Shown piece by piece: positions 1-64,000 of a stretch of DNA of 64,000 bases (position 1 is the stretch's first letter; each line of letters begins with the position of its first letter). A program made the position numbers and the translations under genes. The notes beneath the pieces are model-generated. The model made no database searches, was not told the DNA's origin, and saw only the letters and a program-made list of their open reading frames with translations. Origin of the DNA: Rufibacter sp. DG15C (lineage in GTDB: Bacteria; Bacteroidota; Bacteroidia; Cytophagales; Hymenobacteraceae); contig NZ_CP010776.1 of the NCBI RefSeq assembly GCF_001577755.1, positions 3,286,001 to 3,350,000 on the forward strand, read 5' to 3'.

Positions 1-88
1 ACATGGTTTTTTAATGTTCTAGTCTTCTCTAAACTAGAATTCGCCCGAAAGGTTATACCTTCATGTTCCAAATCCGTTCCTCTGTCAC

Positions 89-1165
89 ATGCCCTTCGTC
101 CTGACCCCCTTTCAGAGAGCCCTACAGTTCAAGTTTGACGCCCGCACCTCGCGCGGGGCTATGCAGACGCACCAGGCCCATTTTATACGGGTGCACCACA
201 CGGATAATCCAGCTAAGCAGGGGTGGGGAGAATGCTCGCCGCTGCCAGGTCTCAGTCCAGATTATTCCGCAGATTTTTTTGAATTGCTGCAAACGCTTTG
301 CCAGCAGTACAATGCCCTGGAAAGTGATTCTTATGAGGATGAAAAAGGGTTTGCCTTCTGGAAGAGTCTAGAGCAGTGGCCTTCTGTGAACTTCGGGTTT
401 GAGACGGCTTTTGTGGACTACATGCGCGGCGGCGATTTTCAGTTGTACCCCAGCGCCTTCGCCCGGTCTGAACAGGGCATCAAAATAAACGGGTTGGTGT
501 GGATGGGCGACCCAGCGTTCATGCGGGAGCAGATTAAGAAGAAGCTGGCGCAAGGATTTACTTGTCTAAAACTAAAGATTGGTGGCTTGGACTTTGCGCA
601 GGAGCTGAGTATTCTGGAAGAAATAAGAAGAGTTGCCAGCCCCGAAGCAATGGAGCTGCGGCTAGACGCCAATGGAGCTTTTGACCCAACTGAAGCACTT
701 TTTAAGTTAGACCAACTGGCCAGGTTTTCCATCCATTCCATTGAACAGCCCATCAGACAAGGACAAGGGAAAGAGATGCGCGAGGTTTGCCAGCACTCGC
801 CCATTCCTGTGGCGCTGGATGAGGAGTTGATTGGCGTGGTAGGCAAGGAGAATCGTTGGGAACTGCTAAAAGCCCTGGAGCCTGCCTACATCATCATCAA
901 ACCTACCTTGGTGGGCGGCCTTACCGCCAGCCGAGAATGGATACAGGTGGCGCAATCCATGCAAGTGGATTGGTGGATGACCTCGGCGCTGGAGTCTAAC
1001 ATTGGGCTCAACGCCATTGCGCAATTTGCCGCCAGCTTCCAAAACCCCTTGCCGCAAGGACTGGGCACGGGACAATTGTACCATAACAACCTGGCTTCAC
1101 CATTAGAAATAAGAGGCGAGGAACTCTGGTACGCCAAAGACAAAGCATGGGAACTGCCTACCTAG
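89..1165 (+). CDS. menC: o-succinylbenzoate synthase
   Basis: The 358-residue product is a member of the enolase superfamily and should dehydrate SHCHC to o-succinylbenzoate in menaquinone biosynthesis in the cytoplasm. The barrel residues are visible in order: KLK at 161-163 (acid-base lysine), metal ligands D193 in LRLDANGAF, E219 in SIEQPI and D244 in VALDEEL, and the second lysine K271 in IIIKPTLVGG. The N-terminal capping domain covers about residues 1-125. The length is usual for the family. The ATG at 89 gives a normal N-terminus. The gene stands alone here; a degenerate copy of the intergenic palindrome begins 6 nt after its stop. Related dipeptide epimerases share this fold, but the ALESNIG and GLGTG segments near the C-terminus favour MenC. 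Confidence 0.9.
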   Translation: MPFVLTPFQRALQFKFDARTSRGAMQTHQAHFIRVHHTDNPAKQGWGECSPLPGLSPDYSADFFELLQTLCQQYNALESDSYEDEKGFAFWKSLEQWPSVNFGFETAFVDYMRGGDFQLYPSAFARSEQGIKINGLVWMGDPAFMREQIKKKLAQGFTCLKLKIGGLDFAQELSILEEIRRVASPEAMELRLDANGAFDPTEALFKLDQLARFSIHSIEQPIRQGQGKEMREVCQHSPIPVALDEELIGVVGKENRWELLKALEPAYIIIKPTLVGGLTASREWIQVAQSMQVDWWMTSALESNIGLNAIAQFAASFQNPLPQGLGTGQLYHNNLASPLEIRGEELWYAKDKAWELPT

Positions 1166-1170
1166 AGATT

Positions 1171-1211
1171 TCCGGTTTTGGCCTGTTTTCCAGAAATTGG
1201 GGTAAAAACGC
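1171..1211. repeat. Intergenic palindrome, copy 1 (degenerate)
   Basis: The left arm CCGGTTTTGGCCTGTTTTCC is close to consensus; the right arm is decayed to GGGGTAAAAACG. It lies just after the menC stop, between menC and the convergent sirtuin gene. Confidence 0.75.
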
Positions 1212-1255
1212 TAAAGCATTGCTTGCTGCATGAATTTTATAATGGCGGTTTTCGC

Positions 1256-1954
1256 CTAAAATTCTAGCAACTGCTGAACCACTTTGGGCACGCCCTCGGT
1301 GGCTTTTTCTTTGAGGATGGTGAGGTTTCTTCTGTGGGACACGGCGGGGGTGTTAGGATCTACCAAGTAAATGGGCGTGTCATGTGGGGCGTAGGAGAGG
1401 AGTCCGGCCGCCGGATACACTTGTAACGAAGTGCCAATCACCAGCAGGTAATCAGCAGTCATGGTTTCTTCTATGGCTTGTTCAATCAAGGGCACCGGCT
1501 CCCCGAACCAGACAATGTTGGGCCGTAACTGGGACCCTTTCTCGCAAAGGTCGCCCAGCTTCAACTCCCAGCCTTCTACCGGATAAATGAGCGATGGGTC
1601 CTGCGTACTACGGTTTTCAAAAAGCTTTCCGTGGAGGTGTAGAATATTTGTGGAGCCGGCGCGCTCGTGCAGATCATCCACGTTCTGGGTGATTATCTGC
1701 ACGTCAAACTTTTCTTCCAGTTTTACCAGAGCCAAGTGGGCGGCGTTGGGTTTTACATCTAAGGCGCTTTTGCGGCGTTGGTTGTAGAAGTCCAGCACCA
1801 GCTCCGGGTTTTTGCGCCACCCTTCCGGTGAGGCCACTTCCATCACGTCATGTCCTTCCCAAAGCCCATCTGCATCCCGGAAGGTGGCCAAACCGCTTTC
1901 GGCGCTGATTCCGGCCCCGGTTAAGACTACTACCTTTTGTTTTTTTAGTGACAT
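1256..1954 (-). CDS. cobB: Sir2-family NAD-dependent protein deacylase (class III)
   Basis: The product is an NAD-dependent lysine deacylase. From the chosen start the NAD-binding GAGISAESGLATFR motif comes near the N-terminus, followed by TQNVDDLHERAG and the catalytic histidine in LHLHGK. A YNQR stretch matches the Y-x-x-R motif that in CobB/SIRT5 binds succinyl or malonyl lysine, so desuccinylase activity is possible. The four zinc-binding cysteines of classical sirtuins are missing; only one cysteine lies in that region. The frame is open upstream to a TTG at 1984, but the ATG at 1954 (MSLKKQKVVV) starts right before the Rossmann strand, and the extension runs into repeat-like DNA, so I use 1954 (232 residues). 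The gene is convergent with menC. Confidence 0.85.
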   Translation of the reverse strand: MSLKKQKVVVLTGAGISAESGLATFRDADGLWEGHDVMEVASPEGWRKNPELVLDFYNQRRKSALDVKPNAAHLALVKLEEKFDVQIITQNVDDLHERAGSTNILHLHGKLFENRSTQDPSLIYPVEGWELKLGDLCEKGSQLRPNIVWFGEPVPLIEQAIEETMTADYLLVIGTSLQVYPAAGLLSYAPHDTPIYLVDPNTPAVSHRRNLTILKEKATEGVPKVVQQLLEF

Positions 1955-1986
1955 AAGACGCATTTTTTTAGACACATGACACAAGG

Positions 1987-2135
1987 TTCAAGACATAAGA
2001 TTATTCTACAAGTAGAGTAAAATACGCAAATATCTACAAAAGGAAGAAGTCCGTTTTTGGCTTGTTTTCTAGAAAACAAGCCAAAAACGGACTTCAATTA
2101 AGATTCAAGTCTTGTGTCTTGAATCTTATGTCTTG
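1987..2135. repeat. Short inverted repeats flanking a palindrome
   Basis: CAAGACATAAGATT at 1989-2002 is found inverted at 2122-2135. Further related words (ACACAAG, TTCAAG, TCTTGTGTCTTGAATC) fill the stretch on both sides. The pair brackets the 50-bp perfect palindrome at 2046-2095, so the region is a nested inverted repeat between the sirtuin and topA genes. Confidence 0.7.
2046..2095. repeat. Intergenic palindrome, copy 2 (perfect 50 bp)
   Basis: This is a perfect palindrome with no unpaired centre: the left half 2046-2070 is the exact reverse complement of 2071-2095. The core is CCGTTTTTGGCTTG, the centre TTTTCTAGAAAA, and the copy-specific outer arms are GAAGT and ACTTC. It lies downstream of topA and upstream of the sirtuin gene. 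Confidence 0.95.
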
Positions 2136-2148
2136 CGTCTATCCTAAA

Positions 2149-4602
2149 CTAGCTGGCTTTCTTTTTGGGAGCAGCCTTTTTAGCGGTGGTACCGGTGGCC
2201 TTTTTAGCTGATGCTTTCTTAGCTGCGGGTTTTTTGGCGGCAGTTTTCTTAGGGGCGTCGGCTTTTTCAGCGGGTTCAGCTTTTTTCTTAAAGCCGCCAC
2301 GGGCTGGTTTATCTGGGGTGTTGGCCGCCAGTTCCAGGCATTGCTCTAAGGTGAGCTCGGCTGGTTCCTGTCCTTTCGGGATTTTGACGTTCTTCTTGCC
2401 CACCACAATGTATGGACCAAAGCGTCCGTTCAAGACGGTTACTTCTGGGTTTTCCGGGAAGGTCTTGATCATCTTCTCGGCGTCTGCCTTGCGCTTGGCC
2501 TCAATCAGTTCAATGGCCTCAGCCTCAGAAATTAGTAGCGGATCAATGGTTTTAGGTAATGAATAGAACTTGCTATTGTGCTGAATATAAGGCCCAAAAC
2601 GTCCAATAGCAGCTTTCATATCCTTGCCTTCGTACTCACCCACCACCCTTGGCAATTTGAACAATTCCTGGGCTTGCTCCACAGTAATGGACTCCAGGAA
2701 CATACCTTTTCTTAAGCTGGCGTACACGGGCTTCTCACCGGTCTCTTCGTTCTCTTCGCCCAACTGCACATATGGCCCGAAGCGACCTAACTTGGCCACC
2801 ATCATCTTGCCGGAGATTGGATCCAAGCCTAGTTCACGGGCACCGCTCACGCTGGCGCGCTCAATGTCTGCACTGGCCTCAATGGTTCCATGGAAACTGG
2901 AGTAGAAGACATCTAACATCTTGTCCCATTCTTTGTTACCCATGGCAATCTGGTCAAACTCTTCCTCTACTTTAGCCGTGAAGGAATAGTCAATGATGCT
3001 GGGGAAGTGAGCCACTAAAAAGTCAGTCACCACCATGGCGATGTCTGTGGGGAAGAGTTTGGCTTTCTCGGCGCCGGCCATCTCTGTTTTGGTCAGGGCT
3101 TGGATTTCGCCGTTTTCCAAAGACAGGATTTGGTACGGCCGTTCCTTGCCTTCTCTGTTGTCTTTTTCTACGTAGCCGCGTTTCTGGATGGTAGAGATAG
3201 TAGGGGCGTAAGTGGATGGTCTACCAATGCCCATTTCTTCTAGTTTCTTTACCAAGCTGGCCTCTGTGTAGCGCGGCGCAGGACGGCTATAACGCTCAGT
3301 AGCTTGAAGGCGTTGTAAGTTCAAAGTTTGGCCTTCTTTCAATGGTGGAAGCATGCCTTGGGTTTCCTCGTCGCTCAATTCTTCGTCATCCGTAGACTCA
3401 GCGTACACTTTCAGGAATCCTTCAAACTTCACTACCTCACCCGTAGCTACCAGTTTCTCTGGCTGACCAGAGATAGAAATAACCGCAGTAGTTTTCTCAA
3501 TCTCTGCATCGGCCATCTGTGAGGCGATGGCGCGTTTTCTGATCAAGTCATACAGACGCTGCTCGTTTCGGTCATCGCTGGCTTTTAATGCGGCGAAGTC
3601 CGTAGGCCTGATGGATTCGTGGGCTTCTTGCGCCGACTTAGATTTGGTTTTGTATTGTCTGGTTTTGACGAAGTTGTCGCCAAAGCTGCGGGCAATCTCG
3701 GCAGCGGCGGCAGCCATGGCATCCTGTGACAGGTTCACGGAGTCGGTACGCATGTAGGAGATCTTACCGGCTTCGTACAGGCGTTGGGCCACTTGCATGG
3801 TCTGGGCCACGGAGAAATATAGCTTTCGGCTGGCCTCTTGTTGCAGGGTAGACGTAGTAAACGGCGCGGCTGGGCTGCGCTTGGTGGGTTTCTTTTCTAG
3901 ACTATCAATGGTGTAAGACGCGCCAATGTTGCGTTTCAGGAAGTCTTCGGCTTGCTCACGGGTTTTAAAGCGTGTGTTCAGTTCGGCCTCCAGGCGTTTG
4001 CCAGAAACGTCAAAAATAGCCACCACTTTAAACGCCGACTCAGATTTGAAGCGCTCAATTTCCCGTTCGCGCTCCACTACAAAACGCACGGCTACGGATT
4101 GTACCCGTCCCGCTGATAGGCCTGTCTTTATCTTTTTCCAAAGCACCGGAGACAGCTCAAAGCCTACCAGACGGTCCAGCACGCGTCTTGCCTGTTGGGC
4201 GTTTACCAGGTTAATGTCAATGGTGCGCGGGTTGTCAATGGCGTTGAGGATGGCGTTCTTAGTAATCTCCCGGAAGACGATGCGGCGCGTTTTGGCCTCG
4301 TTCAGGTTTAGGGCCTCAGATAAGTGCCATGAAATGGCCTCTCCCTCGCGGTCCTCATCTGATGCCAACCACACCACTTCGGCCTCCTTGGCAAGCTTTT
4401 TAAGGCTGGCAATCACCTCACGCTTGTCCGCAGACACCACGTAGGTGGGTTTGAAGCCGTTCTTAATGTCTATTGCATTGTTGTCCTTGGGGAGGTCCCG
4501 CACGTGCCCGAAGCTAGATTTCACGATAAAATCTTTGCCCAGGTACCCTTCAATGGTCTTGGCCTTGGCTGGGGACTCCACAATTACTAAGTTCTTTATC
4601 AT
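2149..4602 (-). CDS. topA: DNA topoisomerase I (type IA)
   Basis: The product relaxes negatively supercoiled DNA through a 5'-phosphotyrosine intermediate. The TOPRIM domain starts at once (VIVESPAKAKTI, then DEDREGE with the metal-binding acids), and the active-site tyrosine sits in ISYMRTDSVNL, residue 283 from the start used here. The C-terminus has three GRFGPY repeats in place of cysteine zinc fingers, then a lysine- and alanine-rich tail of about 50 residues (repeated AAKKPAAKKA-type words) that looks like a histone H1-type DNA-binding tail. The frame continues upstream to a codon at 4629, but the ATG at 4602 (MIKNLVIVES) fits the family; it gives 817 residues. The gene is divergent from the SixA-like gene. 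Confidence 0.95.
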   Translation of the reverse strand: MIKNLVIVESPAKAKTIEGYLGKDFIVKSSFGHVRDLPKDNNAIDIKNGFKPTYVVSADKREVIASLKKLAKEAEVVWLASDEDREGEAISWHLSEALNLNEAKTRRIVFREITKNAILNAIDNPRTIDINLVNAQQARRVLDRLVGFELSPVLWKKIKTGLSAGRVQSVAVRFVVEREREIERFKSESAFKVVAIFDVSGKRLEAELNTRFKTREQAEDFLKRNIGASYTIDSLEKKPTKRSPAAPFTTSTLQQEASRKLYFSVAQTMQVAQRLYEAGKISYMRTDSVNLSQDAMAAAAAEIARSFGDNFVKTRQYKTKSKSAQEAHESIRPTDFAALKASDDRNEQRLYDLIRKRAIASQMADAEIEKTTAVISISGQPEKLVATGEVVKFEGFLKVYAESTDDEELSDEETQGMLPPLKEGQTLNLQRLQATERYSRPAPRYTEASLVKKLEEMGIGRPSTYAPTISTIQKRGYVEKDNREGKERPYQILSLENGEIQALTKTEMAGAEKAKLFPTDIAMVVTDFLVAHFPSIIDYSFTAKVEEEFDQIAMGNKEWDKMLDVFYSSFHGTIEASADIERASVSGARELGLDPISGKMMVAKLGRFGPYVQLGEENEETGEKPVYASLRKGMFLESITVEQAQELFKLPRVVGEYEGKDMKAAIGRFGPYIQHNSKFYSLPKTIDPLLISEAEAIELIEAKRKADAEKMIKTFPENPEVTVLNGRFGPYIVVGKKNVKIPKGQEPAELTLEQCLELAANTPDKPARGGFKKKAEPAEKADAPKKTAAKKPAAKKASAKKATGTTAKKAAPKKKAS

Positions 4603-4757
4603 ATATAGAAGGAGGTGGGCGGGGCCCAAAAATTTTTCAAAGATGACGTAAAATTCTGAGACAATGCAAGCGCTACCGGGTAAGTAGCTTGTTAGAAGAG
4701 CGCAAAACCATATACCTTAGGGCAGTAAAAAAGTTTTTAACGCAAAATTTAGGCGCT

Positions 4758-5249
4758 ATGAAACATCTTTTGTTAATGAGGCACGCTACAACGCTGGAAA
4801 AAGTTCCGGGCCAGACAGACCTGGAGCGTGAACTCACCCCGCTAGGCCATAGCCAGGCTGTCACGGCAGGACTCTGGCTAAAAGAGAAAAAGCTGGTGCC
4901 AGACTTGATTCTCTGCAGTCCGGCGGTACGTACGCAATCTACCCTGGCTGGGGTTTTAGCGGGGCTGGGCGTATCTGTACCTGTGCAGACAGAAAAAGAT
5001 ATTTACCATGGGGATGAAGAAGATTTAATGCACCTTTTAGAAACCGTAGATGCCTCTGTGCAGACTCTATTATATATAGGGCATAATCCTACCATTGGGT
5101 ATTTTGCCAATGCGCTTACACAAAGAAGAGTTAGTTTCTCACCAGCCACCATCCTGGATTTGGTCCCGAAAGAAGAAGATGCCACTGGTAAGGCGACAAG
5201 CACCTTTCATCTACAGGAAAGGTTCATAGCCCCAGTAGATTCATTTTAG
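4758..5249 (+). CDS. SixA-like histidine phosphatase family protein
   Basis: The 163-residue product belongs to the phosphoglycerate mutase-like histidine phosphatase superfamily, SixA branch, which in E. coli removes phosphate from phosphohistidine on phosphotransfer proteins. The start LLLMRHATT carries the catalytic RH pair, and the second histidine is in LLYIGHNPTIG. The frame opens earlier at a TTG (4689), but the ATG at 4758 puts the RH motif at the usual position. Its stop codon (5247-5249) lies inside the left arm of a palindrome copy. The substrate is not known; a role on a phosphorelay protein is inference. Confidence 0.8.
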   Translation: MKHLLLMRHATTLEKVPGQTDLERELTPLGHSQAVTAGLWLKEKKLVPDLILCSPAVRTQSTLAGVLAGLGVSVPVQTEKDIYHGDEEDLMHLLETVDASVQTLLYIGHNPTIGYFANALTQRRVSFSPATILDLVPKEEDATGKATSTFHLQERFIAPVDSF

Positions 5250-5279
5250 GGCTATTTTCTAGAAAACAGGCTAAAAACG
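5245..5279. repeat. Intergenic palindrome, copy 3
   Basis: TTTTAGGGCTATTTTCT / AGAAAACAGGCTAAAAACG forms the arms. The left arm contains the TAG stop of the SixA-like gene. Confidence 0.85.
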
Positions 5280-5356
5280 AATTTAAACGGCATTTTAATT
5301 TGTAGCTTTAACCCGTTTCAACGGCAGAAAAATAAATTTCAGTTTTCGTGTAACCT

Positions 5357-6106
5357 ATGGCAACAACTATCGTATCGGTCATCAACCAAAAGGGGGGTAC
5401 TGGCAAAACCACTACTACCATTAATCTGGGAAGCGCGCTCCAAAAGCTAGGAAAGCGGGTGCTGTTGATCGATTTAGACCCACAAGCCAACTTATCTTAC
5501 TCCCTGGGCATTACAGAACCTGAGCGTACTTTAGCAGATGTATTCACCGGCCAGCACAGCTTGTCAGACATTCTGCAAGAATGCGGCGGCCTGCAAGTGG
5601 CGCCTGGTACCAATGACCTGGTAGACGTGGAGATATCTTTGGTAGGACAGGAGAGCCGCGAGGAGTTTCTGCAGAGCATGTTACAAGAAGCCAAGGGGTT
5701 TGACTACATCTTGATAGATTGTCCGCCTTCGCTGTCCTTGTTGACGGTCAATGCGCTTACAGCTTCACATGAGGTGATCATTCCTTTGCAGATGGAGGTG
5801 TTGACGCTGCAGGGCCTTGGTCAGATCCTGAACACGGTAAAGCAGATTAAATCCACGCTCAACCCCAAACTAAAGGTGAAAGGCATAGTGGTGGTTATGT
5901 ATGACAAACGCCGCAAGCTGAGCCTAGAGATAGAAGAGTACCTGCAGGAAAACGTGGAGGAGCGTATTTTTGACCAGCGCATCAGGCTAAATGTAAAGCT
6001 TGCTGAAGCACCTTCTTTTGGGAAGAGTGTGATAGAATATGACCCGGCTTCTAATGGAGCCAAAGATTATTTAGGACTAGCCAAAGAATACTTGGCTGCT
6101 AAATAA
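5357..6106 (+). CDS. ParA-family ATPase
   Basis: The 249-residue product is a deviant Walker ATPase of the ParA/Soj/MinD group. The motif QKGGTGKTTTTINLG at about 10-24 carries the signature lysine, followed by LLIDLDPQANLSYSLG and ILIDCPPSLSLLTVNAL. Such proteins pattern cargo over the nucleoid. No ParB partner is visible in the window; instead the next gene, 120 nt downstream on the same strand, is the giant chemoreceptor. ParA homologues (ParC, PpfA) position chemoreceptor arrays in other bacteria, so a role in placing this array is possible. It could equally be the chromosomal Soj, whose spo0J/parB may lie elsewhere. Confidence 0.9.
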   Translation: MATTIVSVINQKGGTGKTTTTINLGSALQKLGKRVLLIDLDPQANLSYSLGITEPERTLADVFTGQHSLSDILQECGGLQVAPGTNDLVDVEISLVGQESREEFLQSMLQEAKGFDYILIDCPPSLSLLTVNALTASHEVIIPLQMEVLTLQGLGQILNTVKQIKSTLNPKLKVKGIVVVMYDKRRKLSLEIEEYLQENVEERIFDQRIRLNVKLAEAPSFGKSVIEYDPASNGAKDYLGLAKEYLAAK

Positions 6107-6226
6107 GGGTTCTTCTTAACTCTATTTTATTAGTATATTGCATAGCCTATTTTTAAAGGCAGATAAACCATTGCGTGGCAAAACCATTGCCTTGGCATGT
6201 AACAACGCTCTACAATCACATATACA

Positions 6227-9200
6227 ATGGCTTTAGGTAAAAACTTAAAACTCAATAAGGACAAGTTGATTGGGAAGTCAGAAGCTGAGAAACCTGCGGC
6301 CCAGCCGGTAGAGGCTCCAGCACAAACAACCGTAGAAGAGACCCCTGTGGCAGCGCAGGCAGAGGAGCCAACTCCCGCCGCAGTAGATGCCAATGTTTCT
6401 GAAAACGGTATGAATGACGCTCCCCAAGCAGACTCAGGTGCAGGAGATGAAGAGGCAGAGAGGATTGATGAGATTCCTTTATTGGCAGTGCCGTTAGTGC
6501 AAGCGGACCAGGCCAGACGTAGCAATACGCCCAGGCTGCAGTACCAATTGCAAGACAATGATTACATCAATGAGCAGTTGAACCGCGTTCTCTACGCGCT
6601 AGACGCGTTTAAGAAAGGTGACGTTTCTGTAAGGTTAACCAAGCAGAACAATGACATCTTCTCTGAGATAGCCGAAGCCTACAACTCCATGGTGGAGATG
6701 ATTGGTGGGGTAGGAGGCGAGGTATCCCGTATCTCCAAAGTTGCCGGGGTAGAAGGTAACCTGAAAGCCCGTGCCTCTGCTGAGAACGCCTCTGGTTTCT
6801 GGAAGGACATGATCAACAATATCAACGGCTTGGTGGACTCCATCGCCGTTCCGGTATTGGAGGTAGGCAAGGTATTGAAGAACATCTCTAGGGGTAACCT
6901 AGATGAGACATTCCAGATTCCTGTGTCTGGTGACTTCAAGGTCATGGCCGAAACCATCAACCGTACCATTGACAACCTAAACCTATTTGCCGGTGAGGTA
7001 ACCCGTGTGGCCCTTGAAGTGGGTACTGAAGGTAGATTGGGTGGACAAGCCTCCGTGCCAAACGTTGCCGGAATCTGGAAAGAGCTGACTGACAATGTAA
7101 ACGCGATGGCGTCTAACCTTACCTCTCAGGTACGGGACATTGCCAAGGTAACCACTGCGGTTGCACAGGGTAACCTAACCCAGAAAGTAACCGTGGACCT
7201 GAAAGGCGAAATGTTGCAGCTGAAGGAGAACATCAACCAAATGGTGGACTCACTCAACATCTTCGGGGATGAAGTAACCAGAGTGGCCCGTGAAGTAGGT
7301 ACCGAGGGTAAACTAGGCGGTCAGGCCCGTGTACCAAATGTAGGCGGTACCTGGAAAGAACTAACAGACAACGTGAATACCATGGCTAGCAATTTGACTA
7401 GCCAGCTGCGTGATATAGCCAATGTTGCCACCGCTGTTGCAAAGGGTGACTTGAGCCAAAAGATTACCGTTAACGTGCGTGGTGAGATTGCTGACCTGAA
7501 AGACATCATCAACCAGATGGTGGATTCACTCAACATCTTTGCGGACGAGGTAACCCGTGTTGCTCGTGAAGTGGGTACCGAAGGTAAGCTGGGCGGACAA
7601 GCAAGCGTGCCAAACGTAGGTGGTACCTGGAAGGAGTTGACGGACAACGTGAACACCATGGCCGGTAACTTGACCCTGCAGGTACGTGACATTGCCAACG
7701 TAGCAACTGCGGTAGCAAAAGGTGACTTGAGCCAGAAAATCACCGTGAATGTACGTGGTGAGTTAGCTGAGCTGAAGGACAACCTGAACCAGATGGTGGA
7801 CAGCCTTAACATCTTCGCCGATGAGGTAACCCGTGTGGCAAGAGAGGTAGGCACCGAGGGTATTCTAGGGGGTCAGGCCAACGTACCAAACGTAGCCGGT
7901 ACTTGGAAAGCCCTAACTGACAATGTTAATTACATGGCGTCAAACTTGACGCTGCAAGTACGTGATATAGCCAATGTTGCCACCGCGGTAGCAAAAGGTG
8001 ACCTAAGCCAGAAGATGACGGTTGATGTAAAAGGAGAAATCCTGGAGCTGAAGGACAACCTGAACCAAATGGTGGATTCACTCAACATCTTCGCGGATGA
8101 GGTAACCAGAGTGGCCCGCGAAGTGGGTACCGAGGGTATTTTGGGTGGACAAGCAAATGTTCCGAATGTGGGCGGTGTATGGAAAGACCTCACAGACAAT
8201 GTGAATTCCATGGCCTCCAACCTAACGCTTCAGGTACGCGACATTGCGAATGTTGCAACGGCTGTGGCAAAGGGTGACCTGAGCCAGAAGATGACGGTGA
8301 ATGTACAAGGTGAGATTCTTCAACTGAAGGATATCCTAAACCAAATGGTGGACTCCCTGAATACGTTTGCTGGTGAGGTAACCCGGGTGGCGCTTGAAGT
8401 AGGAACCGAAGGAATCTTAGGTGGCCAAGCCAACGTGCCAAACGTGGCCGGAACCTGGAAAGCGTTGACCGACAACGTAAACTCCATGGCATCCAACCTT
8501 ACGCTGCAAGTACGCGACATCGCCAACGTGGCGACCGCCGTAGCCAAAGGGGATTTGAGCCAGAAGATGACGGTGAACGTGAAGGGCGAAATCCTGGAGC
8601 TGAAGAATATCCTGAACCAGATGGTAGACAGCCTTAACATCTTCGCGGGTGAGGTAACTCGTGTGGCGTTGGAGGTAGGTACCGAGGGTAAATTGGGTGG
8701 CCAGGCATCAGTTCCAAATGTGGGCGGTGTATGGAAAGACTTAACGGATAACGTGAACTACATGGCCTCTAACCTGACCCATCAGGTACGGGACATTGCC
8801 AACGTAGCAACCGCCGTAGCAAAAGGAGATTTGGGTCAGAAAATGACCGTTGAGGTAAGAGGCGAAATCCTTGAACTGAAGAACATCCTGAACCAAATGG
8901 TGGATTCACTTAACGTGTTTGCCGGGGAAGTAACCCGCGTGGCGTTGGAAGTGGGTACTGAAGGAAAATTAGGTGGACAAGCCAGTGTGCCAAATGTAGG
9001 TGGTGTTTGGAAAGATCTCACTGACAATGTAAACTACATGGCCTCTAACCTGACGTTGCAAGTGCGTGACATCGCCAACGTAGCGACCGCCGTAGCCAAA
9101 GGGGATTTGAGCCAGAAGATGACCGTGAACGTGAAGGGTGAGATTCTTGAACTCAAGAATATCCTGAACCAGATGGTGGACTCCCTAAACGTATTTGGTG

Positions 9201-11374
9201 ATGAGGTAACCAGAGTAGCCCGCGAAGTGGGTACCGAGGGTAAACTGGGAGCGCAAGCTTCTGTGCCAAACGTAGGAGGAACCTGGAAAGAATTAACTGA
9301 GAACGTAAACTACATGGCAAGTCAGTTGACGAGCCAGGTACGTGATATTGCTAAGGTAGCAACCGCGGTTGCCCGTGGCGACTTGAGCCAGAAAGTGACG
9401 GTAGATGTGAAAGGCGAAATCCTAGAGCTAAAAGAAAACCTGAACCAGATGGTGGATAGCTTGAACATCTTCGCAGACGAGGTAACCCGTGTGGCAAGAG
9501 AAGTGGGTACCGAGGGTAAACTAGGCGGTCAGGCGAATGTTCCGAAGGTACGTGGTACCTGGAAAGAGCTGACGGATAACGTGAACACCATGGCCGCCAA
9601 CTTAACTTCTCAGGTACGTGACATTGCAAAAGTTGCGATTGGCGTGGCAAAAGGCGATTTGAGCCAGAAGGTGACAGTAGATGTAAAAGGAGAACTCTTG
9701 GAGCTGAAAGAGAACATCAATAGAATGGTGGACTCTCTGAACATCTTCGCAGGTGAGGTAACCAGAGTGGCGCTTGAAGTAGGTACGGAAGGTAAACTAG
9801 GCGGACAAGCCAAAGTGCCGAACATTGGAGGGGTATGGAAAGACCTGACCGACAATGTGAATGTGATGGCCTCTAATCTGACCACGCAGGTACGCGGTAT
9901 TGTGAAAGTAGTAACCGCAGTATCTAAAGGTGACCTTACTCAGAAACTGACTTTACAAGCCAAAGGCGAACTAGCAGACCTGGCAGACACCATCAACAGC
10001 ATGGTGGAAGACTTGAACCGCTTAGCGGGTGAAGTTAGCCGGGTGGCCAGAGTAGCGGGTGTGGAAGGTAAACTGACAGAGCGTGCCACGGTAAGCGGTG
10101 TGTCTGGAAGCTGGAAAGAACTAGTAGATACACTTAATGACCTTTTAGAGTCCATCGTGACTCCGGTTCTGGAAGTGTCACGCGTAGTACGCGCCATCTC
10201 TGAAGGTGATTTAACACAGAAAGTAGAAATTCATACCGCCGGAGATATCCTGGCCATGTCCAATGCCTTGAACCTGGCGGTAGATAACTTGAATGCCCTA
10301 TTAGGTGAAATCAATGAAAGCTCCTTGATTGTAGGAAGTTCTTCAGAAGATATGGCTGCTAAGGGTCTAGAGATGAACAGGGTAACGGTAGACGTTGCTC
10401 TCTCTATGCAACAAATGGCAGAGGGTGCGCAGAACCAAGCTTTGAAAACTGACCAAGCCTTTAAACTGATTGAAGAAATCATGAAGGCCACCAAAGAAAC
10501 CGCCAACAAGGCAGACGTGGTGAACCGCTCAGCGGTAATGGGTGAGGAGACTTCCCAGCTAGGTCTGAAAACAGTGGCTGAGGTGGTGAAGAACATGGAA
10601 GAGATTTCATCTTCTGCGGCTCTTACCGCTAAAACCATTGAAGTATTGAGTACCCGTAGCCAAGAGATCTCTAAGTCTCTTGGGGTGATCACAGACATTG
10701 CGGCCCAAACCAACTTGTTGGCCTTGAACGCGGCCATTGAAGCGGCCAGAGCGGGCGAGGCAGGTAGAGGGTTCGCGGTAGTAGCCGAAGAGATTCGGAA
10801 ACTGGCCGAGGGATCACGGAAGTCTGCAAGTGAGATTGCCATTCTGGTAGAAGACGTGAAGAAAGATACTTCTTCTGCGGCAGCGGCTATCGCGACCATG
10901 GAAGGCCGTGTATTGAAAGGAAAGAACGCTACGTTTGAAGCGTCTGGCGCCTTTAAAAACATTGCGACTTCCAGTGGTGAAACGCTCCGCTCTGCCCAGG
11001 ACATCTTGGTGTCAACTGAGGTGCAGAAGTCATCCATTGGCGACGTTGTGAAGTACGTGGAAGAAGTAGTAGCCATTGCCGAACAAACGGCCTCTGGTAC
11101 CCAGCAGGTAGCTAGTACGGCTAAGCAATTGTCTGCTTCCATGCAAGAACTGACCACGTCCAGCCAGCGTCTGAATGACATTGCAGATGACTTGCAGTTG
11201 GGTATTTCTGCCTTCAAGTTGATCAATGGTAACATAGTTTTCCCTAACCGTAACCAGCGCAAGTTGAGTCCGGTACCTACCAGAAAGCGTAGCTTTACGC
11301 CAGACAGCGAGGAAGAAGAAGAGTTATTAAGAAAAGCCACTAGAAAAGCAGGGAAAAATAGAGGACAAGAGTAA
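6227..11374 (+). CDS. Giant cytoplasmic poly-HAMP methyl-accepting chemotaxis protein
   Basis: The 1715-residue product has no signal peptide, no hydrophobic membrane segment and no recognisable ligand-binding domain. Residues 1-90 are rich in Ala, Pro and Glu and look disordered. From about 95 to 1370 it is a HAMP array: 13 units of exactly 92 residues whose G(T/V)EG landmarks fall at 174, 266 and every 92 up to 1278, each with a WK(E/D)LTDNVN element and a GDLSQK...GEILELK element. Paired canonical and divergent HAMPs of this type are known from fungal Nik1/Os-1 kinases. The signalling domain follows, with the receptor tip [20 protein letters not shown] near residue 1505, which binds CheA and CheW. 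The tail is charged (SEEEEELL) and lacks a CheR-docking NWETF-type pentapeptide. The stop overlaps the cheW start (TAATG). The input signal is unknown. Confidence 0.95.
6746..10333 (+). repeat. In-frame 276-bp tandem repeat (13 poly-HAMP units)
   Basis: The GGx-xxx-GAA-GGT codons marking each unit were located at 6746, 7022, 9782 and 10058, all in the same 276-bp phase, so the array has no insertion or deletion over 13 units. The outer two units (GVEG) are diverged; the inner 11 (GTEG) are very similar at both protein and DNA level. Units 7 and 8 differ at only a handful of residues. Confidence 0.95.
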
Positions 11375-11871
11375 TGGAGGTACAAAACGCCCGCGAGAAG
11401 AAGGACACCGTTGTTGAACCAATGGTCCACCTGATTGTCTTCAAGCTTGGTATAGAAGAGTTTGGAGTGCGTATTGAGCAGGTGAAAGAGGTAACCATTA
11501 CCCCCGAAATCACCCGCATGCCCAAAACTCCTTCCTTCATTAAAGGAGTGGCCAATATTAGAGGGGATATCCTAGCCATTATGGATTTAGAGGAGCGCTT
11601 CCAGGTGGAGCGCTCCGCTTCCACAGATCGGCATACGTATACCCTTGTCATTGAAGCCAAAGATTATACCTTAGGATTTATTGTAAAGGAAGTACCTCAG
11701 TCTTTGACTTTGCCCGTATCAAGCATTGACAAAGCACCTTCTTTCATACAAGACATCAACATCAATGAGAACTTCATTGAGGGGATAGGCAAGATTGATA
11801 ACCGCCTCATTATTGTGCTGGATATCTTTAAAATACTAACCTCAGATGAGATAATGGAACTGAGAGGTTAA
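11374..11871 (+). CDS. cheW: CheW-like chemotaxis coupling protein
   Basis: The 165-residue product is a single CheW domain linking receptor tips to CheA. The pattern LIVFKLGIEEFGVRIEQVKE, then ITRMPKTPSFIKGVANIRG and ILAIMDLEERF, is that of CheW, and the C-terminal half (SFIQDININENFIEGIG) completes the fold. The start codon overlaps the receptor stop by one base, so translation is coupled. A short charged N-terminal extension of about 15 residues precedes the domain. Confidence 0.93.
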   Translation: MEVQNAREKKDTVVEPMVHLIVFKLGIEEFGVRIEQVKEVTITPEITRMPKTPSFIKGVANIRGDILAIMDLEERFQVERSASTDRHTYTLVIEAKDYTLGFIVKEVPQSLTLPVSSIDKAPSFIQDININENFIEGIGKIDNRLIIVLDIFKILTSDEIMELRG

Positions 11872-11888
11872 CCAATAAAACGCACGCT

Positions 11889-12266
11889 ATGGAAATCACT
11901 GAGAAAAAGAGAATATTAATTGTAGACGATTCTTTCTACATGCGCACCATGCTGAAAAACATGTTGCTAGATGCTGGCTATGATGTAGTGGGCGAAGCCC
12001 CAGATGGAAAAACAGCCATAGAGATGGCGAAAGAAAAAATTCCAGATCTGGTGACACTGGATGTAATCCTGCCAGATAACACGGGCCTGGATGTATTAAA
12101 AGCCATCAAGCAGAACAACTCTGACATAAAGGTGATTATTGTAAGCGCCGTGGGCCAGGAGGTGATTGTCAATGAGGCCACAGAGTATGGCGCTTTAACT
12201 TATATAGTAAAGCCGTTCTCTGAGGACAAAGTATTGGAAGCCTTAAATCAAGCCTTCCAGGAATAG
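11889..12266 (+). CDS. cheY: CheY-like response regulator
   Basis: The 125-residue product is a single receiver domain with no output domain. It has the acidic pair D13/D14 (LIVDDS), phospho-acceptor D58 (VTLDVILP), the switch serine S86 (IIVSAVG) and K108 (YIVKPF), so it should be phosphorylated by the CheA encoded two genes on. It lies 17 nt after cheW. No flagellar gene is in the window, so its target is unknown; a gliding, pilus or non-motility output are all possible. Confidence 0.92.
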   Translation: MEITEKKRILIVDDSFYMRTMLKNMLLDAGYDVVGEAPDGKTAIEMAKEKIPDLVTLDVILPDNTGLDVLKAIKQNNSDIKVIIVSAVGQEVIVNEATEYGALTYIVKPFSEDKVLEALNQAFQE

Positions 12267-12296
12267 AGGACCCTTGCTTCATTTGTATCCATTTAC

Positions 12297-13415
12297 GTGC
12301 TACACGCGCCCATAACAAAATTCAAGGTTTTAATAGGGGATACCTCTGTCCGGTCTAGACTGGTGCTCTCTGGCATGATCAATGCTGAGCCCCATCTGGA
12401 GGTGGTGGATACTGCCCAAACCAAAGATGAGTTATTGAGCAAAGCGTTTGACTTGCAACCAGATGTGATTGTAGCCACCCCGGGTTTAACGGTAAGCGGT
12501 AAGCTCCCTTTATTCACGCCGGTATATGGGCAGCAGTCGTCTTTGTTGGTTATGATTTCACAAAAGATGGAGTCTTTTCAAGAATCCATTCTTTTGGACG
12601 CAGACGGTGCATCCTTGCTTCAATCCACTAGTAGCCTGACTTCGGGTAAACTGCTGGGAGTTAAGTATGAATTAATGAATAAGTTGCGGGCCTTGGTCAA
12701 AGGATGTACCCAACCGGTTTCATTTAAACCCAAACACCAAGGGGTAGAAGTATTCAGACTAAATGATGCAGTTGATTCTGTTTCTGACACGAAACCACTC
12801 TGCGTAGTGGTGTTGGGGGCGTCAACGGGTGGTTCTACTGCACTTGAATATGTACTGAGAGACTTAGTAGTACAGCAACCTACGGTCATCTTGGTGGCCA
12901 TTCATATGCCTGAGAAGTTTACCAAGCGGCTGGCCAAGCGGTTGCAGAAACTCACCAAATGGCAAGTAGAAGAAGGTAGAAAAGGCATGCAATTAGAGGC
13001 CAACACGGTCATTATTGCACCGGGAGGGCAGGATATGTTCATCCGTCGGAATGCCTTAAAACCTGAACTGTTAACGCTTGATTTAGTGCCTGCTACTTCT
13101 CCAGTTTTAGAGTCGCCGTCTGTAGACACCTTGATGCAATCTGCAGCTTATTGTGCCGGGGATCGTGTACTAGGTATTATTATGACGGGCATGGGGCAAG
13201 ATGGTACCAAAGGAGCGCAAGAAATAAGAAACATGGGCGGTGTCATCATCGCTCAAAATGCAGAAACATCCTCCATTTTTGGCATGGCAAAATCAGCTAT
13301 AGAGAATGGGGTGGTAAACGGAGTGGTGGCCTTAGGCCAGATCCATTCCATGATTAGCCGTTTTGCGGCAGAGAGACACCTGAGCCATGCGCTCCAAAGT
13401 GAGCTTAGTAGATGA
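12297..13415 (+). CDS. cheB: CheB-type protein-glutamate methylesterase with degenerate receiver
   Basis: The 372-residue product has a C-terminal CheB methylesterase domain (about 165-365) with an intact triad: S176 in LGASTGG, H203 in AIHMP and D302 in TGMGQDG. The N-terminal 100 residues follow the receiver fold, but the acidic pair is reduced to IGDTS and the phospho-acceptor position reads T61 in VIVATPGL instead of aspartate. Control by phosphorylation is therefore unlikely. The start is a GTG at 12297; no in-frame ATG precedes residue 27. The end overlaps the cheA start by ATGA. No cheR is present in the window. Confidence 0.9.
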   Translation: MLHAPITKFKVLIGDTSVRSRLVLSGMINAEPHLEVVDTAQTKDELLSKAFDLQPDVIVATPGLTVSGKLPLFTPVYGQQSSLLVMISQKMESFQESILLDADGASLLQSTSSLTSGKLLGVKYELMNKLRALVKGCTQPVSFKPKHQGVEVFRLNDAVDSVSDTKPLCVVVLGASTGGSTALEYVLRDLVVQQPTVILVAIHMPEKFTKRLAKRLQKLTKWQVEEGRKGMQLEANTVIIAPGGQDMFIRRNALKPELLTLDLVPATSPVLESPSVDTLMQSAAYCAGDRVLGIIMTGMGQDGTKGAQEIRNMGGVIIAQNAETSSIFGMAKSAIENGVVNGVVALGQIHSMISRFAAERHLSHALQSELSR

Positions 13416-15046
13416 AGGCGAGAGAGCAGGAATACAAGGAGATATTTATAGCCGAAGCGCTAGAGTATTATGATGCGCTCAGCAGGCACATAAGTGATCT
13501 TGAGAAAAACCCTCAGGATGACCAGGTGCTGGCCGAGATCTTCAGGTTACTCCATAACCTCAAGGCAAACGCCAAGGCCATCGGGTACCTGAATATTGCG
13601 GACGTTGCGCACAAACTAGAGACTGCTTTTGGGCTTATAAGGAACAAGGAGCTAACCTTCAGTGATGAGGTAGTTACCGTGCTGTTTGACGGCGTGGACA
13701 TGTTGGGGGAGTTGATAGGCAACATTGACAATCCAGTCACCATTGAGCCAAGCCCGGCACTGCTCAGAAACCTAGACATTATTGCCAGTACTATTTCAGA
13801 GAATACCGGGGAGGAATTATCTAAGGTGCAGAAGTACTATACTTCTAAGAACCTTTCGCTTTCTGACCTTATCTATATCCAGATTAAAAAGCTGGATCAC
13901 CTGCTCAATCTGGTAGGTGAGTTAATCATTGACCGGGACCGCATTCTTTCCATTAGCAAAGAATTGGACCATGATGATTTAAAAAGCGTTAGTTCCCATT
14001 TGTACCGCATTACCGAGGAACTTCAGTTTAGCGTCATGGATGCCCGCCTGGTAAACGTGGGATCTTTGTTTAACAAGTTTCCGCGCATAGTTCGGGATAT
14101 TGCCGTAGCTGAGAAAAAGGAAATAAATCTGGAGATTGTAGGACAGGATATTCAGATTGACCGTAACATCCTTCAAATCATCACAGACTCTTTGTTGCAC
14201 CTTATGCGCAATGCTATCTCACATGGCATTGAAAAGGCAGACGTGCGCAAAAAGCAGAAGAAATCGCCTCAAGGCAACATCATCCTTTCTGCCCAAAACG
14301 ACCGCGACACGGTTATCTTACGGTTAATTGATGATGGAAAAGGAATTGACCAGACAGAGGTTAGAAAGGCCATTGTCAATAGAGGGTTTTTACCAGCAGA
14401 CGCTGTAGAAGACTTGCGGGACACTGAAGTGCTTTCCTACTTGTTTGAGCCTGGTTTTTCCTTGGCAAAAGAAGTGACAGAATTCTCTGGCCGAGGCGTT
14501 GGATTAGATGTGGTGAAAAATGCCATTGATTCTATTGGAGGGCGCATCCGGGTAGATTCTCAAAAGGGGATAGGTACCACTTTTACCATGTACCTGCCTA
14601 CTTCCATTGCCGTAAAAGGAGCCTTGTTGTGCCAAGTGGAAGAGAATTATTACGCTATTCCGCTTATGCATACAGACTCGGTGGTGTCATTACCATCTAG
14701 TGAATTACATGAAGTAGGAGACTTACTGGTAGCCGATATTCAAGGCGAAACCATTACAATTGTGTATCTGCGCGAGCTGTTCAATGTAGACCTTGACCAG
14801 TACAGTGGCCGTAAATCTAAACTATCAGGTGATGTGCAAAACATCATCATTGTGACTTATAATAACCGGAAGCTTGGTCTTATAGTAGACAGTCTATTGC
14901 GTCAGCAAGACATTGTGATTAAAGCATTAAGCAAACCCGTGAATACCATTGAAATTTATGCTGGCGTGACACTATTAGGCTCGGGCAAGGTTTGCCTGGT
15001 GCTGGATGTGGCCGCTATTACAAGATATTTTATTGCCCGAAGGTAA
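13412..15046 (+). CDS. cheA: CheA-type chemotaxis histidine kinase (no P2 domain)
   Basis: The 544-residue product has P1 (Hpt, about 1-105) with the phosphorylated histidine H48 in LLHNLKANAKAIG, a linker, P3 dimerisation (about 150-205, with LNLVGELIIDRDR), P4 ATPase (N box LHLMRNAISHG with N267 and H271, G1 IDDGKGID at 307-313, G2 GRGVGLD at 360-366) and a P5 CheW-like domain (about 398-544). The CheY/CheB-docking P2 domain is absent and the protein is shorter than E. coli CheA (654). It follows cheB with an ATGA overlap and should be the central kinase of the operon. Confidence 0.93.
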   Translation: MKAREQEYKEIFIAEALEYYDALSRHISDLEKNPQDDQVLAEIFRLLHNLKANAKAIGYLNIADVAHKLETAFGLIRNKELTFSDEVVTVLFDGVDMLGELIGNIDNPVTIEPSPALLRNLDIIASTISENTGEELSKVQKYYTSKNLSLSDLIYIQIKKLDHLLNLVGELIIDRDRILSISKELDHDDLKSVSSHLYRITEELQFSVMDARLVNVGSLFNKFPRIVRDIAVAEKKEINLEIVGQDIQIDRNILQIITDSLLHLMRNAISHGIEKADVRKKQKKSPQGNIILSAQNDRDTVILRLIDDGKGIDQTEVRKAIVNRGFLPADAVEDLRDTEVLSYLFEPGFSLAKEVTEFSGRGVGLDVVKNAIDSIGGRIRVDSQKGIGTTFTMYLPTSIAVKGALLCQVEENYYAIPLMHTDSVVSLPSSELHEVGDLLVADIQGETITIVYLRELFNVDLDQYSGRKSKLSGDVQNIIIVTYNNRKLGLIVDSLLRQQDIVIKALSKPVNTIEIYAGVTLLGSGKVCLVLDVAAITRYFIARR

Positions 15047-15084
15047 GATTGTTGGAGGGGTACAAAACATTAAAAGCCTGATTC

Positions 15085-15708
15085 ATGGAGCTTCAAGTAA
15101 ATGAACTAGAGCGGGATATCATCAAAGAAATCCTTAACATAGGGTTGGCCCGGGCCGCAGATTCGTTTGCAGCTATTGCAAAAGACCGCGTATTGCTCAA
15201 GGTGCCAGACCTGCAGTTAATGGAGGCCAATGAACTGATTGAGATCGTGCGCGCCTATGAAAAGTCGCACACCATCATTCAGTCAGACATCAAAGGTGAC
15301 TTGAACGGCTCTACGTTGATGCTGTTCTCAGAACTGCACATTGAGCAGCTTTCTGCCGTTTGCCTAGGCATGACCGTTGATCCCAAAGATCCCTTGACAG
15401 AAATGCAGGAGTCGCTTCTGTTGGAGATAAGCAATATTATCACGGGCGCCTTGGTGACGCAGTTGGCCAATATCTTAAAGGCTAACATTTATGGCTCGCC
15501 GCCCGTGGCGCCTAAGAATGACATAGCAGAGTCTTTGAAGAGCATTTTCACGGAGCATCCTTTGTTTCAGCCTTTGGTATTCACGGTCATCACGCAGTTT
15601 ACCAATAATACCCAAATGGTAGAATTGCCTTTGCTGCTGTTTTTTGACACCACCACCTTCATCAAAATACTGGAGATCATCCGTTCGTATAACTTCCTGG
15701 CCAAGTAA
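15085..15708 (+). CDS. cheC: CheC-type CheY-P phosphatase
   Basis: The 207-residue product carries both CheC phosphatase signatures, (D/S)-x3-E-x2-N: D11-E15-N18 in DIIKEILNIG and S110-E114-N117 in ESLLLEISNII. With both sites intact it should dephosphorylate CheY-P and end the signal. Each site heads a long helix of the CheC/FliY/CheX fold. It is the last gene of the operon, 38 nt after cheA, and a strong terminator follows. No CheD partner gene is seen nearby. Confidence 0.88.
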   Translation: MELQVNELERDIIKEILNIGLARAADSFAAIAKDRVLLKVPDLQLMEANELIEIVRAYEKSHTIIQSDIKGDLNGSTLMLFSELHIEQLSAVCLGMTVDPKDPLTEMQESLLLEISNIITGALVTQLANILKANIYGSPPVAPKNDIAESLKSIFTEHPLFQPLVFTVITQFTNNTQMVELPLLLFFDTTTFIKILEIIRSYNFLAK

Positions 15709-15729
15709 TCTCCTTGAAAAATATAATCT

Positions 15730-15760
15730 TGAAAAGAGCCGCCTAGCGCGGCTCTTTTCA
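15730..15760 (+). terminator. Terminator after the chemosensory operon
   Basis: GAAAAGAGCCGC and GCGGCTCTTTTC form a 12-bp stem with a 5-nt loop, with the U-rich part in the 3' arm. It lies 22 nt after the cheC stop. Confidence 0.85.
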
Positions 15761-15777
15761 TTGGTGCTTAGCCATTT

Positions 15778-15818
15778 CCGTTTTTTGCTCGTTTTATGGG
15801 AAATAGGCCAAAAACGGA
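15778..15818. repeat. Intergenic palindrome, copy 4
   Basis: CCGTTTTTTGCTCG is the degenerate left arm and GGCCAAAAACGG the consensus right arm. It lies between the cheC terminator and the speDE promoter region. Confidence 0.8.
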
Positions 15819-15893
15819 GAAGCGGCTGGAGTCTTTCCAATGCAATATCTTTTTCGTTGTTTTGCGCATTAACAACATTAAAAACAAAGTAGT

Positions 15894-17177
15894 ATGGCGA
15901 TGGACGCGTTAGGAAGACACATATTGGTGGAGTTTTACAATTGCTCTCCAGAATTGATGAATGATGTGGTGCACATTGAGAACAGCATGGTAGAGGCCGC
16001 CGAAACGGCCGGGGCCACCGTCATCAACAGTACCTTCCACCATTTCTCTCCTTATGGCGTGTCTGGGGTTGTAGTTATCCAGGAAAGTCACTTGGCCATC
16101 CATACCTGGCCAGAGTACGGCTACGCGGCGGTGGACTTATTTACCTGCGGCGAGACCGTAGATCCTTGGGTATCCTATGACTTTCTGCAGAAAGCCTTCA
16201 AAGCCAGCCACGGTTCCTCTATGGAGTGCCGCAGAGGCCAGCAAAGCCTTTTGCAGCGCACCGATTTCACGGTAGAAGCCCGCGACTCTGGCCAGCAGAT
16301 CGTTCCAATCCCTAAAATCACCCGTGACGTCTGGTTTACGGAGCGCGATGAGAACATCGCCCTTTCGTTAAAGCACACTGGCAACCAGCTCTATAAAAAA
16401 CAGTCACCTTACCAAAAGGTTGAGGTGTTTGAAACCCTGGCATATGGCAACATGCTCACCCTGGATGGAATGGTGATGTGTACCCAGAAAGACGAGTACG
16501 TATACCACGAGATGATCACCCACGTGCCAGTAATGAGCCACGGTAATGTAAAGCGTGCTCTGGTGATTGGCGGCGGTGACGGCGGTACCGTGCGCGAACT
16601 GTTGCGCCATGACCAAATAAACGAGGTGGTGTTGGTAGAAATAGATGCTTTGGTGATTGAAGCCTGTAAAGAACACCTGCCAGAGACCGCCAGTGCCTTT
16701 GACCACCCTAAGTTAAAGCTGTTGGTAGCCGATGGCATCAAGTACATTCAAGAGTGCGCCAATGAGGCCTTTGACCTAATTATAGTAGACTCTGCAGATC
16801 CAGTAGGCCCGGGTGAAGGCTTGTTTACCGCTGAGTTCTACCAAGAGGTGTACCGTTGCCTGACGCCCAATGGAATCATGATCACGCAGAGCGAGTCGCC
16901 TCGTTTCAACACCAAGGTGTTCGTGGAGATTTATGATACGTACAGAGGCATCTTCGGGCAGGAGAACGTGCATTGCTATTTGGCGGCTATCCCAACCTAC
17001 CCAACTGGTACCTGGAGCTTCTCTTTCAGTTCTAAAGGTGGTGTGCACCCTAAACAGGTGAACATGGAGCAAGCGGCGGCGTTCTCCAGAGAGCATAACC
17101 TGCGCTACTACAATGAAGACATCCACCAGGCCGCGTTTGCCCTGCCTAATTTTGTAAAAGACCTTTTAAAGAAATAA
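15894..17177 (+). CDS. AdoMet decarboxylase-spermidine synthase fusion (SpeD-SpeE)
   Basis: One 427-residue chain joins two successive spermidine-pathway enzymes. Residues 1-125 are a class 1 AdoMet decarboxylase proenzyme: [14 protein letters not shown] places self-cleavage before S65, which would become the pyruvoyl group, with H70 and C85 (LFTCG) as processing and catalytic residues. Residues about 140-427 are spermidine synthase, with the nucleotide-binding [11 protein letters not shown] at 226-236, VLVEID at about 246-251 and catalytic aspartates in [16 protein letters not shown] (D299, D302). The fusion would make decarboxylated AdoMet next to its consumer. It is followed 18 nt later by an agmatinase-like gene, so the pair is probably an operon. 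An ATG at 15900 is an alternative start. Confidence 0.92.
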
Positions 17178-17195
17178 CAAAGAACTGCTAGCTAT

Positions 17196-18281
17196 ATGAA
17201 GTTGACCTCCATGTGTGAATCTAAGCGCACCAAAATATCCGCATTTGATCCTAACGGGGTAGGCGAGATTGGGAGCGGTTTGTTTGGCCTGCCCTTCACC
17301 GAAGAAGAATCTGAAGTGGTCGTGTTTCCTATTCCCTGGGAAGTGACGGTGTCTTACAATGCGGGCACCGCCGAAGGGCCCGCCGCGGTTAGAGACGCCT
17401 CTCCACAACTAGATTTGTTTGACCCTGAGTTGCCGAACGTATGGCACCTGGGCGTGCACATGCCAGAGATCCCAGAAGAGTGGGCGCAGGAAAGCAGACG
17501 GTTGCGCGAGAAGACTGAAGAGTACATCCAGTGGTTAGAGAACGGTCAGCCTGCCGGCGACCATTCCCATGACCACACGGTGGCAGAAGTCAATCAGAAA
17601 GGTGATAAACTATTGCAATGGTCCAAGCAAGCCACGTTAGAATATTTGAATCAAGGAAAGCTGGTGGGTGTCTTAGGCGGTGACCATAGTACACCTCTTG
17701 GCTTTATGCATGCCTTAGCGGAGAAACACGAGGAGTACGGCATTTTGCAGGTAGATGCGCACGCAGATTTACGCAACGCCTATGAAGGGTTTACCTACTC
17801 GCATGCGTCCATCATGTTCAACGCTTTAAAATTGCCGCAGGTAAAGAAGCTGGTACAAGTAGGCATCAGAGATTTGTGCCAAGGAGAAGCCGAATTAGTA
17901 GAGCAAAGCAACGGCCGCGTGATTACCTTTTATGATAGCGCCCTCAAAACCAAGATGTACGAGGGCAGCAGCTGGAAGAAGCAGTGCAAAAAGATCATCG
18001 CGCAGCTTCCCCAGAAAGTATACATCAGCTTTGACATTGACGGCTTGGATCCAAAACTTTGCCCAGGAACGGGAACCCCGGTCCCCGGAGGATTTGAGTT
18101 TGAAGAAGCGGTTTATCTAATCAAAGCCTTGGTGAAATCTGGTCGACAGATCATCGGGTTTGACCTTTGTGAGGTAGCCCCCGGCGAGACGGAATGGAAT
18201 GGAAACGTGGGTGCGCGTCTATTATACAAGTTGTGCAACTGGATGGCGGTTTCGCAAGGGAAACTGGAGGCCATAGGATAG
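17196..18281 (+). CDS. speB: Agmatinase/arginase-family ureohydrolase
   Basis: The 361-residue product is a binuclear manganese ureohydrolase. Metal ligands are visible as H164 in GGDHST, D187, H189 and D191 in DAHADLR, and the pair of aspartates in SFDIDGLDP near 280. The context, directly after SpeD-SpeE, favours agmatinase (agmatine to putrescine and urea), since putrescine is the acceptor for spermidine synthase; arginase or guanidinobutyrase cannot be excluded. A His- and Asp-rich stretch (GDHSHDHT, 121-128) sits on an insertion of unknown purpose. The gene name is used in the sense of that likely role. Confidence 0.82.
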   Translation: MKLTSMCESKRTKISAFDPNGVGEIGSGLFGLPFTEEESEVVVFPIPWEVTVSYNAGTAEGPAAVRDASPQLDLFDPELPNVWHLGVHMPEIPEEWAQESRRLREKTEEYIQWLENGQPAGDHSHDHTVAEVNQKGDKLLQWSKQATLEYLNQGKLVGVLGGDHSTPLGFMHALAEKHEEYGILQVDAHADLRNAYEGFTYSHASIMFNALKLPQVKKLVQVGIRDLCQGEAELVEQSNGRVITFYDSALKTKMYEGSSWKKQCKKIIAQLPQKVYISFDIDGLDPKLCPGTGTPVPGGFEFEEAVYLIKALVKSGRQIIGFDLCEVAPGETEWNGNVGARLLYKLCNWMAVSQGKLEAIG

Positions 18282-18305
18282 TTCACTTCACCTAAAACAT
18301 AGACC

Positions 18306-18641
18306 ATGGGTTTTATCATTAAAATTATCCTGACAGGCATTGCTGCCTTCATCCTGGCACAGTTTATCCCGGGTATTATCATTGACGGCGTTGTCACGGC
18401 GCTTATCCTTGCTTTGGTGCTAGCCCTGCTGAATGCGGTGGTAAGGCCAATTCTGGTGTTCCTGACCATTCCCATCACCTTTATGACCTTAGGGCTGTTC
18501 CTGTTGGTCATTAACGTGATAATCCTGTACCTGGCAGATTACCTGATTGACGGCTTTGAGCTGCAGAGCATCTTAGGGGCTATCATTTTCAGTTTGGCCA
18601 TGTCAGTGATCACCACCATCATAGACTTCGTGAGAAAATAA
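18306..18641 (+). CDS. Small membrane protein, phage-holin-4_2 / YvlD family
   Basis: The 111-residue product has four hydrophobic segments (about 3-22, 27-48, 52-77 and 85-105) and the NAVVRPILVFLTIPITFMTLG motif core of the PF04020 family (YvlD). Despite the family name these are ordinary chromosomal membrane proteins, in some species linked to envelope stress. It lies 24 nt after the agmatinase gene, on the same strand, and ends in a strong terminator, so it may be part of that transcript. Confidence 0.85.
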   Translation: MGFIIKIILTGIAAFILAQFIPGIIIDGVVTALILALVLALLNAVVRPILVFLTIPITFMTLGLFLLVINVIILYLADYLIDGFELQSILGAIIFSLAMSVITTIIDFVRK

Positions 18642-18660
18642 GTAGAGGAAACTCTGTAAC

Positions 18661-18691
18661 AAAAAGCCCAGGGCAGTGCCCTGGGCTTTTT
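18661..18691 (+). terminator. Rho-independent terminator
   Basis: AAAAAGCCCAGGGCA pairs with TGCCCTGGGCTTTTT, a long G+C-rich stem ending in a T run. It closes the polyamine block. Confidence 0.92.
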
Positions 18692-18722
18692 GCTTTTAAT
18701 GCGGGAAGCTCACTTGAATAAG

Positions 18723-18766
18723 GTCCGTTTTTAGGGTATTTTTGTAGAAATAGCAGAAAAATGGAC
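18723..18766. repeat. Intergenic palindrome, copy 5 (contains recQ start codon)
   Basis: The arms are GTCCGTTTTT (18723-18732) and AAAAATGGAC (18757-18766), pairing with one G-T wobble. The ATG of recQ is at 18761-18763, inside the right arm. Confidence 0.75.
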
Positions 18767-20899
18767 GTGAGGGAAGCGCAAGAAGTACTAAAGCTTTATT
18801 TCGGGTATGACAAGTTTAGGCCGGGGCAGGAGGAGATCATCTCCAACGTCTTAGCGAAGCGCGATACCATAGTGCTCATGCCTACCGGCGGCGGAAAATC
18901 GGTCTGCTACCAGGTACCCGGTTTGGTGATGCCTGGCCTGTGCGTGGTGGTGTCTCCGCTCATCGCCTTGATGAAAGACCAGGTGGAGGCGCTGTTGGGC
19001 AACGGGGTGAACGCGGGCTACCTCAACAGCTCCCAATCTTCCAAAGAGCAGCAGCTCATAGAACAGCAGTGCTTTGACGGTCGGCTTAAAATGCTGTATG
19101 TATCGCCTGAGAAACTACTCTCTGCCGGGTTCTTCTCTTTTTTAAAGCGCTTGCAGGTCAACTTGTTCGCCATTGACGAGGCACACTGTATCTCTGCCTG
19201 GGGCCATGATTTCAGGCCGGAGTACTTACAACTGAAGAACCTAAAGATCCAATTCCCTGAGGTACCAGTCATTGCCCTCACGGCCACCGCCGACAAACTC
19301 ACGCAGCGGGACATCCAAACGCAGCTTTATTTACAGAACCCTACTGTATTCAGTTCTTCCTTTGACCGGCCCAACATTTACCTGCAAGTTCAGCCTGGTC
19401 AAAAACGCATAGAAGCCATCCTGGATTTTCTAGAAGACCGTCCTTTTCAGCCTGGCATCATTTACTGCCTCAGCCGGAAAGCCACTGAGTCGCTGGCCCA
19501 GAAACTGAAGGAAAAAGGCTACAACGCCGAATACTACCACGCCGGATTGTCTGCCAAGGACAGGGACAAGGTGCAGGAGCGCTTCTTGCAGGACAACCTG
19601 CAAATCATGTGCGCGACCATCGCCTTCGGGATGGGGATTGACAAGTCCAACGTACGCTGGGTGATCCACTACAACTTGCCCAAAAACTTGGAAAGCTATT
19701 ACCAAGAGATTGGCCGAGCCGGGCGGGACGGAGCCGCCGCCGAAGCCTTGTTGTTCCATAGCCTGGCAGACGTCATGACCCTAAGGGACATCATCACCCA
19801 AGGAGATAACAGCAAGGAGCAGGCCTTGTCACTGGCTAAACTGGACCGCATGCAACAGTACGCAGAAAGCACCAGCTGCCGGCGTAAGACGTTGATGCAC
19901 TACTTTGGAGAGGAGTATCCCAAAGACTGCGGCCACTGCGACGTCTGTGATCATCCGCCTACTTCTTTCAACGGCACAGAACTGGCGCAAAAGATTTTGT
20001 CTGCGGTAGCCCGCACCAAAGAAACCATTGCCTCTGCTCAGGTAGTGGATATTCTTAGGGGGTCCCGGAATCAGATGTCTTTGGCCAAAGGCTATGACAA
20101 GCTCAAGACCTTTGGTGTAGGCAAGGACCTGCCGCCTTTGGAATGGCAGCGTTACATCCACCAACTCATCAACCAAGGACTGTTAGAAGTAGCATATGAT
20201 GAGCACGGAGCGCTTAAGTTAACCAAAGGAAGCCAGGACATTCTTTTCAATGGCAAGTCCGTGGAGTTGGTGAAGTTCCAGGCAGCCAGTCCTAAAGAGG
20301 AAAAGGAGAGAGCCACGAGGGGCAAAAACCGCAATCCCTTGGCTACGGCTTTGTTTGAGCACCTTCGGCAGCTGCGCAAAGACCTGGCGCAGGAAAGAGG
20401 CATTGCTCCTTACCTGGTGTTCAATGACAACACCTTACAGGAGATAGCCGAAGAGCGACCCACCAGCAAACCGGCCTTTCTATCTATATCAGGGGTGGCC
20501 CAGGCAAAATACGAGCAGTACGGCGAGATCTTCATCAACTCCATACTCACTTTTCTCTCACAGCAGTCTAAAGGAGAACAGGTTAAACTAAAGGGAGCCA
20601 CTCATTTGCTGACCTACGAGGCTTTGCAGCAGGGAAAGTCCCCAGAAGAAATATCAGTGGAGCGGCAATTGCAACTAGTGACGGTGTACTCGCACATAGC
20701 CACCTTGTTCCAACAAGGATATGAAGTAGACTTAAAACCGTTTCTGTCTGAGAGTGAATACTCCATAGTTCATCAGGCTATTGTAGAGACGGGCTGCCGC
20801 TCTGCCATGAAGCCCATTTTTGAGCATTTGGACGGCCAAATAGACTATTTTAAAATACGCTTGGCGCTGGCCCGGTTTAACAAGGAGCAACCTGTATAA
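18761..20899 (+). CDS. recQ: ATP-dependent DNA helicase RecQ
   Basis: The 712-residue product is a RecQ 3'-5' helicase. It has the Walker A motif MPTGGGKS at 40-47, the DEAH box in FAIDEAHCISAWGHDFRPEY at 137-155, motif VI in YYQEIGRAGRDG, and the zinc-binding cysteines near 372-395 (C-x16-C-x2-C-x2-C). An RQC-type winged helix follows, then an HRDC domain at about 525-605 (LRQLRKDLAQERGIAPYLVF) and a further helical C-terminal extension. The start codon lies inside a palindrome copy, leaving little room for a normal leader. A terminator is shared with the convergent subtilase gene. Its likely partner is an SSB-type C-terminal tail, one of which is encoded at 59430-59819. Confidence 0.95.
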   Translation: MDVREAQEVLKLYFGYDKFRPGQEEIISNVLAKRDTIVLMPTGGGKSVCYQVPGLVMPGLCVVVSPLIALMKDQVEALLGNGVNAGYLNSSQSSKEQQLIEQQCFDGRLKMLYVSPEKLLSAGFFSFLKRLQVNLFAIDEAHCISAWGHDFRPEYLQLKNLKIQFPEVPVIALTATADKLTQRDIQTQLYLQNPTVFSSSFDRPNIYLQVQPGQKRIEAILDFLEDRPFQPGIIYCLSRKATESLAQKLKEKGYNAEYYHAGLSAKDRDKVQERFLQDNLQIMCATIAFGMGIDKSNVRWVIHYNLPKNLESYYQEIGRAGRDGAAAEALLFHSLADVMTLRDIITQGDNSKEQALSLAKLDRMQQYAESTSCRRKTLMHYFGEEYPKDCGHCDVCDHPPTSFNGTELAQKILSAVARTKETIASAQVVDILRGSRNQMSLAKGYDKLKTFGVGKDLPPLEWQRYIHQLINQGLLEVAYDEHGALKLTKGSQDILFNGKSVELVKFQAASPKEEKERATRGKNRNPLATALFEHLRQLRKDLAQERGIAPYLVFNDNTLQEIAEERPTSKPAFLSISGVAQAKYEQYGEIFINSILTFLSQQSKGEQVKLKGATHLLTYEALQQGKSPEEISVERQLQLVTVYSHIATLFQQGYEVDLKPFLSESEYSIVHQAIVETGCRSAMKPIFEHLDGQIDYFKIRLALARFNKEQPV

Positions 20900-20944
20900 T
20901 ACTGTAGGCTAGTCGGGTATTTAGTAATCATCTAATCATTAAAA

Positions 20945-20985
20945 TCGTTTTTGGTCTTATTTCCGAAAATCAGGCCAAAAACAAT
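20945..20985. repeat. Intergenic palindrome, copy 6
   Basis: TCGTTTTTGGTCTTATTTCC and GAAAATCAGGCCAAAAACAA form imperfect arms. It lies 45 nt after the recQ stop. Confidence 0.8.
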
Positions 20986-21080
20986 AGGTTATATTTATAG
21001 TATCCCATTTCAAAGAATGCAAAAGCCTGTAAAATCGCAGGATTGCCAAAGTGTAAAAGACTTTATAGAATACTAAAAAC

Positions 21081-21120
21081 CATAAAAAAAGGCCCCGTGA
21101 ATGCGAGGCCTTTTTTTATG
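21081..21120. terminator. Bidirectional terminator between recQ and subtilase genes
   Basis: CATAAAAAAAGGCC pairs with GGCCTTTTTTTATG around a 12-nt loop. It has A and T runs on both sides and lies between two convergent genes, so it can serve both strands. Confidence 0.9.
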
Positions 21121-21136
21121 GAATGTATTAGAAAGA

Positions 21137-22333
21137 CTATTTCAAGATGATTGGATCTGGTTTGCCATCTGGGTCACCTGCTACCAAACCTTGGTTGTTG
21201 ATGGCTGTTCCTTTAAGGGCTAGCAATCCTGCCAAGTGAGGGGCTGCGAAAGAAGTACCAGTGCTACCACCTAAATATCTTCCGGCTGTACCTGTAGAAG
21301 TGATGTTAGTACCTGGGGCACTGAAATCAACAGAAGCACCGAAGTTAGAAGATGGGTTGAATTTACCATAAGAGTCCATGTTAGACACAGTGTACACGTT
21401 TGGCGCATTCACACGGGCTGGAGAGTCAAGCATACAATCAACGGCGCTGTTACCCGCTGCAATGGCAATGAAGATACCGCGAGCGGCCGTTTTCTTAACC
21501 AAGTCATCAAGCAAGGTAGAACCGTTCACCCGTAGGCTCATGTTGACCACGTCTCCTGCTTTGCCATATTTGTAAACATGGTTCAAGGCAGAATAGATAC
21601 GGGTAAGCGTTCCGTAACCAGTGTTGTCAAATACTCTAAGTGATACAAGAGAAGCGTTGGCAGCAACACCTACAACACCATATGTGTTGTTTTTGGCGCC
21701 AATGATGCCGGCTACCGTTGTACCGTGGCCGTAACCATCTTCAACAGACGTTACACCCGTAATAAAGGACAGGCTGCGGGCAATGTCCACGTTCAAGTCA
21801 GGGTGCTTGGTGTCAATACCTGAGTCAATAATCCAAACTGTTTTACCAGTACCATCACCGTACCCTACGCGGGCAACGCCCCAAGGAACAGTTTGAGTAG
21901 AAGTGGTAGTTGTTGTAGTAGTAGAGGTTGTTGCAAGTGGAGTAGAAGAGGTTTGATTAGAAGGTTTACCTAACATGACCGCTTGTTCAGGCTCAATGTA
22001 AGCTACATTTTCATCCTGTTTTAGCAAAGCAACTTCTTCTTTACTCAAAGAGCCAGAGAAGCCTTCAAAAGCACCATCTGATAAGTTTTGAATTCGCTCT
22101 GAAGCTGAACGGTGAGTACCTAGCACCCTTTCACGTACACCTTGAGCTTTCACGCCATTCTTTAGAACTACGATGAATTTTCCATCTATGGCATTGGAAG
22201 TGGCAGCAGGCGCTTGGGGGGCGGTAGCTGTTTCTTCTAAAACTTCATCTTTCTGACAGCCCGCCATGGTAAATACAGAGGCTAAGGCAAAGAAAGAGAC
22301 TGCTTTCTTAAACGTTCCTGACTTCATACGCAT
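21137..22333 (-). CDS. S8 family serine peptidase (subtilase) lipoprotein
   Basis: The 398-residue product has a lipoprotein signal peptide ending in TMAGC (C26), so it should be lipid-anchored outside the cytoplasm. An inhibitor-I9-type propeptide covers about 48-118 (IDGKFIVVLKNG to AYIEPEQAV), followed by a Ser/Thr-rich linker at 130-148. The catalytic domain shows D170 (IIDSGID), H203 (GYGHGTTVAG), the oxyanion N295 (AAGN) and S361 (GTSFAAPH). The chain stops soon after the catalytic domain, with no secretion-sorting domain. Two starts, 22333 and 22327, are equally possible. A 355-nt AT-rich gap separates it from the divergent repressor gene. Confidence 0.9.
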   Translation of the reverse strand: MRMKSGTFKKAVSFFALASVFTMAGCQKDEVLEETATAPQAPAATSNAIDGKFIVVLKNGVKAQGVRERVLGTHRSASERIQNLSDGAFEGFSGSLSKEEVALLKQDENVAYIEPEQAVMLGKPSNQTSSTPLATTSTTTTTTTSTQTVPWGVARVGYGDGTGKTVWIIDSGIDTKHPDLNVDIARSLSFITGVTSVEDGYGHGTTVAGIIGAKNNTYGVVGVAANASLVSLRVFDNTGYGTLTRIYSALNHVYKYGKAGDVVNMSLRVNGSTLLDDLVKKTAARGIFIAIAAGNSAVDCMLDSPARVNAPNVYTVSNMDSYGKFNPSSNFGASVDFSAPGTNITSTGTAGRYLGGSTGTSFAAPHLAGLLALKGTAINNQGLVAGDPDGKPDPIILK

Positions 22334-22688
22334 TCAATTTTAAGTGTTAAAGAAAAAGCATCAAATTGAGGGAAAAATTTGAAACCCCATTTTGATATTG
22401 TCGTAACCAACTTCCTTTTGAAGTGGTTCAAATATAGAGATTAATTCTATAGTGGAGCGTAAAATAAAAATATAAGCTATTGATATATAATAACTTATAT
22501 ATAGTAAAATTTAGGTTAATAAAGGCTTTGATTAAACAATTCATAACGGCTAATTAGGCGTAATTGTTTTTATTTCAATAGTTTAATATGAATCAAGAAA
22601 GAAACAGATAAATAAGTTTGCCAAAAAGATTAGTTCTCTGCTAATAAAAACGTATTTTTACTAACAGATTACCTAATAGGCCACTAGC
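22334..22688. other. AT-rich divergent intergenic region
   Basis: This 355-nt gap between the divergent subtilase and XRE-S24 genes has no open reading frame of note and no palindrome copy. TAAGTTTG at 22613-22620 fits the Bacteroidota -7 consensus TAnnTTTG for the rightward gene; no clear -33 box is seen. I see no convincing dyad operator. Confidence 0.5.
22613..22620 (+). promoter_or_regulatory. Candidate -7 box for the XRE-S24 gene
   Basis: TAAGTTTG matches TAnnTTTG exactly and lies 69 nt before the start codon. The -33 element is not recognisable. Confidence 0.4.
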
Positions 22689-23447
22689 ATGCTTAGCACT
22701 AACTTAAAATACCTGAGAAAAAGAGAGAATTTGACGCAAGTGCAGCTTGCCGAAAAATTGCAGATAAAGCGTTCCTTGATTGGGGCGTATGAAGAGGGAA
22801 GGGCTGAACCTAAGCTGGTTACGCTGGTAAAAATGGCACAGGTGTTTAACATGTCTGTAGATGAGCTTATTAATCCTGAGCTTCCTAACCTTTCTAAAAA
22901 CACCAATGCTCACGCGTCTAACGTGCGGGTATTGTCTATTACCGTAGATGCCCAAGACCGCGAAAACATTGAGTTAGTGCCTTATAAAGCCAGTGCCGGT
23001 TATTTGAATGGCTACGCAGATCCAGAGTTTATGGAGGAGCTTCCTAAATTCAGGCTGCCCATGATCCAAGGGCCAGGCACCTATCGGGCATTTGAGATTA
23101 AAGGGGATTCCATGTTGCCAATTCCATCTGGAACGGTCATAGTGGGTCGCTATGTAGAACGGTGGCAAGATATAAAAGACGGCACGCCTTGTATTGTAGT
23201 TAGTCTGCAAGAAGGCATTGTCTTCAAACGCATCTACCAAAAGGCCAATGAGTCCGCGCTTCGGTTGCACTCAGACAATCCAACGTACCAACCGTATGAG
23301 GTGGCCTTGGCAGACGTAGTGGAACTATGGGAGGCGAAAGCCTACATCAGCACCTCTTTCCCAATGGCCGAGATTTCTCTAGACCGACTAACCTCCTTGG
23401 TATTGGATCTACAACAAGAAGTGCAAAAGCTGAAGACCGTCAACTAA
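22689..23447 (+). CDS. XRE-type HTH repressor with S24 (LexA-like) peptidase domain
   Basis: The 252-residue product has an N-terminal helix-turn-helix (about 5-60, LTQVQLAEKLQIKRSLIGAYEEG) and a LexA/CI-type autoprotease domain. The catalytic serine is S141 in KGDSMLP, the lysine is K180 in IVFKRIY, and the bond A103-G104 in KASAGYL fits the Ala-Gly self-cleavage site. It ends in a short coiled coil. It may be a stress- or damage-responsive regulator. No phage genes are nearby, so it is not evidence for a prophage; single XRE-S24 genes are common on Bacteroidota chromosomes. Its targets are unknown. Confidence 0.9.
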   Translation: MLSTNLKYLRKRENLTQVQLAEKLQIKRSLIGAYEEGRAEPKLVTLVKMAQVFNMSVDELINPELPNLSKNTNAHASNVRVLSITVDAQDRENIELVPYKASAGYLNGYADPEFMEELPKFRLPMIQGPGTYRAFEIKGDSMLPIPSGTVIVGRYVERWQDIKDGTPCIVVSLQEGIVFKRIYQKANESALRLHSDNPTYQPYEVALADVVELWEAKAYISTSFPMAEISLDRLTSLVLDLQQEVQKLKTVN

Positions 23448-23468
23448 GATTCTTACAATATTATTGCT

Positions 23469-23518
23469 AACTGCCGTTTTTGGCCTGATTTCAAGAGATC
23501 AGGCCAAAAACGGCAGTT
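23469..23518. repeat. Intergenic palindrome, copy 7 (21-bp perfect arms)
   Basis: The arms 23469-23489 and 23498-23518 are perfectly complementary around an 8-nt loop. The core CCGTTTTTGGCCTGAT has the copy-specific outer arm AACTG/CAGTT. It is read through by an open frame that would wrongly extend the pirin gene upstream. Confidence 0.95.
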
Positions 23519-23595
23519 TCTGTTTAGGCAAAAGGCAAAAGGAACTCCTTTTTGTCCTGTACGTATGGAGTGGGTATACACCAAACTCTACCAAC

Positions 23596-24312
23596 ATGAT
23601 CAAAGTGATCTCTGCCGCAGATAGGCACCACGCCTCCCATGGATGGCTAAACTCCTATTTTCTATTCTCCTTCTCAGACTACTATGATACCAACAACATA
23701 CAATGGGGCCCCTTGCGGGTGTTCAATGATGACTATATAAAAGGGAAGAGCGGCTTTCCGGAGCATTCCCACTCAGAGATGGAAATTGTCACCATTGTCT
23801 TGGAAGGTGAGATTGCGCACAAAGACAGCCTGGGCAATGAGACGGTGATTAGTGCGGGCCAGGTGCAGCGCATGTCGGCAGGCACAGGTATTTCGCATTC
23901 AGAGAAGAACGACAAAGACGAGGACGTGCATTTGTTCCAGCTATGGTTTCTGCCCAACAAGAAAGGGATTACCCCCAGCTATGAACAGAAGTCGGTTGAT
24001 TTTCTGAAAGAGAAAAACCAGTTGATTCCATTGGTGACTGGACAGAAAGTGTTGGAAGATGTAGTATACATGAATTCAAATTCTACGGTGTTTTACGCTC
24101 ACCTTGAAAAAGACAAGGAAATCAATTTTAAGACCTTCCAGATACGCAAAGGGTTGATCTATGTCATTACCGGCGAAATGTTTGTAAACGGCGTGCAGGT
24201 AGAAAAAAGCGACCAGGTGCGCTCCATGGACATTGATGCCCTTAGGATGAAAGCCTCAGCGGACTGCACCTTTATCTTGATTGATGTACCCGCAGTGGAA
24301 GCCAATTATTAA
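23596..24312 (+). CDS. Pirin family protein
   Basis: The 238-residue product is a bicupin of the pirin family (YhhW-like). The metal-binding histidines lie in FPEHSHSEMEIV (about 55-66) and GISHSEKND, and the second cupin half is at about 150-235. Family members act as quercetin dioxygenases or as cofactors of transcription; which applies here is not known. The frame is open 132 nt further upstream, but that part only translates a palindrome copy; the ATG at 23596 (MIKVISAADRHHA) matches the family start. Confidence 0.88.
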   Translation: MIKVISAADRHHASHGWLNSYFLFSFSDYYDTNNIQWGPLRVFNDDYIKGKSGFPEHSHSEMEIVTIVLEGEIAHKDSLGNETVISAGQVQRMSAGTGISHSEKNDKDEDVHLFQLWFLPNKKGITPSYEQKSVDFLKEKNQLIPLVTGQKVLEDVVYMNSNSTVFYAHLEKDKEINFKTFQIRKGLIYVITGEMFVNGVQVEKSDQVRSMDIDALRMKASADCTFILIDVPAVEANY

Positions 24313-24338
24313 TCCTTGGTTTATAGATTGAATAGAGA

Positions 24339-24372
24339 GAGCAGTCAGGTATATACCTTGTCTGCTTTTTTT
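24339..24372 (+). terminator. Terminator after pirin gene
   Basis: AGCAG...CTGCT with an inner AGGTATATACCT stem is followed by TTTTTTT. It starts 27 nt after the pirin stop. Confidence 0.7.
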
Positions 24373-24447
24373 ATGCGAAATAAATCATAGATATAAACGT
24401 ATTCATTCTCACCTTCACAAAGTTGCACCTCCACTATACGCTTTCTT

Positions 24448-25704
24448 ATGAAGCTTAGACTAATAGTTTTCGCCGGCCTTCTATCCTTGCAATTTCTATG
24501 GCCAACCATTGGAAAATGCTACGGCGTCCTCACCCATCAGGCCATTATAGACGTGGCCTGGGAGCCTTCCATTGTACCCATCCTAAAACGAAGGTTCCCG
24601 CAGGCTACCGCTGAGCAATTGAAAAAGGCCCACGCGCATGCCTATGGCGGGGCCATCATCCAGGACATGGGATACTATCCCTTCGGGAACGTGTTTTTCA
24701 CGGACTTGACGCACTACTCCAGAAGCGGAGATTTTGTAGAAGCATTGCTACAGGAATCCACCACCATTGAAGAATACGCCTTTGCCCTGGGGGCTTTGGC
24801 GCATTACTACTCAGACAACTATGGTCATCCCATTGGCACCAACAGGGCGGTGGCCATGGTCTACCCCGAAGTGAAAGCCCAGCACGGAGAAGTGGTGACC
24901 TATGAAGAAGACCCTGCTGCTCACATAAAAACCGAGTTTGGGTTTGACGTTTTGCAGGTGGCCAGAGGCAATTATGCGCCCACTGCCTACCATGATTTTA
25001 TTGGGTTTGAAGTAAGTAAGGAATTGTTGGAGCGAGCCTTTCAGAAAACGTACGGGCTTGAGTTGAAGAGTTTGTTTGTGAGTTTGGACCTGACCATTGG
25101 CACCTTCCGGAAGTCGGTAAGTTCATTGATTCCAAGTCTGACCAAGGCTGCCTGGAACCTGAAGGCCAAGGACATCCAAGCCTCCAGACAGGGCATCACC
25201 AAACGCAAGTTCCTATACCGGATTAAGAAGACAGATTACCATAAACAGTGGGGACGCGAGTACCAACGGCCCAGTTTTTTCCAAAGGGCCTTGAGTTGGC
25301 TATTGGGCGTATTGCCAAAGGTGGGTCCCAACAAAGCATTAGCGTTTAAACCACCCACGCCCGCCGCCGAGAAAGTGTTCATGGAAAGCTTTAACGTGAC
25401 GTCAGATAAGTATGCTGCCCAATTAAAGAATTTAAATAATGATAAGGTAACACTCCTCAATACGGACCTGGACACCGGTGATCAGAGCAAGATTGGCACG
25501 TATGGCAAGGCAGATAAAACCTACGCCGAGCTGTTGGACAAATTAGCCAAAAACGATTTTAAGGACCTACCTGCTGAGTTGAAGAAGAACCTGCTCACCT
25601 TTTATGCCACGGCCAAAGCCCCAGCTACTACAGACAAAGAAGCTTCTAAGGACTGGGGAAAAGTGCAGGAAAACTTATCGAAACTGAAGGCAACAAGCTT
25701 ATAA
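24448..25704 (+). CDS. Zinc-dependent phospholipase C family protein
   Basis: The 418-residue product has a signal peptide (about 1-24) and a bacterial zinc phospholipase C-like domain. Histidines of the metal site are seen in YGVLTHQAI, HAHAYGGAIIQD and ALAHYYSDNYGHP, in the usual order. The C-terminal 150 residues are lysine-rich and of unknown fold. It is probably secreted or periplasmic; the substrate cannot be told from sequence. A palindrome copy follows its stop. Confidence 0.8.
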   Translation: MKLRLIVFAGLLSLQFLWPTIGKCYGVLTHQAIIDVAWEPSIVPILKRRFPQATAEQLKKAHAHAYGGAIIQDMGYYPFGNVFFTDLTHYSRSGDFVEALLQESTTIEEYAFALGALAHYYSDNYGHPIGTNRAVAMVYPEVKAQHGEVVTYEEDPAAHIKTEFGFDVLQVARGNYAPTAYHDFIGFEVSKELLERAFQKTYGLELKSLFVSLDLTIGTFRKSVSSLIPSLTKAAWNLKAKDIQASRQGITKRKFLYRIKKTDYHKQWGREYQRPSFFQRALSWLLGVLPKVGPNKALAFKPPTPAAEKVFMESFNVTSDKYAAQLKNLNNDKVTLLNTDLDTGDQSKIGTYGKADKTYAELLDKLAKNDFKDLPAELKKNLLTFYATAKAPATTDKEASKDWGKVQENLSKLKATSL

Positions 25705-25730
25705 ACATTAATTCAGGCCCGTTAAAACCA

Positions 25731-25782
25731 GAACCTCCGTTTTTGGTCTAGTTCTCAGGAATTAAGCCAAAAACGGAGGTTC
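25731..25782. repeat. Intergenic palindrome, copy 8
   Basis: GAACCTCCGTTTTTGG pairs with CCAAAAACGGAGGTTC at the outer ends; the middle is less regular (TCTAGTTCTCAGGAATTAAG). The copy-specific arm is GAACCT/AGGTTC. It lies between convergent genes. Confidence 0.92.
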
Positions 25783-25835
25783 TTTTTCACTATAATTAAT
25801 TCAAAAGTAGATGCTTAAATAGCAAGCGACTTGGG

Positions 25836-27203
25836 CTAAGCCTCCTCCAAATCATCGGCGGGCTCCTCTATTTCTTTAGGTAGCGCTGCCGAGATAACTG
25901 GTGCGTTGAGTAGCCACTGGGTTTCCATGGTCTTGCTGGTACGAGCTCCCAGTTTTTTAAGTAGTTCTACTTTCTTGAGCAGGTTGCCGTTGCCCTCAGA
26001 GAGCTTGTTCATGGCCAGGTGGTATTTCTGCTGGCTGCGGTCCAGGTTCACGCCAATGTCCTTCAAATCCTCTAAGAAGTTGGCGAACTTGTCATACAGT
26101 TTTCCGCTTTCCTCGGCTATGCGCAAGACGTTGCGTTTCTGGCTTTCCTGTTTCCAGACGCTGGCCACGGTTCTTAAAGTTGCCAAGAGGGTGGAAGTAG
26201 TCACAAACACGATGTTCCTGTCCAGCGCTTCTAAGAACAAGTCACGGTCCTGCTGAATGGCTAGGTTAAAGGCCGGCTCAATGGGAATGTACATCAAGAC
26301 AAAGTCTGGGGAGTTGACGCCGTGTAGGTGCTGGTAGTTTTTGCGGCTCAGGTCTAGGAAGTGCGTCCTGATAGACTGTATGTGACTCTTCAAATGAATC
26401 TGCTGTTGAATCTCATCCTCGCAGTTACAATACGCATCATAAGCCACCAAACTCACCTTCGAGTCAATAATTAAATGCTTGTTATCAGGTAAGTCAATGA
26501 TGACGTCTGGCCTGAAGATTTTAGAATCATCATGCTGCAAGACCTGCTCGCGGCGGTAATGCACGTCCCGTTCCAGCCCAGATTTTTCCAAGAGGTTTTC
26601 CAGCAGGTATTCGCCCCAGTTGCCTTGGGCTTTCTTCTCGCCGCGGAGGGCCCTGGTCAGGTTCAAAGCATCCTGGCTCATCTGCTGGTTCAAAGAAGCC
26701 ATGTACGTTATCTGCTCCTTAAGTGAAGTGGTATCCTTCAGGGTCTTCTCATAGGTCTGCTCCACCTTGCTCTCAAACTCCTTGATGCGCTCTTTTAAAG
26801 GGGATAGGACTTGCTCCAGGTTTTCCGCTGAAGCTTTCCGGAAGTGCTCGGCGTTGTTGACCAGCACTTGGTTGGACACCTGGGTGAACTGTTGCAGGAA
26901 ATTCTCCCGCAGCTGGGAAAGCTCGGCGCGCTCGTCAGAGAGTTTCTGCTTGAGGTGGTAGATGTCGTTTTCGGCGCGGGTAACCTCGGCGTGCAGTTCC
27001 ATCACCTTGGCCTGCTCGCGGCGTACCTGCTCCTGTAGTTTCTGGGCATCTGCTACGGCGGCTTCCTGTTGCTTTAGCGCAAACGCCTTGGCCAGCTCAT
27101 GCTCCTGCACGGTCTTGCGCAACGAGGCGAGTTTGCCTTGCAGCAGGAAGTAAACCAGAACGGCACCTACCAGAAAAGCGAGCAGCGTGAGCGTGATGTC
27201 CAT
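25836..27203 (-). CDS. rmuC: DNA recombination protein RmuC
   Basis: The 455-residue product starts with a membrane segment (about 3-22), then a coiled coil to about residue 130 rich in Glu, Gln and Lys, then the RmuC nuclease-like domain. Typical segments are RGEKKAQGNWGEYLLENLLEKSGL, RPDVIIDLPDNKHLIIDSKVSL and the later VSPTTLLATL-like TTSTLLATLRTVASVWKQE. RmuC limits DNA inversions and acts on DNA ends in other bacteria. The gene is alone and convergent with the phospholipase-like gene. Confidence 0.9.
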   Translation of the reverse strand: MDITLTLLAFLVGAVLVYFLLQGKLASLRKTVQEHELAKAFALKQQEAAVADAQKLQEQVRREQAKVMELHAEVTRAENDIYHLKQKLSDERAELSQLRENFLQQFTQVSNQVLVNNAEHFRKASAENLEQVLSPLKERIKEFESKVEQTYEKTLKDTTSLKEQITYMASLNQQMSQDALNLTRALRGEKKAQGNWGEYLLENLLEKSGLERDVHYRREQVLQHDDSKIFRPDVIIDLPDNKHLIIDSKVSLVAYDAYCNCEDEIQQQIHLKSHIQSIRTHFLDLSRKNYQHLHGVNSPDFVLMYIPIEPAFNLAIQQDRDLFLEALDRNIVFVTTSTLLATLRTVASVWKQESQKRNVLRIAEESGKLYDKFANFLEDLKDIGVNLDRSQQKYHLAMNKLSEGNGNLLKKVELLKKLGARTSKTMETQWLLNAPVISAALPKEIEEPADDLEEA

Positions 27204-27485
27204 AATGAGATTGGGTGTTTAGCGGGAAGAACAGTTAAAGATACGGGTTTGGTGCCTCAATTCTAAAAATATTCGCAATAGTAATAGGGTTAGCAATGGT
27301 TTTAGCTGTCATAGTAGGGACAGTTGATTATCTGACGAAAGGAAGCTGAACTAGAGTGGTTACTTCTGGCCTTTCTAGGTATTAACCAGAGAGGCCAGAA
27401 TTTCTTTCCAGAAAAAGGAATTCCCTCAAACTTTTAGCGTTGTCTACTACGTACGCTTGTCAAAGCGACAGGAGACCCAGACACC

Positions 27486-27986
27486 ATGACCATGATTTTA
27501 AGAGCCAATGCGGGAATAATGCGGTTTGTGCGGCGAAAGCTGTGGGACCCCATTATGGCCTTGGCAAAACAGGGATTTACGCCCCACCAGTTAGCACTCA
27601 CCATTACCCTGGGCTCCGGCTTCGGGATGATTCCGTTTATCGGCCTCACTACCATACTGTGTACCTTCTGGGCGCTCAGGTTGCGCCTCAACGTGGCTTT
27701 CACCATCTTGATTGGCTACCTAATGCAACCGTTCCAGCTGGCGTTGTATGTGCCGTTCGTAGATTTGGGTCAGACCATTTTTCCTGTTACGCCCATTCCA
27801 TTCTCCTTAGAGAAGTTGATGGCCATGTTTGAGATTGACTGGATGAACGCGTTGCAGCAGGTGTGGTTTGCCAACCTGCTGGGGATTTTTGCCTGGATGC
27901 TGTGCTTCGTGCCGTTTGGGTTGGTCGTGTATTTTTCCAGCAGAAAAGTCTTGCACAAGGTGTTGCCTGCCCCTGAAGTGGTATAG
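27486..27986 (+). CDS. DUF2062 domain membrane protein
   Basis: The 166-residue product matches the DUF2062 family: a short amphipathic start, GFTPHQLALTITLGSGFGMIP, then hydrophobic helices at about 45-75 and 125-150. Its biochemical role is unknown; the domain is sometimes fused to glycosyltransferases. A second ATG at 27492 is an alternative start. Its TAG stop touches the left arm of a palindrome copy. Confidence 0.82.
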   Translation: MTMILRANAGIMRFVRRKLWDPIMALAKQGFTPHQLALTITLGSGFGMIPFIGLTTILCTFWALRLRLNVAFTILIGYLMQPFQLALYVPFVDLGQTIFPVTPIPFSLEKLMAMFEIDWMNALQQVWFANLLGIFAWMLCFVPFGLVVYFSSRKVLHKVLPAPEVV

Positions 27987-28030
27987 TTCGTTTTCAGCCT
28001 GTTTTCTAAGAAATAGCCCAAATACGAACT
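27985..28030. repeat. Intergenic palindrome, copy 9
   Basis: AGTTCGTTTTCAGCCTGTTTTC pairs with AAATAGCCCAAATACGAACT imperfectly. The outer arm AGTT/AACT is copy-specific. The first two bases belong to the preceding stop codon. Confidence 0.82.
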
Positions 28031-28074
28031 GCGGTTTATACGGAGTAAATTCTGATACTTTATAAGATTCCTTT

Positions 28075-28082
28075 TATCTTTG
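28075..28082 (+). promoter_or_regulatory. Candidate -7 box for the DUF4920 gene
   Basis: TATCTTTG fits the Bacteroidota TAnnTTTG consensus and is followed by a leader of about 75 nt before the start codon. No clear -33 box is seen. Confidence 0.5.
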
Positions 28083-28161
28083 AGCACCAGAAAAGAAAGA
28101 GAATGAATTACTTATCTGGTTTTACAGTTTACCCAGTACTCTCACTTATATAAATAAAATT

Positions 28162-28638
28162 ATGATGAAAGCAGTTCTTCCCTTCGCGCTTGCTCTTTGT
28201 TTGTCTGCTTCTGCCTTCGCACAAGACAATGTGCGCCCTGCCAAACCAGGAGTGACCTACGGCAAAAAAGTAACCGCCAAGAAAGCCATTGCCATGACTG
28301 ACCTGTCCACCAAGCTAGAGACGGCTCCTGAGTACAAAGGCAAGATTGAAGGCACCGTGGTAGAGGTGTGCAAGAAGAAAGGCTGTTTCATGAAATTAGA
28401 GAGACCCAACGGCGAGGCGGTGATGGTGAAATTCACGGACTATGCCTTCTTCATGCCGATGGATATTGTAGGCAAAACCGTGGTAGTGGACGGTACTGCT
28501 AAAGTAACTGAAACGACGGTGGAGCGTTTACAGCACTTCGCGAAAGACGCTGGTAAAAGTGCCGAAGAAATTGCCATGATTACCAAACCCAAGAAAGACA
28601 TTGAGATTGTAGCTGATGGTGTATTGGTGGTGAAATAG
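28162..28638 (+). CDS. DUF4920 domain secreted protein
   Basis: The 158-residue product has a signal peptide cleaved after about residue 21 (SASAFAQD). The mature part is a small beta-rich DUF4920 domain with the conserved VVEVCKKKGCFMKLE segment, whose C-x4-C pair may bind a metal or form a disulfide, and a second conserved part FTDYAFFMP. Function is not known. A second ATG at 28165 is equally possible as start. A terminator and a palindrome copy follow directly. Confidence 0.85.
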   Translation: MMKAVLPFALALCLSASAFAQDNVRPAKPGVTYGKKVTAKKAIAMTDLSTKLETAPEYKGKIEGTVVEVCKKKGCFMKLERPNGEAVMVKFTDYAFFMPMDIVGKTVVVDGTAKVTETTVERLQHFAKDAGKSAEEIAMITKPKKDIEIVADGVLVVK

Positions 28639-28664
28639 CCGCTCATTCATCTTCCATATAAAAC

Positions 28665-28695
28665 GAAAGGCATCCCAGATTTTGGGATGCCTTTC
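28665..28695 (+). terminator. Terminator after DUF4920 gene
   Basis: GAAAGGCATCCCA pairs with TGGGATGCCTTTC around a short ATTT-type loop. It lies 27 nt after the stop. Confidence 0.88.
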
Positions 28696-28733
28696 ATTTT
28701 TGGGCTGGTTTCTGGAAAACAGGCCAAAAACGG
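28696..28733. repeat. Intergenic palindrome, copy 10
   Basis: ATTTTTGGGCTGGTTTCTGG is the left arm and AAAACAGGCCAAAAACGG the right arm. It is directly attached to the preceding terminator hairpin. Confidence 0.85.
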
Positions 28734-28745
28734 ATTGCCGTAGTT

Positions 28746-28881
28746 CCTTCTCCCTGAGGGAGAAGGCTAGGATGAGGGGGGCGGCATGGGTGATGATGTA
28801 GAGACCAGGCACTGCCTTGTCTCTAGCGCATTGCTTTCTACTGCACAAGTTAACACCCCCCTTCGCCCCCCTCAAGGGGGG
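28746..28881. repeat. G+C-rich dyad cluster, different repeat class
   Basis: Three dyads lie close together: CCTTCTCCCT/AGGGAGAAGG (28746-28766), AGAGACCAGGCA/TGCCTTGTCTCT (28800-28824) and CCCCCCT/AGGGGGG (28866-28881). The pattern resembles dispersed intergenic elements of Bacteroidota genomes and does not share the core of the palindrome family found elsewhere in the window. Confidence 0.6.
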
Positions 28882-28981
28882 AATCCTTGTTTAAAGCCCG
28901 CCTCTGTTATTCAAAGGGTTCATGCCAGGTTAGTTTAACAATCCTCGAGTATCGAATAACCAGTAACTAACAACGAATCAA

Positions 28982-31897
28982 TTACCCTCTGGCGCAAATG
29001 CTTTTGTAGGCGCAGTATTGGCACGTTTCCAGGTCATTGGTTTTTCTGATTGGCTCTGCAGGGTCTAGCATCCGCACTACTAATTCCCGCAACAACCGCT
29101 CAGAGGTTTCCATGAAGTCTGCCGGGTTTCCCTGCGCATCTACAAAGGGCAGTTCTGAGGTTAAGACGCCCGCGCCCAAGTTCCGGAAGGAGATGATGCC
29201 GGCTTCATATTCATATTGGCTTTTAGGCAGGTTGAGTACTTTGCTTTCCAGCAAGCTTCCATTCTGTATTTCCTTGGCCAGAATGTATCGGTAGAGCCAC
29301 AACTGCCGAACTTTGTCCAAATGGCGGTCATGCAGCAAGGTGGCTTCCAAGTCCTCGGGTTTTACTTTCAAACTTGGCGCCAGCACCTTGCCCGTCTTAT
29401 AGTCAATCACGCGCAGGGTACGACCGCTTAAGTCAATCCTATCTGCTTTACCTGAGATTTGCACATTTACCTTTTCGCCGGAAGGCAGTTTCACCTCTAA
29501 CTCCGTCTGGAGTTTGTCTTCTAGGGATAGGATATACAACGGCAATTCCTCTGAGGTTTGCAGTCCTTCCAGGTAGCGAGTGAGCAGTTGCACGGCCACT
29601 TTGTAGAGGATGAGGTTCATGCCTTGCTCGGGCAGATTGCCTAGCGTACCGCGTTTGAATTCCTCTTTCACCTTCTCAGACAAACCGGCCAGCATCTGGT
29701 CAATGTCAGCGTGCTCAATAGGCCTGGCTTCCTCGGCGAAGGGCCTGAAGTAGTCTTCCAGCACCTGGTGCACAATCGTCCCGAAGGTGTCTGCGCCCAC
29801 CAGCTCATCAATCTCCTCCACTTCCTGCAACTTGGCGATGCGGGAGAAATAGTACTGGAGCGAACAGTTCACATACTGGTTCAGGTGCGAAGGGTAGAGT
29901 CCCCGTTGTAACTCGTTTTTAAGCTTGCCTAAGACCTCTTCGTCTTTCTGGATGACGATGTCTGGCTCATACTCCTTGGTGTCCAGTTGCTCCACCACGG
30001 CCGTTAATTCCCGGAAGGTGATGTTGGGGTTTTTTGGAGCCAGGTCGTGCTGTAGCTGCAAAATGAACCTTGATTTCTCACCGGAACCATAGGTGTCTGA
30101 CGGCAAGACATAAAGCAAATTCACCCGCTTGGCGCGTTGCAATAAACGGTAGAAGTAATACGATGTAATGCTCTCTTGTTCAGCGTAGGTAGGCAACCCG
30201 AAGGTGCGCAACACGTCATACGGAAACAGCGAGTTTTGCTTCTTGGGCTGGGGCAGCACGTTCTCGTTTACGCTCAGGATAATGAGGTTCTCAAAGTCCA
30301 GGGCGCGGGTCTCCAGCATCCCCATGACCTGCGTAGGCGAGATGGGCTCGCCGCTGAATGGCAACTTGGTGTTGTTGATTTGCTCGTACAAAAACTTCTT
30401 GAAACTGCGCACCGATATCTTATGCTCGCGGCAGTCAAAGAGTGAGTCCAGGCGCTTGACGATGGTATAGAGAATGTAGAGATACTCGGTCTCAATGGGG
30501 TTCTCCTTTTCCAGACGGTAAATTCTGCTGAGCGCGTCTACCAGTTGGTACAGGGTATCAATGAGGTCGGTGCAGTCGTTCCAGGTCCGGAAGAGCGTGA
30601 TGAACATGGGATGCTCGCGGCCCAGCTTGATGATTTCCTCGGCAGTGAGCAACACGCTGTTCTTGGCTACCATCTCATCCAGCACGTGCTGGAACAAGTC
30701 CAGGTCGGCCTCGCGCTCTGCCAGCCCGTTCAGGTACTGCTCATAGCGGCGCAAGAAGGGGTGTTGCAAGAGCTTGGTGACGGCCAGGTGGTGGTATCTG
30801 TTAATCCGGTAGCCGGTATCGGTGGGTTGCACCACGCCCGTCAAATGCACGTCAAAGAGCAGGTCAATGAGGTTGAACAGGGGAGTACCTTTAAACGATA
30901 GACCCATGGTCACGTTGTAGTCAGAGACTTCGTCTGAGATGGAGTGCAAGACCGGCAGGAGCAGGGTCTCATCTGGCAAGACAATGGCAATCTCGGCAGT
31001 TGGGTTTTGTACGCGAATCTCGCGTAATAATTGCCCGGCAATCTTGCCTTGCATGCTGGCGTTGGCCACGCCGATGGCGTTAATTTCTTTGGTGTCTGTC
31101 AGGAGCAGGTTCTGTTGCCAGTTCCACTCGGGCAGGGGCCATTTGGCTTTGTAGCGCTTCAAGAAATGCCCCGCCCGCTTGTCTGACTCCAGGTTCATGT
31201 AGAAGTCATCTGAGTCGAAAAAGACTTCGGCTTTGCCCACCGACAGCAAGGTCTGGATGATATTCTGCTCAGCCCTTGACAAGGCATTCAAACCGATGAA
31301 AATGTATTTATAGCAACCGGCGTTGCTCTGCGAAATGTCCTTGATGCGGTCGGCGACCATCCTGAAGGCCATGCCCGTGTATGCCTGCTTGTCTTTCTTA
31401 AGTTTGGCTTGAAGGGCGTTGTAGGTGCGTTCCAGGTTGGTCCAGAGCTGGAAGTACTGCTTTACATTCTCGGTGGGCGTACTGCTGCCGGGTTTGCCCG
31501 GGTCCCAGCGCTCCAGCGCCTTGGCTTCGCTCACATACTCAAACACCGCCGCCGGGTCCACCAGCTCCATGTCCATGCGCGAGAAGTCCTCCAACAAAGT
31601 AGAACTCCAGCCCACAAACTGGTCAAAATCCAACTTCGGGTCAAAGGTGAGCATGATGTCATACAGGTCCAGTTGCAGATGCAAGGGCTCCAGCACGTCT
31701 ACGTTGGCCATGTTGCAGACAAACTCCTCCATGGAATAAATCTGCGGCGACCAGATACCGGTGGGCGCGGCCTCTGCCAACGCATTCTTGAAGTACAAGG
31801 TAGCCCGGCGCGTAGGCAACACAATGCACAAGTCACTGAGCTGGTCTGTGTAGGTCTGGTAAATATGGTCAGCGGCTTGCCGAAGGAAGGATTGCAT
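28982..31897 (-). CDS. AddB-like inactivated helicase with PD-(D/E)XK nuclease
   Basis: The 971-residue product resembles the Bacteroidota AddB-type subunit. The N-terminal 600 residues look like a UvrD-type helicase that has lost its ATPase motifs (VLPTRRATLYFKNAL where Walker A would be). The C-terminal nuclease has GKADRIDL and the catalytic VIDYKTGK near residue 830. One cysteine near 677 (VNCSLQYYFSRI) and a C-terminal C-x2-C-x5-C (CQYCAYKSIC) match the four iron-sulfur cysteines of AddB nuclease domains. It should resect double-strand breaks with the AddA-like protein encoded at 36728-40093. The two are separated by unrelated genes, unlike the usual adjacent addB-addA. Confidence 0.85.
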   Translation of the reverse strand: MQSFLRQAADHIYQTYTDQLSDLCIVLPTRRATLYFKNALAEAAPTGIWSPQIYSMEEFVCNMANVDVLEPLHLQLDLYDIMLTFDPKLDFDQFVGWSSTLLEDFSRMDMELVDPAAVFEYVSEAKALERWDPGKPGSSTPTENVKQYFQLWTNLERTYNALQAKLKKDKQAYTGMAFRMVADRIKDISQSNAGCYKYIFIGLNALSRAEQNIIQTLLSVGKAEVFFDSDDFYMNLESDKRAGHFLKRYKAKWPLPEWNWQQNLLLTDTKEINAIGVANASMQGKIAGQLLREIRVQNPTAEIAIVLPDETLLLPVLHSISDEVSDYNVTMGLSFKGTPLFNLIDLLFDVHLTGVVQPTDTGYRINRYHHLAVTKLLQHPFLRRYEQYLNGLAEREADLDLFQHVLDEMVAKNSVLLTAEEIIKLGREHPMFITLFRTWNDCTDLIDTLYQLVDALSRIYRLEKENPIETEYLYILYTIVKRLDSLFDCREHKISVRSFKKFLYEQINNTKLPFSGEPISPTQVMGMLETRALDFENLIILSVNENVLPQPKKQNSLFPYDVLRTFGLPTYAEQESITSYYFYRLLQRAKRVNLLYVLPSDTYGSGEKSRFILQLQHDLAPKNPNITFRELTAVVEQLDTKEYEPDIVIQKDEEVLGKLKNELQRGLYPSHLNQYVNCSLQYYFSRIAKLQEVEEIDELVGADTFGTIVHQVLEDYFRPFAEEARPIEHADIDQMLAGLSEKVKEEFKRGTLGNLPEQGMNLILYKVAVQLLTRYLEGLQTSEELPLYILSLEDKLQTELEVKLPSGEKVNVQISGKADRIDLSGRTLRVIDYKTGKVLAPSLKVKPEDLEATLLHDRHLDKVRQLWLYRYILAKEIQNGSLLESKVLNLPKSQYEYEAGIISFRNLGAGVLTSELPFVDAQGNPADFMETSERLLRELVVRMLDPAEPIRKTNDLETCQYCAYKSICARG

Positions 31898-31903
31898 GCG
31901 TGG

Positions 31904-31943
31904 GTAGTATCTTTGAAGGGAACGCGGAAAGTAAAGATACTAC
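31904..31943. repeat. 11-bp inverted repeat in front of addB-like gene
   Basis: GTAGTATCTTT at 31904-31914 is inverted as AAAGATACTAC at 31933-31943, 18 nt apart. The right arm contains TATCTTTA on the minus strand (31939-31932), a near match to the -7 consensus, about 35 nt before the start codon. It may be a promoter-operator or a leader hairpin. Confidence 0.55.
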
Positions 31944-31981
31944 GTTTTTGGGCTGTTTTGGAGAAAGAAGGCCAAAAACGA
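31942..31981. repeat. Intergenic palindrome, copy 11
   Basis: ACGTTTTTGGGCTGTTTTGG and AGAAGGCCAAAAACGA form the arms. It lies just upstream of the addB-like gene and overlaps the 11-bp inverted repeat by two bases. Confidence 0.85.
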
Positions 31982-32140
31982 AAGTGTATTGGAGTTAATT
32001 TGAATGACGAAAAGAAGTTTTAACGGTACTCGTGCATAATGCGAACAAGGCATATCCGAAGTTTGGCTTATGTGCTATGTTACCTGCTGGCATTCTTCTT
32101 TTTCATTTACTATCAGTTTCAACTGTGCAGATTCTATCTA

Positions 32141-32377
32141 TTAACCAATCATTAATTCATAGATAAGAAAGATGCTGGATATTCCACCTAATACCAATAG
32201 AACATAAAGGACTATTCTTACTTCTTCGCTCTTATCTGCACGCTCTGAAAAGAATGCACGAACTGAGATTATTAAAGCAAATAATGAAAACAGAAGAAAT
32301 ACAGGTGCTATTCCACTGAACCATGCAGGAACTAATAATGATAAAAAAGCTGCTAAGCCCAGTTTCTTGTTTCCCAT
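32141..32377 (-). CDS. Hypothetical small membrane protein
   Basis: The 78-residue product has hydrophobic segments at about 6-22, 24-42 and 55-75, separated by a charged loop (RAFFSERADKSEEV). I do not recognise the family. The gene is supported by a clean start (MGNKKLG), the membrane-protein composition and by filling an otherwise empty gap between addB and map. It could be an unexpressed frame. Confidence 0.55.
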   Translation of the reverse strand: MGNKKLGLAAFLSLLVPAWFSGIAPVFLLFSLFALIISVRAFFSERADKSEEVRIVLYVLLVLGGISSIFLIYELMIG

Positions 32378-32689
32378 TAACTGTTTTTTCTCCCTTCAAT
32401 TCTTCGGATATTTCTTTCTTTCTCTGATTACTGCTTACTGGTAACTAGTTTCTAAAAGGAGGTATTCGGCTTATCTGCACTATGTATGGAGGAAAATTTA
32501 CGGTTAATGGTCGTTTCTGACAGATAACCGTAATTGGACTAACGAATATACTTTATAGCTGCCGTTTAATAAACTTAATCCGTTTTTGGCCTGATTTACA
32601 GAAAACAGGCCAAAAACGGATTCGCTCATTCACAGGCTATAGTGAGATTGTCGTCATTAAATTTTTACCTCTAATATTAGTCCGTTTTG
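32378..32689. other. AT-rich gap upstream of the small membrane protein gene
   Basis: This 312-nt stretch holds the map-proximal palindrome copy (32577-32622) and AT-rich DNA with ATTACTGCTTACTGGTAACTAG-like words. I see no gene, RNA or clear promoter in it. Confidence 0.5.
32577..32622. repeat. Intergenic palindrome, copy 12
   Basis: AATCCGTTTTTGGCCTG and CAGGCCAAAAACGGATT are perfectly complementary around ATTTACAGAAAA. It lies 67 nt after the map stop. Confidence 0.95.
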
Positions 32690-33448
32690 TTAAATCAGAT
32701 TGGCCTTCGTTAAAATGATGGGTGCTTTATCAGTGATGAGAATGGTGTGCTCATGCTGGGCCACGTGTCCGCCTCTGTTGCCGACTAAGGTCCAGCCGTC
32801 GCCGTTTTCTGTGGCAATGGTGCTGTGCGTAGAGATAAAGGTTTCTATGGCTACCACTGAGTTTTTCTTGAAGCGCTCCCGGTTGCTGGGGTCATAGTAA
32901 TTCAGGATACCTTCGGGGGATTCATGCAAGGAGCGGCCCACGCCGTGGCCGGCCAAATTCTTGATGACTTTGAAGCCTGCTTTCTTCGCCTCGGTTTCTA
33001 TGATTCTGCCCACTTCTGCAACGCGTACGCCGCCTCTTATGTGCTGAATGGCTTTGTTCAGGATTTTCTGAGATGCTTTTACCAATGGCGACAGTTGCTG
33101 AAGGTCTTGCCCCAAGATAAAGGAACCACCGTTGTCAGCATAGAAACCATTGAGTTCAGCGGACACGTCAATGTTCACCAAGTCACCTTCCTGCAACACG
33201 GTGTTCTTGGAGGGAATACCATGGGCTACCTCTTTGTTCACGCTAATGCAGGTGTACCCCGGAAAGTCATACATCAGTTTAGGTGCAGGTTGGGCACCAA
33301 ACTGTTGTAACACTTGAAAGCCGAAATCATCAAGCTCCTGCGTGGTCATTCCGGGTGTAGCATGTTCGCGCATGAGCCGCAAAGTGGTGGCAACTACTTC
33401 ACTAATCTTATGGATTCCGGCTAAATCTGCCTGTGATTCTATGGACAT
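32690..33448 (-). CDS. map: Methionine aminopeptidase, type I
   Basis: The 252-residue product removes the initiator methionine from nascent proteins. All five metal ligands are in place: D94 (VNIDVSAELNGF), D105 (YADNG), H168 (LAGHGVGRSLHE), E202 (VAIETFIS) and E233 (AQHEHTI). The length is typical. It is not next to ribosomal genes here, so it may be a second copy beside one in the ribosomal-protein cluster; this cannot be judged from the window. Confidence 0.95.
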   Translation of the reverse strand: MSIESQADLAGIHKISEVVATTLRLMREHATPGMTTQELDDFGFQVLQQFGAQPAPKLMYDFPGYTCISVNKEVAHGIPSKNTVLQEGDLVNIDVSAELNGFYADNGGSFILGQDLQQLSPLVKASQKILNKAIQHIRGGVRVAEVGRIIETEAKKAGFKVIKNLAGHGVGRSLHESPEGILNYYDPSNRERFKKNSVVAIETFISTHSTIATENGDGWTLVGNRGGHVAQHEHTILITDKAPIILTKANLI

Positions 33449-33531
33449 GTTGTTAAAGTTAGGCTAAGCGTTTGTTCAGGCAGTCATAAGTGGCCTTTGC
33501 TTCTCTGCATTTTATGATATTTTGTTAAACG

Positions 33532-33990
33532 TTATTTTTCACAAATTTCTTTCAATTTATCTAAGGCTTTCGGGTAGGACTCGTTCATATAGTCTACAAA
33601 ATCTTCGGTGGTGTCTAAGTCAACCGTAACGGTGGTTGCGCCATTGTTATCTGTGAAGGTGTAGTTTTCAAAACCGTTGGCCCATTTCTCTACGTCTGGT
33701 CCTTCTGTAATTTCCTGGTCAGCTTTGACAAGTCCGTAGTGCTGAATGGATACAAATTGGTTGGGAATGTTTTCAGCTATCTTGGAAACCATCCCGCCCT
33801 TTTCTCCTTGCTCATCCACGCCCACAAATAGAATTTTATTACCCTTGTCCCAACTTCCTTCATAGGTAGAGGTAGGGTTAAACAAAGAAGTCCATTGCTC
33901 ATAGGTTGACTTACTGTTGATGCCCAGCATCATTTCATAAACCTTAGCCACCGGTGCATTGATGCTCACTGTGTATTGTAACTTTTTCAT
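33532..33990 (-). CDS. SRPBCC (START-like) domain protein
   Basis: The 152-residue product has the pattern of the SRPBCC/AHSA1 group: a start strand KLQYTVSINAPVAKVYEMMLG, alternating strands in the middle, and a C-terminal helix (DYMNESYPKALDKLKEIC) that closes the ligand cavity. Proteins of this group bind hydrophobic ligands or chaperone clients. The ligand is unknown. The gene is alone on the minus strand between map and mqo. Confidence 0.8.
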   Translation of the reverse strand: MKKLQYTVSINAPVAKVYEMMLGINSKSTYEQWTSLFNPTSTYEGSWDKGNKILFVGVDEQGEKGGMVSKIAENIPNQFVSIQHYGLVKADQEITEGPDVEKWANGFENYTFTDNNGATTVTVDLDTTEDFVDYMNESYPKALDKLKEICEK

Positions 33991-34175
33991 AGTATTCGTT
34001 TGTGTTTAAATTAATCTTGAGAAGGGTTATTTACAATCACTATAATCAGTCCTTTTACTTAGGGTATACTTATGGATAACCCTGAAGAAAGGACTCCCAA
34101 CCTATGGTTGATTGTCTCTTTGTTAGATACCCGCAAGTGGACTTCCGAATATACAACGTAGTTCATAACAATGAA

Positions 34176-34223
34176 AAATCCGTTTTTGGCCTCCTTTTCA
34201 GAAAAGAGGCCAAAAACGGATTT
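34176..34223. repeat. Intergenic palindrome, copy 13
   Basis: AAATCCGTTTTTGGCCTC pairs with GAGGCCAAAAACGGATTT perfectly around CTTTTCAGAAAA. It ends 21 nt before the mqo stop. Confidence 0.95.
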
Positions 34224-34244
34224 CACCATATCTTGTGGGTTCCC

Positions 34245-35780
34245 TTACCGCTGCACCAACTGGCCTTCTTTCAATTGAAGTACTTCGGCGGTGTAGGCGC
34301 GCATCTCCTGGCAGAGTTGTGGGTCATCTGACAGAGAGATGCCCAACGATGGAATCATTTCCTTGAACTTGGCCTGCCATTCGGGACTTTTGGCTTGCAC
34401 CGGGAAGCATCTTTGAATTAAGTCCACCATGATGGACACGGCGGTAGAAGCACCCGGTGAGGCGCCCAGCAAGGCCGCAATAGAGCCGTCTGCCGAAGCC
34501 ACCACTTCCGTCCCGAACTCCAACACGCCGCCTTTGTCTTTGTCTTTTTTGATGACCTGCACCCGTTGACCGGCCATTTCCAGTTCCCAGTCCTCGGGCC
34601 TGGCGGTGGGTACATATTCACGCAAGGCAGCTACGCGGTCCTCTGGCGACTGCATCACCTGCCCAATGAGGTATTTGGTCAAGGGTATATTGGTATAGCC
34701 CGCGGCCAGCATGGGTCTTAGGTTGTTGACCTTAATGGAGAATGGCAAGTCGAAGAACGAGCCTTTCTTTAGGAATTTAGTCGTAAAGCCGGCGTAGGGA
34801 CCGAACAGCAAAGCCCGCTTGCCGTTTATCATGCGCGTGTCCAGGTGCGGCACACTCATAGGCGGCGAACCCACGCTGGCCTTGCCGTATACCTTGGCCG
34901 AGTGCATGGCAATAACCTCTGGATTGGTACATTTGAGCCACTGGCCGCTCACCGGGAAGCCACCAAAACCATCGGCCTCTGGAATGCCCGAGGCCAACAG
35001 CAAGGGCAAGGACCCGCCGCCCGCGCCAATGAAGACAAACTTAGCCCGTACCCGCTTCTTCTCATCTGTGTTGATATCTTTGACCCGTATCCGCCAACGT
35101 TTATCTGACTCTGTGTCCTTCTGCCGAAGCTTGCGCACCTCATGGTTCAGGTACAAGGTCACGCCCTCCATGGCCTGCAGTTCTTTGAACATGAAACGCG
35201 TTAAACACCCGAAGTTCACATCGGTGCCCGCGTCCATTTTAGTGGCGGCCACTTTCTCATCTTGCGCACGGCCCGCCATGATCAAGGGCATCCATTGGGC
35301 CAACTGCTGTGGGTCTTCTGAGTATTGCATGCCCTGGAACAGGGGCGAGGTAATCATGGCCTCGTAGCGGGTACGCAGGAAGTTCACGTTGTCCTGTCCC
35401 CACACAAAGCTCATGTGCGGCACGGAGTTGATGAAGTCTTTGGGCGGAGATTTGATGATGCCGCTCTTCACCAGAAAGGCCCAGAACTGGCGCGACTGCT
35501 CAAACCATTCGGCAATGACGTCTGCCTTGGTGATGTCCACAGAGCCGTCTGGCTTCTGCGGCGTATAGTTGAGCTCACAGAACGCCGAGTGGCCCGTGCC
35601 CGCGTTGTTCCAGGCGTCAGAGCTTTCGGCGGCTACTTCGCCCAGGCGTTCATATATTTCAATGGTGAGGTTGGGTTGCAGTTGCTTGAGCATGATGCCC
35701 AGCGTGGCGCTCATGATGCCCGCACCAATCAGCACTACATCTGGCTCGGTAACCTGAATATCTTTTTTATCTGTAAACAT
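34245..35780 (-). CDS. mqo: Malate:quinone oxidoreductase
   Basis: The 511-residue product oxidises malate to oxaloacetate and passes electrons to the quinone pool, acting in the TCA cycle at the membrane. It has the FAD-binding start DVVLIGAGIMSATLG (about 14-28), the family mark SSDAWNNAGTGHSAFCELNYTP, and GGFPVSGQWLKCTNP in the middle. The length is usual for Mqo. It is convergent to nothing nearby and reads alone between palindrome copies. Confidence 0.95.
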   Translation of the reverse strand: MFTDKKDIQVTEPDVVLIGAGIMSATLGIMLKQLQPNLTIEIYERLGEVAAESSDAWNNAGTGHSAFCELNYTPQKPDGSVDITKADVIAEWFEQSRQFWAFLVKSGIIKSPPKDFINSVPHMSFVWGQDNVNFLRTRYEAMITSPLFQGMQYSEDPQQLAQWMPLIMAGRAQDEKVAATKMDAGTDVNFGCLTRFMFKELQAMEGVTLYLNHEVRKLRQKDTESDKRWRIRVKDINTDEKKRVRAKFVFIGAGGGSLPLLLASGIPEADGFGGFPVSGQWLKCTNPEVIAMHSAKVYGKASVGSPPMSVPHLDTRMINGKRALLFGPYAGFTTKFLKKGSFFDLPFSIKVNNLRPMLAAGYTNIPLTKYLIGQVMQSPEDRVAALREYVPTARPEDWELEMAGQRVQVIKKDKDKGGVLEFGTEVVASADGSIAALLGASPGASTAVSIMVDLIQRCFPVQAKSPEWQAKFKEMIPSLGISLSDDPQLCQEMRAYTAEVLQLKEGQLVQR

Positions 35781-35856
35781 AGTCTTCTTTCTAGCTCCCT
35801 CAGAATACGAGGAAACCAGTAGAAAGTGTTTTGAAACGGATTAGCTAGAAAGAGAA

Positions 35857-35899
35857 AGCGTTTTTGGCTTGTTTTCTGGAAAAGAGGCTAAAAATGATT
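35857..35899. repeat. Intergenic palindrome, copy 14
   Basis: GCGTTTTTGGCTTGTTTTCTGG and AAAAGAGGCTAAAAATGA form imperfect arms between mqo and the stop of the lipoprotein gene, which begins 3 nt after the repeat. Confidence 0.8.
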
Positions 35900-35901
35900 T
35901 T

Positions 35902-36675
35902 TTAACAGCCCATAGGTACTTCAAAACGCACAAGTTTGGAAACTGATTTTCCGGTTGTTTTATGGGTGCCAGAGATTCTTAATAAATAATGGCTAAGACT
36001 TACCCCACTTGGATAGTCCTTCACAGATTTCACATTTTTAATATGCTTCACCCATTCTTCCCCACATTCCTTACTCACTGCCGCTTTTAACTCGTCTAGG
36101 TTTACTTCAGGAAAGCGTTCCCAATCTGCTTCGGTGTATTTATTAGCAATGTAGTAACCCTGCTTATTTGCTTTCAAAGTATCCCATGGTGACTTGTGGT
36201 GTTTCCAGTTTAAAAGGTCACAGTGTGGGCCCTCATCCATAATAGTAGCGCTTGTTTCAAAAGCTTGCTCTATAATTATATTTTCTAAGGTGTTAGAGGC
36301 TATGATTACTGTCTGTCCTTCTAAAGTCTCAGTGAAGTCAGTGAATACATCAATAGTATCATTGTCTAGAACGTTCCTGAATTTTTCGCTTTGGTCCACA
36401 TAATCGTCAGAGACCATAAATCTATTTATGGTAACAGAAAACTCTTCAAACTTTAAAGTCATGGTAGTGTCTTCAAAGGAGAGTTCTCTGACCGGGTTAA
36501 TAACAGTCTTATACTTTTCTTGGAGGGCGAGAGAAGTAGCAAAATAACTGCTGTCAAAAGGCGTTTTAAGAGCCTCTACAGTAGGAGTTGCCTCTTCTTT
36601 AGCTGGCTTTTTGTTACATGAACACATTAGTGAGGCGAACAGTAAAGCAATAAAAGTTGAAAGTTTATATTTCAT
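35902..36675 (-). CDS. Hypothetical lipoprotein
   Basis: The 257-residue product has a lipoprotein signal (LLFASLMCSC, with C19 or C21 near the start used here) followed by a Lys/Glu-rich linker. The rest is mixed alpha/beta with several Asp/Glu-rich strands and no family that I recognise. The frame opens at a TTG (36684), but the ATG at 36675 (MKYKLSTFIA) begins the signal peptide properly. It lies between addA and mqo on the same strand. Function unknown. Confidence 0.7.
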   Translation of the reverse strand: MKYKLSTFIALLFASLMCSCNKKPAKEEATPTVEALKTPFDSSYFATSLALQEKYKTVINPVRELSFEDTTMTLKFEEFSVTINRFMVSDDYVDQSEKFRNVLDNDTIDVFTDFTETLEGQTVIIASNTLENIIIEQAFETSATIMDEGPHCDLLNWKHHKSPWDTLKANKQGYYIANKYTEADWERFPEVNLDELKAAVSKECGEEWVKHIKNVKSVKDYPSGVSLSHYLLRISGTHKTTGKSVSKLVRFEVPMGC

Positions 36676-36690
36676 AAATAACAAAGGGTA

Positions 36691-36726
36691 TTTTTAACAT
36701 CTTTTCCCAAAAACAGGTTAAAAACG
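36691..36726. repeat. Intergenic palindrome, copy 15 (degenerate)
   Basis: Read on the minus strand it is CGTTTTTAACCTGTTTTTGGG followed by AAAAGATGTTAAAAA. It abuts the addA-like stop codon at 36728. Confidence 0.65.
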
Positions 36727-36727
36727 A

Positions 36728-39700
36728 TTACTCCACTACTTCACCCACATACTCCCATTCGTCCACGCGCTCTTCCTCAAAATAATACACCACGCAGGTA
36801 GTCTTACTGAAGACCAATTTTCGGAACAAGGCGGCGTAAGAGTTAAGGTTGTCCACATATTCTTGCTTGGCCGGCGGAAGCTTGTAGTCAATGAGGGTCA
36901 CGTCACCAGTCTCCCCGAATACAATGCGGTCTGGTTTGTAGCGGTTGGTGCGGACGTCCAGCACTTCGCGCTCGTTCTCCACGCTCATGCTCCGGCTAAA
37001 GTAGCGTTGCATCTGCGGGTGGTGGAGCACGTGGTCTACCAGTTGGGTAAGAGTAGGTAATTCGCGCTGGGAGATAATGCCTTGCTTCACTAACTGCCTT
37101 AAGGCCTTAGGCGCTTCATCTGCATAGGAAATCAAGGCCAGGGCATAGTGCAGTTTGCGGTTCCAGCGGCGGTGTTCCTGCTGGGTCTCAAAGTCGAAGA
37201 CGTTGTTGGCGTGCTGTTTCAGTTTCAGGTTCTGGGCCCAGTCCGCGGAGGTAAATTTGTCCAGTACGTACACGTCTTCTGAGATGGGGTTGTGGTGCAC
37301 CGCTTGTTGAGCGCCTCTTGATAACTGATAGCAGTATTGGCCGTCTTGCCACAGGTCTTTGTTTTGCAGGAACCTGTGTAGCCAATAGCTTACATTCTTT
37401 TGGTTTCCGCCTTTGGTAAAATCCTGGGCCTTGGCAATGAGGTACAGACGGTCCACGGGGCGGGTGAGGGCCACGTAGAGCATGTTCAGGTTCTCAATAA
37501 AAGTTTTCTCCAGCTTCTGGGCGTATTGCTCGTGCAAGGCAGTCTGCTCCAGTTTCTTGTTCAAAGTCACCACGGCGGTGCGAAGTTTGCTGTCGCCGGC
37601 CACGCTGGCTGGGAGCGTACCCCAGAGCAGGGAAGAGGTTTGCGGCTCCAGGCTCCAGTCACAGAACGGCACAATCACCACGGGGTAATCCAGGCCCTTT
37701 GCTTTGTGGATGCTGGTGATGGTAATGGCGTCGCGGTCTTTGGGCGTGTTGATGCTTAGGTGCTCTTTGTGCAGGTCCCAATACTCCAGAAAATTGTTGA
37801 GGTTGTTGCTGTTCTTGAGCGTGTATTCCAAGACCAAATCCAGGAACCGGAACAGGTACTCGCACTCGTTGTTCTTGCCCAACAAGTCAAAGACGCGTAT
37901 CAACTTCTCGGTGAGCTCATAGATGGACAAGTTGCCGGCGTCGCGGTAGGCAATGTCAAAGCCCTGCTCTTGTAAAAACTGGAAGAACGGGTCAATGCTG
38001 GGGTGCGTGGCCAACCAGGCAATCTTGTTGGTGGTCACGTTGTCGGGCAGCTCCTGGTGTACCACCTTGTAGACCAGATACAGCGCCTGCGAACGCGCCA
38101 ATCCGTTGGCTGGTTGGTTGAGCAACCTGAAGAAGGAAATAATCAAATTGATGACCTCGGCGAACTGCAAGGACAGTGAATCCTGGGAGATAATGTCATA
38201 TTTCTTCTGCTTCAGGAAGTTGGCCACCAGCTTGCTGTTGCGGTTGGTACGGCTCAAGATGGCAATGTCCCGCGGCGCATAACCATCCGCCTGGGCCTGT
38301 TGCACCATTTGCAACACCAGCTGCAAGGTGCTTTCCTGGTAGGAGAGCAGGTCCTCTGGCGCGTAGCCTTCGTAGATTTCCTCGGTTTGCCGGCAGGCCT
38401 CTAAATCAAATTGCAAAGGCTGAACGTCATCTTTGGTGAACAACACCTGCAAATGCGCCTGTCCTGTATTTTTTCCCGCTGGTAATTCCTGTTTAAAGCC
38501 TTCGTCATAGATGGCCTGTAATAGTTGGAACTGCGGATTGGCTTGGCTAATAAACCAGAACAGCTCATTGTTGAAGGTGATGATTTCGGGAGCGCTTCTA
38601 TAGTTGATACCCAATCGCTCCGGAGAAATGGTCCAGTTGAGGGTGTCATAGCGCGGGGCCACGTTCTCCTCAAACCGGGAGTTCTCATACAGGTGGTGCG
38701 TCTGCTTGCGGTGTAGGTGCAGAATCTGCTCCATCTCACCGCCGCGCCAGCCGTAAATGGCCTGTTTGGCATCACCCACCACCATGTTAAAGCCGCCGCC
38801 ACTCAGGGCATTCTCCACCAAAGGCAAGAGGTTGTTCCATTGCAACACCGAAGTGTCCTGAAACTCATCAATCAAGATGTGCTGGTACCGTTCACCTAGC
38901 CGTTCATAGATGAAGGGAATGGGCTCCTGCAAGACAATCTCCGTGATGCGCTTGTTGAATTCTGAGATGTGGACCAGGTTCTTGTCCAGCTTAATCTCCT
39001 GGATGCACCGCTCTAACTCACTCAACACGCTTAGCTTGTATAAGTGGGGGAGCATGGAGGAGATGAGGATGTGGTTCTGCGTTTCGCGCTCCTTCAGTTC
39101 CTCTATGCCGCGGTATAGTTCAGACAGTCTGCCTTTGATTTGGTCCAGGCTGACCTTGGCGCCGGTGCTGGCTTTGGCGCTAGGCCATTTGTCATCATTG
39201 ACCGTTTTGCTGGCGTTGCTGTTAGAAGTGGTGATGTCAAAGGCTGCGTTCCATTTCCTGAAGTAGGAGTAGATGCCGCGGTCCCCGTAGTACATTTCCT
39301 CGGGCTGGATGTTGTGCGTCTGAATCAGGTCAAAGGCCTCTTGCGCCAAGGCCTGAATCTGCTTTTCAATGCCTTGTTTTTGAGTGAATAAATCACTTCG
39401 TATCTTATTGAAATCCTGAAGGGTAAGTGCTCCTATATCAAGTAGATGTTCATAGGTATGCTCATTTAACAAGTGCCGGGCAAACTCCGCTAATTCTTCC
39501 GGAAGGTTGTTCCAACTTTTGCCTTCTTCAGCTTTCTCCAGGGCATATTGTTGCAGAGTTTCTGCGAGGAGTTTGTTGTCTGCGTGGGTGTTTACTTTGT
39601 TCAAGAGCAGGCTCACGGCGGTGCTCAAAAGCGTCTGCGCGTCCATGTCCACCTCAAAGTTGTGTGGCAGTTTTAACTCGGTGGTAAAAGCGCTCACCAC

Positions 39701-40093
39701 CCGGTTTACGAAGGAGTCAATGGTGCTCACCGCAAACTCTGAGTAGTGAAAGAGAAGATGGTCAAACACCCGCGTCGCTCTGCCTCGCAATGCCTCTTCG
39801 GTCAGGTTAGGCTGGTCGTACTCTTTCTGTATCTCAAGTAATATGTTAATAAGAAGCTGGTCGCTCTTGGCTTTGTCCTTGTCAGACTGTTGAGCATCGT
39901 TAAATCCGCGCAAGGCCCCCAAGATTCGGGTCTTCATTTCCTGCGCCGCGTCATTGGTGAACGTGATGGCCAAAATGTTCTTGTAGTAAGAGACATCCTC
40001 GCTCTGCAAGGCCAGCTTCAGGTATTCCTTGGTGAGCTGGTACGTCTTGCCAGAGCCGGCAGAAGAGGAGTATATTTTAAAAGTGGCAGGCAC
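36728..40093 (-). CDS. AddA-like UvrD helicase-nuclease
   Basis: The 1121-residue product is a UvrD-family helicase with a C-terminal nuclease. Walker A is SSAGSGKT (10-17), motif Ia NILAITFTNDAAQEMKTRI, motif II LIDEFQDTS near 407, motif III GDAKQAIYGWRGG, and motif VI-type VALTRPVDRLYL. The nuclease motif is VTLIDYKLPPAKQEY near residue 1066. With the AddB-like gene at 28982-31897 it would form a two-nuclease AddAB-type enzyme that processes DNA ends for recombination. The partners are 4.8 kb apart, with six unrelated features between. The start MPATFKIYSS places the Walker motif at the usual distance. Confidence 0.9.
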   Translation of the reverse strand: MPATFKIYSSSAGSGKTYQLTKEYLKLALQSEDVSYYKNILAITFTNDAAQEMKTRILGALRGFNDAQQSDKDKAKSDQLLINILLEIQKEYDQPNLTEEALRGRATRVFDHLLFHYSEFAVSTIDSFVNRVVSAFTTELKLPHNFEVDMDAQTLLSTAVSLLLNKVNTHADNKLLAETLQQYALEKAEEGKSWNNLPEELAEFARHLLNEHTYEHLLDIGALTLQDFNKIRSDLFTQKQGIEKQIQALAQEAFDLIQTHNIQPEEMYYGDRGIYSYFRKWNAAFDITTSNSNASKTVNDDKWPSAKASTGAKVSLDQIKGRLSELYRGIEELKERETQNHILISSMLPHLYKLSVLSELERCIQEIKLDKNLVHISEFNKRITEIVLQEPIPFIYERLGERYQHILIDEFQDTSVLQWNNLLPLVENALSGGGFNMVVGDAKQAIYGWRGGEMEQILHLHRKQTHHLYENSRFEENVAPRYDTLNWTISPERLGINYRSAPEIITFNNELFWFISQANPQFQLLQAIYDEGFKQELPAGKNTGQAHLQVLFTKDDVQPLQFDLEACRQTEEIYEGYAPEDLLSYQESTLQLVLQMVQQAQADGYAPRDIAILSRTNRNSKLVANFLKQKKYDIISQDSLSLQFAEVINLIISFFRLLNQPANGLARSQALYLVYKVVHQELPDNVTTNKIAWLATHPSIDPFFQFLQEQGFDIAYRDAGNLSIYELTEKLIRVFDLLGKNNECEYLFRFLDLVLEYTLKNSNNLNNFLEYWDLHKEHLSINTPKDRDAITITSIHKAKGLDYPVVIVPFCDWSLEPQTSSLLWGTLPASVAGDSKLRTAVVTLNKKLEQTALHEQYAQKLEKTFIENLNMLYVALTRPVDRLYLIAKAQDFTKGGNQKNVSYWLHRFLQNKDLWQDGQYCYQLSRGAQQAVHHNPISEDVYVLDKFTSADWAQNLKLKQHANNVFDFETQQEHRRWNRKLHYALALISYADEAPKALRQLVKQGIISQRELPTLTQLVDHVLHHPQMQRYFSRSMSVENEREVLDVRTNRYKPDRIVFGETGDVTLIDYKLPPAKQEYVDNLNSYAALFRKLVFSKTTCVVYYFEEERVDEWEYVGEVVE

Positions 40094-40192
40094 AGATTAA
40101 ATTAAGAATTAACAAGTAGGAATGAATAATCAAGAATTGAAAAACGTCAATCTTTAATTGGTATCAGCAATTAACAATTAGCAATCACTAAT

Positions 40193-40232
40193 TCGTTTTT
40201 CAGGTGTTTTAGCGAAAATAGGCAAAAAACGG
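40193..40232. repeat. Intergenic palindrome, copy 16
   Basis: TTCGTTTTTCAGGTGTTTTAGC and GAAAATAGGCAAAAAACGG are degenerate arms, placed upstream of the addA-like gene. Confidence 0.7.
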
Positions 40233-40296
40233 CTAAGGCAGATGGGGTTTGTTGTAACTCTCAGAAAGTGAAGAGGGTAGGGGAGGGGTGAATAGG

Positions 40297-40345
40297 AAAA
40301 GGCCAGGCGGTGAGACGCTTTCACGTCTTTACCCCTGGCCTTTTA
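40297..40345 (-). terminator. Candidate terminator for the 40541-41059 gene
   Basis: AAAAGGCCAGG pairs with CCTGGCCTTTT; the large loop holds a second stem (GAGACG...CGTCTT). On the minus strand the 3' arm ends CTGGCCTTTT. It lies about 195 nt after the stop, so its use by that gene is uncertain. Confidence 0.55.
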
Positions 40346-40540
40346 AATAGCCTGGAATGGCTATTGTCCGTCCCTTTTAAATGCAGCTGCAGTGACCAGC
40401 TAAATCCACGAGTACAATAGGATATGGATTCATAGAAGGGAAATTAACAAGTCATTAAAAAGGACGGTAGAGAGACACTTTACTTACATTAAAATCTTTA
40501 CAGCTTGCCAGCTAGTGGTATACCACCATCAAGAGATAGA

Positions 40541-41059
40541 TTAGACGGCCTTTCTTAAACTTTCAGTCATGCCAAATTCAGAGTGACCCAGGGTGACGAC
40601 AATGCGGGCCAACTGCTTGGTGAGCTTGCAGCTCAAGAAGGTCTGTTTTTCTATAGGATGCAGTTCAACGGAATCTACCACCAGAAAGTCGTTGAGCTCA
40701 ATGAGTTCATCAAAGGAATTCTTGAGCCGGGTGACTGATCGGTCATAGTTTGGGTCATCATCTAGGGCCATTACTTCGCCAATTACATAACTATACCGTA
40801 ACCGGGCTTCCATAATGTATCTGCACAGCCGGCCAATGTTGCCGGGTTCCAGGTCTGAAATCAACGCCAGGAACAGTTGCTTTTTGTGGGAAAAATCATC
40901 CACAAAAGAATTAGATGCGCTAAAAGGCATCGTTTTTAGGTGACACCCCTGCACCATCTTGTCCCGTAAAATCTGGGAGTACGCCTTGAACGCTAGAGAG
41001 CCATACGCAATGAGATGGACTTCTCTATCATTCTTTGAGATAGAAGTGAAGTGGAACAT
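40541..41059 (-). CDS. Hypothetical protein
   Basis: The 172-residue product is predicted to be soluble and largely helical in its second half. No family is recognised. Visible features are a strand-rich start (REVHLIAYGSLAFKAY), a middle helix YIMEARLRYSYVIGEV and a Leu-rich C-terminus. Codon use looks like the rest of the window. It stands alone, divergent from an AT-rich region that leads to the DEAD-box helicase. Confidence 0.6.
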   Translation of the reverse strand: MFHFTSISKNDREVHLIAYGSLAFKAYSQILRDKMVQGCHLKTMPFSASNSFVDDFSHKKQLFLALISDLEPGNIGRLCRYIMEARLRYSYVIGEVMALDDDPNYDRSVTRLKNSFDELIELNDFLVVDSVELHPIEKQTFLSCKLTKQLARIVVTLGHSEFGMTESLRKAV

Positions 41060-41500
41060 TAGTCCGTTAGAAATGTGTCTGCAGCCGCTCTTAATTCAGC
41101 CTCAATGCGGGTCGTTGCTACGCGTGAGCAAGACAAGTGGGGTTTGTTGTCTGCTGTGGAATGCTCCTTAAGGGATATGTATAGATACGATTTTAAAAAC
41201 CCAAAGTCAAGTAAAGTATATAAAAAACTTGGAATTATACCATACAAAAAGGAGATTCTTGTTTATGTATAAAAATGTATACATATATTTTCCAGAATAC
41301 TTGCCAGATTATATATATGTGACAAAATTCTTTATCTATAATTGAGCCATCTATGAATGTAAAATACTCTTACTCAAAGAATAAAATTTATAGAAAAATG
41401 GACAGGATGTTAATTTTAAAGTCCTCTTTATTTGTTTTACCATAGGTGGCACACCAAGTCCCTGAATAGAAGTATATTAGGAACTGGCTATTTTTTTGCG

Positions 41501-41508
41501 TACCTTTG
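41501..41508 (+). promoter_or_regulatory. Bacteroidota-type -7 promoter box for the DEAD-box helicase
   Basis: TACCTTTG in the context TTTTTTTGCGTACCTTTGCC is an exact match to TAnnTTTG, of the kind found at highly expressed Bacteroidota genes. It leaves a leader of about 150 nt before the start codon at 41667. Confidence 0.72.
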
Positions 41509-41521
41509 CCCCACAATACAC

Positions 41522-41553
41522 GCCGAGACTCCGTTTGGTCTCATTTTTTGGCA
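41522..41553 (+). promoter_or_regulatory. Attenuator-like hairpin in the helicase leader
   Basis: GAGAC (41525-41529) pairs with GTCTC (41538-41542) and is followed by ATTTTTT, while GCC and GGC flank the whole. It looks like a weak intrinsic terminator soon after the predicted start of transcription. A role in cold-shock or autoregulation of the helicase is inference. Confidence 0.45.
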
Positions 41554-41666
41554 GAACGCACTTCTCAAGCACTCCTCTATGCGGTTTCTCCGCAACGAAA
41601 TCTTGATAAATGACGAATACCCTAGGGCAGGTGTATTGTCTTTATATATCACACTATCAATAATTA

Positions 41667-43583
41667 ATGGAAAGAATTAAATTCCAGGAGCTTTCGCTAT
41701 CGGAAGAGATGCAACGTGCTATCGTTGACTTAGGCTATGAAGAAGCCTCTCCTATTCAAACTGCCGCCATCCCTGTGTTGCTGGAAGGCCGCGACGTGAT
41801 TGGCCAGGCCCAGACTGGTACCGGCAAAACCGCCGCTTTCGCCATCCCTACTATTGAAGGCATTGACCCTAACAACCGCGAGGTACAGGCGTTGATTCTT
41901 TGCCCAACCCGTGAGTTGGCTATTCAGGTGGCTGAAGAGATCTTAAAACTTTGTAAATACAAAAAAGGCATCAGCGTAGTGCCTATCTATGGTGGTCAGC
42001 CCTATGACCGTCAGTTACGCGCCCTAAAACAAGGGGTACAGATCGTGATCGGGACGCCTGGTCGCGTGATGGACCACATTGAAAGAGGAACCCTTAGACT
42101 AGAGACCACAAAAACCATCATCCTGGATGAGGCTGATGAGATGTTGGACATGGGCTTTAGAGAAGATATTGAGTTTGTCTTGACCAAGATGCCAGAAACC
42201 CGCCAGACGGTGTTCTTCTCGGCTACCATGAGCAAGCCCATCATGGAGTTGACGCGCAAGTACCAAACCAATCCTGAGATTGTGAAGGTAGTGCACCAGC
42301 AGTTGACCGTGACCAACATTGAGCAGATCTATTTTGAAGTGCGCAGCAGCGGTAAGATGGAGGTAACTACCCGTCTTATTGACATGTATAACTTCAAGGT
42401 GGTGATCATCTTCTGTAACACCAAGCGTATGGTAGATGAGCTGGTGAGCAACCTACAGGCCCGTGGCTATTTTGCTGACGGTTTGCATGGTGACTTGAAC
42501 CAGAACCAGCGTACCAACGTGATGAACAAGTTCAAAGCGGGTACTTTGGAGATTCTAGTGGCCACAGACGTTGCCGCCCGCGGTATTGACGTGGACAACG
42601 TAGAAGCGGTGATCAACTATGACTTGCCACAAGACGAGGAAAACTACGTGCACCGCATTGGCCGTACGGGCCGTGCCGGTAAATCTGGTAAAGCCTTCTC
42701 TTTTGTAGCAGGCAGAGACCTATACAAGCTGCGTGACATTGAGCGCTTCACCAAAGCCAAGATTGTTCGTCAGCCGGTGCCTACGTATGAAGACGTAGCC
42801 GAAGTACGCACTACCCTGGTCTTGGACCAAGTGAAGGATGTGATTGAAAAAGGTGGTCTGGCTAAGCACGTGGTGAAAATTGAGCGTCTGATTGACCAGG
42901 ATTTCACTACCCTAGATATTGCAGCCGCTTTGTTGAAGCTGTTAATGAAAGACACCAAAACCAAAGAGAAAGGCGCCGAAGCCAATGAAAGCAAAGGCGG
43001 CCCTAAACCAGGTTTTGACCGTCTGTTCATCACCCTTGGCAAGAAAGATCGTCTGCACCCTAAGGACTTGGTAGACATCATGACTGATAATACCAGCATA
43101 CCTGGTAACAAGGTGGGTGATATTGACCTATATGACCGTTTCTCTTTTGTGGAGGTGCCTTCTGAGTACACGCAAGAGATCTTGGAAAGACTGGGCATGA
43201 CCGAAATCAACGGCATGACCGTTAAATTCCAGAAAGCCGAGAAGAAAACCATGGACCCTGCTGAAGGCGGCCGTGAGTTGCAAGAACTAGAGGATCGTCC
43301 TAGAAAATTCTATGACAAGCCTTTTGGCGGCGGCGGTGGAGACCGTGGCGGCAACAGAGGTGGCTTTGGTGGAGACCGCGGTGGTTACGGCGGAGGAAAC
43401 AGAGGCGGTGGAGATCGTGGAGGCAGCCGTGGCGGCTTCGGCGGTGGAGACCGTGACCGTGGAGGCGACAGAGGCGGTTCGCGTGGTGGTGACAGAGGTG
43501 GAAGCCGCTTTGGTGGTGGAGACCGTGACCGCGGCGGAAACAGCGGCGGAGGCTTCCGTGAAAGAAAAAGAAGAGATTTCTAA
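41667..43583 (+). CDS. DEAD-box RNA helicase
   Basis: The 638-residue product is of the DeaD/CshA type. The Q motif is YEEASPIQTAAIP, Walker A AQTGTGKT at 48-55, motif II ILDEADEMLDMGF near 150, motif III SAT, and motif VI HRIGRTGRAGKSG. Residues about 475-545 look like a DbpA-type RNA-binding fold (RLFITLGKKDRLHPKDLVDIM), and the last 80 residues are Gly/Arg/Asp-rich RGG repeats, an RNA-binding and condensate-prone tail. Such helicases act on ribosome assembly and mRNA decay, mostly at low temperature. The gene has its own strong promoter and structured leader, and ends in a clear terminator. Confidence 0.95.
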   Translation: MERIKFQELSLSEEMQRAIVDLGYEEASPIQTAAIPVLLEGRDVIGQAQTGTGKTAAFAIPTIEGIDPNNREVQALILCPTRELAIQVAEEILKLCKYKKGISVVPIYGGQPYDRQLRALKQGVQIVIGTPGRVMDHIERGTLRLETTKTIILDEADEMLDMGFREDIEFVLTKMPETRQTVFFSATMSKPIMELTRKYQTNPEIVKVVHQQLTVTNIEQIYFEVRSSGKMEVTTRLIDMYNFKVVIIFCNTKRMVDELVSNLQARGYFADGLHGDLNQNQRTNVMNKFKAGTLEILVATDVAARGIDVDNVEAVINYDLPQDEENYVHRIGRTGRAGKSGKAFSFVAGRDLYKLRDIERFTKAKIVRQPVPTYEDVAEVRTTLVLDQVKDVIEKGGLAKHVVKIERLIDQDFTTLDIAAALLKLLMKDTKTKEKGAEANESKGGPKPGFDRLFITLGKKDRLHPKDLVDIMTDNTSIPGNKVGDIDLYDRFSFVEVPSEYTQEILERLGMTEINGMTVKFQKAEKKTMDPAEGGRELQELEDRPRKFYDKPFGGGGGDRGGNRGGFGGDRGGYGGGNRGGGDRGGSRGGFGGGDRDRGGDRGGSRGGDRGGSRFGGGDRDRGGNSGGGFRERKRRDF

Positions 43584-43677
43584 AATATTTTCATAAATAC
43601 TGTAACCCTAGCTAAAAGCCTTCCGTTTAAATGAGGGACAGAGCTTAAAAGTTAATAAAGGGTTTAGTATCTGTTTT

Positions 43678-43716
43678 AAAATAATGGCCGCACCTAGAAT
43701 GCGGCCATTATTTTTT
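43678..43716 (+). terminator. Terminator after DEAD-box helicase
   Basis: AATAATGGCCGCA pairs with TGCGGCCATTATT around CCTAGAA-type loop bases and is followed by a run of seven or more T. Confidence 0.93.
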
Positions 43717-43729
43717 TGTGCCTACCAAA

Positions 43730-43770
43730 GCGTTTTAAGGCTGTTTTCCAGAAAACAGGTCAAAACCGGA
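43730..43770. repeat. Intergenic palindrome, copy 17
   Basis: GCGTTTTAAGGCTGTTTTCC and AGAAAACAGGTCAAAACCGG form imperfect arms around the central TTTTCCAGAAAA. Confidence 0.82.
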
Positions 43771-43833
43771 TTCCAGGCTCATGCATTAATAATGTTGATT
43801 TTTTGATTAGCCGACAGGGTAGGGTTGAGATTC

Positions 43834-45072
43834 CTATTTTGCGGCCATGGCTTTGCCAGCCAAATATCCTCCCGTCCAAGCCGCCTGAAAGTTGAATCCT
43901 CCGGTGATGCCGTCAATATTCACCACCTCACCTGCAAAATGAAGCCCGGGGTGCAATTTGCTTTCCATACGCTCCAGATGAAGTTCATCTAAGTGAATGC
44001 CGCCGCAGGTCACAAACTCCTCCTTAAACGTAGTCTTTCCTTTCACGTCAAAGGGCGTCCGGACCAGAAGCTCAATTAACTTGCTTTGTGATTTACCGGG
44101 CAGCTCTGCCCATTTAGCGTCTTCAGGGACTTCTGAGAGTTCACACAGCCGCTGCCACAGTCTGGAAGGGAGCGTAAATAGAGGATTGGAGATCACCGTC
44201 TTCCTTGGCGAAACAGTCCGTTGCTGCTGCACCAATTGCCTTACATTTTCTTCAGGACTATCAGGCACCCAATTGACTAGAGCCGTACCGGCATAATGTA
44301 AGCCAAACAGCACTCTGGCGCCCCACGCTGAGAATCGCAGCACGGCAGGACCGCTTAGTCCCCAATGCGTGATGAGCAGCGGTCCTTCGGTTTCTAGTTT
44401 CTGCCCGGTAAGTTTTACTTTGGCTTTAGGAACGGCCACGCCCTGTAAGTCTTTGAAAGGGGAGCCAGGCACGTTGAGGGTAAACAAGGAAGGGATAGGG
44501 GCTTCAATGGAATGACCCAAGGCCTGCAGCCACTGATAGCTTTCTGGCTTTGGGCTACCGCCGGTAGCAATTAATACCTTGGCAGCGCTCAAGGTCTCGC
44601 CATTGCTTAGTTGCAAGGTAAATCTGGGTTCTACGGTTGACTCTTCCTTAATTTGCAGCGAGTTAACACCAAGGCCCGTTATAATCCCTACACCAGCCTT
44701 GCGGGCGGTTTGCATCAAGCAATCAATGATGGTTTCTGAAGAGTTGGACTGTGGAAACATGCGCCCGTCTGCCTCGGTTTTTAAAGGCACTCCGCGCTTC
44801 TCAAACCAGGCAATGGTATCTGATGCACCAAACAAGGGAAGTAGTTTCTTAAGCGCCTTGTGGCCTCTGGGATAATGCTGCGCAAATTGCGAGGGTTGGA
44901 AGCAGGCATGGGTCACGTTGCACCGCCCGCCGCCAGACACTCGCACCTTAGAGAGTAGTTTGGTGGTTTTCTCTAGTAGAATGACGCGAAGGTCTGGATT
45001 GAGCTCTGCGCAGGTAATGGCCCCAAAAAATCCGGCGGCTCCGCCTCCAATCACTACAACTGTCTCACGCAT
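43834..45072 (-). CDS. NAD(P)/FAD-dependent oxidoreductase, HI0933/BaiN family
   Basis: The 412-residue flavoprotein has the dinucleotide-binding start VVVIGGGAAGFFGA, the family mark KVRVSGGGRCNVTHA, ATGGSPKPESYQWLQALGH in the middle and a C-terminal GEVVNIDGITGGFNFQAAWTGG that completes the FAD site. The family includes BaiN-like and TIGR00275 proteins; the substrate is unknown. The frame is open to 45105, but the extra 11 residues are only a translated palindrome copy, so I start at the ATG 45072. The same strand carries the next SDR-like gene, with the palindrome between them. Confidence 0.88.
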   Translation of the reverse strand: MRETVVVIGGGAAGFFGAITCAELNPDLRVILLEKTTKLLSKVRVSGGGRCNVTHACFQPSQFAQHYPRGHKALKKLLPLFGASDTIAWFEKRGVPLKTEADGRMFPQSNSSETIIDCLMQTARKAGVGIITGLGVNSLQIKEESTVEPRFTLQLSNGETLSAAKVLIATGGSPKPESYQWLQALGHSIEAPIPSLFTLNVPGSPFKDLQGVAVPKAKVKLTGQKLETEGPLLITHWGLSGPAVLRFSAWGARVLFGLHYAGTALVNWVPDSPEENVRQLVQQQRTVSPRKTVISNPLFTLPSRLWQRLCELSEVPEDAKWAELPGKSQSKLIELLVRTPFDVKGKTTFKEEFVTCGGIHLDELHLERMESKLHPGLHFAGEVVNIDGITGGFNFQAAWTGGYLAGKAMAAK

Positions 45073-45073
45073 T

Positions 45074-45113
45074 TGATTTTGGGCTGTTTTCACAAAAATA
45101 GGCAAAAAACGGC
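45074..45113. repeat. Intergenic palindrome, copy 18
   Basis: ATTTTGGGCTGTTTTCAC and AAAAATAGGCAAAAAACGGCG are its arms. It begins one base from the start codon of the flavoprotein gene, leaving no room for a separate ribosome-binding region. Confidence 0.78.
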
Positions 45114-45135
45114 GTTTCGCAGTTGCCCTCAGGTT

Positions 45136-45963
45136 TTAGAAGCTAGGTGAGCCTAGGCAATGCGCTACATCCGGAAAGGTGAAAGTGTACTTCAACTCTT
45201 GTTGGATGAGCGAGCTGTCAATTATCTTGAACTTGGTCAACTCCTCCTGTAGAAAAGTAGGCGGAGTCAAGCCTAAGGTTAGAGCCGCTGTGGTATAAAA
45301 CTCTTGTCTGGTGGGATGGGAAGGGGCGCAGGCGTTAAAGGTGAATCCCCATTTCTCTTGCCGCAGGATCTCAGTTAAAAGCCCTGTGCAATCTTGCAAA
45401 TGAATCATGTTCACTGGCCCCATCGGCTGAGGTAGGTTCTCCCGACCGGCCAAAAATTTACCCGGAGGCCTGGAGCCGCCCATCAATCCCCCGAACCGCA
45501 CGATGGTCGCCTGTTGAGGCTTTGCCTGCTGTACCCAATATTCGCACCTCAATAACAATGCGTCTGCCTCTGCACTGGCAATAGCATCCTGTTCTGTGAC
45601 CGTTCGGTTTAGTTCTGGGTAGACAGATGTAGAAGAGACAAATAGAACTTTAGTGTCAGGGTTCGGGATGGCAGCTAATAGCTCCTTGACGGTTTTTTCA
45701 TAGTCATTCGCTTCTGAGGCGGCACGTTTAGGCGGAAGGTTTAAAACAATCACATCTGCGTTCAACAGTAGGTCCAAATCCGTTTTTAGGTTATTTTCTG
45801 GAAAAGACACCAAAAATGGTTCTATGCCGGCTTGCTGCAGCAGCTCTAGTTTAGCTGGAGTGGTGGTTGAGCCTTTCACGTGGTGGCCTTCCTGCACCAA
45901 TGCCTTTGCCAGCGGCAATCCTAACCATCCGCAGCCTACTACGCTTATTGTTTTCTGAGCCAT
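45136..45963 (-). CDS. NAD(P)-dependent epimerase-like protein (YeeZ-type SDR)
   Basis: The 275-residue product has the NAD(P) motif VVGCGWLGLPLAKAL at 8-22 and SDR-type segments VLFVSSTSVYPE and IVRFGGLMGG. It resembles atypical SDRs of the YeeZ/YbjS kind, whose substrates are poorly known. The stretch at about residues 47-62 (EPFLVSFPENNLKTDL) is encoded by DNA that matches the intergenic palindrome nearly end to end (45776-45823), in frame and without breaking the fold order. The gene is followed by the flavoprotein gene on the same strand. Confidence 0.82.
   Translation of the reverse strand: MAQKTISVVGCGWLGLPLAKALVQEGHHVKGSTTTPAKLELLQQAGIEPFLVSFPENNLKTDLDLLLNADVIVLNLPPKRAASEANDYEKTVKELLAAIPNPDTKVLFVSSTSVYPELNRTVTEQDAIASAEADALLLRCEYWVQQAKPQQATIVRFGGLMGGSRPPGKFLAGRENLPQPMGPVNMIHLQDCTGLLTEILRQEKWGFTFNACAPSHPTRQEFYTTAALTLGLTPPTFLQEELTKFKIIDSSLIQQELKYTFTFPDVAHCLGSPSF
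45776..45823. repeat. Palindrome copy 19, inside a coding sequence
   Basis: AATCCGTTTTTAGGTTATTTTC and TGGAAAAGACACCAAAAATGGTT match the family core, centre and outer bases. This is the only copy inside a gene; it is read as EPFLVSFPENNLKTDL on the minus strand. Confidence 0.7.
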
Positions 45964-46030
45964 AGCGCAAAGAACGGGGGCAATTGGGTAGATCGCAACA
46001 AAAAGCAGCGGTTCCTGTTCCTTAGCAGAT

Positions 46031-47518
46031 ATGAAGAAGGTACAAGTGGCCGTAGTGGGATCGGGATTTGGCGCGTTGACGGCAGCGGCGCTTCTGGCAA
46101 AGGCTGGATTGCAGGTGACGGTGTTGGAAATGAATAAATACCCCGGTGGATGCGCCTCTACCTATAAACGGAAAGGCTTTTGGTTTGAGACCGGCGCCAC
46201 TACTTTGGTAGGGCTGGATGAGCACATGCCCCTACGCTACATGTTTGATGCGACAGGCATCAAGGTACCTATGAATCGGTTGGAGGTGCCCATGCAAGTA
46301 CGATTAACAGATGGCACGTTTATTACGCGCTATCCTAACCTAGAGGATTGGATTCTGGAAGCAGAACGCGTATTTGGCAAATCTGGTCAGCGGGAGTTCT
46401 GGGAGGCCTGCTATGCCATCAGTCAAAAAGTCTGGCGCACCTCCCTGAGGCAGATCAGTTTTCCATTCAGTTCTTTTTCTGATCTAGCACCTGCCATCAA
46501 GAATTTTGAGTTCAGGCAACTGACGCTTATTCCCAAAGCCTTTCAATCCCTTTCAAGCTTAATAGCCAAACATGGCCTTACAGATAACAAGCGGTTTGTG
46601 CAGTTTGTAGACCAGCAATTGCTCATTACCGCCCAGAACCTGCACCAAGAGGTGAATGTATTGTTTGGAGCGACGGCCCTATGTTACACGCTGTACGGTA
46701 ATTATTACGTGCCTGGTGGGCTCAGGCAGTTGGCTCAGGCAGCTGTTAACTTTTTAGAGGCCAATGGCGGAGAAATATTGTATAAGCATAAGGTGATCTC
46801 CGTAATGACTACTAATAAGGGTGCGTATTTGCTCAACACGTCAAAGGGTGAAATACTCACTGACTTTGTGATAGGGGGTTTGCCTATGAATAACTTGCCG
46901 CATCTTTTTAAAGAGTCGGCTATCCGTAAAAAGCTCGGTAAATACATGCTTAACTCAGAGAAAGTAAATAGCGCCTTAACCTGGAGCATCGCCTTTGAAA
47001 GGACTGGACATGAGCCAGATACCTTACATCACCAAGTCCATGTGCCCGGCGGCGTTCCTTATGTAGGTAGTGACAGTGTGTTTATTAGCCTAAGCCACCC
47101 AGAGGATGAACTTAGAGCGCCAGCAGGCGTCTGTCTAGCAGCAGTCAGCACGCACGTAATGCATCCTGCCGCCCATTACATAGACCAGAAAAAGGAACTA
47201 GAGCAGTGGGTGATCCAGTTTTTGGCAGCCCAAGGATTTTTAGAAAAGGATAAAGTGCTGTATGTACAAGCGGCAACGCCTGGTGCTTGGATAAAATGGA
47301 CGGGAAGGGAATGGGGGCAGGTGGGAGGCTACCCGCAATACATGGCAATAAAACCTTGGCGAATGAAAGACGCGCGGCTTGACGGTAAAAAAGCCTATGT
47401 CTGTGGTGATACGGTGTATCCCGGGCAGGGAATTCCTGGAGTGTGTTTAGGGGGCATTAGTGCAGCGCATAAATTGCTGAGAGACCATTTCCCTAGTTAC
47501 CTCCAGAAATTACGCTAG
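46031..47518 (+). CDS. Phytoene desaturase / carotenoid isomerase-like FAD oxidoreductase
   Basis: The 495-residue product has the CrtI-type FAD motif VAVVGSGFGALTAAALLAKAG at 6-26 followed by YPGGCASTYKRKGFWFETGATTL, and the C-terminal AYVCGDTVYPGQGIPGVCLGG. It is nearest in pattern to the CrtI/CrtO/CrtH amine-oxidase-like group, so desaturation or isomerisation of a carotenoid or retinoid-like lipid is likely. No other carotenoid gene (crtB, crtZ) is next to it, so the exact substrate is open. Its 3' end overlaps the convergent histidine kinase gene by 9 nt. Confidence 0.85.
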   Translation: MKKVQVAVVGSGFGALTAAALLAKAGLQVTVLEMNKYPGGCASTYKRKGFWFETGATTLVGLDEHMPLRYMFDATGIKVPMNRLEVPMQVRLTDGTFITRYPNLEDWILEAERVFGKSGQREFWEACYAISQKVWRTSLRQISFPFSSFSDLAPAIKNFEFRQLTLIPKAFQSLSSLIAKHGLTDNKRFVQFVDQQLLITAQNLHQEVNVLFGATALCYTLYGNYYVPGGLRQLAQAAVNFLEANGGEILYKHKVISVMTTNKGAYLLNTSKGEILTDFVIGGLPMNNLPHLFKESAIRKKLGKYMLNSEKVNSALTWSIAFERTGHEPDTLHHQVHVPGGVPYVGSDSVFISLSHPEDELRAPAGVCLAAVSTHVMHPAAHYIDQKKELEQWVIQFLAAQGFLEKDKVLYVQAATPGAWIKWTGREWGQVGGYPQYMAIKPWRMKDARLDGKKAYVCGDTVYPGQGIPGVCLGGISAAHKLLRDHFPSYLQKLR

Positions 47519-49525
47519 CTCTAATTCTCTGGAAGGGCTAAGCGGTTTAGAATCTGGAACTGTTTTACAGGCAGGTATGGTGAAATGGAACTGGCTTCCT
47601 TGCCCTACTTCGCTTTCCACCCAGATGGTGCCGCCGTTTTTTTCAATGAACTCTTTGCAGAGCATCAACCCCAGGCCGTTGCCTTTTTCATTGGCGGTCC
47701 CAACTTCTTTGTAATGATTCGGCCCAAAGAGCTTTAGCTGATTCTCCGTGCTAATCCCTTTGCCTGAGTCTTTCACCGTTATCTGCAAAAAAGCTTCAGC
47801 AGTCACTACAGCAGAAATCTCTACCATATCATTTTCCTTGCAGAACTTAATGGCATTCGAAATCAAATTCCGGAAGACCAGTTTCAAGGTTTCAGGGTCT
47901 GCCAGAGCCATCACGTTACTTTGAAGGTGGTTCTCTAATTTGATGCCTTTTTTCTGGGCCTGCGGAGACAGTAATTTAATATTTTGGTCTACCAGCTGTT
48001 GAACCTGCACTGGTTTGGTGTCTAATTGCATTCCTTTCATCTGGATTTTAGCCCACATCAAGAGATTGTCCAACAGGCCCAATGTGTTTTGTTGTTGAAC
48101 ATTCAAGTCATGCATGAATTTGGCCATCTTCTCTGGCGGCAGATTGCCCATGGAGATAATCTGTAGCAATGATTGCAGTGAAATCAAAGGACCTCTCAAG
48201 TCATGGGCTACAATGGAGAAGAGTCGATCCTTCACCTGATTAATACTCTCCAGCTGCTCTTTCTGATTCTGTAACAATTCTGCCTGTGCTACCAAGGCGT
48301 CGGCTTGCTCTTGAATGCTCTCATTCTTCTCCAGGATCAACTGGTTGTAGGTAGATAGCTGCTGATTCACTTTCTGCACCCTGTTGCGTCCTCTTAAAAA
48401 GACCACTGCCAGCGCGCCAATCATAAACAAGAGGATGCCAACCGTGTATTGCTCTTTCGTCTTCTGAGCCAACTTCTCTGAGTGCAGTTCATGCTCTGCG
48501 GTTAGGCGCTTTATCTCAAGCGCACTCTTGTCTGTCTCGTACTTGGCATTTACCTCAGCTAAAGCCTGTTCCTGGGTTTGGGACCGTAAGGAGTCTTGGG
48601 TGATGGTATACAGGGTTAAGTATTCATGCGCCTTTTGATACTCTCTTTGGGCTGTGTAAATCTCGTTTAATTGCTGCGCGCTTTCTTTAACTCCCTCTGG
48701 GGAGGGGATGGCCTTGGCAATGGACAATCCTTGTAAAGCATAGGCCAGGGCTTCGTTTAATTTACCTTGGGCCACATGCAGCTTGGCCAGGGACCGCACC
48801 ACGTACATTTCATTTACCTTGTTTTCGGTTTGGATGCTGTAGGCCAAGGCTTTGTTTAAATGAAACAAGGCTTTGCTGTTTTGTTTAAGGCTTAGGTAGA
48901 CGTTGCCAATGTTAAAATGGTCAATGGCCAGCTCGTAAGGATCTAAGGCGCTTTGGTTGATGGCATTGGCCTGAAAATAGTAGTCTAAGGCTTTTTGGTA
49001 ATTTTTCTCCAGCTCATACACCGTCCCAATATTGCTTAGAGAGGTGCTGGTTAGTTTGTGCTTTTTCTGCTGATTGCCAATGAGTAAGGCTTTCTGGAAA
49101 TAGCCCCGGGCCACGGCGTATTGCTTTTGGTCTCTAGACAGGTTACCTAAGTTGTTATAGCTGCTACCCAACCCGATGGTATCCTTCAGGTTTTCGCGGA
49201 GTTTTAAGGATTTCTTGGCAAACTCAGTGGCTTTGGGAAGGTTGTTTAACCAATAATACGCCACGCTGGTGTTGTTATAAGCCGTGGCCAACAGCTTTTG
49301 GAAGCCTTGGTCTTTACAGAAAGCCGCTGCCTTAAGGCCATACGCCACCGATAGGGATGGATCAATCTCCCAGTAGCGTTGTGTAATGACGTTTAGAAGT
49401 TCAGCTTTCTCTTGGGGGGCAGAGACGTTCTTCAAATCCTGAAGCAATTGCTGGGTATTTCTCCCATTTGCCAGGCCAGCAGTAGTGTACAAAAAGAGCA
49501 CCACCACTAAAAGAATGTTTCTCAT
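47510..49525 (-). CDS. TPR-containing sensor histidine kinase
   Basis: The 671-residue product has a signal peptide (about 1-19), some seven TPR-like repeats (about 25-330, with pairs such as AVARGYFQKALLIG and ALDYYFQANAINQ), a coiled coil, one membrane helix near 365 (GILLFMIGALAVVF), a second coiled coil, then HisKA with the phospho-acceptor near 438 (FSIVAHDLRGPL) and an HATPase_c domain (FRNLISNAIKF, VKDSGKGIS, NGLGLMLCKEF). The TPR part should be periplasmic. No response regulator is adjacent, so its partner is unknown. Confidence 0.92.
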   Translation of the reverse strand: MRNILLVVVLFLYTTAGLANGRNTQQLLQDLKNVSAPQEKAELLNVITQRYWEIDPSLSVAYGLKAAAFCKDQGFQKLLATAYNNTSVAYYWLNNLPKATEFAKKSLKLRENLKDTIGLGSSYNNLGNLSRDQKQYAVARGYFQKALLIGNQQKKHKLTSTSLSNIGTVYELEKNYQKALDYYFQANAINQSALDPYELAIDHFNIGNVYLSLKQNSKALFHLNKALAYSIQTENKVNEMYVVRSLAKLHVAQGKLNEALAYALQGLSIAKAIPSPEGVKESAQQLNEIYTAQREYQKAHEYLTLYTITQDSLRSQTQEQALAEVNAKYETDKSALEIKRLTAEHELHSEKLAQKTKEQYTVGILLFMIGALAVVFLRGRNRVQKVNQQLSTYNQLILEKNESIQEQADALVAQAELLQNQKEQLESINQVKDRLFSIVAHDLRGPLISLQSLLQIISMGNLPPEKMAKFMHDLNVQQQNTLGLLDNLLMWAKIQMKGMQLDTKPVQVQQLVDQNIKLLSPQAQKKGIKLENHLQSNVMALADPETLKLVFRNLISNAIKFCKENDMVEISAVVTAEAFLQITVKDSGKGISTENQLKLFGPNHYKEVGTANEKGNGLGLMLCKEFIEKNGGTIWVESEVGQGSQFHFTIPACKTVPDSKPLSPSRELELA

Positions 49526-49809
49526 AGGTAGTAATAAACACTGGTAAAGTTAGGAGATAATTTCAATTTTCAATAGTATGCAAGCTGATTACTTGCCGTA
49601 TTATTAGATTAATTTAGTAGGATTTTTCTAGGGATAAAAATTTCTTGTAAGAATTCTAAAATACTTGAGTTACAAGGGGTATCTACAGATTGTAACCTAT
49701 GACGGTCCACAAATCCGGGTTTATCTAGGAAAGGCTTGCCAAGAATTTACCGTGATTCAGTAAGAGCAGTCCCATTGACATTAAATTGTACTTACAAAAC
49801 CATAATACT

Positions 49810-50703
49810 ATGAGCCAATATACAGAACCCATGTTGCGCGATGGCGCCTTGCTTGGTAAAACCATCATTGTCACCGGTGGCGGCACGGGCTTGGGTAGGT
49901 CCATGGGCACCTATTTTCTTAAGCTGGGCGCCAATTTGGTGATTACTAGTCGTAAGTTAGAGGTCCTGGAGAAAACTGCAGCAGAAATGATGGAAGAGAC
50001 TGGCGGCCAGGTGCTGGCCGTTGCCTGTGACGTCCGGAAGCCGCTAGAGGTAGAAGCCATGCTCAAAGCCACCTTGGATAGATTTGGGTCTGTGCACGGG
50101 TTGTTAAACAACGCTGCCGGTAATTTCATAAGCCCTACAGAGCGCTTAAGTCCTAAAGCGTTTGACGTGATTGTGGACATCGTCTTGAAAGGTAGTTATA
50201 ATTGCACGCTTACCTTAGGCAAGCATTGGATTGCTCAAAAGCAAGCGGGTACTATCTTGAACATTGTTACCACCTACGCCTGGACGGGTTCTGGCTACGT
50301 AGTGCCCTCTGCTACGGCCAAGGCTGGGGTATTGGCTATGACGCGTTCCTTGGCCTCTGAGTGGGCTAAATACGGCATCAGGTCCAATGCCATAGCGCCC
50401 GGTCCCTTCCCCACAGAAGGTGCCTGGAGCCGACTGTTCCCAGAAGCCCTCGCAGAAAAATTAGACCCTCTGAAGCGCATTCCTTTAAAACGCTACGGCG
50501 AGCATCAGGAACTGGCCAACTTGGCGGCTTACCTCATGTCAGATTTTTCGGCGTACGTGAACGGTGAGGTGATTACCATTGACGGCGGAGAGTGGCTATA
50601 CGGCGGCGGTGAGTTCAACAACTTAGACCAGGTACCCCAAGAGATGTGGGACGTAGTAGAGCAAATGGTGCGCGGTAAAAAGCCGTCAGACAGCAAAGAG
50701 TAA
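49810..50703 (+). CDS. 2,4-dienoyl-CoA reductase-type SDR
   Basis: The 297-residue product has the NADPH motif VTGGGTGLGRSMG at 21-33, NNAAGNFISPTERLS, and VVPSATAKAGVLAMTRSLA. The usual SDR tyrosine of Y-x3-K is replaced by serine in PSATAK, just as in mitochondrial and peroxisomal 2,4-dienoyl-CoA reductases, which also share the following GPGPFPTEGAWSRL-like pattern (here IAPGPFPTEGAWSRL). It should reduce dienoyl-CoA in the breakdown of unsaturated fatty acids. An upstream TTG at 49786 is possible, but the ATG at 49810 fits better. A gene for an SRPBCC protein follows 4 nt later. Confidence 0.87.
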   Translation: MSQYTEPMLRDGALLGKTIIVTGGGTGLGRSMGTYFLKLGANLVITSRKLEVLEKTAAEMMEETGGQVLAVACDVRKPLEVEAMLKATLDRFGSVHGLLNNAAGNFISPTERLSPKAFDVIVDIVLKGSYNCTLTLGKHWIAQKQAGTILNIVTTYAWTGSGYVVPSATAKAGVLAMTRSLASEWAKYGIRSNAIAPGPFPTEGAWSRLFPEALAEKLDPLKRIPLKRYGEHQELANLAAYLMSDFSAYVNGEVITIDGGEWLYGGGEFNNLDQVPQEMWDVVEQMVRGKKPSDSKE

Positions 50704-50707
50704 ACCT

Positions 50708-51157
50708 ATGCCTACGCTGGAAGATTCCATTCTCATACAGGCGCCGCCAGAAGAGCTGTTTTGGTTGTCTCAAGATTATACCAAACGCCTGGACTGGGAC
50801 AAATACCTGCGCGCAGCCTATTTAAAGCATGGCATCCATAAAGCGGGCAAAGGAGTAGAGGCATATTGTGAAAGCCAGAAAGGGATAGGCATGACCGTGC
50901 GCTATGTGAGTTTTAACCCGCCGCAGCAGGTGGCCATGGAAATGACAAAAGGCCCCTGGGTTTTTAAAAAGTTTTCAGGCAGCTGGCGGTTTAAAGAAGT
51001 AGCCAACGGACAGACACGCGTGTTCTTTCGGTATAACTTTCAGGCCAAAGCCGGTGCAATTGGCCACCTACTGATGAATCCATTCTTGAAGTGGCTCTTA
51101 ATGACTGATATAAAAAACCGACTTAGATATTTTAAGGAAGCCGCAGAACAGCAATAA
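50708..51157 (+). CDS. SRPBCC family protein
   Basis: The 149-residue product follows the polyketide-cyclase/START-like pattern: DSILIQAPPEELFWLSQDY at the start, a central MEMTKGPWVFKKFSGSWRFKE strand pair and a C-terminal helix (MTDIKNRLRYFKEAAEQ). The spacing of 4 nt from the dienoyl-CoA reductase gene marks a shared transcript. A lipid or acyl ligand is plausible from this context, but not shown. It ends in a bidirectional terminator. Confidence 0.8.
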   Translation: MPTLEDSILIQAPPEELFWLSQDYTKRLDWDKYLRAAYLKHGIHKAGKGVEAYCESQKGIGMTVRYVSFNPPQQVAMEMTKGPWVFKKFSGSWRFKEVANGQTRVFFRYNFQAKAGAIGHLLMNPFLKWLLMTDIKNRLRYFKEAAEQQ

Positions 51158-51191
51158 AAAAAATAGCCCAGATCGTTTCTGGGCTATTTTT
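51158..51191. terminator. Bidirectional terminator
   Basis: AAAAATAGCCCAGA and TCTGGGCTATTTTT pair around a short TCGTT-type loop; A and T runs lie on both sides. It separates the SRPBCC gene from the convergent S46 peptidase gene. Confidence 0.92.
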
Positions 51192-51216
51192 ATGAAAAGA
51201 GGTCAAAAACGAAGTT
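51192..51216. repeat. Intergenic palindrome, copy 20 (right half only)
   Basis: ATGAAAAGAGGTCAAAAACGAA matches the right arm of the family; the left arm has been replaced by the terminator hairpin. The S46 peptidase stop codon (51215-51217) sits at its edge. Confidence 0.6.
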
Positions 51217-53500
51217 AATCGTCTATTTTAACTTTTTTCTTCGTCTTAAAGATGTTGTCTTTATGCTTAATCTCTACGGACTCTTTTTTAACCACAGGGT
51301 CTGGCTGTGAAGAAGGGTAGATGACATTCATCTCTTGCACCAGGTGGCCGGCGCCGGCAAACTTGTCTATCAAGAACAACAGGTAATGCACGTCTAAGGA
51401 GATATTGCGCACCCGCTCGGGGTCATACATGATGTCAGACATGGTGCCTTCCCAGTTGCGGTCAAAGTTGAGTCCCACCAATTCGCCTTTGGCATTGATG
51501 ACTGGTGACCCCGAGTTACCCCCCGTGGTATGGTTGGAGGCCAAGAAGGCCACAGGCATCTTGCCATTGATGGCATATGGGCCATAGTCTTTCTTAAGAT
51601 GCAGCTCTCTTAGTTTGTCAGGAATCCGGTAATCAGGAATTTCAGTCATCCCAGATTTTTCTATTAGGCCTTCCAGGGTGGTGTAGTACTCATAGGTCAC
51701 ATCTTCAGAAGGCTTATATCCTTCTACCTTACCGTAAGAAACCCGTAGGGTGGAATTAGCATCTGGGTAGAACTTCTTATCCTTTTGCATCTCACGTAAC
51801 CCTTGCAAGTACAGGCGGTTAAGCAGCGTGTTTTGCTCCGTTAGCTGGTTGTAGACCGGCAGAATCTCTTCTTGGTACACATTGTTGAAGCTCTGCAAGA
51901 GGGTAACGGCTGGGTCTGCCAATAGCTTGGCCTTAATGGCGTTGGGCGAAAGCTTTAACAGCGCGGTTACTTTTTCTAGAGAAGCCAAGTTAGACGGTCC
52001 GTAAACTTTGTCAGCATAAGAGGCCCAGGTGAATTTTTTGGCTTCCATGGCTTTTTTCAAGGCCTCTGGCTGGTATTTGTAGGCGATGTCAATGGCGTAC
52101 ATCTCTAGCAAAGACGCAAACACCTTTTTATCAGTGGCCTGGTTGTAGTTCTTAAAATAAGCAGGGGCCGCGTCTAGCAGGCCTTTAATCTGAGTCTGGA
52201 TGTCAGCTTTCTGTTGCTCTGTCTGGTACCCTTTCTGGATGAGTTCTGCCAGGTCCAAAAAGCTTTGGGCATAGCTTAACAACTCTACCCCCAGTGCAGC
52301 CTCTTGGTAATAATCCCTGGTGAGGCTGATGTCATTGGCCAGGATGGTGTAGTTCTGCTCAAAGTGGGGCAGCACGTGTCCGTACATGCTCTTACGACCC
52401 GTTTCCTGGCTCACCCAATGCGCAAACTGTTTCTCCAGGTCTTGTTTCTTAGCGATGGCATCCAATTTTTTTAAGCCGCGCATCTCACCAATCCATCTTT
52501 TATGCGAATTACTCACGCTGGCATACTTTGCCGCGTATTGGATTCTCACTTTAGGATCTGCCAACATGTCCTGCTCCAGCAAGTGCAGGCGCATGGTTCT
52601 GATCTTCACCTTGGCGGGGTCAGAGATTTCGGCGATCTCACTTACGCCCTGTGACGGTAAATACTCCGTGGTACGCGCCGGGAAACCGAATACCATGGTA
52701 AAATCGCCTTCCTTGATGCCAGCAAGCGAGATTGGCAAATGGTGCTTGGGGGTGTAGGGCTTGTTGTTGGTAGAGTAATCTGCGGGCTTGTTGTCTGGCC
52801 CGGCATAAATCCTGAAGATAGAGAAGTCGCCGGTGTGGCGGGGCCACATCCAATTATCTGTGTCACCGCCAAACTTGCCAATGCTCTCTGGTGGCGCGCC
52901 TACCAACCGTATGTCCCTGAAGGTCTCGGTGATGTACATGTAGTACTCAGTGCCATAGAAGAACGGCCGAATGATGGCGCCATAGTGCGTGCCGTTGGTG
53001 GCGCCGTACTGTACCTTTTTGATGTTGGTGGTGATGCGGTGCTCACGTTCTGCCTCTGTTAAATTAGAAGGGATGTCACCAAGTATTTGTTTGGTCACGT
53101 CTTCCATGCGCACAATGAACGTAGCCGTAAGCCCGGGATTCGGCTTTTCCTGCTCTTTGCTCATGGCCCAGAACCCTTTGGTGAGGTAATCATTCTCTAC
53201 AGAACTGTGCGACTGAATCTGGCCGTACCCGCAGTGGTGGTTGGTGAGCAGTAAACCTTGGTTAGAGATAATCTCGCCGGTACAGCCACTGCCAAACTGC
53301 ACAATGGCGTCCTTTAAGCTTGACTTATTGATAGAATAAATATCCTCGGCAGAGAGACGCATGCCCTTCTTTTGCATGTCGGTCTCATTCAATTGCTTTA
53401 GGAGCATGGGCAGCCACATTCCCTCGTCTGGTCTAGCCCAGGCGCTAAGAGAACACAGTGCCAGCAGCAGCACCAAGAACAGTTGTTTAGGGTTAAGCAT
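51215..53500 (-). CDS. S46 family dipeptidyl-peptidase (DPP11-like)
   Basis: The product (761 residues from the ATG used) has a signal peptide and the bipartite S46 fold. The catalytic histidine is in LLTNHHCGYG, and the nucleophile in GGNSGSPVINAKGELVG. The stretch LVGLNFDRNWEG carries arginine where DPP11 enzymes have it (Arg673 in Porphyromonas), while DPP7 has glycine; this suggests preference for Asp/Glu at P1. The mature enzyme should act in the periplasm on oligopeptides. An earlier frame start at 53524 is unlikely, since the signal peptide begins at MLNPKQLF. The C-terminus is lysine-rich (KTKKKVKIDD). Confidence 0.88.
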   Translation of the reverse strand: MLNPKQLFLVLLLALCSLSAWARPDEGMWLPMLLKQLNETDMQKKGMRLSAEDIYSINKSSLKDAIVQFGSGCTGEIISNQGLLLTNHHCGYGQIQSHSSVENDYLTKGFWAMSKEQEKPNPGLTATFIVRMEDVTKQILGDIPSNLTEAEREHRITTNIKKVQYGATNGTHYGAIIRPFFYGTEYYMYITETFRDIRLVGAPPESIGKFGGDTDNWMWPRHTGDFSIFRIYAGPDNKPADYSTNNKPYTPKHHLPISLAGIKEGDFTMVFGFPARTTEYLPSQGVSEIAEISDPAKVKIRTMRLHLLEQDMLADPKVRIQYAAKYASVSNSHKRWIGEMRGLKKLDAIAKKQDLEKQFAHWVSQETGRKSMYGHVLPHFEQNYTILANDISLTRDYYQEAALGVELLSYAQSFLDLAELIQKGYQTEQQKADIQTQIKGLLDAAPAYFKNYNQATDKKVFASLLEMYAIDIAYKYQPEALKKAMEAKKFTWASYADKVYGPSNLASLEKVTALLKLSPNAIKAKLLADPAVTLLQSFNNVYQEEILPVYNQLTEQNTLLNRLYLQGLREMQKDKKFYPDANSTLRVSYGKVEGYKPSEDVTYEYYTTLEGLIEKSGMTEIPDYRIPDKLRELHLKKDYGPYAINGKMPVAFLASNHTTGGNSGSPVINAKGELVGLNFDRNWEGTMSDIMYDPERVRNISLDVHYLLFLIDKFAGAGHLVQEMNVIYPSSQPDPVVKKESVEIKHKDNIFKTKKKVKIDD

Positions 53501-53521
53501 TATGAGATTTTTTGTCTGCCC

Positions 53522-53529
53522 CAAAGGTA
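53522..53529 (-). promoter_or_regulatory. Candidate -7 box for the S46 peptidase gene
   Basis: On the minus strand TACCTTTG follows TTATTTTG and matches TAnnTTTG exactly. It lies 22 nt before the chosen ATG, which supports the start at 53500 over the longer frame. Confidence 0.6.
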
Positions 53530-53614
53530 CAAAATAAGAGGCGTTAGCGGGTAGAATTTAAAGGGATTTAGCACACAAACGTCTTTGAAAGGCGCGTGGT
53601 ATAATGCTGTAAAC

Positions 53615-53670
53615 AAACAAAGCCGTTTTTGGCCTGATTCTGTGAAACCAGGCCAAAAACGGCTTTGTTT
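53615..53670. repeat. Intergenic palindrome, copy 21 (22-bp perfect arms)
   Basis: The arms 53615-53636 and 53649-53670 are perfect complements around a 12-nt loop. The outer arm AAACAAAG/CTTTGTTT is unique to this copy. Confidence 0.96.
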
Positions 53671-53711
53671 ACCTGCCTATCTAAAGATTAGGCTGAGGAA
53701 GAATGACTTGC

Positions 53712-54149
53712 TTAAGAATGACCAATGGCAACGGAGCCTTCTTCCCAGGTCTGGAATTTCTGCAACTCTTCCTGGAACGCCGAGATAAACCACGCCATCA
53801 AGCTCAGGTCATCAGCGAAGCCTAGAATGGGAATGAAGTCTGGGATGATGTCCAGGGGGGTTACCACGTACAACAACACCGCCACGCCCAATAACAGGGA
53901 CTTGGTGTTGATGTCATGGTAGGTACCATGGGTGTAGGCTTTGACCAGGCGCATGAAGCGCATCATAATGTCTTTGATTTGCTCAAAGCCACTTTCATTA
54001 GATTTGGCAGAGGTCAGTTTCTCATAGGCAGTGGTGAGCAGGATGCCAATTTTAACCGGCTTGCCCATCAAGCCACCGGCTTTGCCCATGAGGAACTTGA
54101 AGAAAACGTTCTTGGATAGTGTAAATCCTTTATCGGCTAGAGTACTCAT
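53712..54149 (-). CDS. YkvA family protein (DUF1232)
   Basis: The 145-residue product has the DUF1232 core LLGVAVLLYVVTPLDIIPDFIPILGFADDLSLM, a hydrophobic segment with the typical PLDLIPD-like bend. It is probably membrane-bound; function is unknown. The frame is open to a TTG at 54179, but the ATG at 54149 (MSTLADKGFT) is the better start. Confidence 0.85.
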   Translation of the reverse strand: MSTLADKGFTLSKNVFFKFLMGKAGGLMGKPVKIGILLTTAYEKLTSAKSNESGFEQIKDIMMRFMRLVKAYTHGTYHDINTKSLLLGVAVLLYVVTPLDIIPDFIPILGFADDLSLMAWFISAFQEELQKFQTWEEGSVAIGHS

Positions 54150-54224
54150 ATGGAATTTCGTTTGAGGTTCAACGTTCAATTTGCGTGATATACGGCCAAC
54201 CCGATGCGTTGGATATGCAAGCCC

Positions 54225-54267
54225 TCCGTTTTTGGCCTGTTTTCTGGAAAGGAGGCCAAAAACGGCG
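54225..54267. repeat. Intergenic palindrome, copy 22
   Basis: TCCGTTTTTGGCCTGTTTTC and GGAAAGGAGGCCAAAAACGGC are near-consensus arms, between divergent genes. Confidence 0.92.
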
Positions 54268-54349
54268 CTTTGTCTTTTTCAAGGAAAGATGCTACATTTC
54301 TAAACCAAGTTGGGCCCGGGCCTTTATTGTACCTACTGCTATCCATTCT

Positions 54350-54673
54350 ATGAAAAAGATAAGCTTATTAACCCTGTTCATGCTTTTTTCACTGAGCGGC
54401 TTTTGTCAGCAAGCTGAGAGTCAGGAGTCTTTTGATGAGAGCAACGATAAAGGTCAAGGGAAGGGAAGTATGCCCATGGGCGGTTTTCACAAACCAACGC
54501 CAAAAATCATATTACATGATAACCCCGCTGTGTCTAACCCAAGCTTTGCCCAAGAAGAACTACCTCTTAATGCCATGCCGGTTTTAAAAGCGAAGCCAAA
54601 CACCACGTACCATCTTTTGAATGCTCTGCCAAAGTCAGCTGCAAAGCTTCATTTGCAAATCAAGAAGCCTTAA
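54350..54673 (+). CDS. Hypothetical secreted protein
   Basis: The 107-residue product has a signal peptide (LLTLFMLFSLSGFCQQ) and a low-complexity mature part rich in Gly, Pro, Lys and Asn, with no recognised domain. The frame is open to 54185 upstream, but that part translates a palindrome copy; the ATG at 54350 begins the signal peptide. Function unknown. Confidence 0.6.
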   Translation: MKKISLLTLFMLFSLSGFCQQAESQESFDESNDKGQGKGSMPMGGFHKPTPKIILHDNPAVSNPSFAQEELPLNAMPVLKAKPNTTYHLLNALPKSAAKLHLQIKKP

Positions 54674-54728
54674 CTTCCTTTAAAATGGCATTACTCAGGG
54701 TAGATTGTTCTAGTAATTAATAATTCAA

Positions 54729-54911
54729 ATGGAGGTTCGTAATGTGTTTGTGCTGATTGTTTTAACCCTGTTGGCGGTGGCGGGTCTGGTGTTTATTCAT
54801 CAAAGTAATGATCACTTGGAGTGTGAAACTCAAGTGGAGAACTACACTAACGCAGAAGGTGGGGAAGTCACCACCAAGACGCATATCTGCAAGGAGCGGT
54901 TTGCCATCTAA
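54729..54911 (+). CDS. Hypothetical small membrane-anchored protein
   Basis: The 60-residue product has one N-terminal membrane segment (VFVLIVLTLLAVAGLVFI) and a short exported tail with two cysteines (LECETQ and HICKER), which could form a disulfide. I do not recognise a family. It lies 55 nt after the preceding small secreted protein and on the same strand. Confidence 0.5.
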   Translation: MEVRNVFVLIVLTLLAVAGLVFIHQSNDHLECETQVENYTNAEGGEVTTKTHICKERFAI

Positions 54912-55001
54912 CTGCCCTTACTGAGAAAAGCCAGTTGATGGGTTGAGGTGGCTGCATTTGGATGTCATGTATTAGAGTTGTTAATTTCCGATCCAATACA
55001 A

Positions 55002-55535
55002 ATGAAGACCATGATCCCTAAACCACAGCCCGCTGAGTACCCTGCCTACTACGAAAAATATATCAACAGCATCTCTGACCAGACCAACGTTCTGGACTTG
55101 CTGCTAATGCAACAGCAAGAAGTGGTACAGCTGTTTGCGCGGGTAAGTGAAGGGGAGTCTAACTTTGCCTATGAGCCGGGCAAGTGGTCCATTAAGGAAC
55201 TTCTTGGCCACATGAACGACACAGAGCGCATCATGTCCTATCGGGCGCTGTGCTTTGCCAGGGGAGAGCAGCAGCCGCTTCCGGGGTTTGATGAGAACGA
55301 CTATGTGGTGCAATCCAACTTCTCTGAGCGCACCCTGACAGATTTAGTGGAAGAGCACCGCACCATACGCGCTGCCTCGCTTTCACTATTCAAATACCTG
55401 CCGGAAAGAGCCTTTTCTAAAATAGGGAACGCCAACGGCAACCCAATGACGGTGGCCGCCTTAGCCTTTATCATTGCCGGTCATGAACGCCACCACCTCA
55501 ACATCTTAAAAGAGCGCTACCTTGCTAAGTTGTAA
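55002..55535 (+). CDS. DinB family protein
   Basis: The 177-residue product is a four-helix DinB/YfiT-like protein. Likely metal-binding histidines are H in LLGHMNDTERIM, and the HERHHL motif near the C-terminus. Members include bacillithiol-type thiol transferases, but the role here is unknown. The ATG at 55002 (MKTMIPKPQPAEYPAYY) is preferred to a frame start at 54948, which lacks family similarity. Confidence 0.85.
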   Translation: MKTMIPKPQPAEYPAYYEKYINSISDQTNVLDLLLMQQQEVVQLFARVSEGESNFAYEPGKWSIKELLGHMNDTERIMSYRALCFARGEQQPLPGFDENDYVVQSNFSERTLTDLVEEHRTIRAASLSLFKYLPERAFSKIGNANGNPMTVAALAFIIAGHERHHLNILKERYLAKL

Positions 55536-55577
55536 TTGATTGCTAATTGTTTTAAGGAATTAGCAGATTTTTATTAC

Positions 55578-55637
55578 ATGCAGAAGTCCGTTTTTGGGCT
55601 GTTTTCTAGAAAACAGCCCAAAAACGGACTTCTGCAT
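55578..55637. repeat. Intergenic palindrome, copy 23 (perfect 60 bp)
   Basis: The longest copy: 55578-55607 is the exact reverse complement of 55608-55637, with no loop. The core CCGTTTTTGGGCTG and centre TTTTCTAGAAAA are flanked by the unique arm ATGCAGAAGT/ACTTCTGCAT. It lies between the convergent DinB-like and PhoH-like genes. Confidence 0.98.
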
Positions 55638-55664
55638 TTTCAATGAACTATCAACAACCAACAA

Positions 55665-57044
55665 TCATAGAAGTTCATTTGCCAAATTCGCCAACTCAGA
55701 GCGTTCGCCGCGCTGGAGCGTGATGTGGGCATACAACGGGTGGTTTTTGACTTTATCAATGAGGTAGGAGAGGCCGTTGCTTTGCGTGTCCAGATAAGGC
55801 GTGTCAATCTGGTAAATATCTCCCGTAAAGATGATTTTAGTGTTTTCGCCGGCTCGGGAGATGATGGTCTTAATCTCATGGGGGGTTAGGTTCTGGGCTT
55901 CGTCTACAATGAAGATGATGTTAGAAAGGCTTCTGCCTCTAATGTAGGCGAGCGGCGTAATCACCAGTCTATCATCTTCCACCATTTGCTTGATTCGGTT
56001 GCTTTCCTTGCTATGGTCAGGAAACTGGTTCTGGATGAATTTGAGGTTGTCCCAGAGCGGTTCCATGTAAGGCCCAATCTTGGAGTTGGCATCACCGGGC
56101 AAGAAACCCAGATCGCGGTTCCCCAGCGGGACGATGGGCCGGGCCAGGTAAATCTGGTTGTACTGTTCGCGCTGTTCCAAGGCACCGGCCAGCGCCAGCA
56201 AGGTCTTGCCCGTTCCTGCCACGCCCTGAATGGTCACTAGCTTTATATCTGGGTGCAAGATGGCATGCAGCGCGAAGGTCTGCTCCGCGTTTCTGGGTTT
56301 GATGCCTACTGCCACCTGCTTGTCTACGCGCTCCAAGACTCTTTCTGCTGGATTATAATATGCTAGGGCAGAGGACTTAGTGCTGCGCAGGATAAAGTAA
56401 TGGTTGTCTGAAGGTGGGTTGGGCATGGCCTCTTCAATGGGGCAGACGCCTTCGTCATACAACTGTGAGATTACCGTCTGTGGAATGTTCTCTACCAAGT
56501 CATTGCCCCGGTACAGGTTGGTCACGTTCTGGATCTTGCCCGTCTCGTAATCCTCGGCGGCCAGGTTCAGGGCGCGGGCTTTCAGGCGCAGGTTAATGTC
56601 TTTGGTTACCAGGGCCACTTTGTAATCAGGCATCTCATGCTGGAGCAGGAGGGTGGCGTTCAGAATCTTGTGGTCGGCTTTGTTGTCATTGAAGATCTTC
56701 TCGGCGTCCAGCGGCGAGCCGTGGCTCATGAGCACCTTGAACCGGCCTTTGTTGGAGCCAACCAAGGGAATCCAGGTCTGGAGCATGTGCTCATTGGACA
56801 ACTCGTCAATGTACCTAATGAACTCCCGGGCTTCAAAGTTCTTGATGTCGTTGCCCTTTTTGAAGTTGTCCAGCTCCTCCAGCACCGTTATGGGAATGGC
56901 CACATCATGCTCCCCGAAATGCTCTACGGCGCTATGGTCATATAGAATCACAGAGGTATCTAGCACAAACACCTTCTTGGTCTTGTGCGGTACTTCCTCT
57001 ACAGGTATGCTGGCACGCTTGCGGGGACTGGCTGGCTTTTTCAT
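55665..57044 (-). CDS. PhoH-family protein with N-terminal PIN domain (PhoH2)
   Basis: The 459-residue product joins a PIN ribonuclease domain (about 24-160; KVFVLDTSVILYD with D29, and later acids in VLEELDNFKKG and LVTKDINLRLKA) to a PhoH ATPase (about 245-459; Walker A GVAGTGKT near 277 and Walker B IIFIVDEAQNL near 380). Such PhoH2 proteins act as RNA helicases with ribonuclease activity. The N-terminal 20 residues are basic. It is convergent with the DinB-like gene. Confidence 0.92.
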   Translation of the reverse strand: MKKPASPRKRASIPVEEVPHKTKKVFVLDTSVILYDHSAVEHFGEHDVAIPITVLEELDNFKKGNDIKNFEAREFIRYIDELSNEHMLQTWIPLVGSNKGRFKVLMSHGSPLDAEKIFNDNKADHKILNATLLLQHEMPDYKVALVTKDINLRLKARALNLAAEDYETGKIQNVTNLYRGNDLVENIPQTVISQLYDEGVCPIEEAMPNPPSDNHYFILRSTKSSALAYYNPAERVLERVDKQVAVGIKPRNAEQTFALHAILHPDIKLVTIQGVAGTGKTLLALAGALEQREQYNQIYLARPIVPLGNRDLGFLPGDANSKIGPYMEPLWDNLKFIQNQFPDHSKESNRIKQMVEDDRLVITPLAYIRGRSLSNIIFIVDEAQNLTPHEIKTIISRAGENTKIIFTGDIYQIDTPYLDTQSNGLSYLIDKVKNHPLYAHITLQRGERSELANLANELL

Positions 57045-57201
57045 GACGGCTGGGTTAATGACTCATTGCTTTAAGGTACAAACATTTGCCAGAAGAAATA
57101 AAGCTTTCATGTTAAGATTTGGTAAAGGAAGCGTTGCTTCCTTGAGCTCAAGTTTCTTACCTTGATTCAAAAAGCTTATCCAATCCTATTGCTCACACTC
57201 T

Positions 57202-57693
57202 ATGAAAAGGCCTTTTGTTTTATTATTTGTTTTGGTAACGGCACTGGCTCTGTTTTCTCAACCAATCGTGCAGGCGCAAGTATGGCCCTGGAAGTGGAAC
57301 CAAGTTGACAAAGACGGCAACCGGCATGGCAGGTGGCGGGTATTTTATGAGCACAAACAAGCGCAGGTGTTATCACAAGGAAAATACAAACACGGCAAGG
57401 ATTTTGGAACCTGGAAAACTTTTTCCGAAACTGGTAAACTGGAGCGTCTGGAAAAGTATGAGCGCAACGGCAAGCGCATTCAAACCACCTTTTATCATCC
57501 CAACGGTAAGGTATCGCATAAAGGGGCCGCGTACCTGTTTGAGCAAGACAGCCTACTCATGTACAAATGGCATGGTGACTGGCAATATTATGATTCTTTG
57601 GGCACCTGGGTTGGCTGGAAGTCCTTTCACCGCGGCAGGCCCACCTCAGAAAAGCCTATTCCTACCAAGGCAAATACTAGCAATAAGAAGTAA
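57202..57693 (+). CDS. Secreted YwqK/MORN-like repeat protein
   Basis: The 163-residue product has a signal peptide (about 1-25, ending VQAQV) and several short G-x-W/F-x2-(F/Y) repeats such as HGRWRVFYEHKQ, FGTWKTFSETGKLE and HGDWQYYDSLGTW. These match the YwqK/MORN pattern found in toxin-antitoxin-like and surface proteins. No partner is seen. Function unknown. Confidence 0.7.
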   Translation: MKRPFVLLFVLVTALALFSQPIVQAQVWPWKWNQVDKDGNRHGRWRVFYEHKQAQVLSQGKYKHGKDFGTWKTFSETGKLERLEKYERNGKRIQTTFYHPNGKVSHKGAAYLFEQDSLLMYKWHGDWQYYDSLGTWVGWKSFHRGRPTSEKPIPTKANTSNKK

Positions 57694-57700
57694 CAAGGCA

Positions 57701-57741
57701 GACGTTTTTGACCTGTTTTCCAAGAAATAGCCTAAAAACGA
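57701..57741. repeat. Intergenic palindrome, copy 24
   Basis: GACGTTTTTGACCTGTTTTCC and AAGAAATAGCCTAAAAACG are imperfect arms, between convergent genes. Confidence 0.83.
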
Positions 57742-57755
57742 TTGAACTGGGAAGA

Positions 57756-58379
57756 TTAGCTGAGTGTGAAGAACGGTACTTTCTCTTTATCGTGCATTCT
57801 TATTTTGCCTTGCAGGGTCAGGTCCACCAGGAGGCGTTGCACGCGGCGCCTGGAGAGGTTGGCCATTTGCGTGAACTGCTTGATGGTGAGTTTACGGTGT
57901 TTGGCCAGCAACTCCAAAACCTTCGCTTCCTGGTAATTGAGAACCTCAGCGATGCTTTCCTCCAGGGGCTCCAGTTGCATGGACTTTTCTACCAGTTGGC
58001 TGGTCTGGACGCTTTCATCCCCCACGCGCACGTAGCCGCGCCAATCGTCTTCCTTGACTTTAGCCAAGTGTGGTTTCTGGTTGCTTTCGGGGATGATGAC
58101 TTTTAGGACGGTTCCCTGTTCCATGTCTACTTCTTCATAGCGCACGGGCACCGGTGGCTGGCAATAGAAATGAATGGCTTCTTCAAGGGTGTGCTTCTCT
58201 TCTTCGGGGTCTACGCCGCAGACGGTGCCATCGTCCTGCACGCCCACCAAGATCTGGCCGCCGCGCGCATTGGCAAAGGACACAATGGTGCGGGCAATGC
58301 GGTTGGCGTGGGTGATGGTCTTTTTGAATTCCAGCGTCTCGCCTTCGCCCTGAAAAATGAGCAGATACAAGTCATGCAT
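57756..58379 (-). CDS. Schlafen/AlbA_2-type ATP-binding DNA-binding protein
   Basis: The 207-residue product has the AlbA_2 (divergent AAA_4) domain: GETLEFKKTITHANRIARTIVSFANARGGQILVGV-type pattern at about 12-47, then YVRVGDESVQ. A winged-helix-like C-terminus follows (about 145-205: LLAKHRKLTIKQFTQMANLSRRRVQRLL). It could be a regulator or a nuclease-related protein; the function is not known. The gene is preceded by a palindrome copy. Confidence 0.8.
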   Translation of the reverse strand: MHDLYLLIFQGEGETLEFKKTITHANRIARTIVSFANARGGQILVGVQDDGTVCGVDPEEEKHTLEEAIHFYCQPPVPVRYEEVDMEQGTVLKVIIPESNQKPHLAKVKEDDWRGYVRVGDESVQTSQLVEKSMQLEPLEESIAEVLNYQEAKVLELLAKHRKLTIKQFTQMANLSRRRVQRLLVDLTLQGKIRMHDKEKVPFFTLS

Positions 58380-58392
58380 GTGGCCAGTAGGT

Positions 58393-58436
58393 TTTCGTTT
58401 TTAGCCTGATTTCCAGAAAACAGGCTAAAAACCGGT
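58393..58436. repeat. Intergenic palindrome, copy 25 (supplies a stop codon)
   Basis: TTTCGTTTTTAGCCTGATTTCC and AGAAAACAGGCTAAAAACCGG form the arms. The TAG stop of the SDR gene (58425-58427) and its last two codons are inside the right arm. Confidence 0.88.
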
Positions 58437-59276
58437 TTGTTCCTCGCTCAGCTCCCAGAGCCGGCGGGCGGTGTGGGCGTTGTAGGTGCCCATGGCAGAC
58501 TTGATCTGCTTTTTGTCTTTGAAATACTTGCCGCTTATCTTCTCTACCTCTGGAGACGTGGCCAGGAAGACGGGCGTTTCAGCGCCTTTTTGGCTGGACC
58601 GCATAAAAAAGCGTCCCATGAACAAGAGCGCCCGGACAAACCGGCTGCTGGACTTACCAAAGTTAGTGGCCACTACGCCTGGGTGCACGCAGTTGACCGT
58701 CAGGTTGGTGAACTCCACCCGTTTGGCCAGCTCATAGGTGAACAGGATGTTGGCCAGTTTAGAGTCTGAATAGGCGGTAATGGCGCTGTAATGCTTGGGG
58801 TTGCCCAACTGCCCGAAATCAATCTGTCCCAAGCGGTGCGCCTCTGAGGTGAGGTTGATGATTCTTCCCTGCGGGGCGGCCAGCAAACTGTTCATAAGCA
58901 GGTTGGTAAGCAGGAATGGCGCCAAATGGTTGGTGACCCAGGCCAGTTCCAGCCCTTCTTTGGAATTGCTTAACAAGCCTGGGATGATGCCCGCGTTGTT
59001 AATGAGCACGTCAATGGCAGGGTAGGCGTCTTTTAATTCTTGGGCTAGGGCACGCACGGCGTCTAGTTCTGATAAATCTGCCAGGTAAACGTTTAGTTTG
59101 GCTTGGGGCACTTTGGCGGTTATTTCCTGCAGGGCGTCCTGGGCGCGGCCTTCGTGGCGGCATACCATCACCACCGTGGCACCGGTTTGGGCCAAAGCCT
59201 CTACGGTGGCTTTGCCTATGCCCGAGCTGGCGCCCGTCACTACCATTACTTTCCCTGAATTGTCTTGCTGTGTCAT
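58425..59276 (-). CDS. SDR family oxidoreductase (retinol dehydrogenase-like)
   Basis: The 283-residue product is a classical SDR: cofactor motif VVTGASSGIGKATVEAL, NNAGII, and catalytic S-Y-K with the Y in YSAITAYSDSKLANILF. It resembles the retinol dehydrogenase/WW-oxidoreductase branch; the substrate is unknown. A frame start at 59315 lies upstream, but the ATG at 59276 (MTQQDNSGKVMVV) fits. Its C-terminal codons and stop come from a palindrome copy. Confidence 0.85.
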   Translation of the reverse strand: MTQQDNSGKVMVVTGASSGIGKATVEALAQTGATVVMVCRHEGRAQDALQEITAKVPQAKLNVYLADLSELDAVRALAQELKDAYPAIDVLINNAGIIPGLLSNSKEGLELAWVTNHLAPFLLTNLLMNSLLAAPQGRIINLTSEAHRLGQIDFGQLGNPKHYSAITAYSDSKLANILFTYELAKRVEFTNLTVNCVHPGVVATNFGKSSSRFVRALLFMGRFFMRSSQKGAETPVFLATSPEVEKISGKYFKDKKQIKSAMGTYNAHTARRLWELSEEQTGF

Positions 59277-59377
59277 TGTTGCTGGCGCTTGCCCTTTTGG
59301 GCAGAATACTGGCACTACGGAAAAAGCCCGCAGTTGGCTATATTTTTAAACGAAATAGGAGGATTTCTGTTGAGAAA

Positions 59378-59408
59378 CAAAAAATGCGGCCTTTTTGGGG
59401 CCGCATTC
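59378..59408 (-). terminator. Terminator after the DUF3127 gene
   Basis: On the minus strand AATGCGGCC and GGCCGCATT pair around CCAAAAA and are followed by a T run. It lies 22 nt after the stop. Confidence 0.9.
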
Positions 59409-59429
59409 TGTTATTGAAAAGGACTTTCC

Positions 59430-59819
59430 TTAGAAAGGAAGATCGTTGTCCATGTCATCACTGATGAATGAATTGGCCTTGGCTGGCTCTTGTGAGAACG
59501 CTGGACGTCCGCCACCGCCGTTTTGGGCTGGGGCAGGGGCACCTGCGTGCTCCACTCTCCAAGCCTGCAAGTTGGTGAAATACATGGTGGTCCCGTTTTT
59601 GGTGAACGGCTTGCCGCTCAGGTTAAACGCCACTTTCACTTCATCGCCGGTTTTATAATTGTCTAGAATGTTGCACTTGTCTTGCGTAAGCTGAAACTTA
59701 GCGTATTGCGTATAAGAGCCATCCGGAATTTCAAGTACAAATTCACGCTTACGGAATTTTTCGCTCACTTGGGTTTCGTCAAAGATCTCGTGTAATCTTC
59801 CTTGAACATCAAAAGACAT
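59430..59819 (-). CDS. DUF3127 OB-fold protein with SSB-like acidic tail
   Basis: The 129-residue product has a DUF3127 domain (about 1-95), which resembles an OB fold of the SSB type, then a Gly/Pro/Ala/Gln-rich linker and the C-terminal tip DDMDNDLPF. In SSB that acidic tip binds RecQ, RecO, exonuclease I and others; its presence suggests that this protein joins the same interaction hub. Single-stranded DNA binding itself is inference. It is monocistronic with its own terminator. Confidence 0.85.
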   Translation of the reverse strand: MSFDVQGRLHEIFDETQVSEKFRKREFVLEIPDGSYTQYAKFQLTQDKCNILDNYKTGDEVKVAFNLSGKPFTKNGTTMYFTNLQAWRVEHAGAPAPAQNGGGGRPAFSQEPAKANSFISDDMDNDLPF

Positions 59820-60000
59820 AGGTGATAAATTTATAAGATTAGTAAAGTAACTCAGTTACAAATATACAAAGATTACAGGGTTAAGATTCCCCTTTGGGTA
59901 CTTTAATTTACTTGGTTTTAGAAGGCCCAAACGCGCGTTTCAGACCTTTTGCGGTTGTATTTCCGTAAGCCTTACATACTTAAAAACACTGCTCTACTGT

Positions 60001-60939
60001 ATGGAGAATACCTTTGCCCTTGCCCTACACGGTGGTGCCGGCACCATCACCCGCGAACTGCTCACCCCAGAACTGGACAGCGCCTACCGCGCCGCCTTGC
60101 AGGATGCCTTAAACGTGGGACACAGACTATTAAACAATGGTGGCACTGCCTTGGAAGCCGTGGAGGCCGTGGTGGTATCATTGGAAGATCATCCCTTGTT
60201 CAATGCTGGCAAAGGGTCTGTCTTTAACAAAAGAGGCCGCCATGAAATGGACGCCTCCATCATGTGCGGCAAAACCCTGGCAGCGGGGGCGGTGGCCGGG
60301 GTGAGAAACGTCCGGAACCCAGTGCAATTGGCCGGCCAGGTGCTGCGCCACTCAGACCACGTGTTCTTGTGCATGCAGGGCGCCGAGGAGTTTGCCCGCA
60401 AGCAAGGCCTAGCCTTTGAACCAGACGAGTATTTCTATACCAAGCAGCGCTATGAGCAATGGCAGCAATTGCGCGACTCTGATGTGTACATGCTGGACCA
60501 TACAGAAGACCTCAAGGACAAGAAATTTGGCACCGTGGGCGCGGTGGCGCTGGACAAAGCCGGGAATATTGCCGCGGCCACCTCTACGGGCGGCATGACC
60601 AACAAAAATTTTAACCGCATAGGCGACACGCCCGTGATTGGGGCCGGTACCTACGCCAACAACAAAACCTGCGCCATCTCCTGCACCGGTCACGGTGAAT
60701 TCTTTATAAGAGCAGTAGTAGCCTATGACATTTCCTGCCTTGTGGAATACAAAGGCTTAAGCCTCACGCAAGCCGCCGACATTGTGGTGCATGATAAACT
60801 GGTGCGCTTGGGCGGTGAAGGTGGATTGATAGGTATTTCCGCTACAGGCGAAATCACCATGCCTTTCAATTCTGAGGGAATGTACCGCGCCTCCTGGGTG
60901 AGCGGTAAGGCGCCGGTGGTGGCAATTTACAAAGACTAA
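60001..60939 (+). CDS. Isoaspartyl peptidase / L-asparaginase (Ntn hydrolase)
   Basis: The 312-residue product is a plant-type asparaginase. It self-cleaves before T178 (KKFGTVGAVALD), which becomes the N-terminal nucleophile; NAGKGSVFNKRG (68-79) and GDTPVIGAGTYAN are family marks. It hydrolyses beta-aspartyl dipeptides, including beta-Asp-Arg released from cyanophycin. The neighbour at 60993-61865, convergent and 53 nt away, is a cyanophycinase-like gene, which makes that role likely. Confidence 0.92.
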   Translation: MENTFALALHGGAGTITRELLTPELDSAYRAALQDALNVGHRLLNNGGTALEAVEAVVVSLEDHPLFNAGKGSVFNKRGRHEMDASIMCGKTLAAGAVAGVRNVRNPVQLAGQVLRHSDHVFLCMQGAEEFARKQGLAFEPDEYFYTKQRYEQWQQLRDSDVYMLDHTEDLKDKKFGTVGAVALDKAGNIAAATSTGGMTNKNFNRIGDTPVIGAGTYANNKTCAISCTGHGEFFIRAVVAYDISCLVEYKGLSLTQAADIVVHDKLVRLGGEGGLIGISATGEITMPFNSEGMYRASWVSGKAPVVAIYKD

Positions 60940-60943
60940 TCCC

Positions 60944-60984
60944 ACGCGTTTTTGGCCTGATTTCTAGAAAATAGGCCAGAAATG
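60944..60984. repeat. Intergenic palindrome, copy 26
   Basis: ACGCGTTTTTGGCCTGATTTCT and AGAAAATAGGCCAGAAATGGC form imperfect arms between two convergent genes. Confidence 0.85.
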
Positions 60985-60992
60985 GCTTCTTA

Positions 60993-61865
60993 TCATCCCG
61001 GGAAGGGAACATGTGAGAATTTGCGCTCCTTGATGTCATAGAAGTTTCCGTAGGCCAGCACATGGACCAAAAGGTGTTCAATGGACAAAGGGATGCCCGG
61101 CGCTGCGTAGGGCGTATTGTTGTGCTTGATGTGGTGGCCGTCTACAATGATGACCAGGTTGGAGCCAATGGTCTCAATGATGTTGCCCTGCCGAATAAGG
61201 ACGCCCGTGTCTTCGCCTAGGCCAATGCCAATCTTAAAGGGATGGGTGGCTACGGCTTCCATTAACCTGCCAAAGCGGCCCCGCTTTACAAAGTGAGAGT
61301 CAAAAATCACGTTTTTCTGGAAGGCCAAGCCATTATCTAGCCGCACTGATCCCTTGAGTAGGGAACTGGGTGAGCTTCCGCCTTTGATCATCACATCAGA
61401 CATGGCCATGGCGCCCGCGCTGGTACCGGCAATCACAAAGTCCTCTTCGTGCAGGTACCGGTCCAGCATGATCTTATGGAAAGGCGTGCCGCCAAATATA
61501 TTGGAGAGCCTGGATTGGTCTCCGCCGCTCATCATGACGCCGTTGGCTACTTTAAGCCGTTCCAGGTATTCTGGTTGGTGGGCGTCCTGCTCATCCCGTA
61601 TGTCCAGAAGCCCCACATTGTGGCATCCCAAGACCATAAACGCCCGCAGGTACAACTCACCCACCTCTTCTGGAATCATAGATGCCGTGGTGATCACCTC
61701 AATTCTGGCCTCTGGCCCGCCCATGGTGTCAATGATTTTGCGCAAGATGCCTAACTCAAAGAAATTGAGGTGGAAACGCTTCTTTTTTAGGGGGAAGGTG
61801 CCTTTGTCTTCATTGCCGCCTACCGCTATCAAGATGCCTTTAGGGGTTTGGTCTAATGTAATCAT
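60993..61865 (-). CDS. cphB: Cyanophycinase (peptidase S51)
   Basis: The 290-residue product is a serine peptidase of the S51 family. The nucleophile is S149 in IAGTSAGAMAM, with GGDQSRL at 114-120 as the oxyanion and ligand loop. It should cleave cyanophycin to beta-Asp-Arg dipeptides. There is no signal peptide, so it acts in the cytoplasm on stored polymer. The frame opens at 61925, but the ATG at 61865 (MITLDQTPKG) is the family start. No cyanophycin synthetase is in the window; it may lie elsewhere. Confidence 0.88.
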   Translation of the reverse strand: MITLDQTPKGILIAVGGNEDKGTFPLKKKRFHLNFFELGILRKIIDTMGGPEARIEVITTASMIPEEVGELYLRAFMVLGCHNVGLLDIRDEQDAHQPEYLERLKVANGVMMSGGDQSRLSNIFGGTPFHKIMLDRYLHEEDFVIAGTSAGAMAMSDVMIKGGSSPSSLLKGSVRLDNGLAFQKNVIFDSHFVKRGRFGRLMEAVATHPFKIGIGLGEDTGVLIRQGNIIETIGSNLVIIVDGHHIKHNNTPYAAPGIPLSIEHLLVHVLAYGNFYDIKERKFSHVPFPG

Positions 61866-62035
61866 GCAGGGTGCTGTGTGCTTCTTTGAGCGCTTATACG
61901 CAACAATTGGATCAAAGAAGAACATATGGGCAAAGGATTTTTAAACCGCTTTTTCTCAGAAAGTCTTTAACCCCGGGGGGAGGGCGTCGTATAGAATTAG
62001 TACTGGTTAAAATTCACTTATTAAATACTTTAGCT

Positions 62036-62530
62036 ATGAAATTAACATCCTTAAGTGATCTGTTCATCCATCAATTAAAAGACTTGTTCAACGCAGAGCA
62101 GCAGCTTTTAAAGGCCATGCCAGACATGTTGGACAAGGCCTCCAATACCAACCTTAAAACTGCCATCAGTTCCCACATGAAGGAGACTGAGATGCAGATT
62201 ACCAGACTACAGCAGTGCTTTAAAATCTTAGGCGTAGACGGAAACGGTGAGAAGTGCAAAGCCATGGAAGGCCTTTTAAGAGAGGCCAAAGAGTTCATGG
62301 AACATGAGGCAGACGCCGAAGTAATGGATGCCGGGCTGATTGCCTGCGCCCAGCGCGTAGAGCACTATGAGATAGCCGGCTACGGTACTGCCTGTACCTA
62401 CGCCAAGTTCTTAGGACACACAGACGTATTGAACCTTCTGCAAGAGATCTTAGGCGAAGAGAAAAAAGCCGATGAAAAACTGACCTTCATTGCAGAAACA
62501 GCAGTAAACAACAGGGCAGAGAACCATTAA
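62036..62530 (+). CDS. YciE-type ferritin-like protein (DUF892)
   Basis: The 164-residue product is a DUF892 four-helix protein with ferritin-like acidic and histidine residues: DLFNAEQQLLKAMP, HMKETEMQITRL, and LIACAQRVEHYEIAGYGT. Members are stress-induced and may bind a di-iron centre. The frame is open to 61871, but the ATG at 62036 (MKLTSLSDLF) is the family start. It ends in a clear terminator. Confidence 0.88.
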   Translation: MKLTSLSDLFIHQLKDLFNAEQQLLKAMPDMLDKASNTNLKTAISSHMKETEMQITRLQQCFKILGVDGNGEKCKAMEGLLREAKEFMEHEADAEVMDAGLIACAQRVEHYEIAGYGTACTYAKFLGHTDVLNLLQEILGEEKKADEKLTFIAETAVNNRAENH

Positions 62531-62550
62531 TAGAATCTCTATTTAGATAA

Positions 62551-62587
62551 GAAAGGCCGACTGGGATTCACTAGCCGGCCTTTTTAT
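62551..62587 (+). terminator. Terminator between DUF892 and M1 peptidase genes
   Basis: AAAGGCCG pairs with CGGCCTTT; a T run follows. It lies 20 nt after the DUF892 stop and between convergent genes. Confidence 0.82.
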
Positions 62588-62603
62588 TGCGGTTTCTATT
62601 GAA

Positions 62604-64000
62604 TTATACACCCACCATTTCATCAAAGGTGCTGGTGGCCACCGCATGGTAGTTGGGTCTAGCTTTTTTGTAGAGCGCCTTGGCTCTTTGCTTGCCGTCA
62701 GGCTGGGCTAACAGGGCTTTGTACAAAGGTACCAAAAACTTGCGCCGACCCACATGGGTTAGAAACTCCTCTAGTCGGGCATTGGCCGGTGTATAGTTAT
62801 GGGTGATGGCATGTTGCAACCATACCGCCACAATCTCTGAATTGCCTGATTGGGTGAACGTAAAGGCTTGGTCCAGTTCCTCCATTTTAGCCAAGGTCAG
62901 GGATTTAGATAAGCCCCTTAGAAAGTAGAGCCATTCGTGCGTGCTCCAGTGGTTGGTTTCCAGTTCTGAGGGGGGTGTGCCGGCTTCCCACTTTTGCAGT
63001 TGCTCTTTCACCTGATCAAACTTGCGGGCGTGCGGTGGTTCAATGCCTGCGGGTATGCCAGGTTCATACACCCAAGCGTTCGCATTGATTTGCTCACGTA
63101 GGGCGGCATCTCCATTTATGAGCTCTTTTTCCAGAATCTCCAGAAAACGAGTAGTATCCATGGACTGGAATTTATAGGTGTTGAAGTAGGCTTTTACAAA
63201 CTGGTCAAACCGTTCTTGTCCTACCAGTTTCTCAATGTGCCGCAGAAAGTAATTCCCCTTCTCATAGGCAATCTCGGTGAGCCCTTCGTCTGGGTCACTT
63301 CCTTGTAAATCTAGTTTTAGGCAAGTGTCTTTGGGGGTTGAGGCCAGATCATCTGTTAAAGCGTGCTGCAAGTCTTGGTAGCCCAGGGTGTGCAGCATCT
63401 CTGAATAGTCATGGCCGTAGAGCGCCTCCATGATGCGGCGTTCAAAGTAGACGGTAAAGCCTTCGTTCAACCAGAAGTCATTCCAGGTGGCGTTGGTGAC
63501 CAGGTTCCCTGACCAGGAGTGGGCAAGTTCATGCGCAATGAGACTAGTGAGCGAGCGGTCCTTGGTAATGATGGTAGGCGTGGCAAAAGTCAATTTAGGG
63601 TTTTCCATACCGCCAAACGGGAAGCTAGGCGGTAGCACCAGCAAGTCATACCGGCCCCAGAGGTAAGGACCGTAAAGTGCTTCGGCGGCTTCCAGCATTT
63701 TCTCTGTATCAGCAAACTCATAGGTGGCATCCTGGATGGTTTCTGGCTCAGCATAAACTCCGCACCGCTTGCCCACTGGCCTAAACTCTAGGTTACCCAC
63801 CGCCAATGACAACAGATAAGAAGGAATTGGCTGGTCCATCTTGAAAAAGTATTCGCCTTGGGCGCTCTTCTCTTGGGGGTTATCAGCGCTCATCAAGGGT
63901 AAGAGATGAGCAGGCACCTTGACTTTTGCAGTGTACGTGAACCGCACGCCCGGGCTGTCTTGGCACGGAAGCCAGGTGCGCGCCAGTATGGCCTGTGACT
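62604..64000 (-). CDS. M1 family aminopeptidase (partial, cut by window end)
   Basis: The frame stays open to the right edge of the window, and the outermost codons read QAILARTWLPCQDSPG, a known M1 segment, so the N-terminal 100 or more residues are outside. Visible parts are the exopeptidase motif FGGMENPKLTF, the zinc site IAHELAHSWSGNLV with the distal glutamate in WLNEGFTVYFE, and a C-terminal leukotriene-A4-hydrolase-type helical domain. It removes N-terminal residues of peptides. Whether a signal peptide is present cannot be seen. Confidence 0.9.
   Translation of the reverse strand, partial: SQAILARTWLPCQDSPGVRFTYTAKVKVPAHLLPLMSADNPQEKSAQGEYFFKMDQPIPSYLLSLAVGNLEFRPVGKRCGVYAEPETIQDATYEFADTEKMLEAAEALYGPYLWGRYDLLVLPPSFPFGGMENPKLTFATPTIITKDRSLTSLIAHELAHSWSGNLVTNATWNDFWLNEGFTVYFERRIMEALYGHDYSEMLHTLGYQDLQHALTDDLASTPKDTCLKLDLQGSDPDEGLTEIAYEKGNYFLRHIEKLVGQERFDQFVKAYFNTYKFQSMDTTRFLEILEKELINGDAALREQINANAWVYEPGIPAGIEPPHARKFDQVKEQLQKWEAGTPPSELETNHWSTHEWLYFLRGLSKSLTLAKMEELDQAFTFTQSGNSEIVAVWLQHAITHNYTPANARLEEFLTHVGRRKFLVPLYKALLAQPDGKQRAKALYKKARPNYHAVATSTFDEMVGV

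What the first reader, a model, noticed from the sequence alone, without database searches (positions are those of the whole stretch)
1171..60984. Dense family of intergenic palindromes, 26 copies in 60 kb
A core of CCGTTTTTGGCC ... GGCCAAAAACGG around TTTTCTAGAAAA recurs at nearly every operon boundary, in convergent, tandem and divergent gaps, and is absent from inside the chemosensory operon (5357-15708). It lacks the T run after the stem that a classical terminator needs, and several gaps hold a separate real terminator next to it. No transposase or RAYT gene is in the window. It may be a transcription insulator, a bidirectional terminator of unusual design, a nucleoid-protein site or a mobile miniature element.
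Basis: partly seen in the sequence, partly recalled or inferred. Interest (0 to 1): 0.88.

Follow-up and report, generated by a model that had tools for sequence, protein, structure and literature searches.

The report
Rigid palindromes at bacterial gene boundaries
A bacterium of the genus Rufibacter carries a rigid 40-letter mirror sequence at many of its gene-unit boundaries, kept in the same gaps in related species but spelled differently in some of them, which suggests a genome-wide boundary signal read by a DNA-binding protein that has not been identified.

Summary
Confirmed and extended. The window (genus Rufibacter, Bacteroidota) holds 26 copies of a 40-bp dyad, CCGTTTTTGGCCTGTTTTCTAGAAAACAGGCCAAAAACGG. 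A 504-kb sample (12% of the chromosome) holds 176, roughly 1,450 by extrapolation. Gaps of at least 60 bp hold one in 38 of 48 convergent, 82 of 171 tandem and 16 of 55 divergent cases. Orthologous gaps in relatives keep it (30 of 31 in G013; 1 of 25 where ours has none). G013 shares our spelling; G012 and G005, less so G006, have their own symmetric 'dialect'. Half-site spacing is rigid, lone half-sites are nearly absent and core mismatches are mostly uncompensated: this looks like a DNA site more than an RNA hairpin. Yet 57 of 148 copies add a complementary outer stem, and these less often have a terminator upstream (12 of 67 against 23 of 56). No RAYT, end tag or target duplication. Best reading: a boundary site bound by an unknown dimeric protein that blocks or insulates transcription, in some copies merged with a terminator hairpin. 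Protein and action are inferred; no expression data were available.

The parts
1172..1211 (.). 40-bp dyad element, convergent gap
   Evidence: orthologous gap in G013 holds one
2051..2090 (.). element, tandem gap, perfect palindrome with 5-bp outer stem
5241..5280 (.). element at the upstream edge of the chemosensory operon; overlaps the last 9 bp of the preceding called gene
5357..15708 (+). chemosensory operon (HAMP-array MCP, CheW, CheB, CheA, CheC/CheX by Pfam) without any element
15778..15817 (.). element downstream of the chemosensory operon; separate terminator hairpin at 15730-15760
18725..18764 (.). weak copy (22 bits); conserved at -4 from a start codon in four relatives and contains TATTTTTG, so probably a promoter instead
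   Evidence: -7 box consensus recalled
20945..20984 (.). element, convergent gap; absent from the orthologous gap in G013, G012 and G008
23474..23513 (.). element, tandem gap; present in all five relatives fetched, with different outer stems
25737..25776 (.). element, convergent gap, 7-bp outer stem; absent from the orthologous gap in G012 and G008
27988..28027 (.). element, tandem gap, directly after the stop codon (31.5 bits)
28660..28733 (.). intrinsic terminator hairpin 28660-28700 overlapping the left arm of element 28694-28733; the T run after the hairpin is the element's left arm
31942..31981 (.). element, tandem gap
32580..32619 (.). element, tandem gap
34180..34219 (.). element, tandem gap, T run on the transcribed side
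35858..35897 (.). element, tandem gap
36688..36727 (.). weak copy (28 bits), tandem gap
40193..40232 (.). element, tandem gap
43730..43769 (.). element, convergent gap; separate terminator hairpin 43678-43714
45073..45112 (.). copy next to a called gene start, at the same distance in G013, G006, G005 and G008, not found in G012; may be a promoter (TATTTTTG on the minus strand)
45780..45819 (.). element inside the called 5' part of gene 45136-45900 (start uncertain)
51159..51212 (.). terminator hairpin 51159-51191 sharing its 3' arm and T run with element 51173-51212; similar arrangement in G013 and G005
53623..53662 (.). element, tandem gap, 8-bp outer stem
54226..54265 (.). element, apparent divergent gap (gene calls uncertain)
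55588..55627 (.). element, convergent gap, perfect palindrome of 60 bp with its outer stem
57702..57741 (.). element, convergent gap
58395..58434 (.). element, tandem gap, overlaps a gene end
60946..60985 (.). element, convergent gap

Best explanation
The 40-bp dyad is a double-stranded DNA site for a dimeric (or tetrameric) sequence-specific protein of Rufibacter. It sits just past gene ends and between transcription units, where the bound protein stops read-through RNA polymerase from either side or otherwise insulates neighbouring units. The site works together with ordinary intrinsic terminators: at some ends a separate or abutting hairpin lies upstream (sometimes using the element's T run as its U tract), at others the element has grown an outer stem and can itself fold as the transcript hairpin. 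In some lineages the spelling of the sites has shifted in step, as expected if all follow one reader. Shown here: position, rigidity, symmetry with little core compensation, conservation of place, dialects in some species, a partial trade-off with upstream terminators. Inferred: the protein, and the blocking or insulating action.
For: Boundary position: convergent 38/48, tandem 82/171, divergent 16/55 gaps of at least 60 bp; 0/45 gaps under 20 bp; in tandem gaps median 33 bp after the stop and 96 bp before the next start; for gaps of 120-400 bp convergent 20/21 against divergent 12/36, Fisher 4e-6. DNA-level site: facing half-sites 2 bp apart in 155 of 159 pairs; lone half-sites nearly absent. 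Core changes mostly independent between arms, and G-U not favoured over A-C on the transcribed strand (84 against 113 in 87 tandem copies); the two halves equally conserved in one-way gaps (15.91 and 15.90 of 19). Non-complementary centre step CA/TG in excess in own (91 of 176, 58 expected), G013 (30 of 52, 17) and G012 (47 of 53, 25). Kept in place: orthologous gaps 30/31 (G013), 20/21 (G006), 18/21 (G012), 8/8 (G005), 7/11 (G008), against 1/25, 2/19, 4/21, 0/5, 2/7 where ours has none; by type tandem 50/52, convergent 23/30, divergent 10/10 over 4 gaps. Dialects: G012 CCGTTTTCGGGCTCATTTC, G005 CCGTTTAGGGGCTGTTTTT; in G012 copies resemble one another (31.0 of 40) more than their orthologs here (26.4, 18 pairs), which are no closer than random cross-species pairs (26.6). 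Link to termination: an upstream terminator in 12/67 records with an outer stem against 23/56 without, Fisher 0.005.
Against: No reader protein was identified or systematically sought; no expression data. In this genome the outer stem (positions -1 to -5) covaries strongly (z 3.4 to 5.5), so base pairing matters in part of the copies; core positions 1, 2 and 8 covary here, 8 also in G006 and G012, 2 and 4 also in G012. In the other species the outer-stem signal is weaker, and absent within error in G013. The clear in-step signature rests on G012 alone: G013 has our half-site spelling and orthologs closer (31.8) than paralogs (29.6); in G006 and G005 copies are no more alike within the species (26.5, 25.4) than to their orthologs here (27.2, 26.0). 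CA/TG centre not enriched in G006, G005 or G008. 89 of 171 tandem gaps of at least 60 bp lack the element. A promoter-box count did not separate tandem gaps with from those without it (14/68 against 12/54). Element-free ends also have terminators (32/89 tandem, 9/20 convergent; shuffled 8 and 1), so presence of a terminator does not depend on it. Gene calls are my own. In some searches a convergent element counts once for each gene end.
Confidence: 0.47

Rival explanations
1. REP-like RNA hairpin at mRNA 3' ends: the transcribed palindrome folds, protects the message from 3' exonucleases or completes termination; the DNA has no reader.
For: Enrichment after stop codons; outer stems with compensated changes within this genome and between species; folds of the flanked region of about -40 to -65 kcal/mol in the best copies; trade-off with upstream terminators.
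Against: Core arms mostly vary independently, G-U is not favoured, spacing is rigid, conservation sits in the A-T tracts and not in the G-C pairs that would strengthen a stem; copies in 4 divergent gaps are kept in 10 of 10 comparisons, though small unannotated genes there cannot be excluded.
Confidence: 0.22
2. Nucleoid or topology site: a gyrase, IHF-like or bridging protein binds at unit ends to organise supercoils or domains, without stopping transcription itself.
For: T and A tracts nearly invariant across dialects and spaced near the helix repeat within each arm; CA/TG centre in three of six species; more frequent between convergent genes, where positive supercoils gather (recalled).
Against: Does not by itself explain the trade-off with upstream terminators; no protein identified; topology not tested.
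Confidence: 0.18
3. Miniature mobile element or its ancient relics, spread by a transposase that preferred terminators, perhaps later domesticated.
For: High copy number; hairpins abutting many copies; a few copies in other genera of the family; some gaps differ between species; only Y1-type transposases were searched for.
Against: No Y1 transposase in the genome; no clear target duplication: a slight excess of 2-base direct matches here (22 against 14.7) and in G012 (6 against 2.3), none longer, mostly AT and TT, TA once in 175; conserved gaps across species; 1 copy each in two atypical 20-kb stretches.
Confidence: 0.1
4. DNA uptake sequence with dialects, homogenised by biased transformation.
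For: Different consensus by species in very many sites, as in Neisseriaceae (PMC3630211, abstract and passages seen).
Against: Uptake sequences also occur inside genes (PMC3630211 passages); here lone half-sites are nearly absent and 9 of 176 copies lie at least 60 bp inside called genes.
Confidence: 0.03

Closest known systems
REP/BIME elements (GTAG and CGTC super-families)
   Same: Short intergenic palindromes in high copy, mostly in tandem and convergent gaps; sequence classes that differ between related strains (PMC3733652, PMC2817692, PMC3686654, passages seen).
   Different: No excess of GTAG, GTGG or CGTC near the ends, no RAYT, fixed 40-bp dyad, core pairing mostly not kept by compensation, copies held in the same gaps across species.
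Bidirectional intrinsic terminators
   Same: Palindrome at gene ends; some copies carry or share a hairpin and T run.
   Different: Conserved primary sequence, rigid spacing, T tracts inside the arms, mostly no T run after the stem.
DNA uptake sequence dialects of Neisseriaceae
   Same: Very many short sites whose consensus differs by species; often inverted pairs near terminators (PMC3630211 passages).
   Different: Here dyads nearly always outside genes with lone half-sites nearly absent; no evidence on competence gathered.
Roadblock terminators bound by a DNA-binding protein (such as yeast Reb1; recalled)
   Same: Proposed mode of action: a bound protein stops polymerase.
   Different: Analogy only; bacterial, palindromic, protein unknown.

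Membership tests
REP/BIME | Conserved end tetranucleotide (GTAG/GTGG or CGTC) | tested here: not met
   Within 8 bases of either edge of 175 own copies: GTAG 15 (11.2 expected), GTGG 6 (7.6), CGTC 3 (9.0); no excess in five relatives beyond GTAG 5 against 2.7 in G006 and 6 against 4.3 in G013
REP/BIME | Cognate RAYT (Y1_Tnp, PF01797), expected for the GTAG class | tested here: not met
   0 matches in the whole genome; 5 of 14 control genomes positive. The CGTC class is reported to lack a dedicated transposase (PMC3733652)
REP/BIME | High copy, intergenic, mainly tandem and convergent gaps | tested here: met
REP/BIME | Palindromicity kept by complementary changes | tested here: inconclusive
   Not in most of the core; yes in outer flanks and at positions 1, 2 and 8 in this genome
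Intrinsic terminator | G-C-rich hairpin followed directly by a T run | tested here: not met
   17 hairpins ending at the element's far edge with a T run, over 158 element-bearing gene ends; other ends use separate or abutting hairpins or none was found
DNA uptake sequence | Frequent single copies, also in coding DNA | tested here: not met
   Lone half-sites at score 16 or more: 10 in 464 kb, 6 of which belong to 3 full elements at stretch ends that the element list had left out; shuffled 1
DNA uptake sequence | Promotes DNA uptake | not testable with these tools
   needs a transformation assay
MITE | Target-site duplication | tested here: not met
   Direct flank matches of 3 or more bases as expected in four species; slight excess at 2 bases in own and G012
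MITE | Insertion polymorphism between relatives | tested here: inconclusive
   Mostly retained; some gaps differ, no precise empty site examined
Protein-bound boundary site | A specific binding protein | not testable with these tools
   no candidate sought systematically; needs biochemistry

The most novel reading that the evidence does not exclude
Rufibacter marks the borders of its transcription units genome-wide with one dedicated punctuation sequence, of the order of 1,400 sites, read by an unknown DNA-binding protein whose changing specificity has rewritten the sites in step in some lineages, giving boundary dialects.
Probability: 0.3. Interest if true: 0.92.

Novelty: new variant of a known kind. 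Interest (0 to 1): 0.76.

Why it matters
From general knowledge, bacteria are held to end transcription units with hairpins or Rho, not with a shared sequence signal. A site conserved in place at this density, with dialects in some species, would be a natural system for asking how a global DNA-binding protein and many hundreds of its sites change together, and could supply compact two-way insulators for engineering. It also gives a testable case where a palindrome family is maintained in place without a RAYT.

Tried and rejected
Rejected: RAYT-driven REP, target-duplicating mobile element, uptake sequence, known RNA family (no Rfam match in the window at gathering score). The 40-mer had no match in the phage collection and one weak partial match (E 0.5, Niallia) in the plasmid collection (near kin may be left out there). 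A de novo search for an equivalent repeated palindrome in 80 kb from each of five other genera of the family found none, only scattered hairpins; a shared-looking 18-mer in G016 and G017 was found once in each sample. Promoter-box comparison of tandem gaps gave no difference. T richness after the outer stem was only weakly higher (3.10 against 2.48 of 8, p = 0.06). Papers: ten searches listed nothing that I recognised as describing this element; I read titles and abstract starts of the listings, and of six papers the abstract or passages. Most subscription journals are not in that library.

Dropped rows: element lists used score cut-offs 15 (464-kb set) or 20 (504-kb set); copies near stretch ends (first 40 or last 80 bases) were left out of the 464-kb set; 16 of 164 elements not assigned to a gap were left out of gap counts; the middle class (2 outer pairs, 37 records, 11 with an upstream terminator) is outside the Fisher test; one search used only orthologous pairs with offset 12 or less (57 pairs). 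In one search the script centred on the dyad in 5 of 10 loci and on another palindrome in the other 5.

Full report
What and where. The window is G000:C1:3286001-3350000 of a 4,143,738-bp chromosome. An exact pattern of the motif (centre left open) matched two Rufibacter records and nothing else in the genome collection, from which the window's own genome may be left out; all 15 other genomes of the same genus searched carry the family. I therefore place it in Rufibacter (Bacteroidota, Hymenobacteraceae). The unit is a 40-bp dyad, CCGTTTTTGGCCTGTTTTC-TA-GAAAACAGGCCAAAAACGG. Model R1 and a weight matrix each give 26 loci in the window. Both were trained on the same 32 copies (21 from the window, 9 from elsewhere in this genome, 2 from G006), so those match by construction; the whole-genome pattern search (128 sites within 3 mismatches, 0 for the reversed control) needs no training.

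Number. In 464 kb (window plus 20 evenly spaced 20-kb stretches) 163 copies score 20 or more and one dinucleotide shuffle of each stretch gives none. With two further stretches and a re-trained matrix there are 176 in 504 kb, or about 1,450 in the chromosome by extrapolation. The family search scored at most 150 candidates per genome and counts both strands, so one search does not give copy numbers.

Position. Genes were called by my own script; there is no annotation. Of 164 elements 148 lie in gaps and 16 could not be assigned, some of them at stretch ends. Gaps of at least 60 bp hold an element in 38 of 48 convergent, 82 of 171 tandem and 16 of 55 divergent cases; gaps under 20 bp in 0 of 45. 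For gaps of 120-400 bp the counts are 20/21, 61/102 and 12/36. In tandem gaps the element lies nearer the stop in 67 of 87 cases, median 33 bp. The chemosensory operon 5357-15708 has none inside and one at each side. In 504 kb, 9 of 176 copies lie at least 60 bp inside a called gene.

DNA site or hairpin. Three results favour a DNA site. First, facing half-sites are separated by 2 bp in 155 of 159 pairs, and lone half-sites are nearly absent. Second, core changes are mostly not compensated: pairing at positions 9, 12, 14, 15 and 18 does not exceed what shuffled partners give, and in 87 tandem copies G-U mismatches on the transcribed strand (84) do not exceed A-C (113). Third, conservation peaks in the T and A tracts (positions 5-7 and 16-17 and their partners, 95-100% in tandem copies), and the two halves are equally conserved in one-way gaps. 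Against this, positions -1 to -5 outside the core covary strongly in this genome (z 3.8 to 5.5): 57 of 148 copies have at least 3 of 5 outer pairs, and in these core positions 1, 2, 8 and 11 covary too. In relatives the outer-stem signal is weaker: z up to 3.8 in G006, 3.7 in G008, 2.5 in G012, and nothing clear in G013 or G005 (19-53 copies each). At single gaps the outer stem changes letters while staying paired, for example AACTG/CAGTT here, ACCGT/ACGGT in G006 and AGGTT/AACCT in G012 at gap 23448-23595; over 57 orthologous pairs, 34 outer pairs changed both letters and stayed paired, against 23.4 with shuffled flanks. So a subset is also a hairpin.

Relation to terminators. At element-bearing gene ends 88 of 158 have a hairpin plus T run, against 17 of 158 in shuffled sequence; element-free ends have one in 32 of 89 (tandem; shuffled 8) and 9 of 20 (convergent; shuffled 1). 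Of the 95 hairpins at element-bearing ends 28 lie clear upstream, 18 end 0-3 bases into the element, using its T tract, and 17 end at its far edge. Records with an outer stem have an upstream terminator less often (12 of 67 against 23 of 56, p = 0.005; convergent copies count once per gene end). I read this as two ways of supplying the transcript hairpin next to a common DNA site.

Evolution. In five relatives the orthologous gap holds an element when ours does (30/31 G013, 20/21 G006, 18/21 G012, 8/8 G005, 7/11 G008) and rarely when ours does not (1/25, 2/19, 4/21, 0/5, 2/7). By gap type the retention is 50/52 tandem, 23/30 convergent and 10/10 divergent, the last over four gaps. The 30 bases of flank, compared without gaps, match at 12.4 to 17.6 per 40, where chance is 10. 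Spelling: G013 has our half-site; G012 (CCGTTTTCGGGCTCATTTC) and G005 (CCGTTTAGGGGCTGTTTTT) differ at several positions, symmetrically in both arms, G006 mainly at position 8; the G008 set is small and its consensus changed. The in-step signature is clear in G012 only: its copies match each other at 31.0 of 40 and their orthologs here at 26.4. In G013 orthologs are closer (31.8) than paralogs (29.6); in G006 and G005 copies within the species (26.5, 25.4) are no closer than orthologs (27.2, 26.0). Two 20-kb stretches with low coding scores hold one copy each (L037, GC 39.4%; L025, GC 48.9%); density rises with the coding score over 21 stretches (Spearman 0.65, p = 0.0015; 0.52, p = 0.02 without those two).

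Range. Ten loci from three of these were inspected: five show the dyad, two of them plainly between convergent reading frames. R1 over 23 genomes outside the genus (family and order) gave one weak hit.

Judgement. Existence, position, conservation in place and dialects in some species are shown. A protein reader is the simplest cause of a rigid symmetric site whose spelling can shift genome-wide, but it is inferred; so is blocking or insulation. I call it a new variant of the REP-like kind and not categorically new, because it shares habitat and abundance with REPs although it fails their end-tag and RAYT tests.

Noticed in passing
window 28733-28893; also L020 18130-18236, L035 3230-3514: A second intergenic repeat family of about 100-200 bp (CCTTCTCCCTGAGGGAGAAGG ... 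CCCCTCAAGGGGGGAATCC in the window), with matches at many places in G013, G006 and G012; that the three places are one family is a guess.
   Followed up: no
window 18725-18764 and 45073-45112: Conserved TATTTTTG blocks at a fixed distance from called start codons, probably promoters (Bacteroidota -7 box TAnnTTTG, recalled), that resemble the element enough to be picked up.
   Followed up: partly
window 6227-11374: A 1,715-aa chemoreceptor-like protein with about a dozen HAMP domains before its MCP signalling domain.
   Followed up: no
L020 2738-2842 and G013:C1:1507676-1507887: A short tandem array with a unit of about 36 bp, apparently longer in G013; nature not examined.
   Followed up: no
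L037 and L025: Two stretches with low coding scores (L037 also GC 39.4%) and one element each, perhaps acquired DNA.
   Followed up: partly
L094 and L098 (G104:C4:559402 and 559476): Two copies 74 bp apart in another genus of the family.
   Followed up: no
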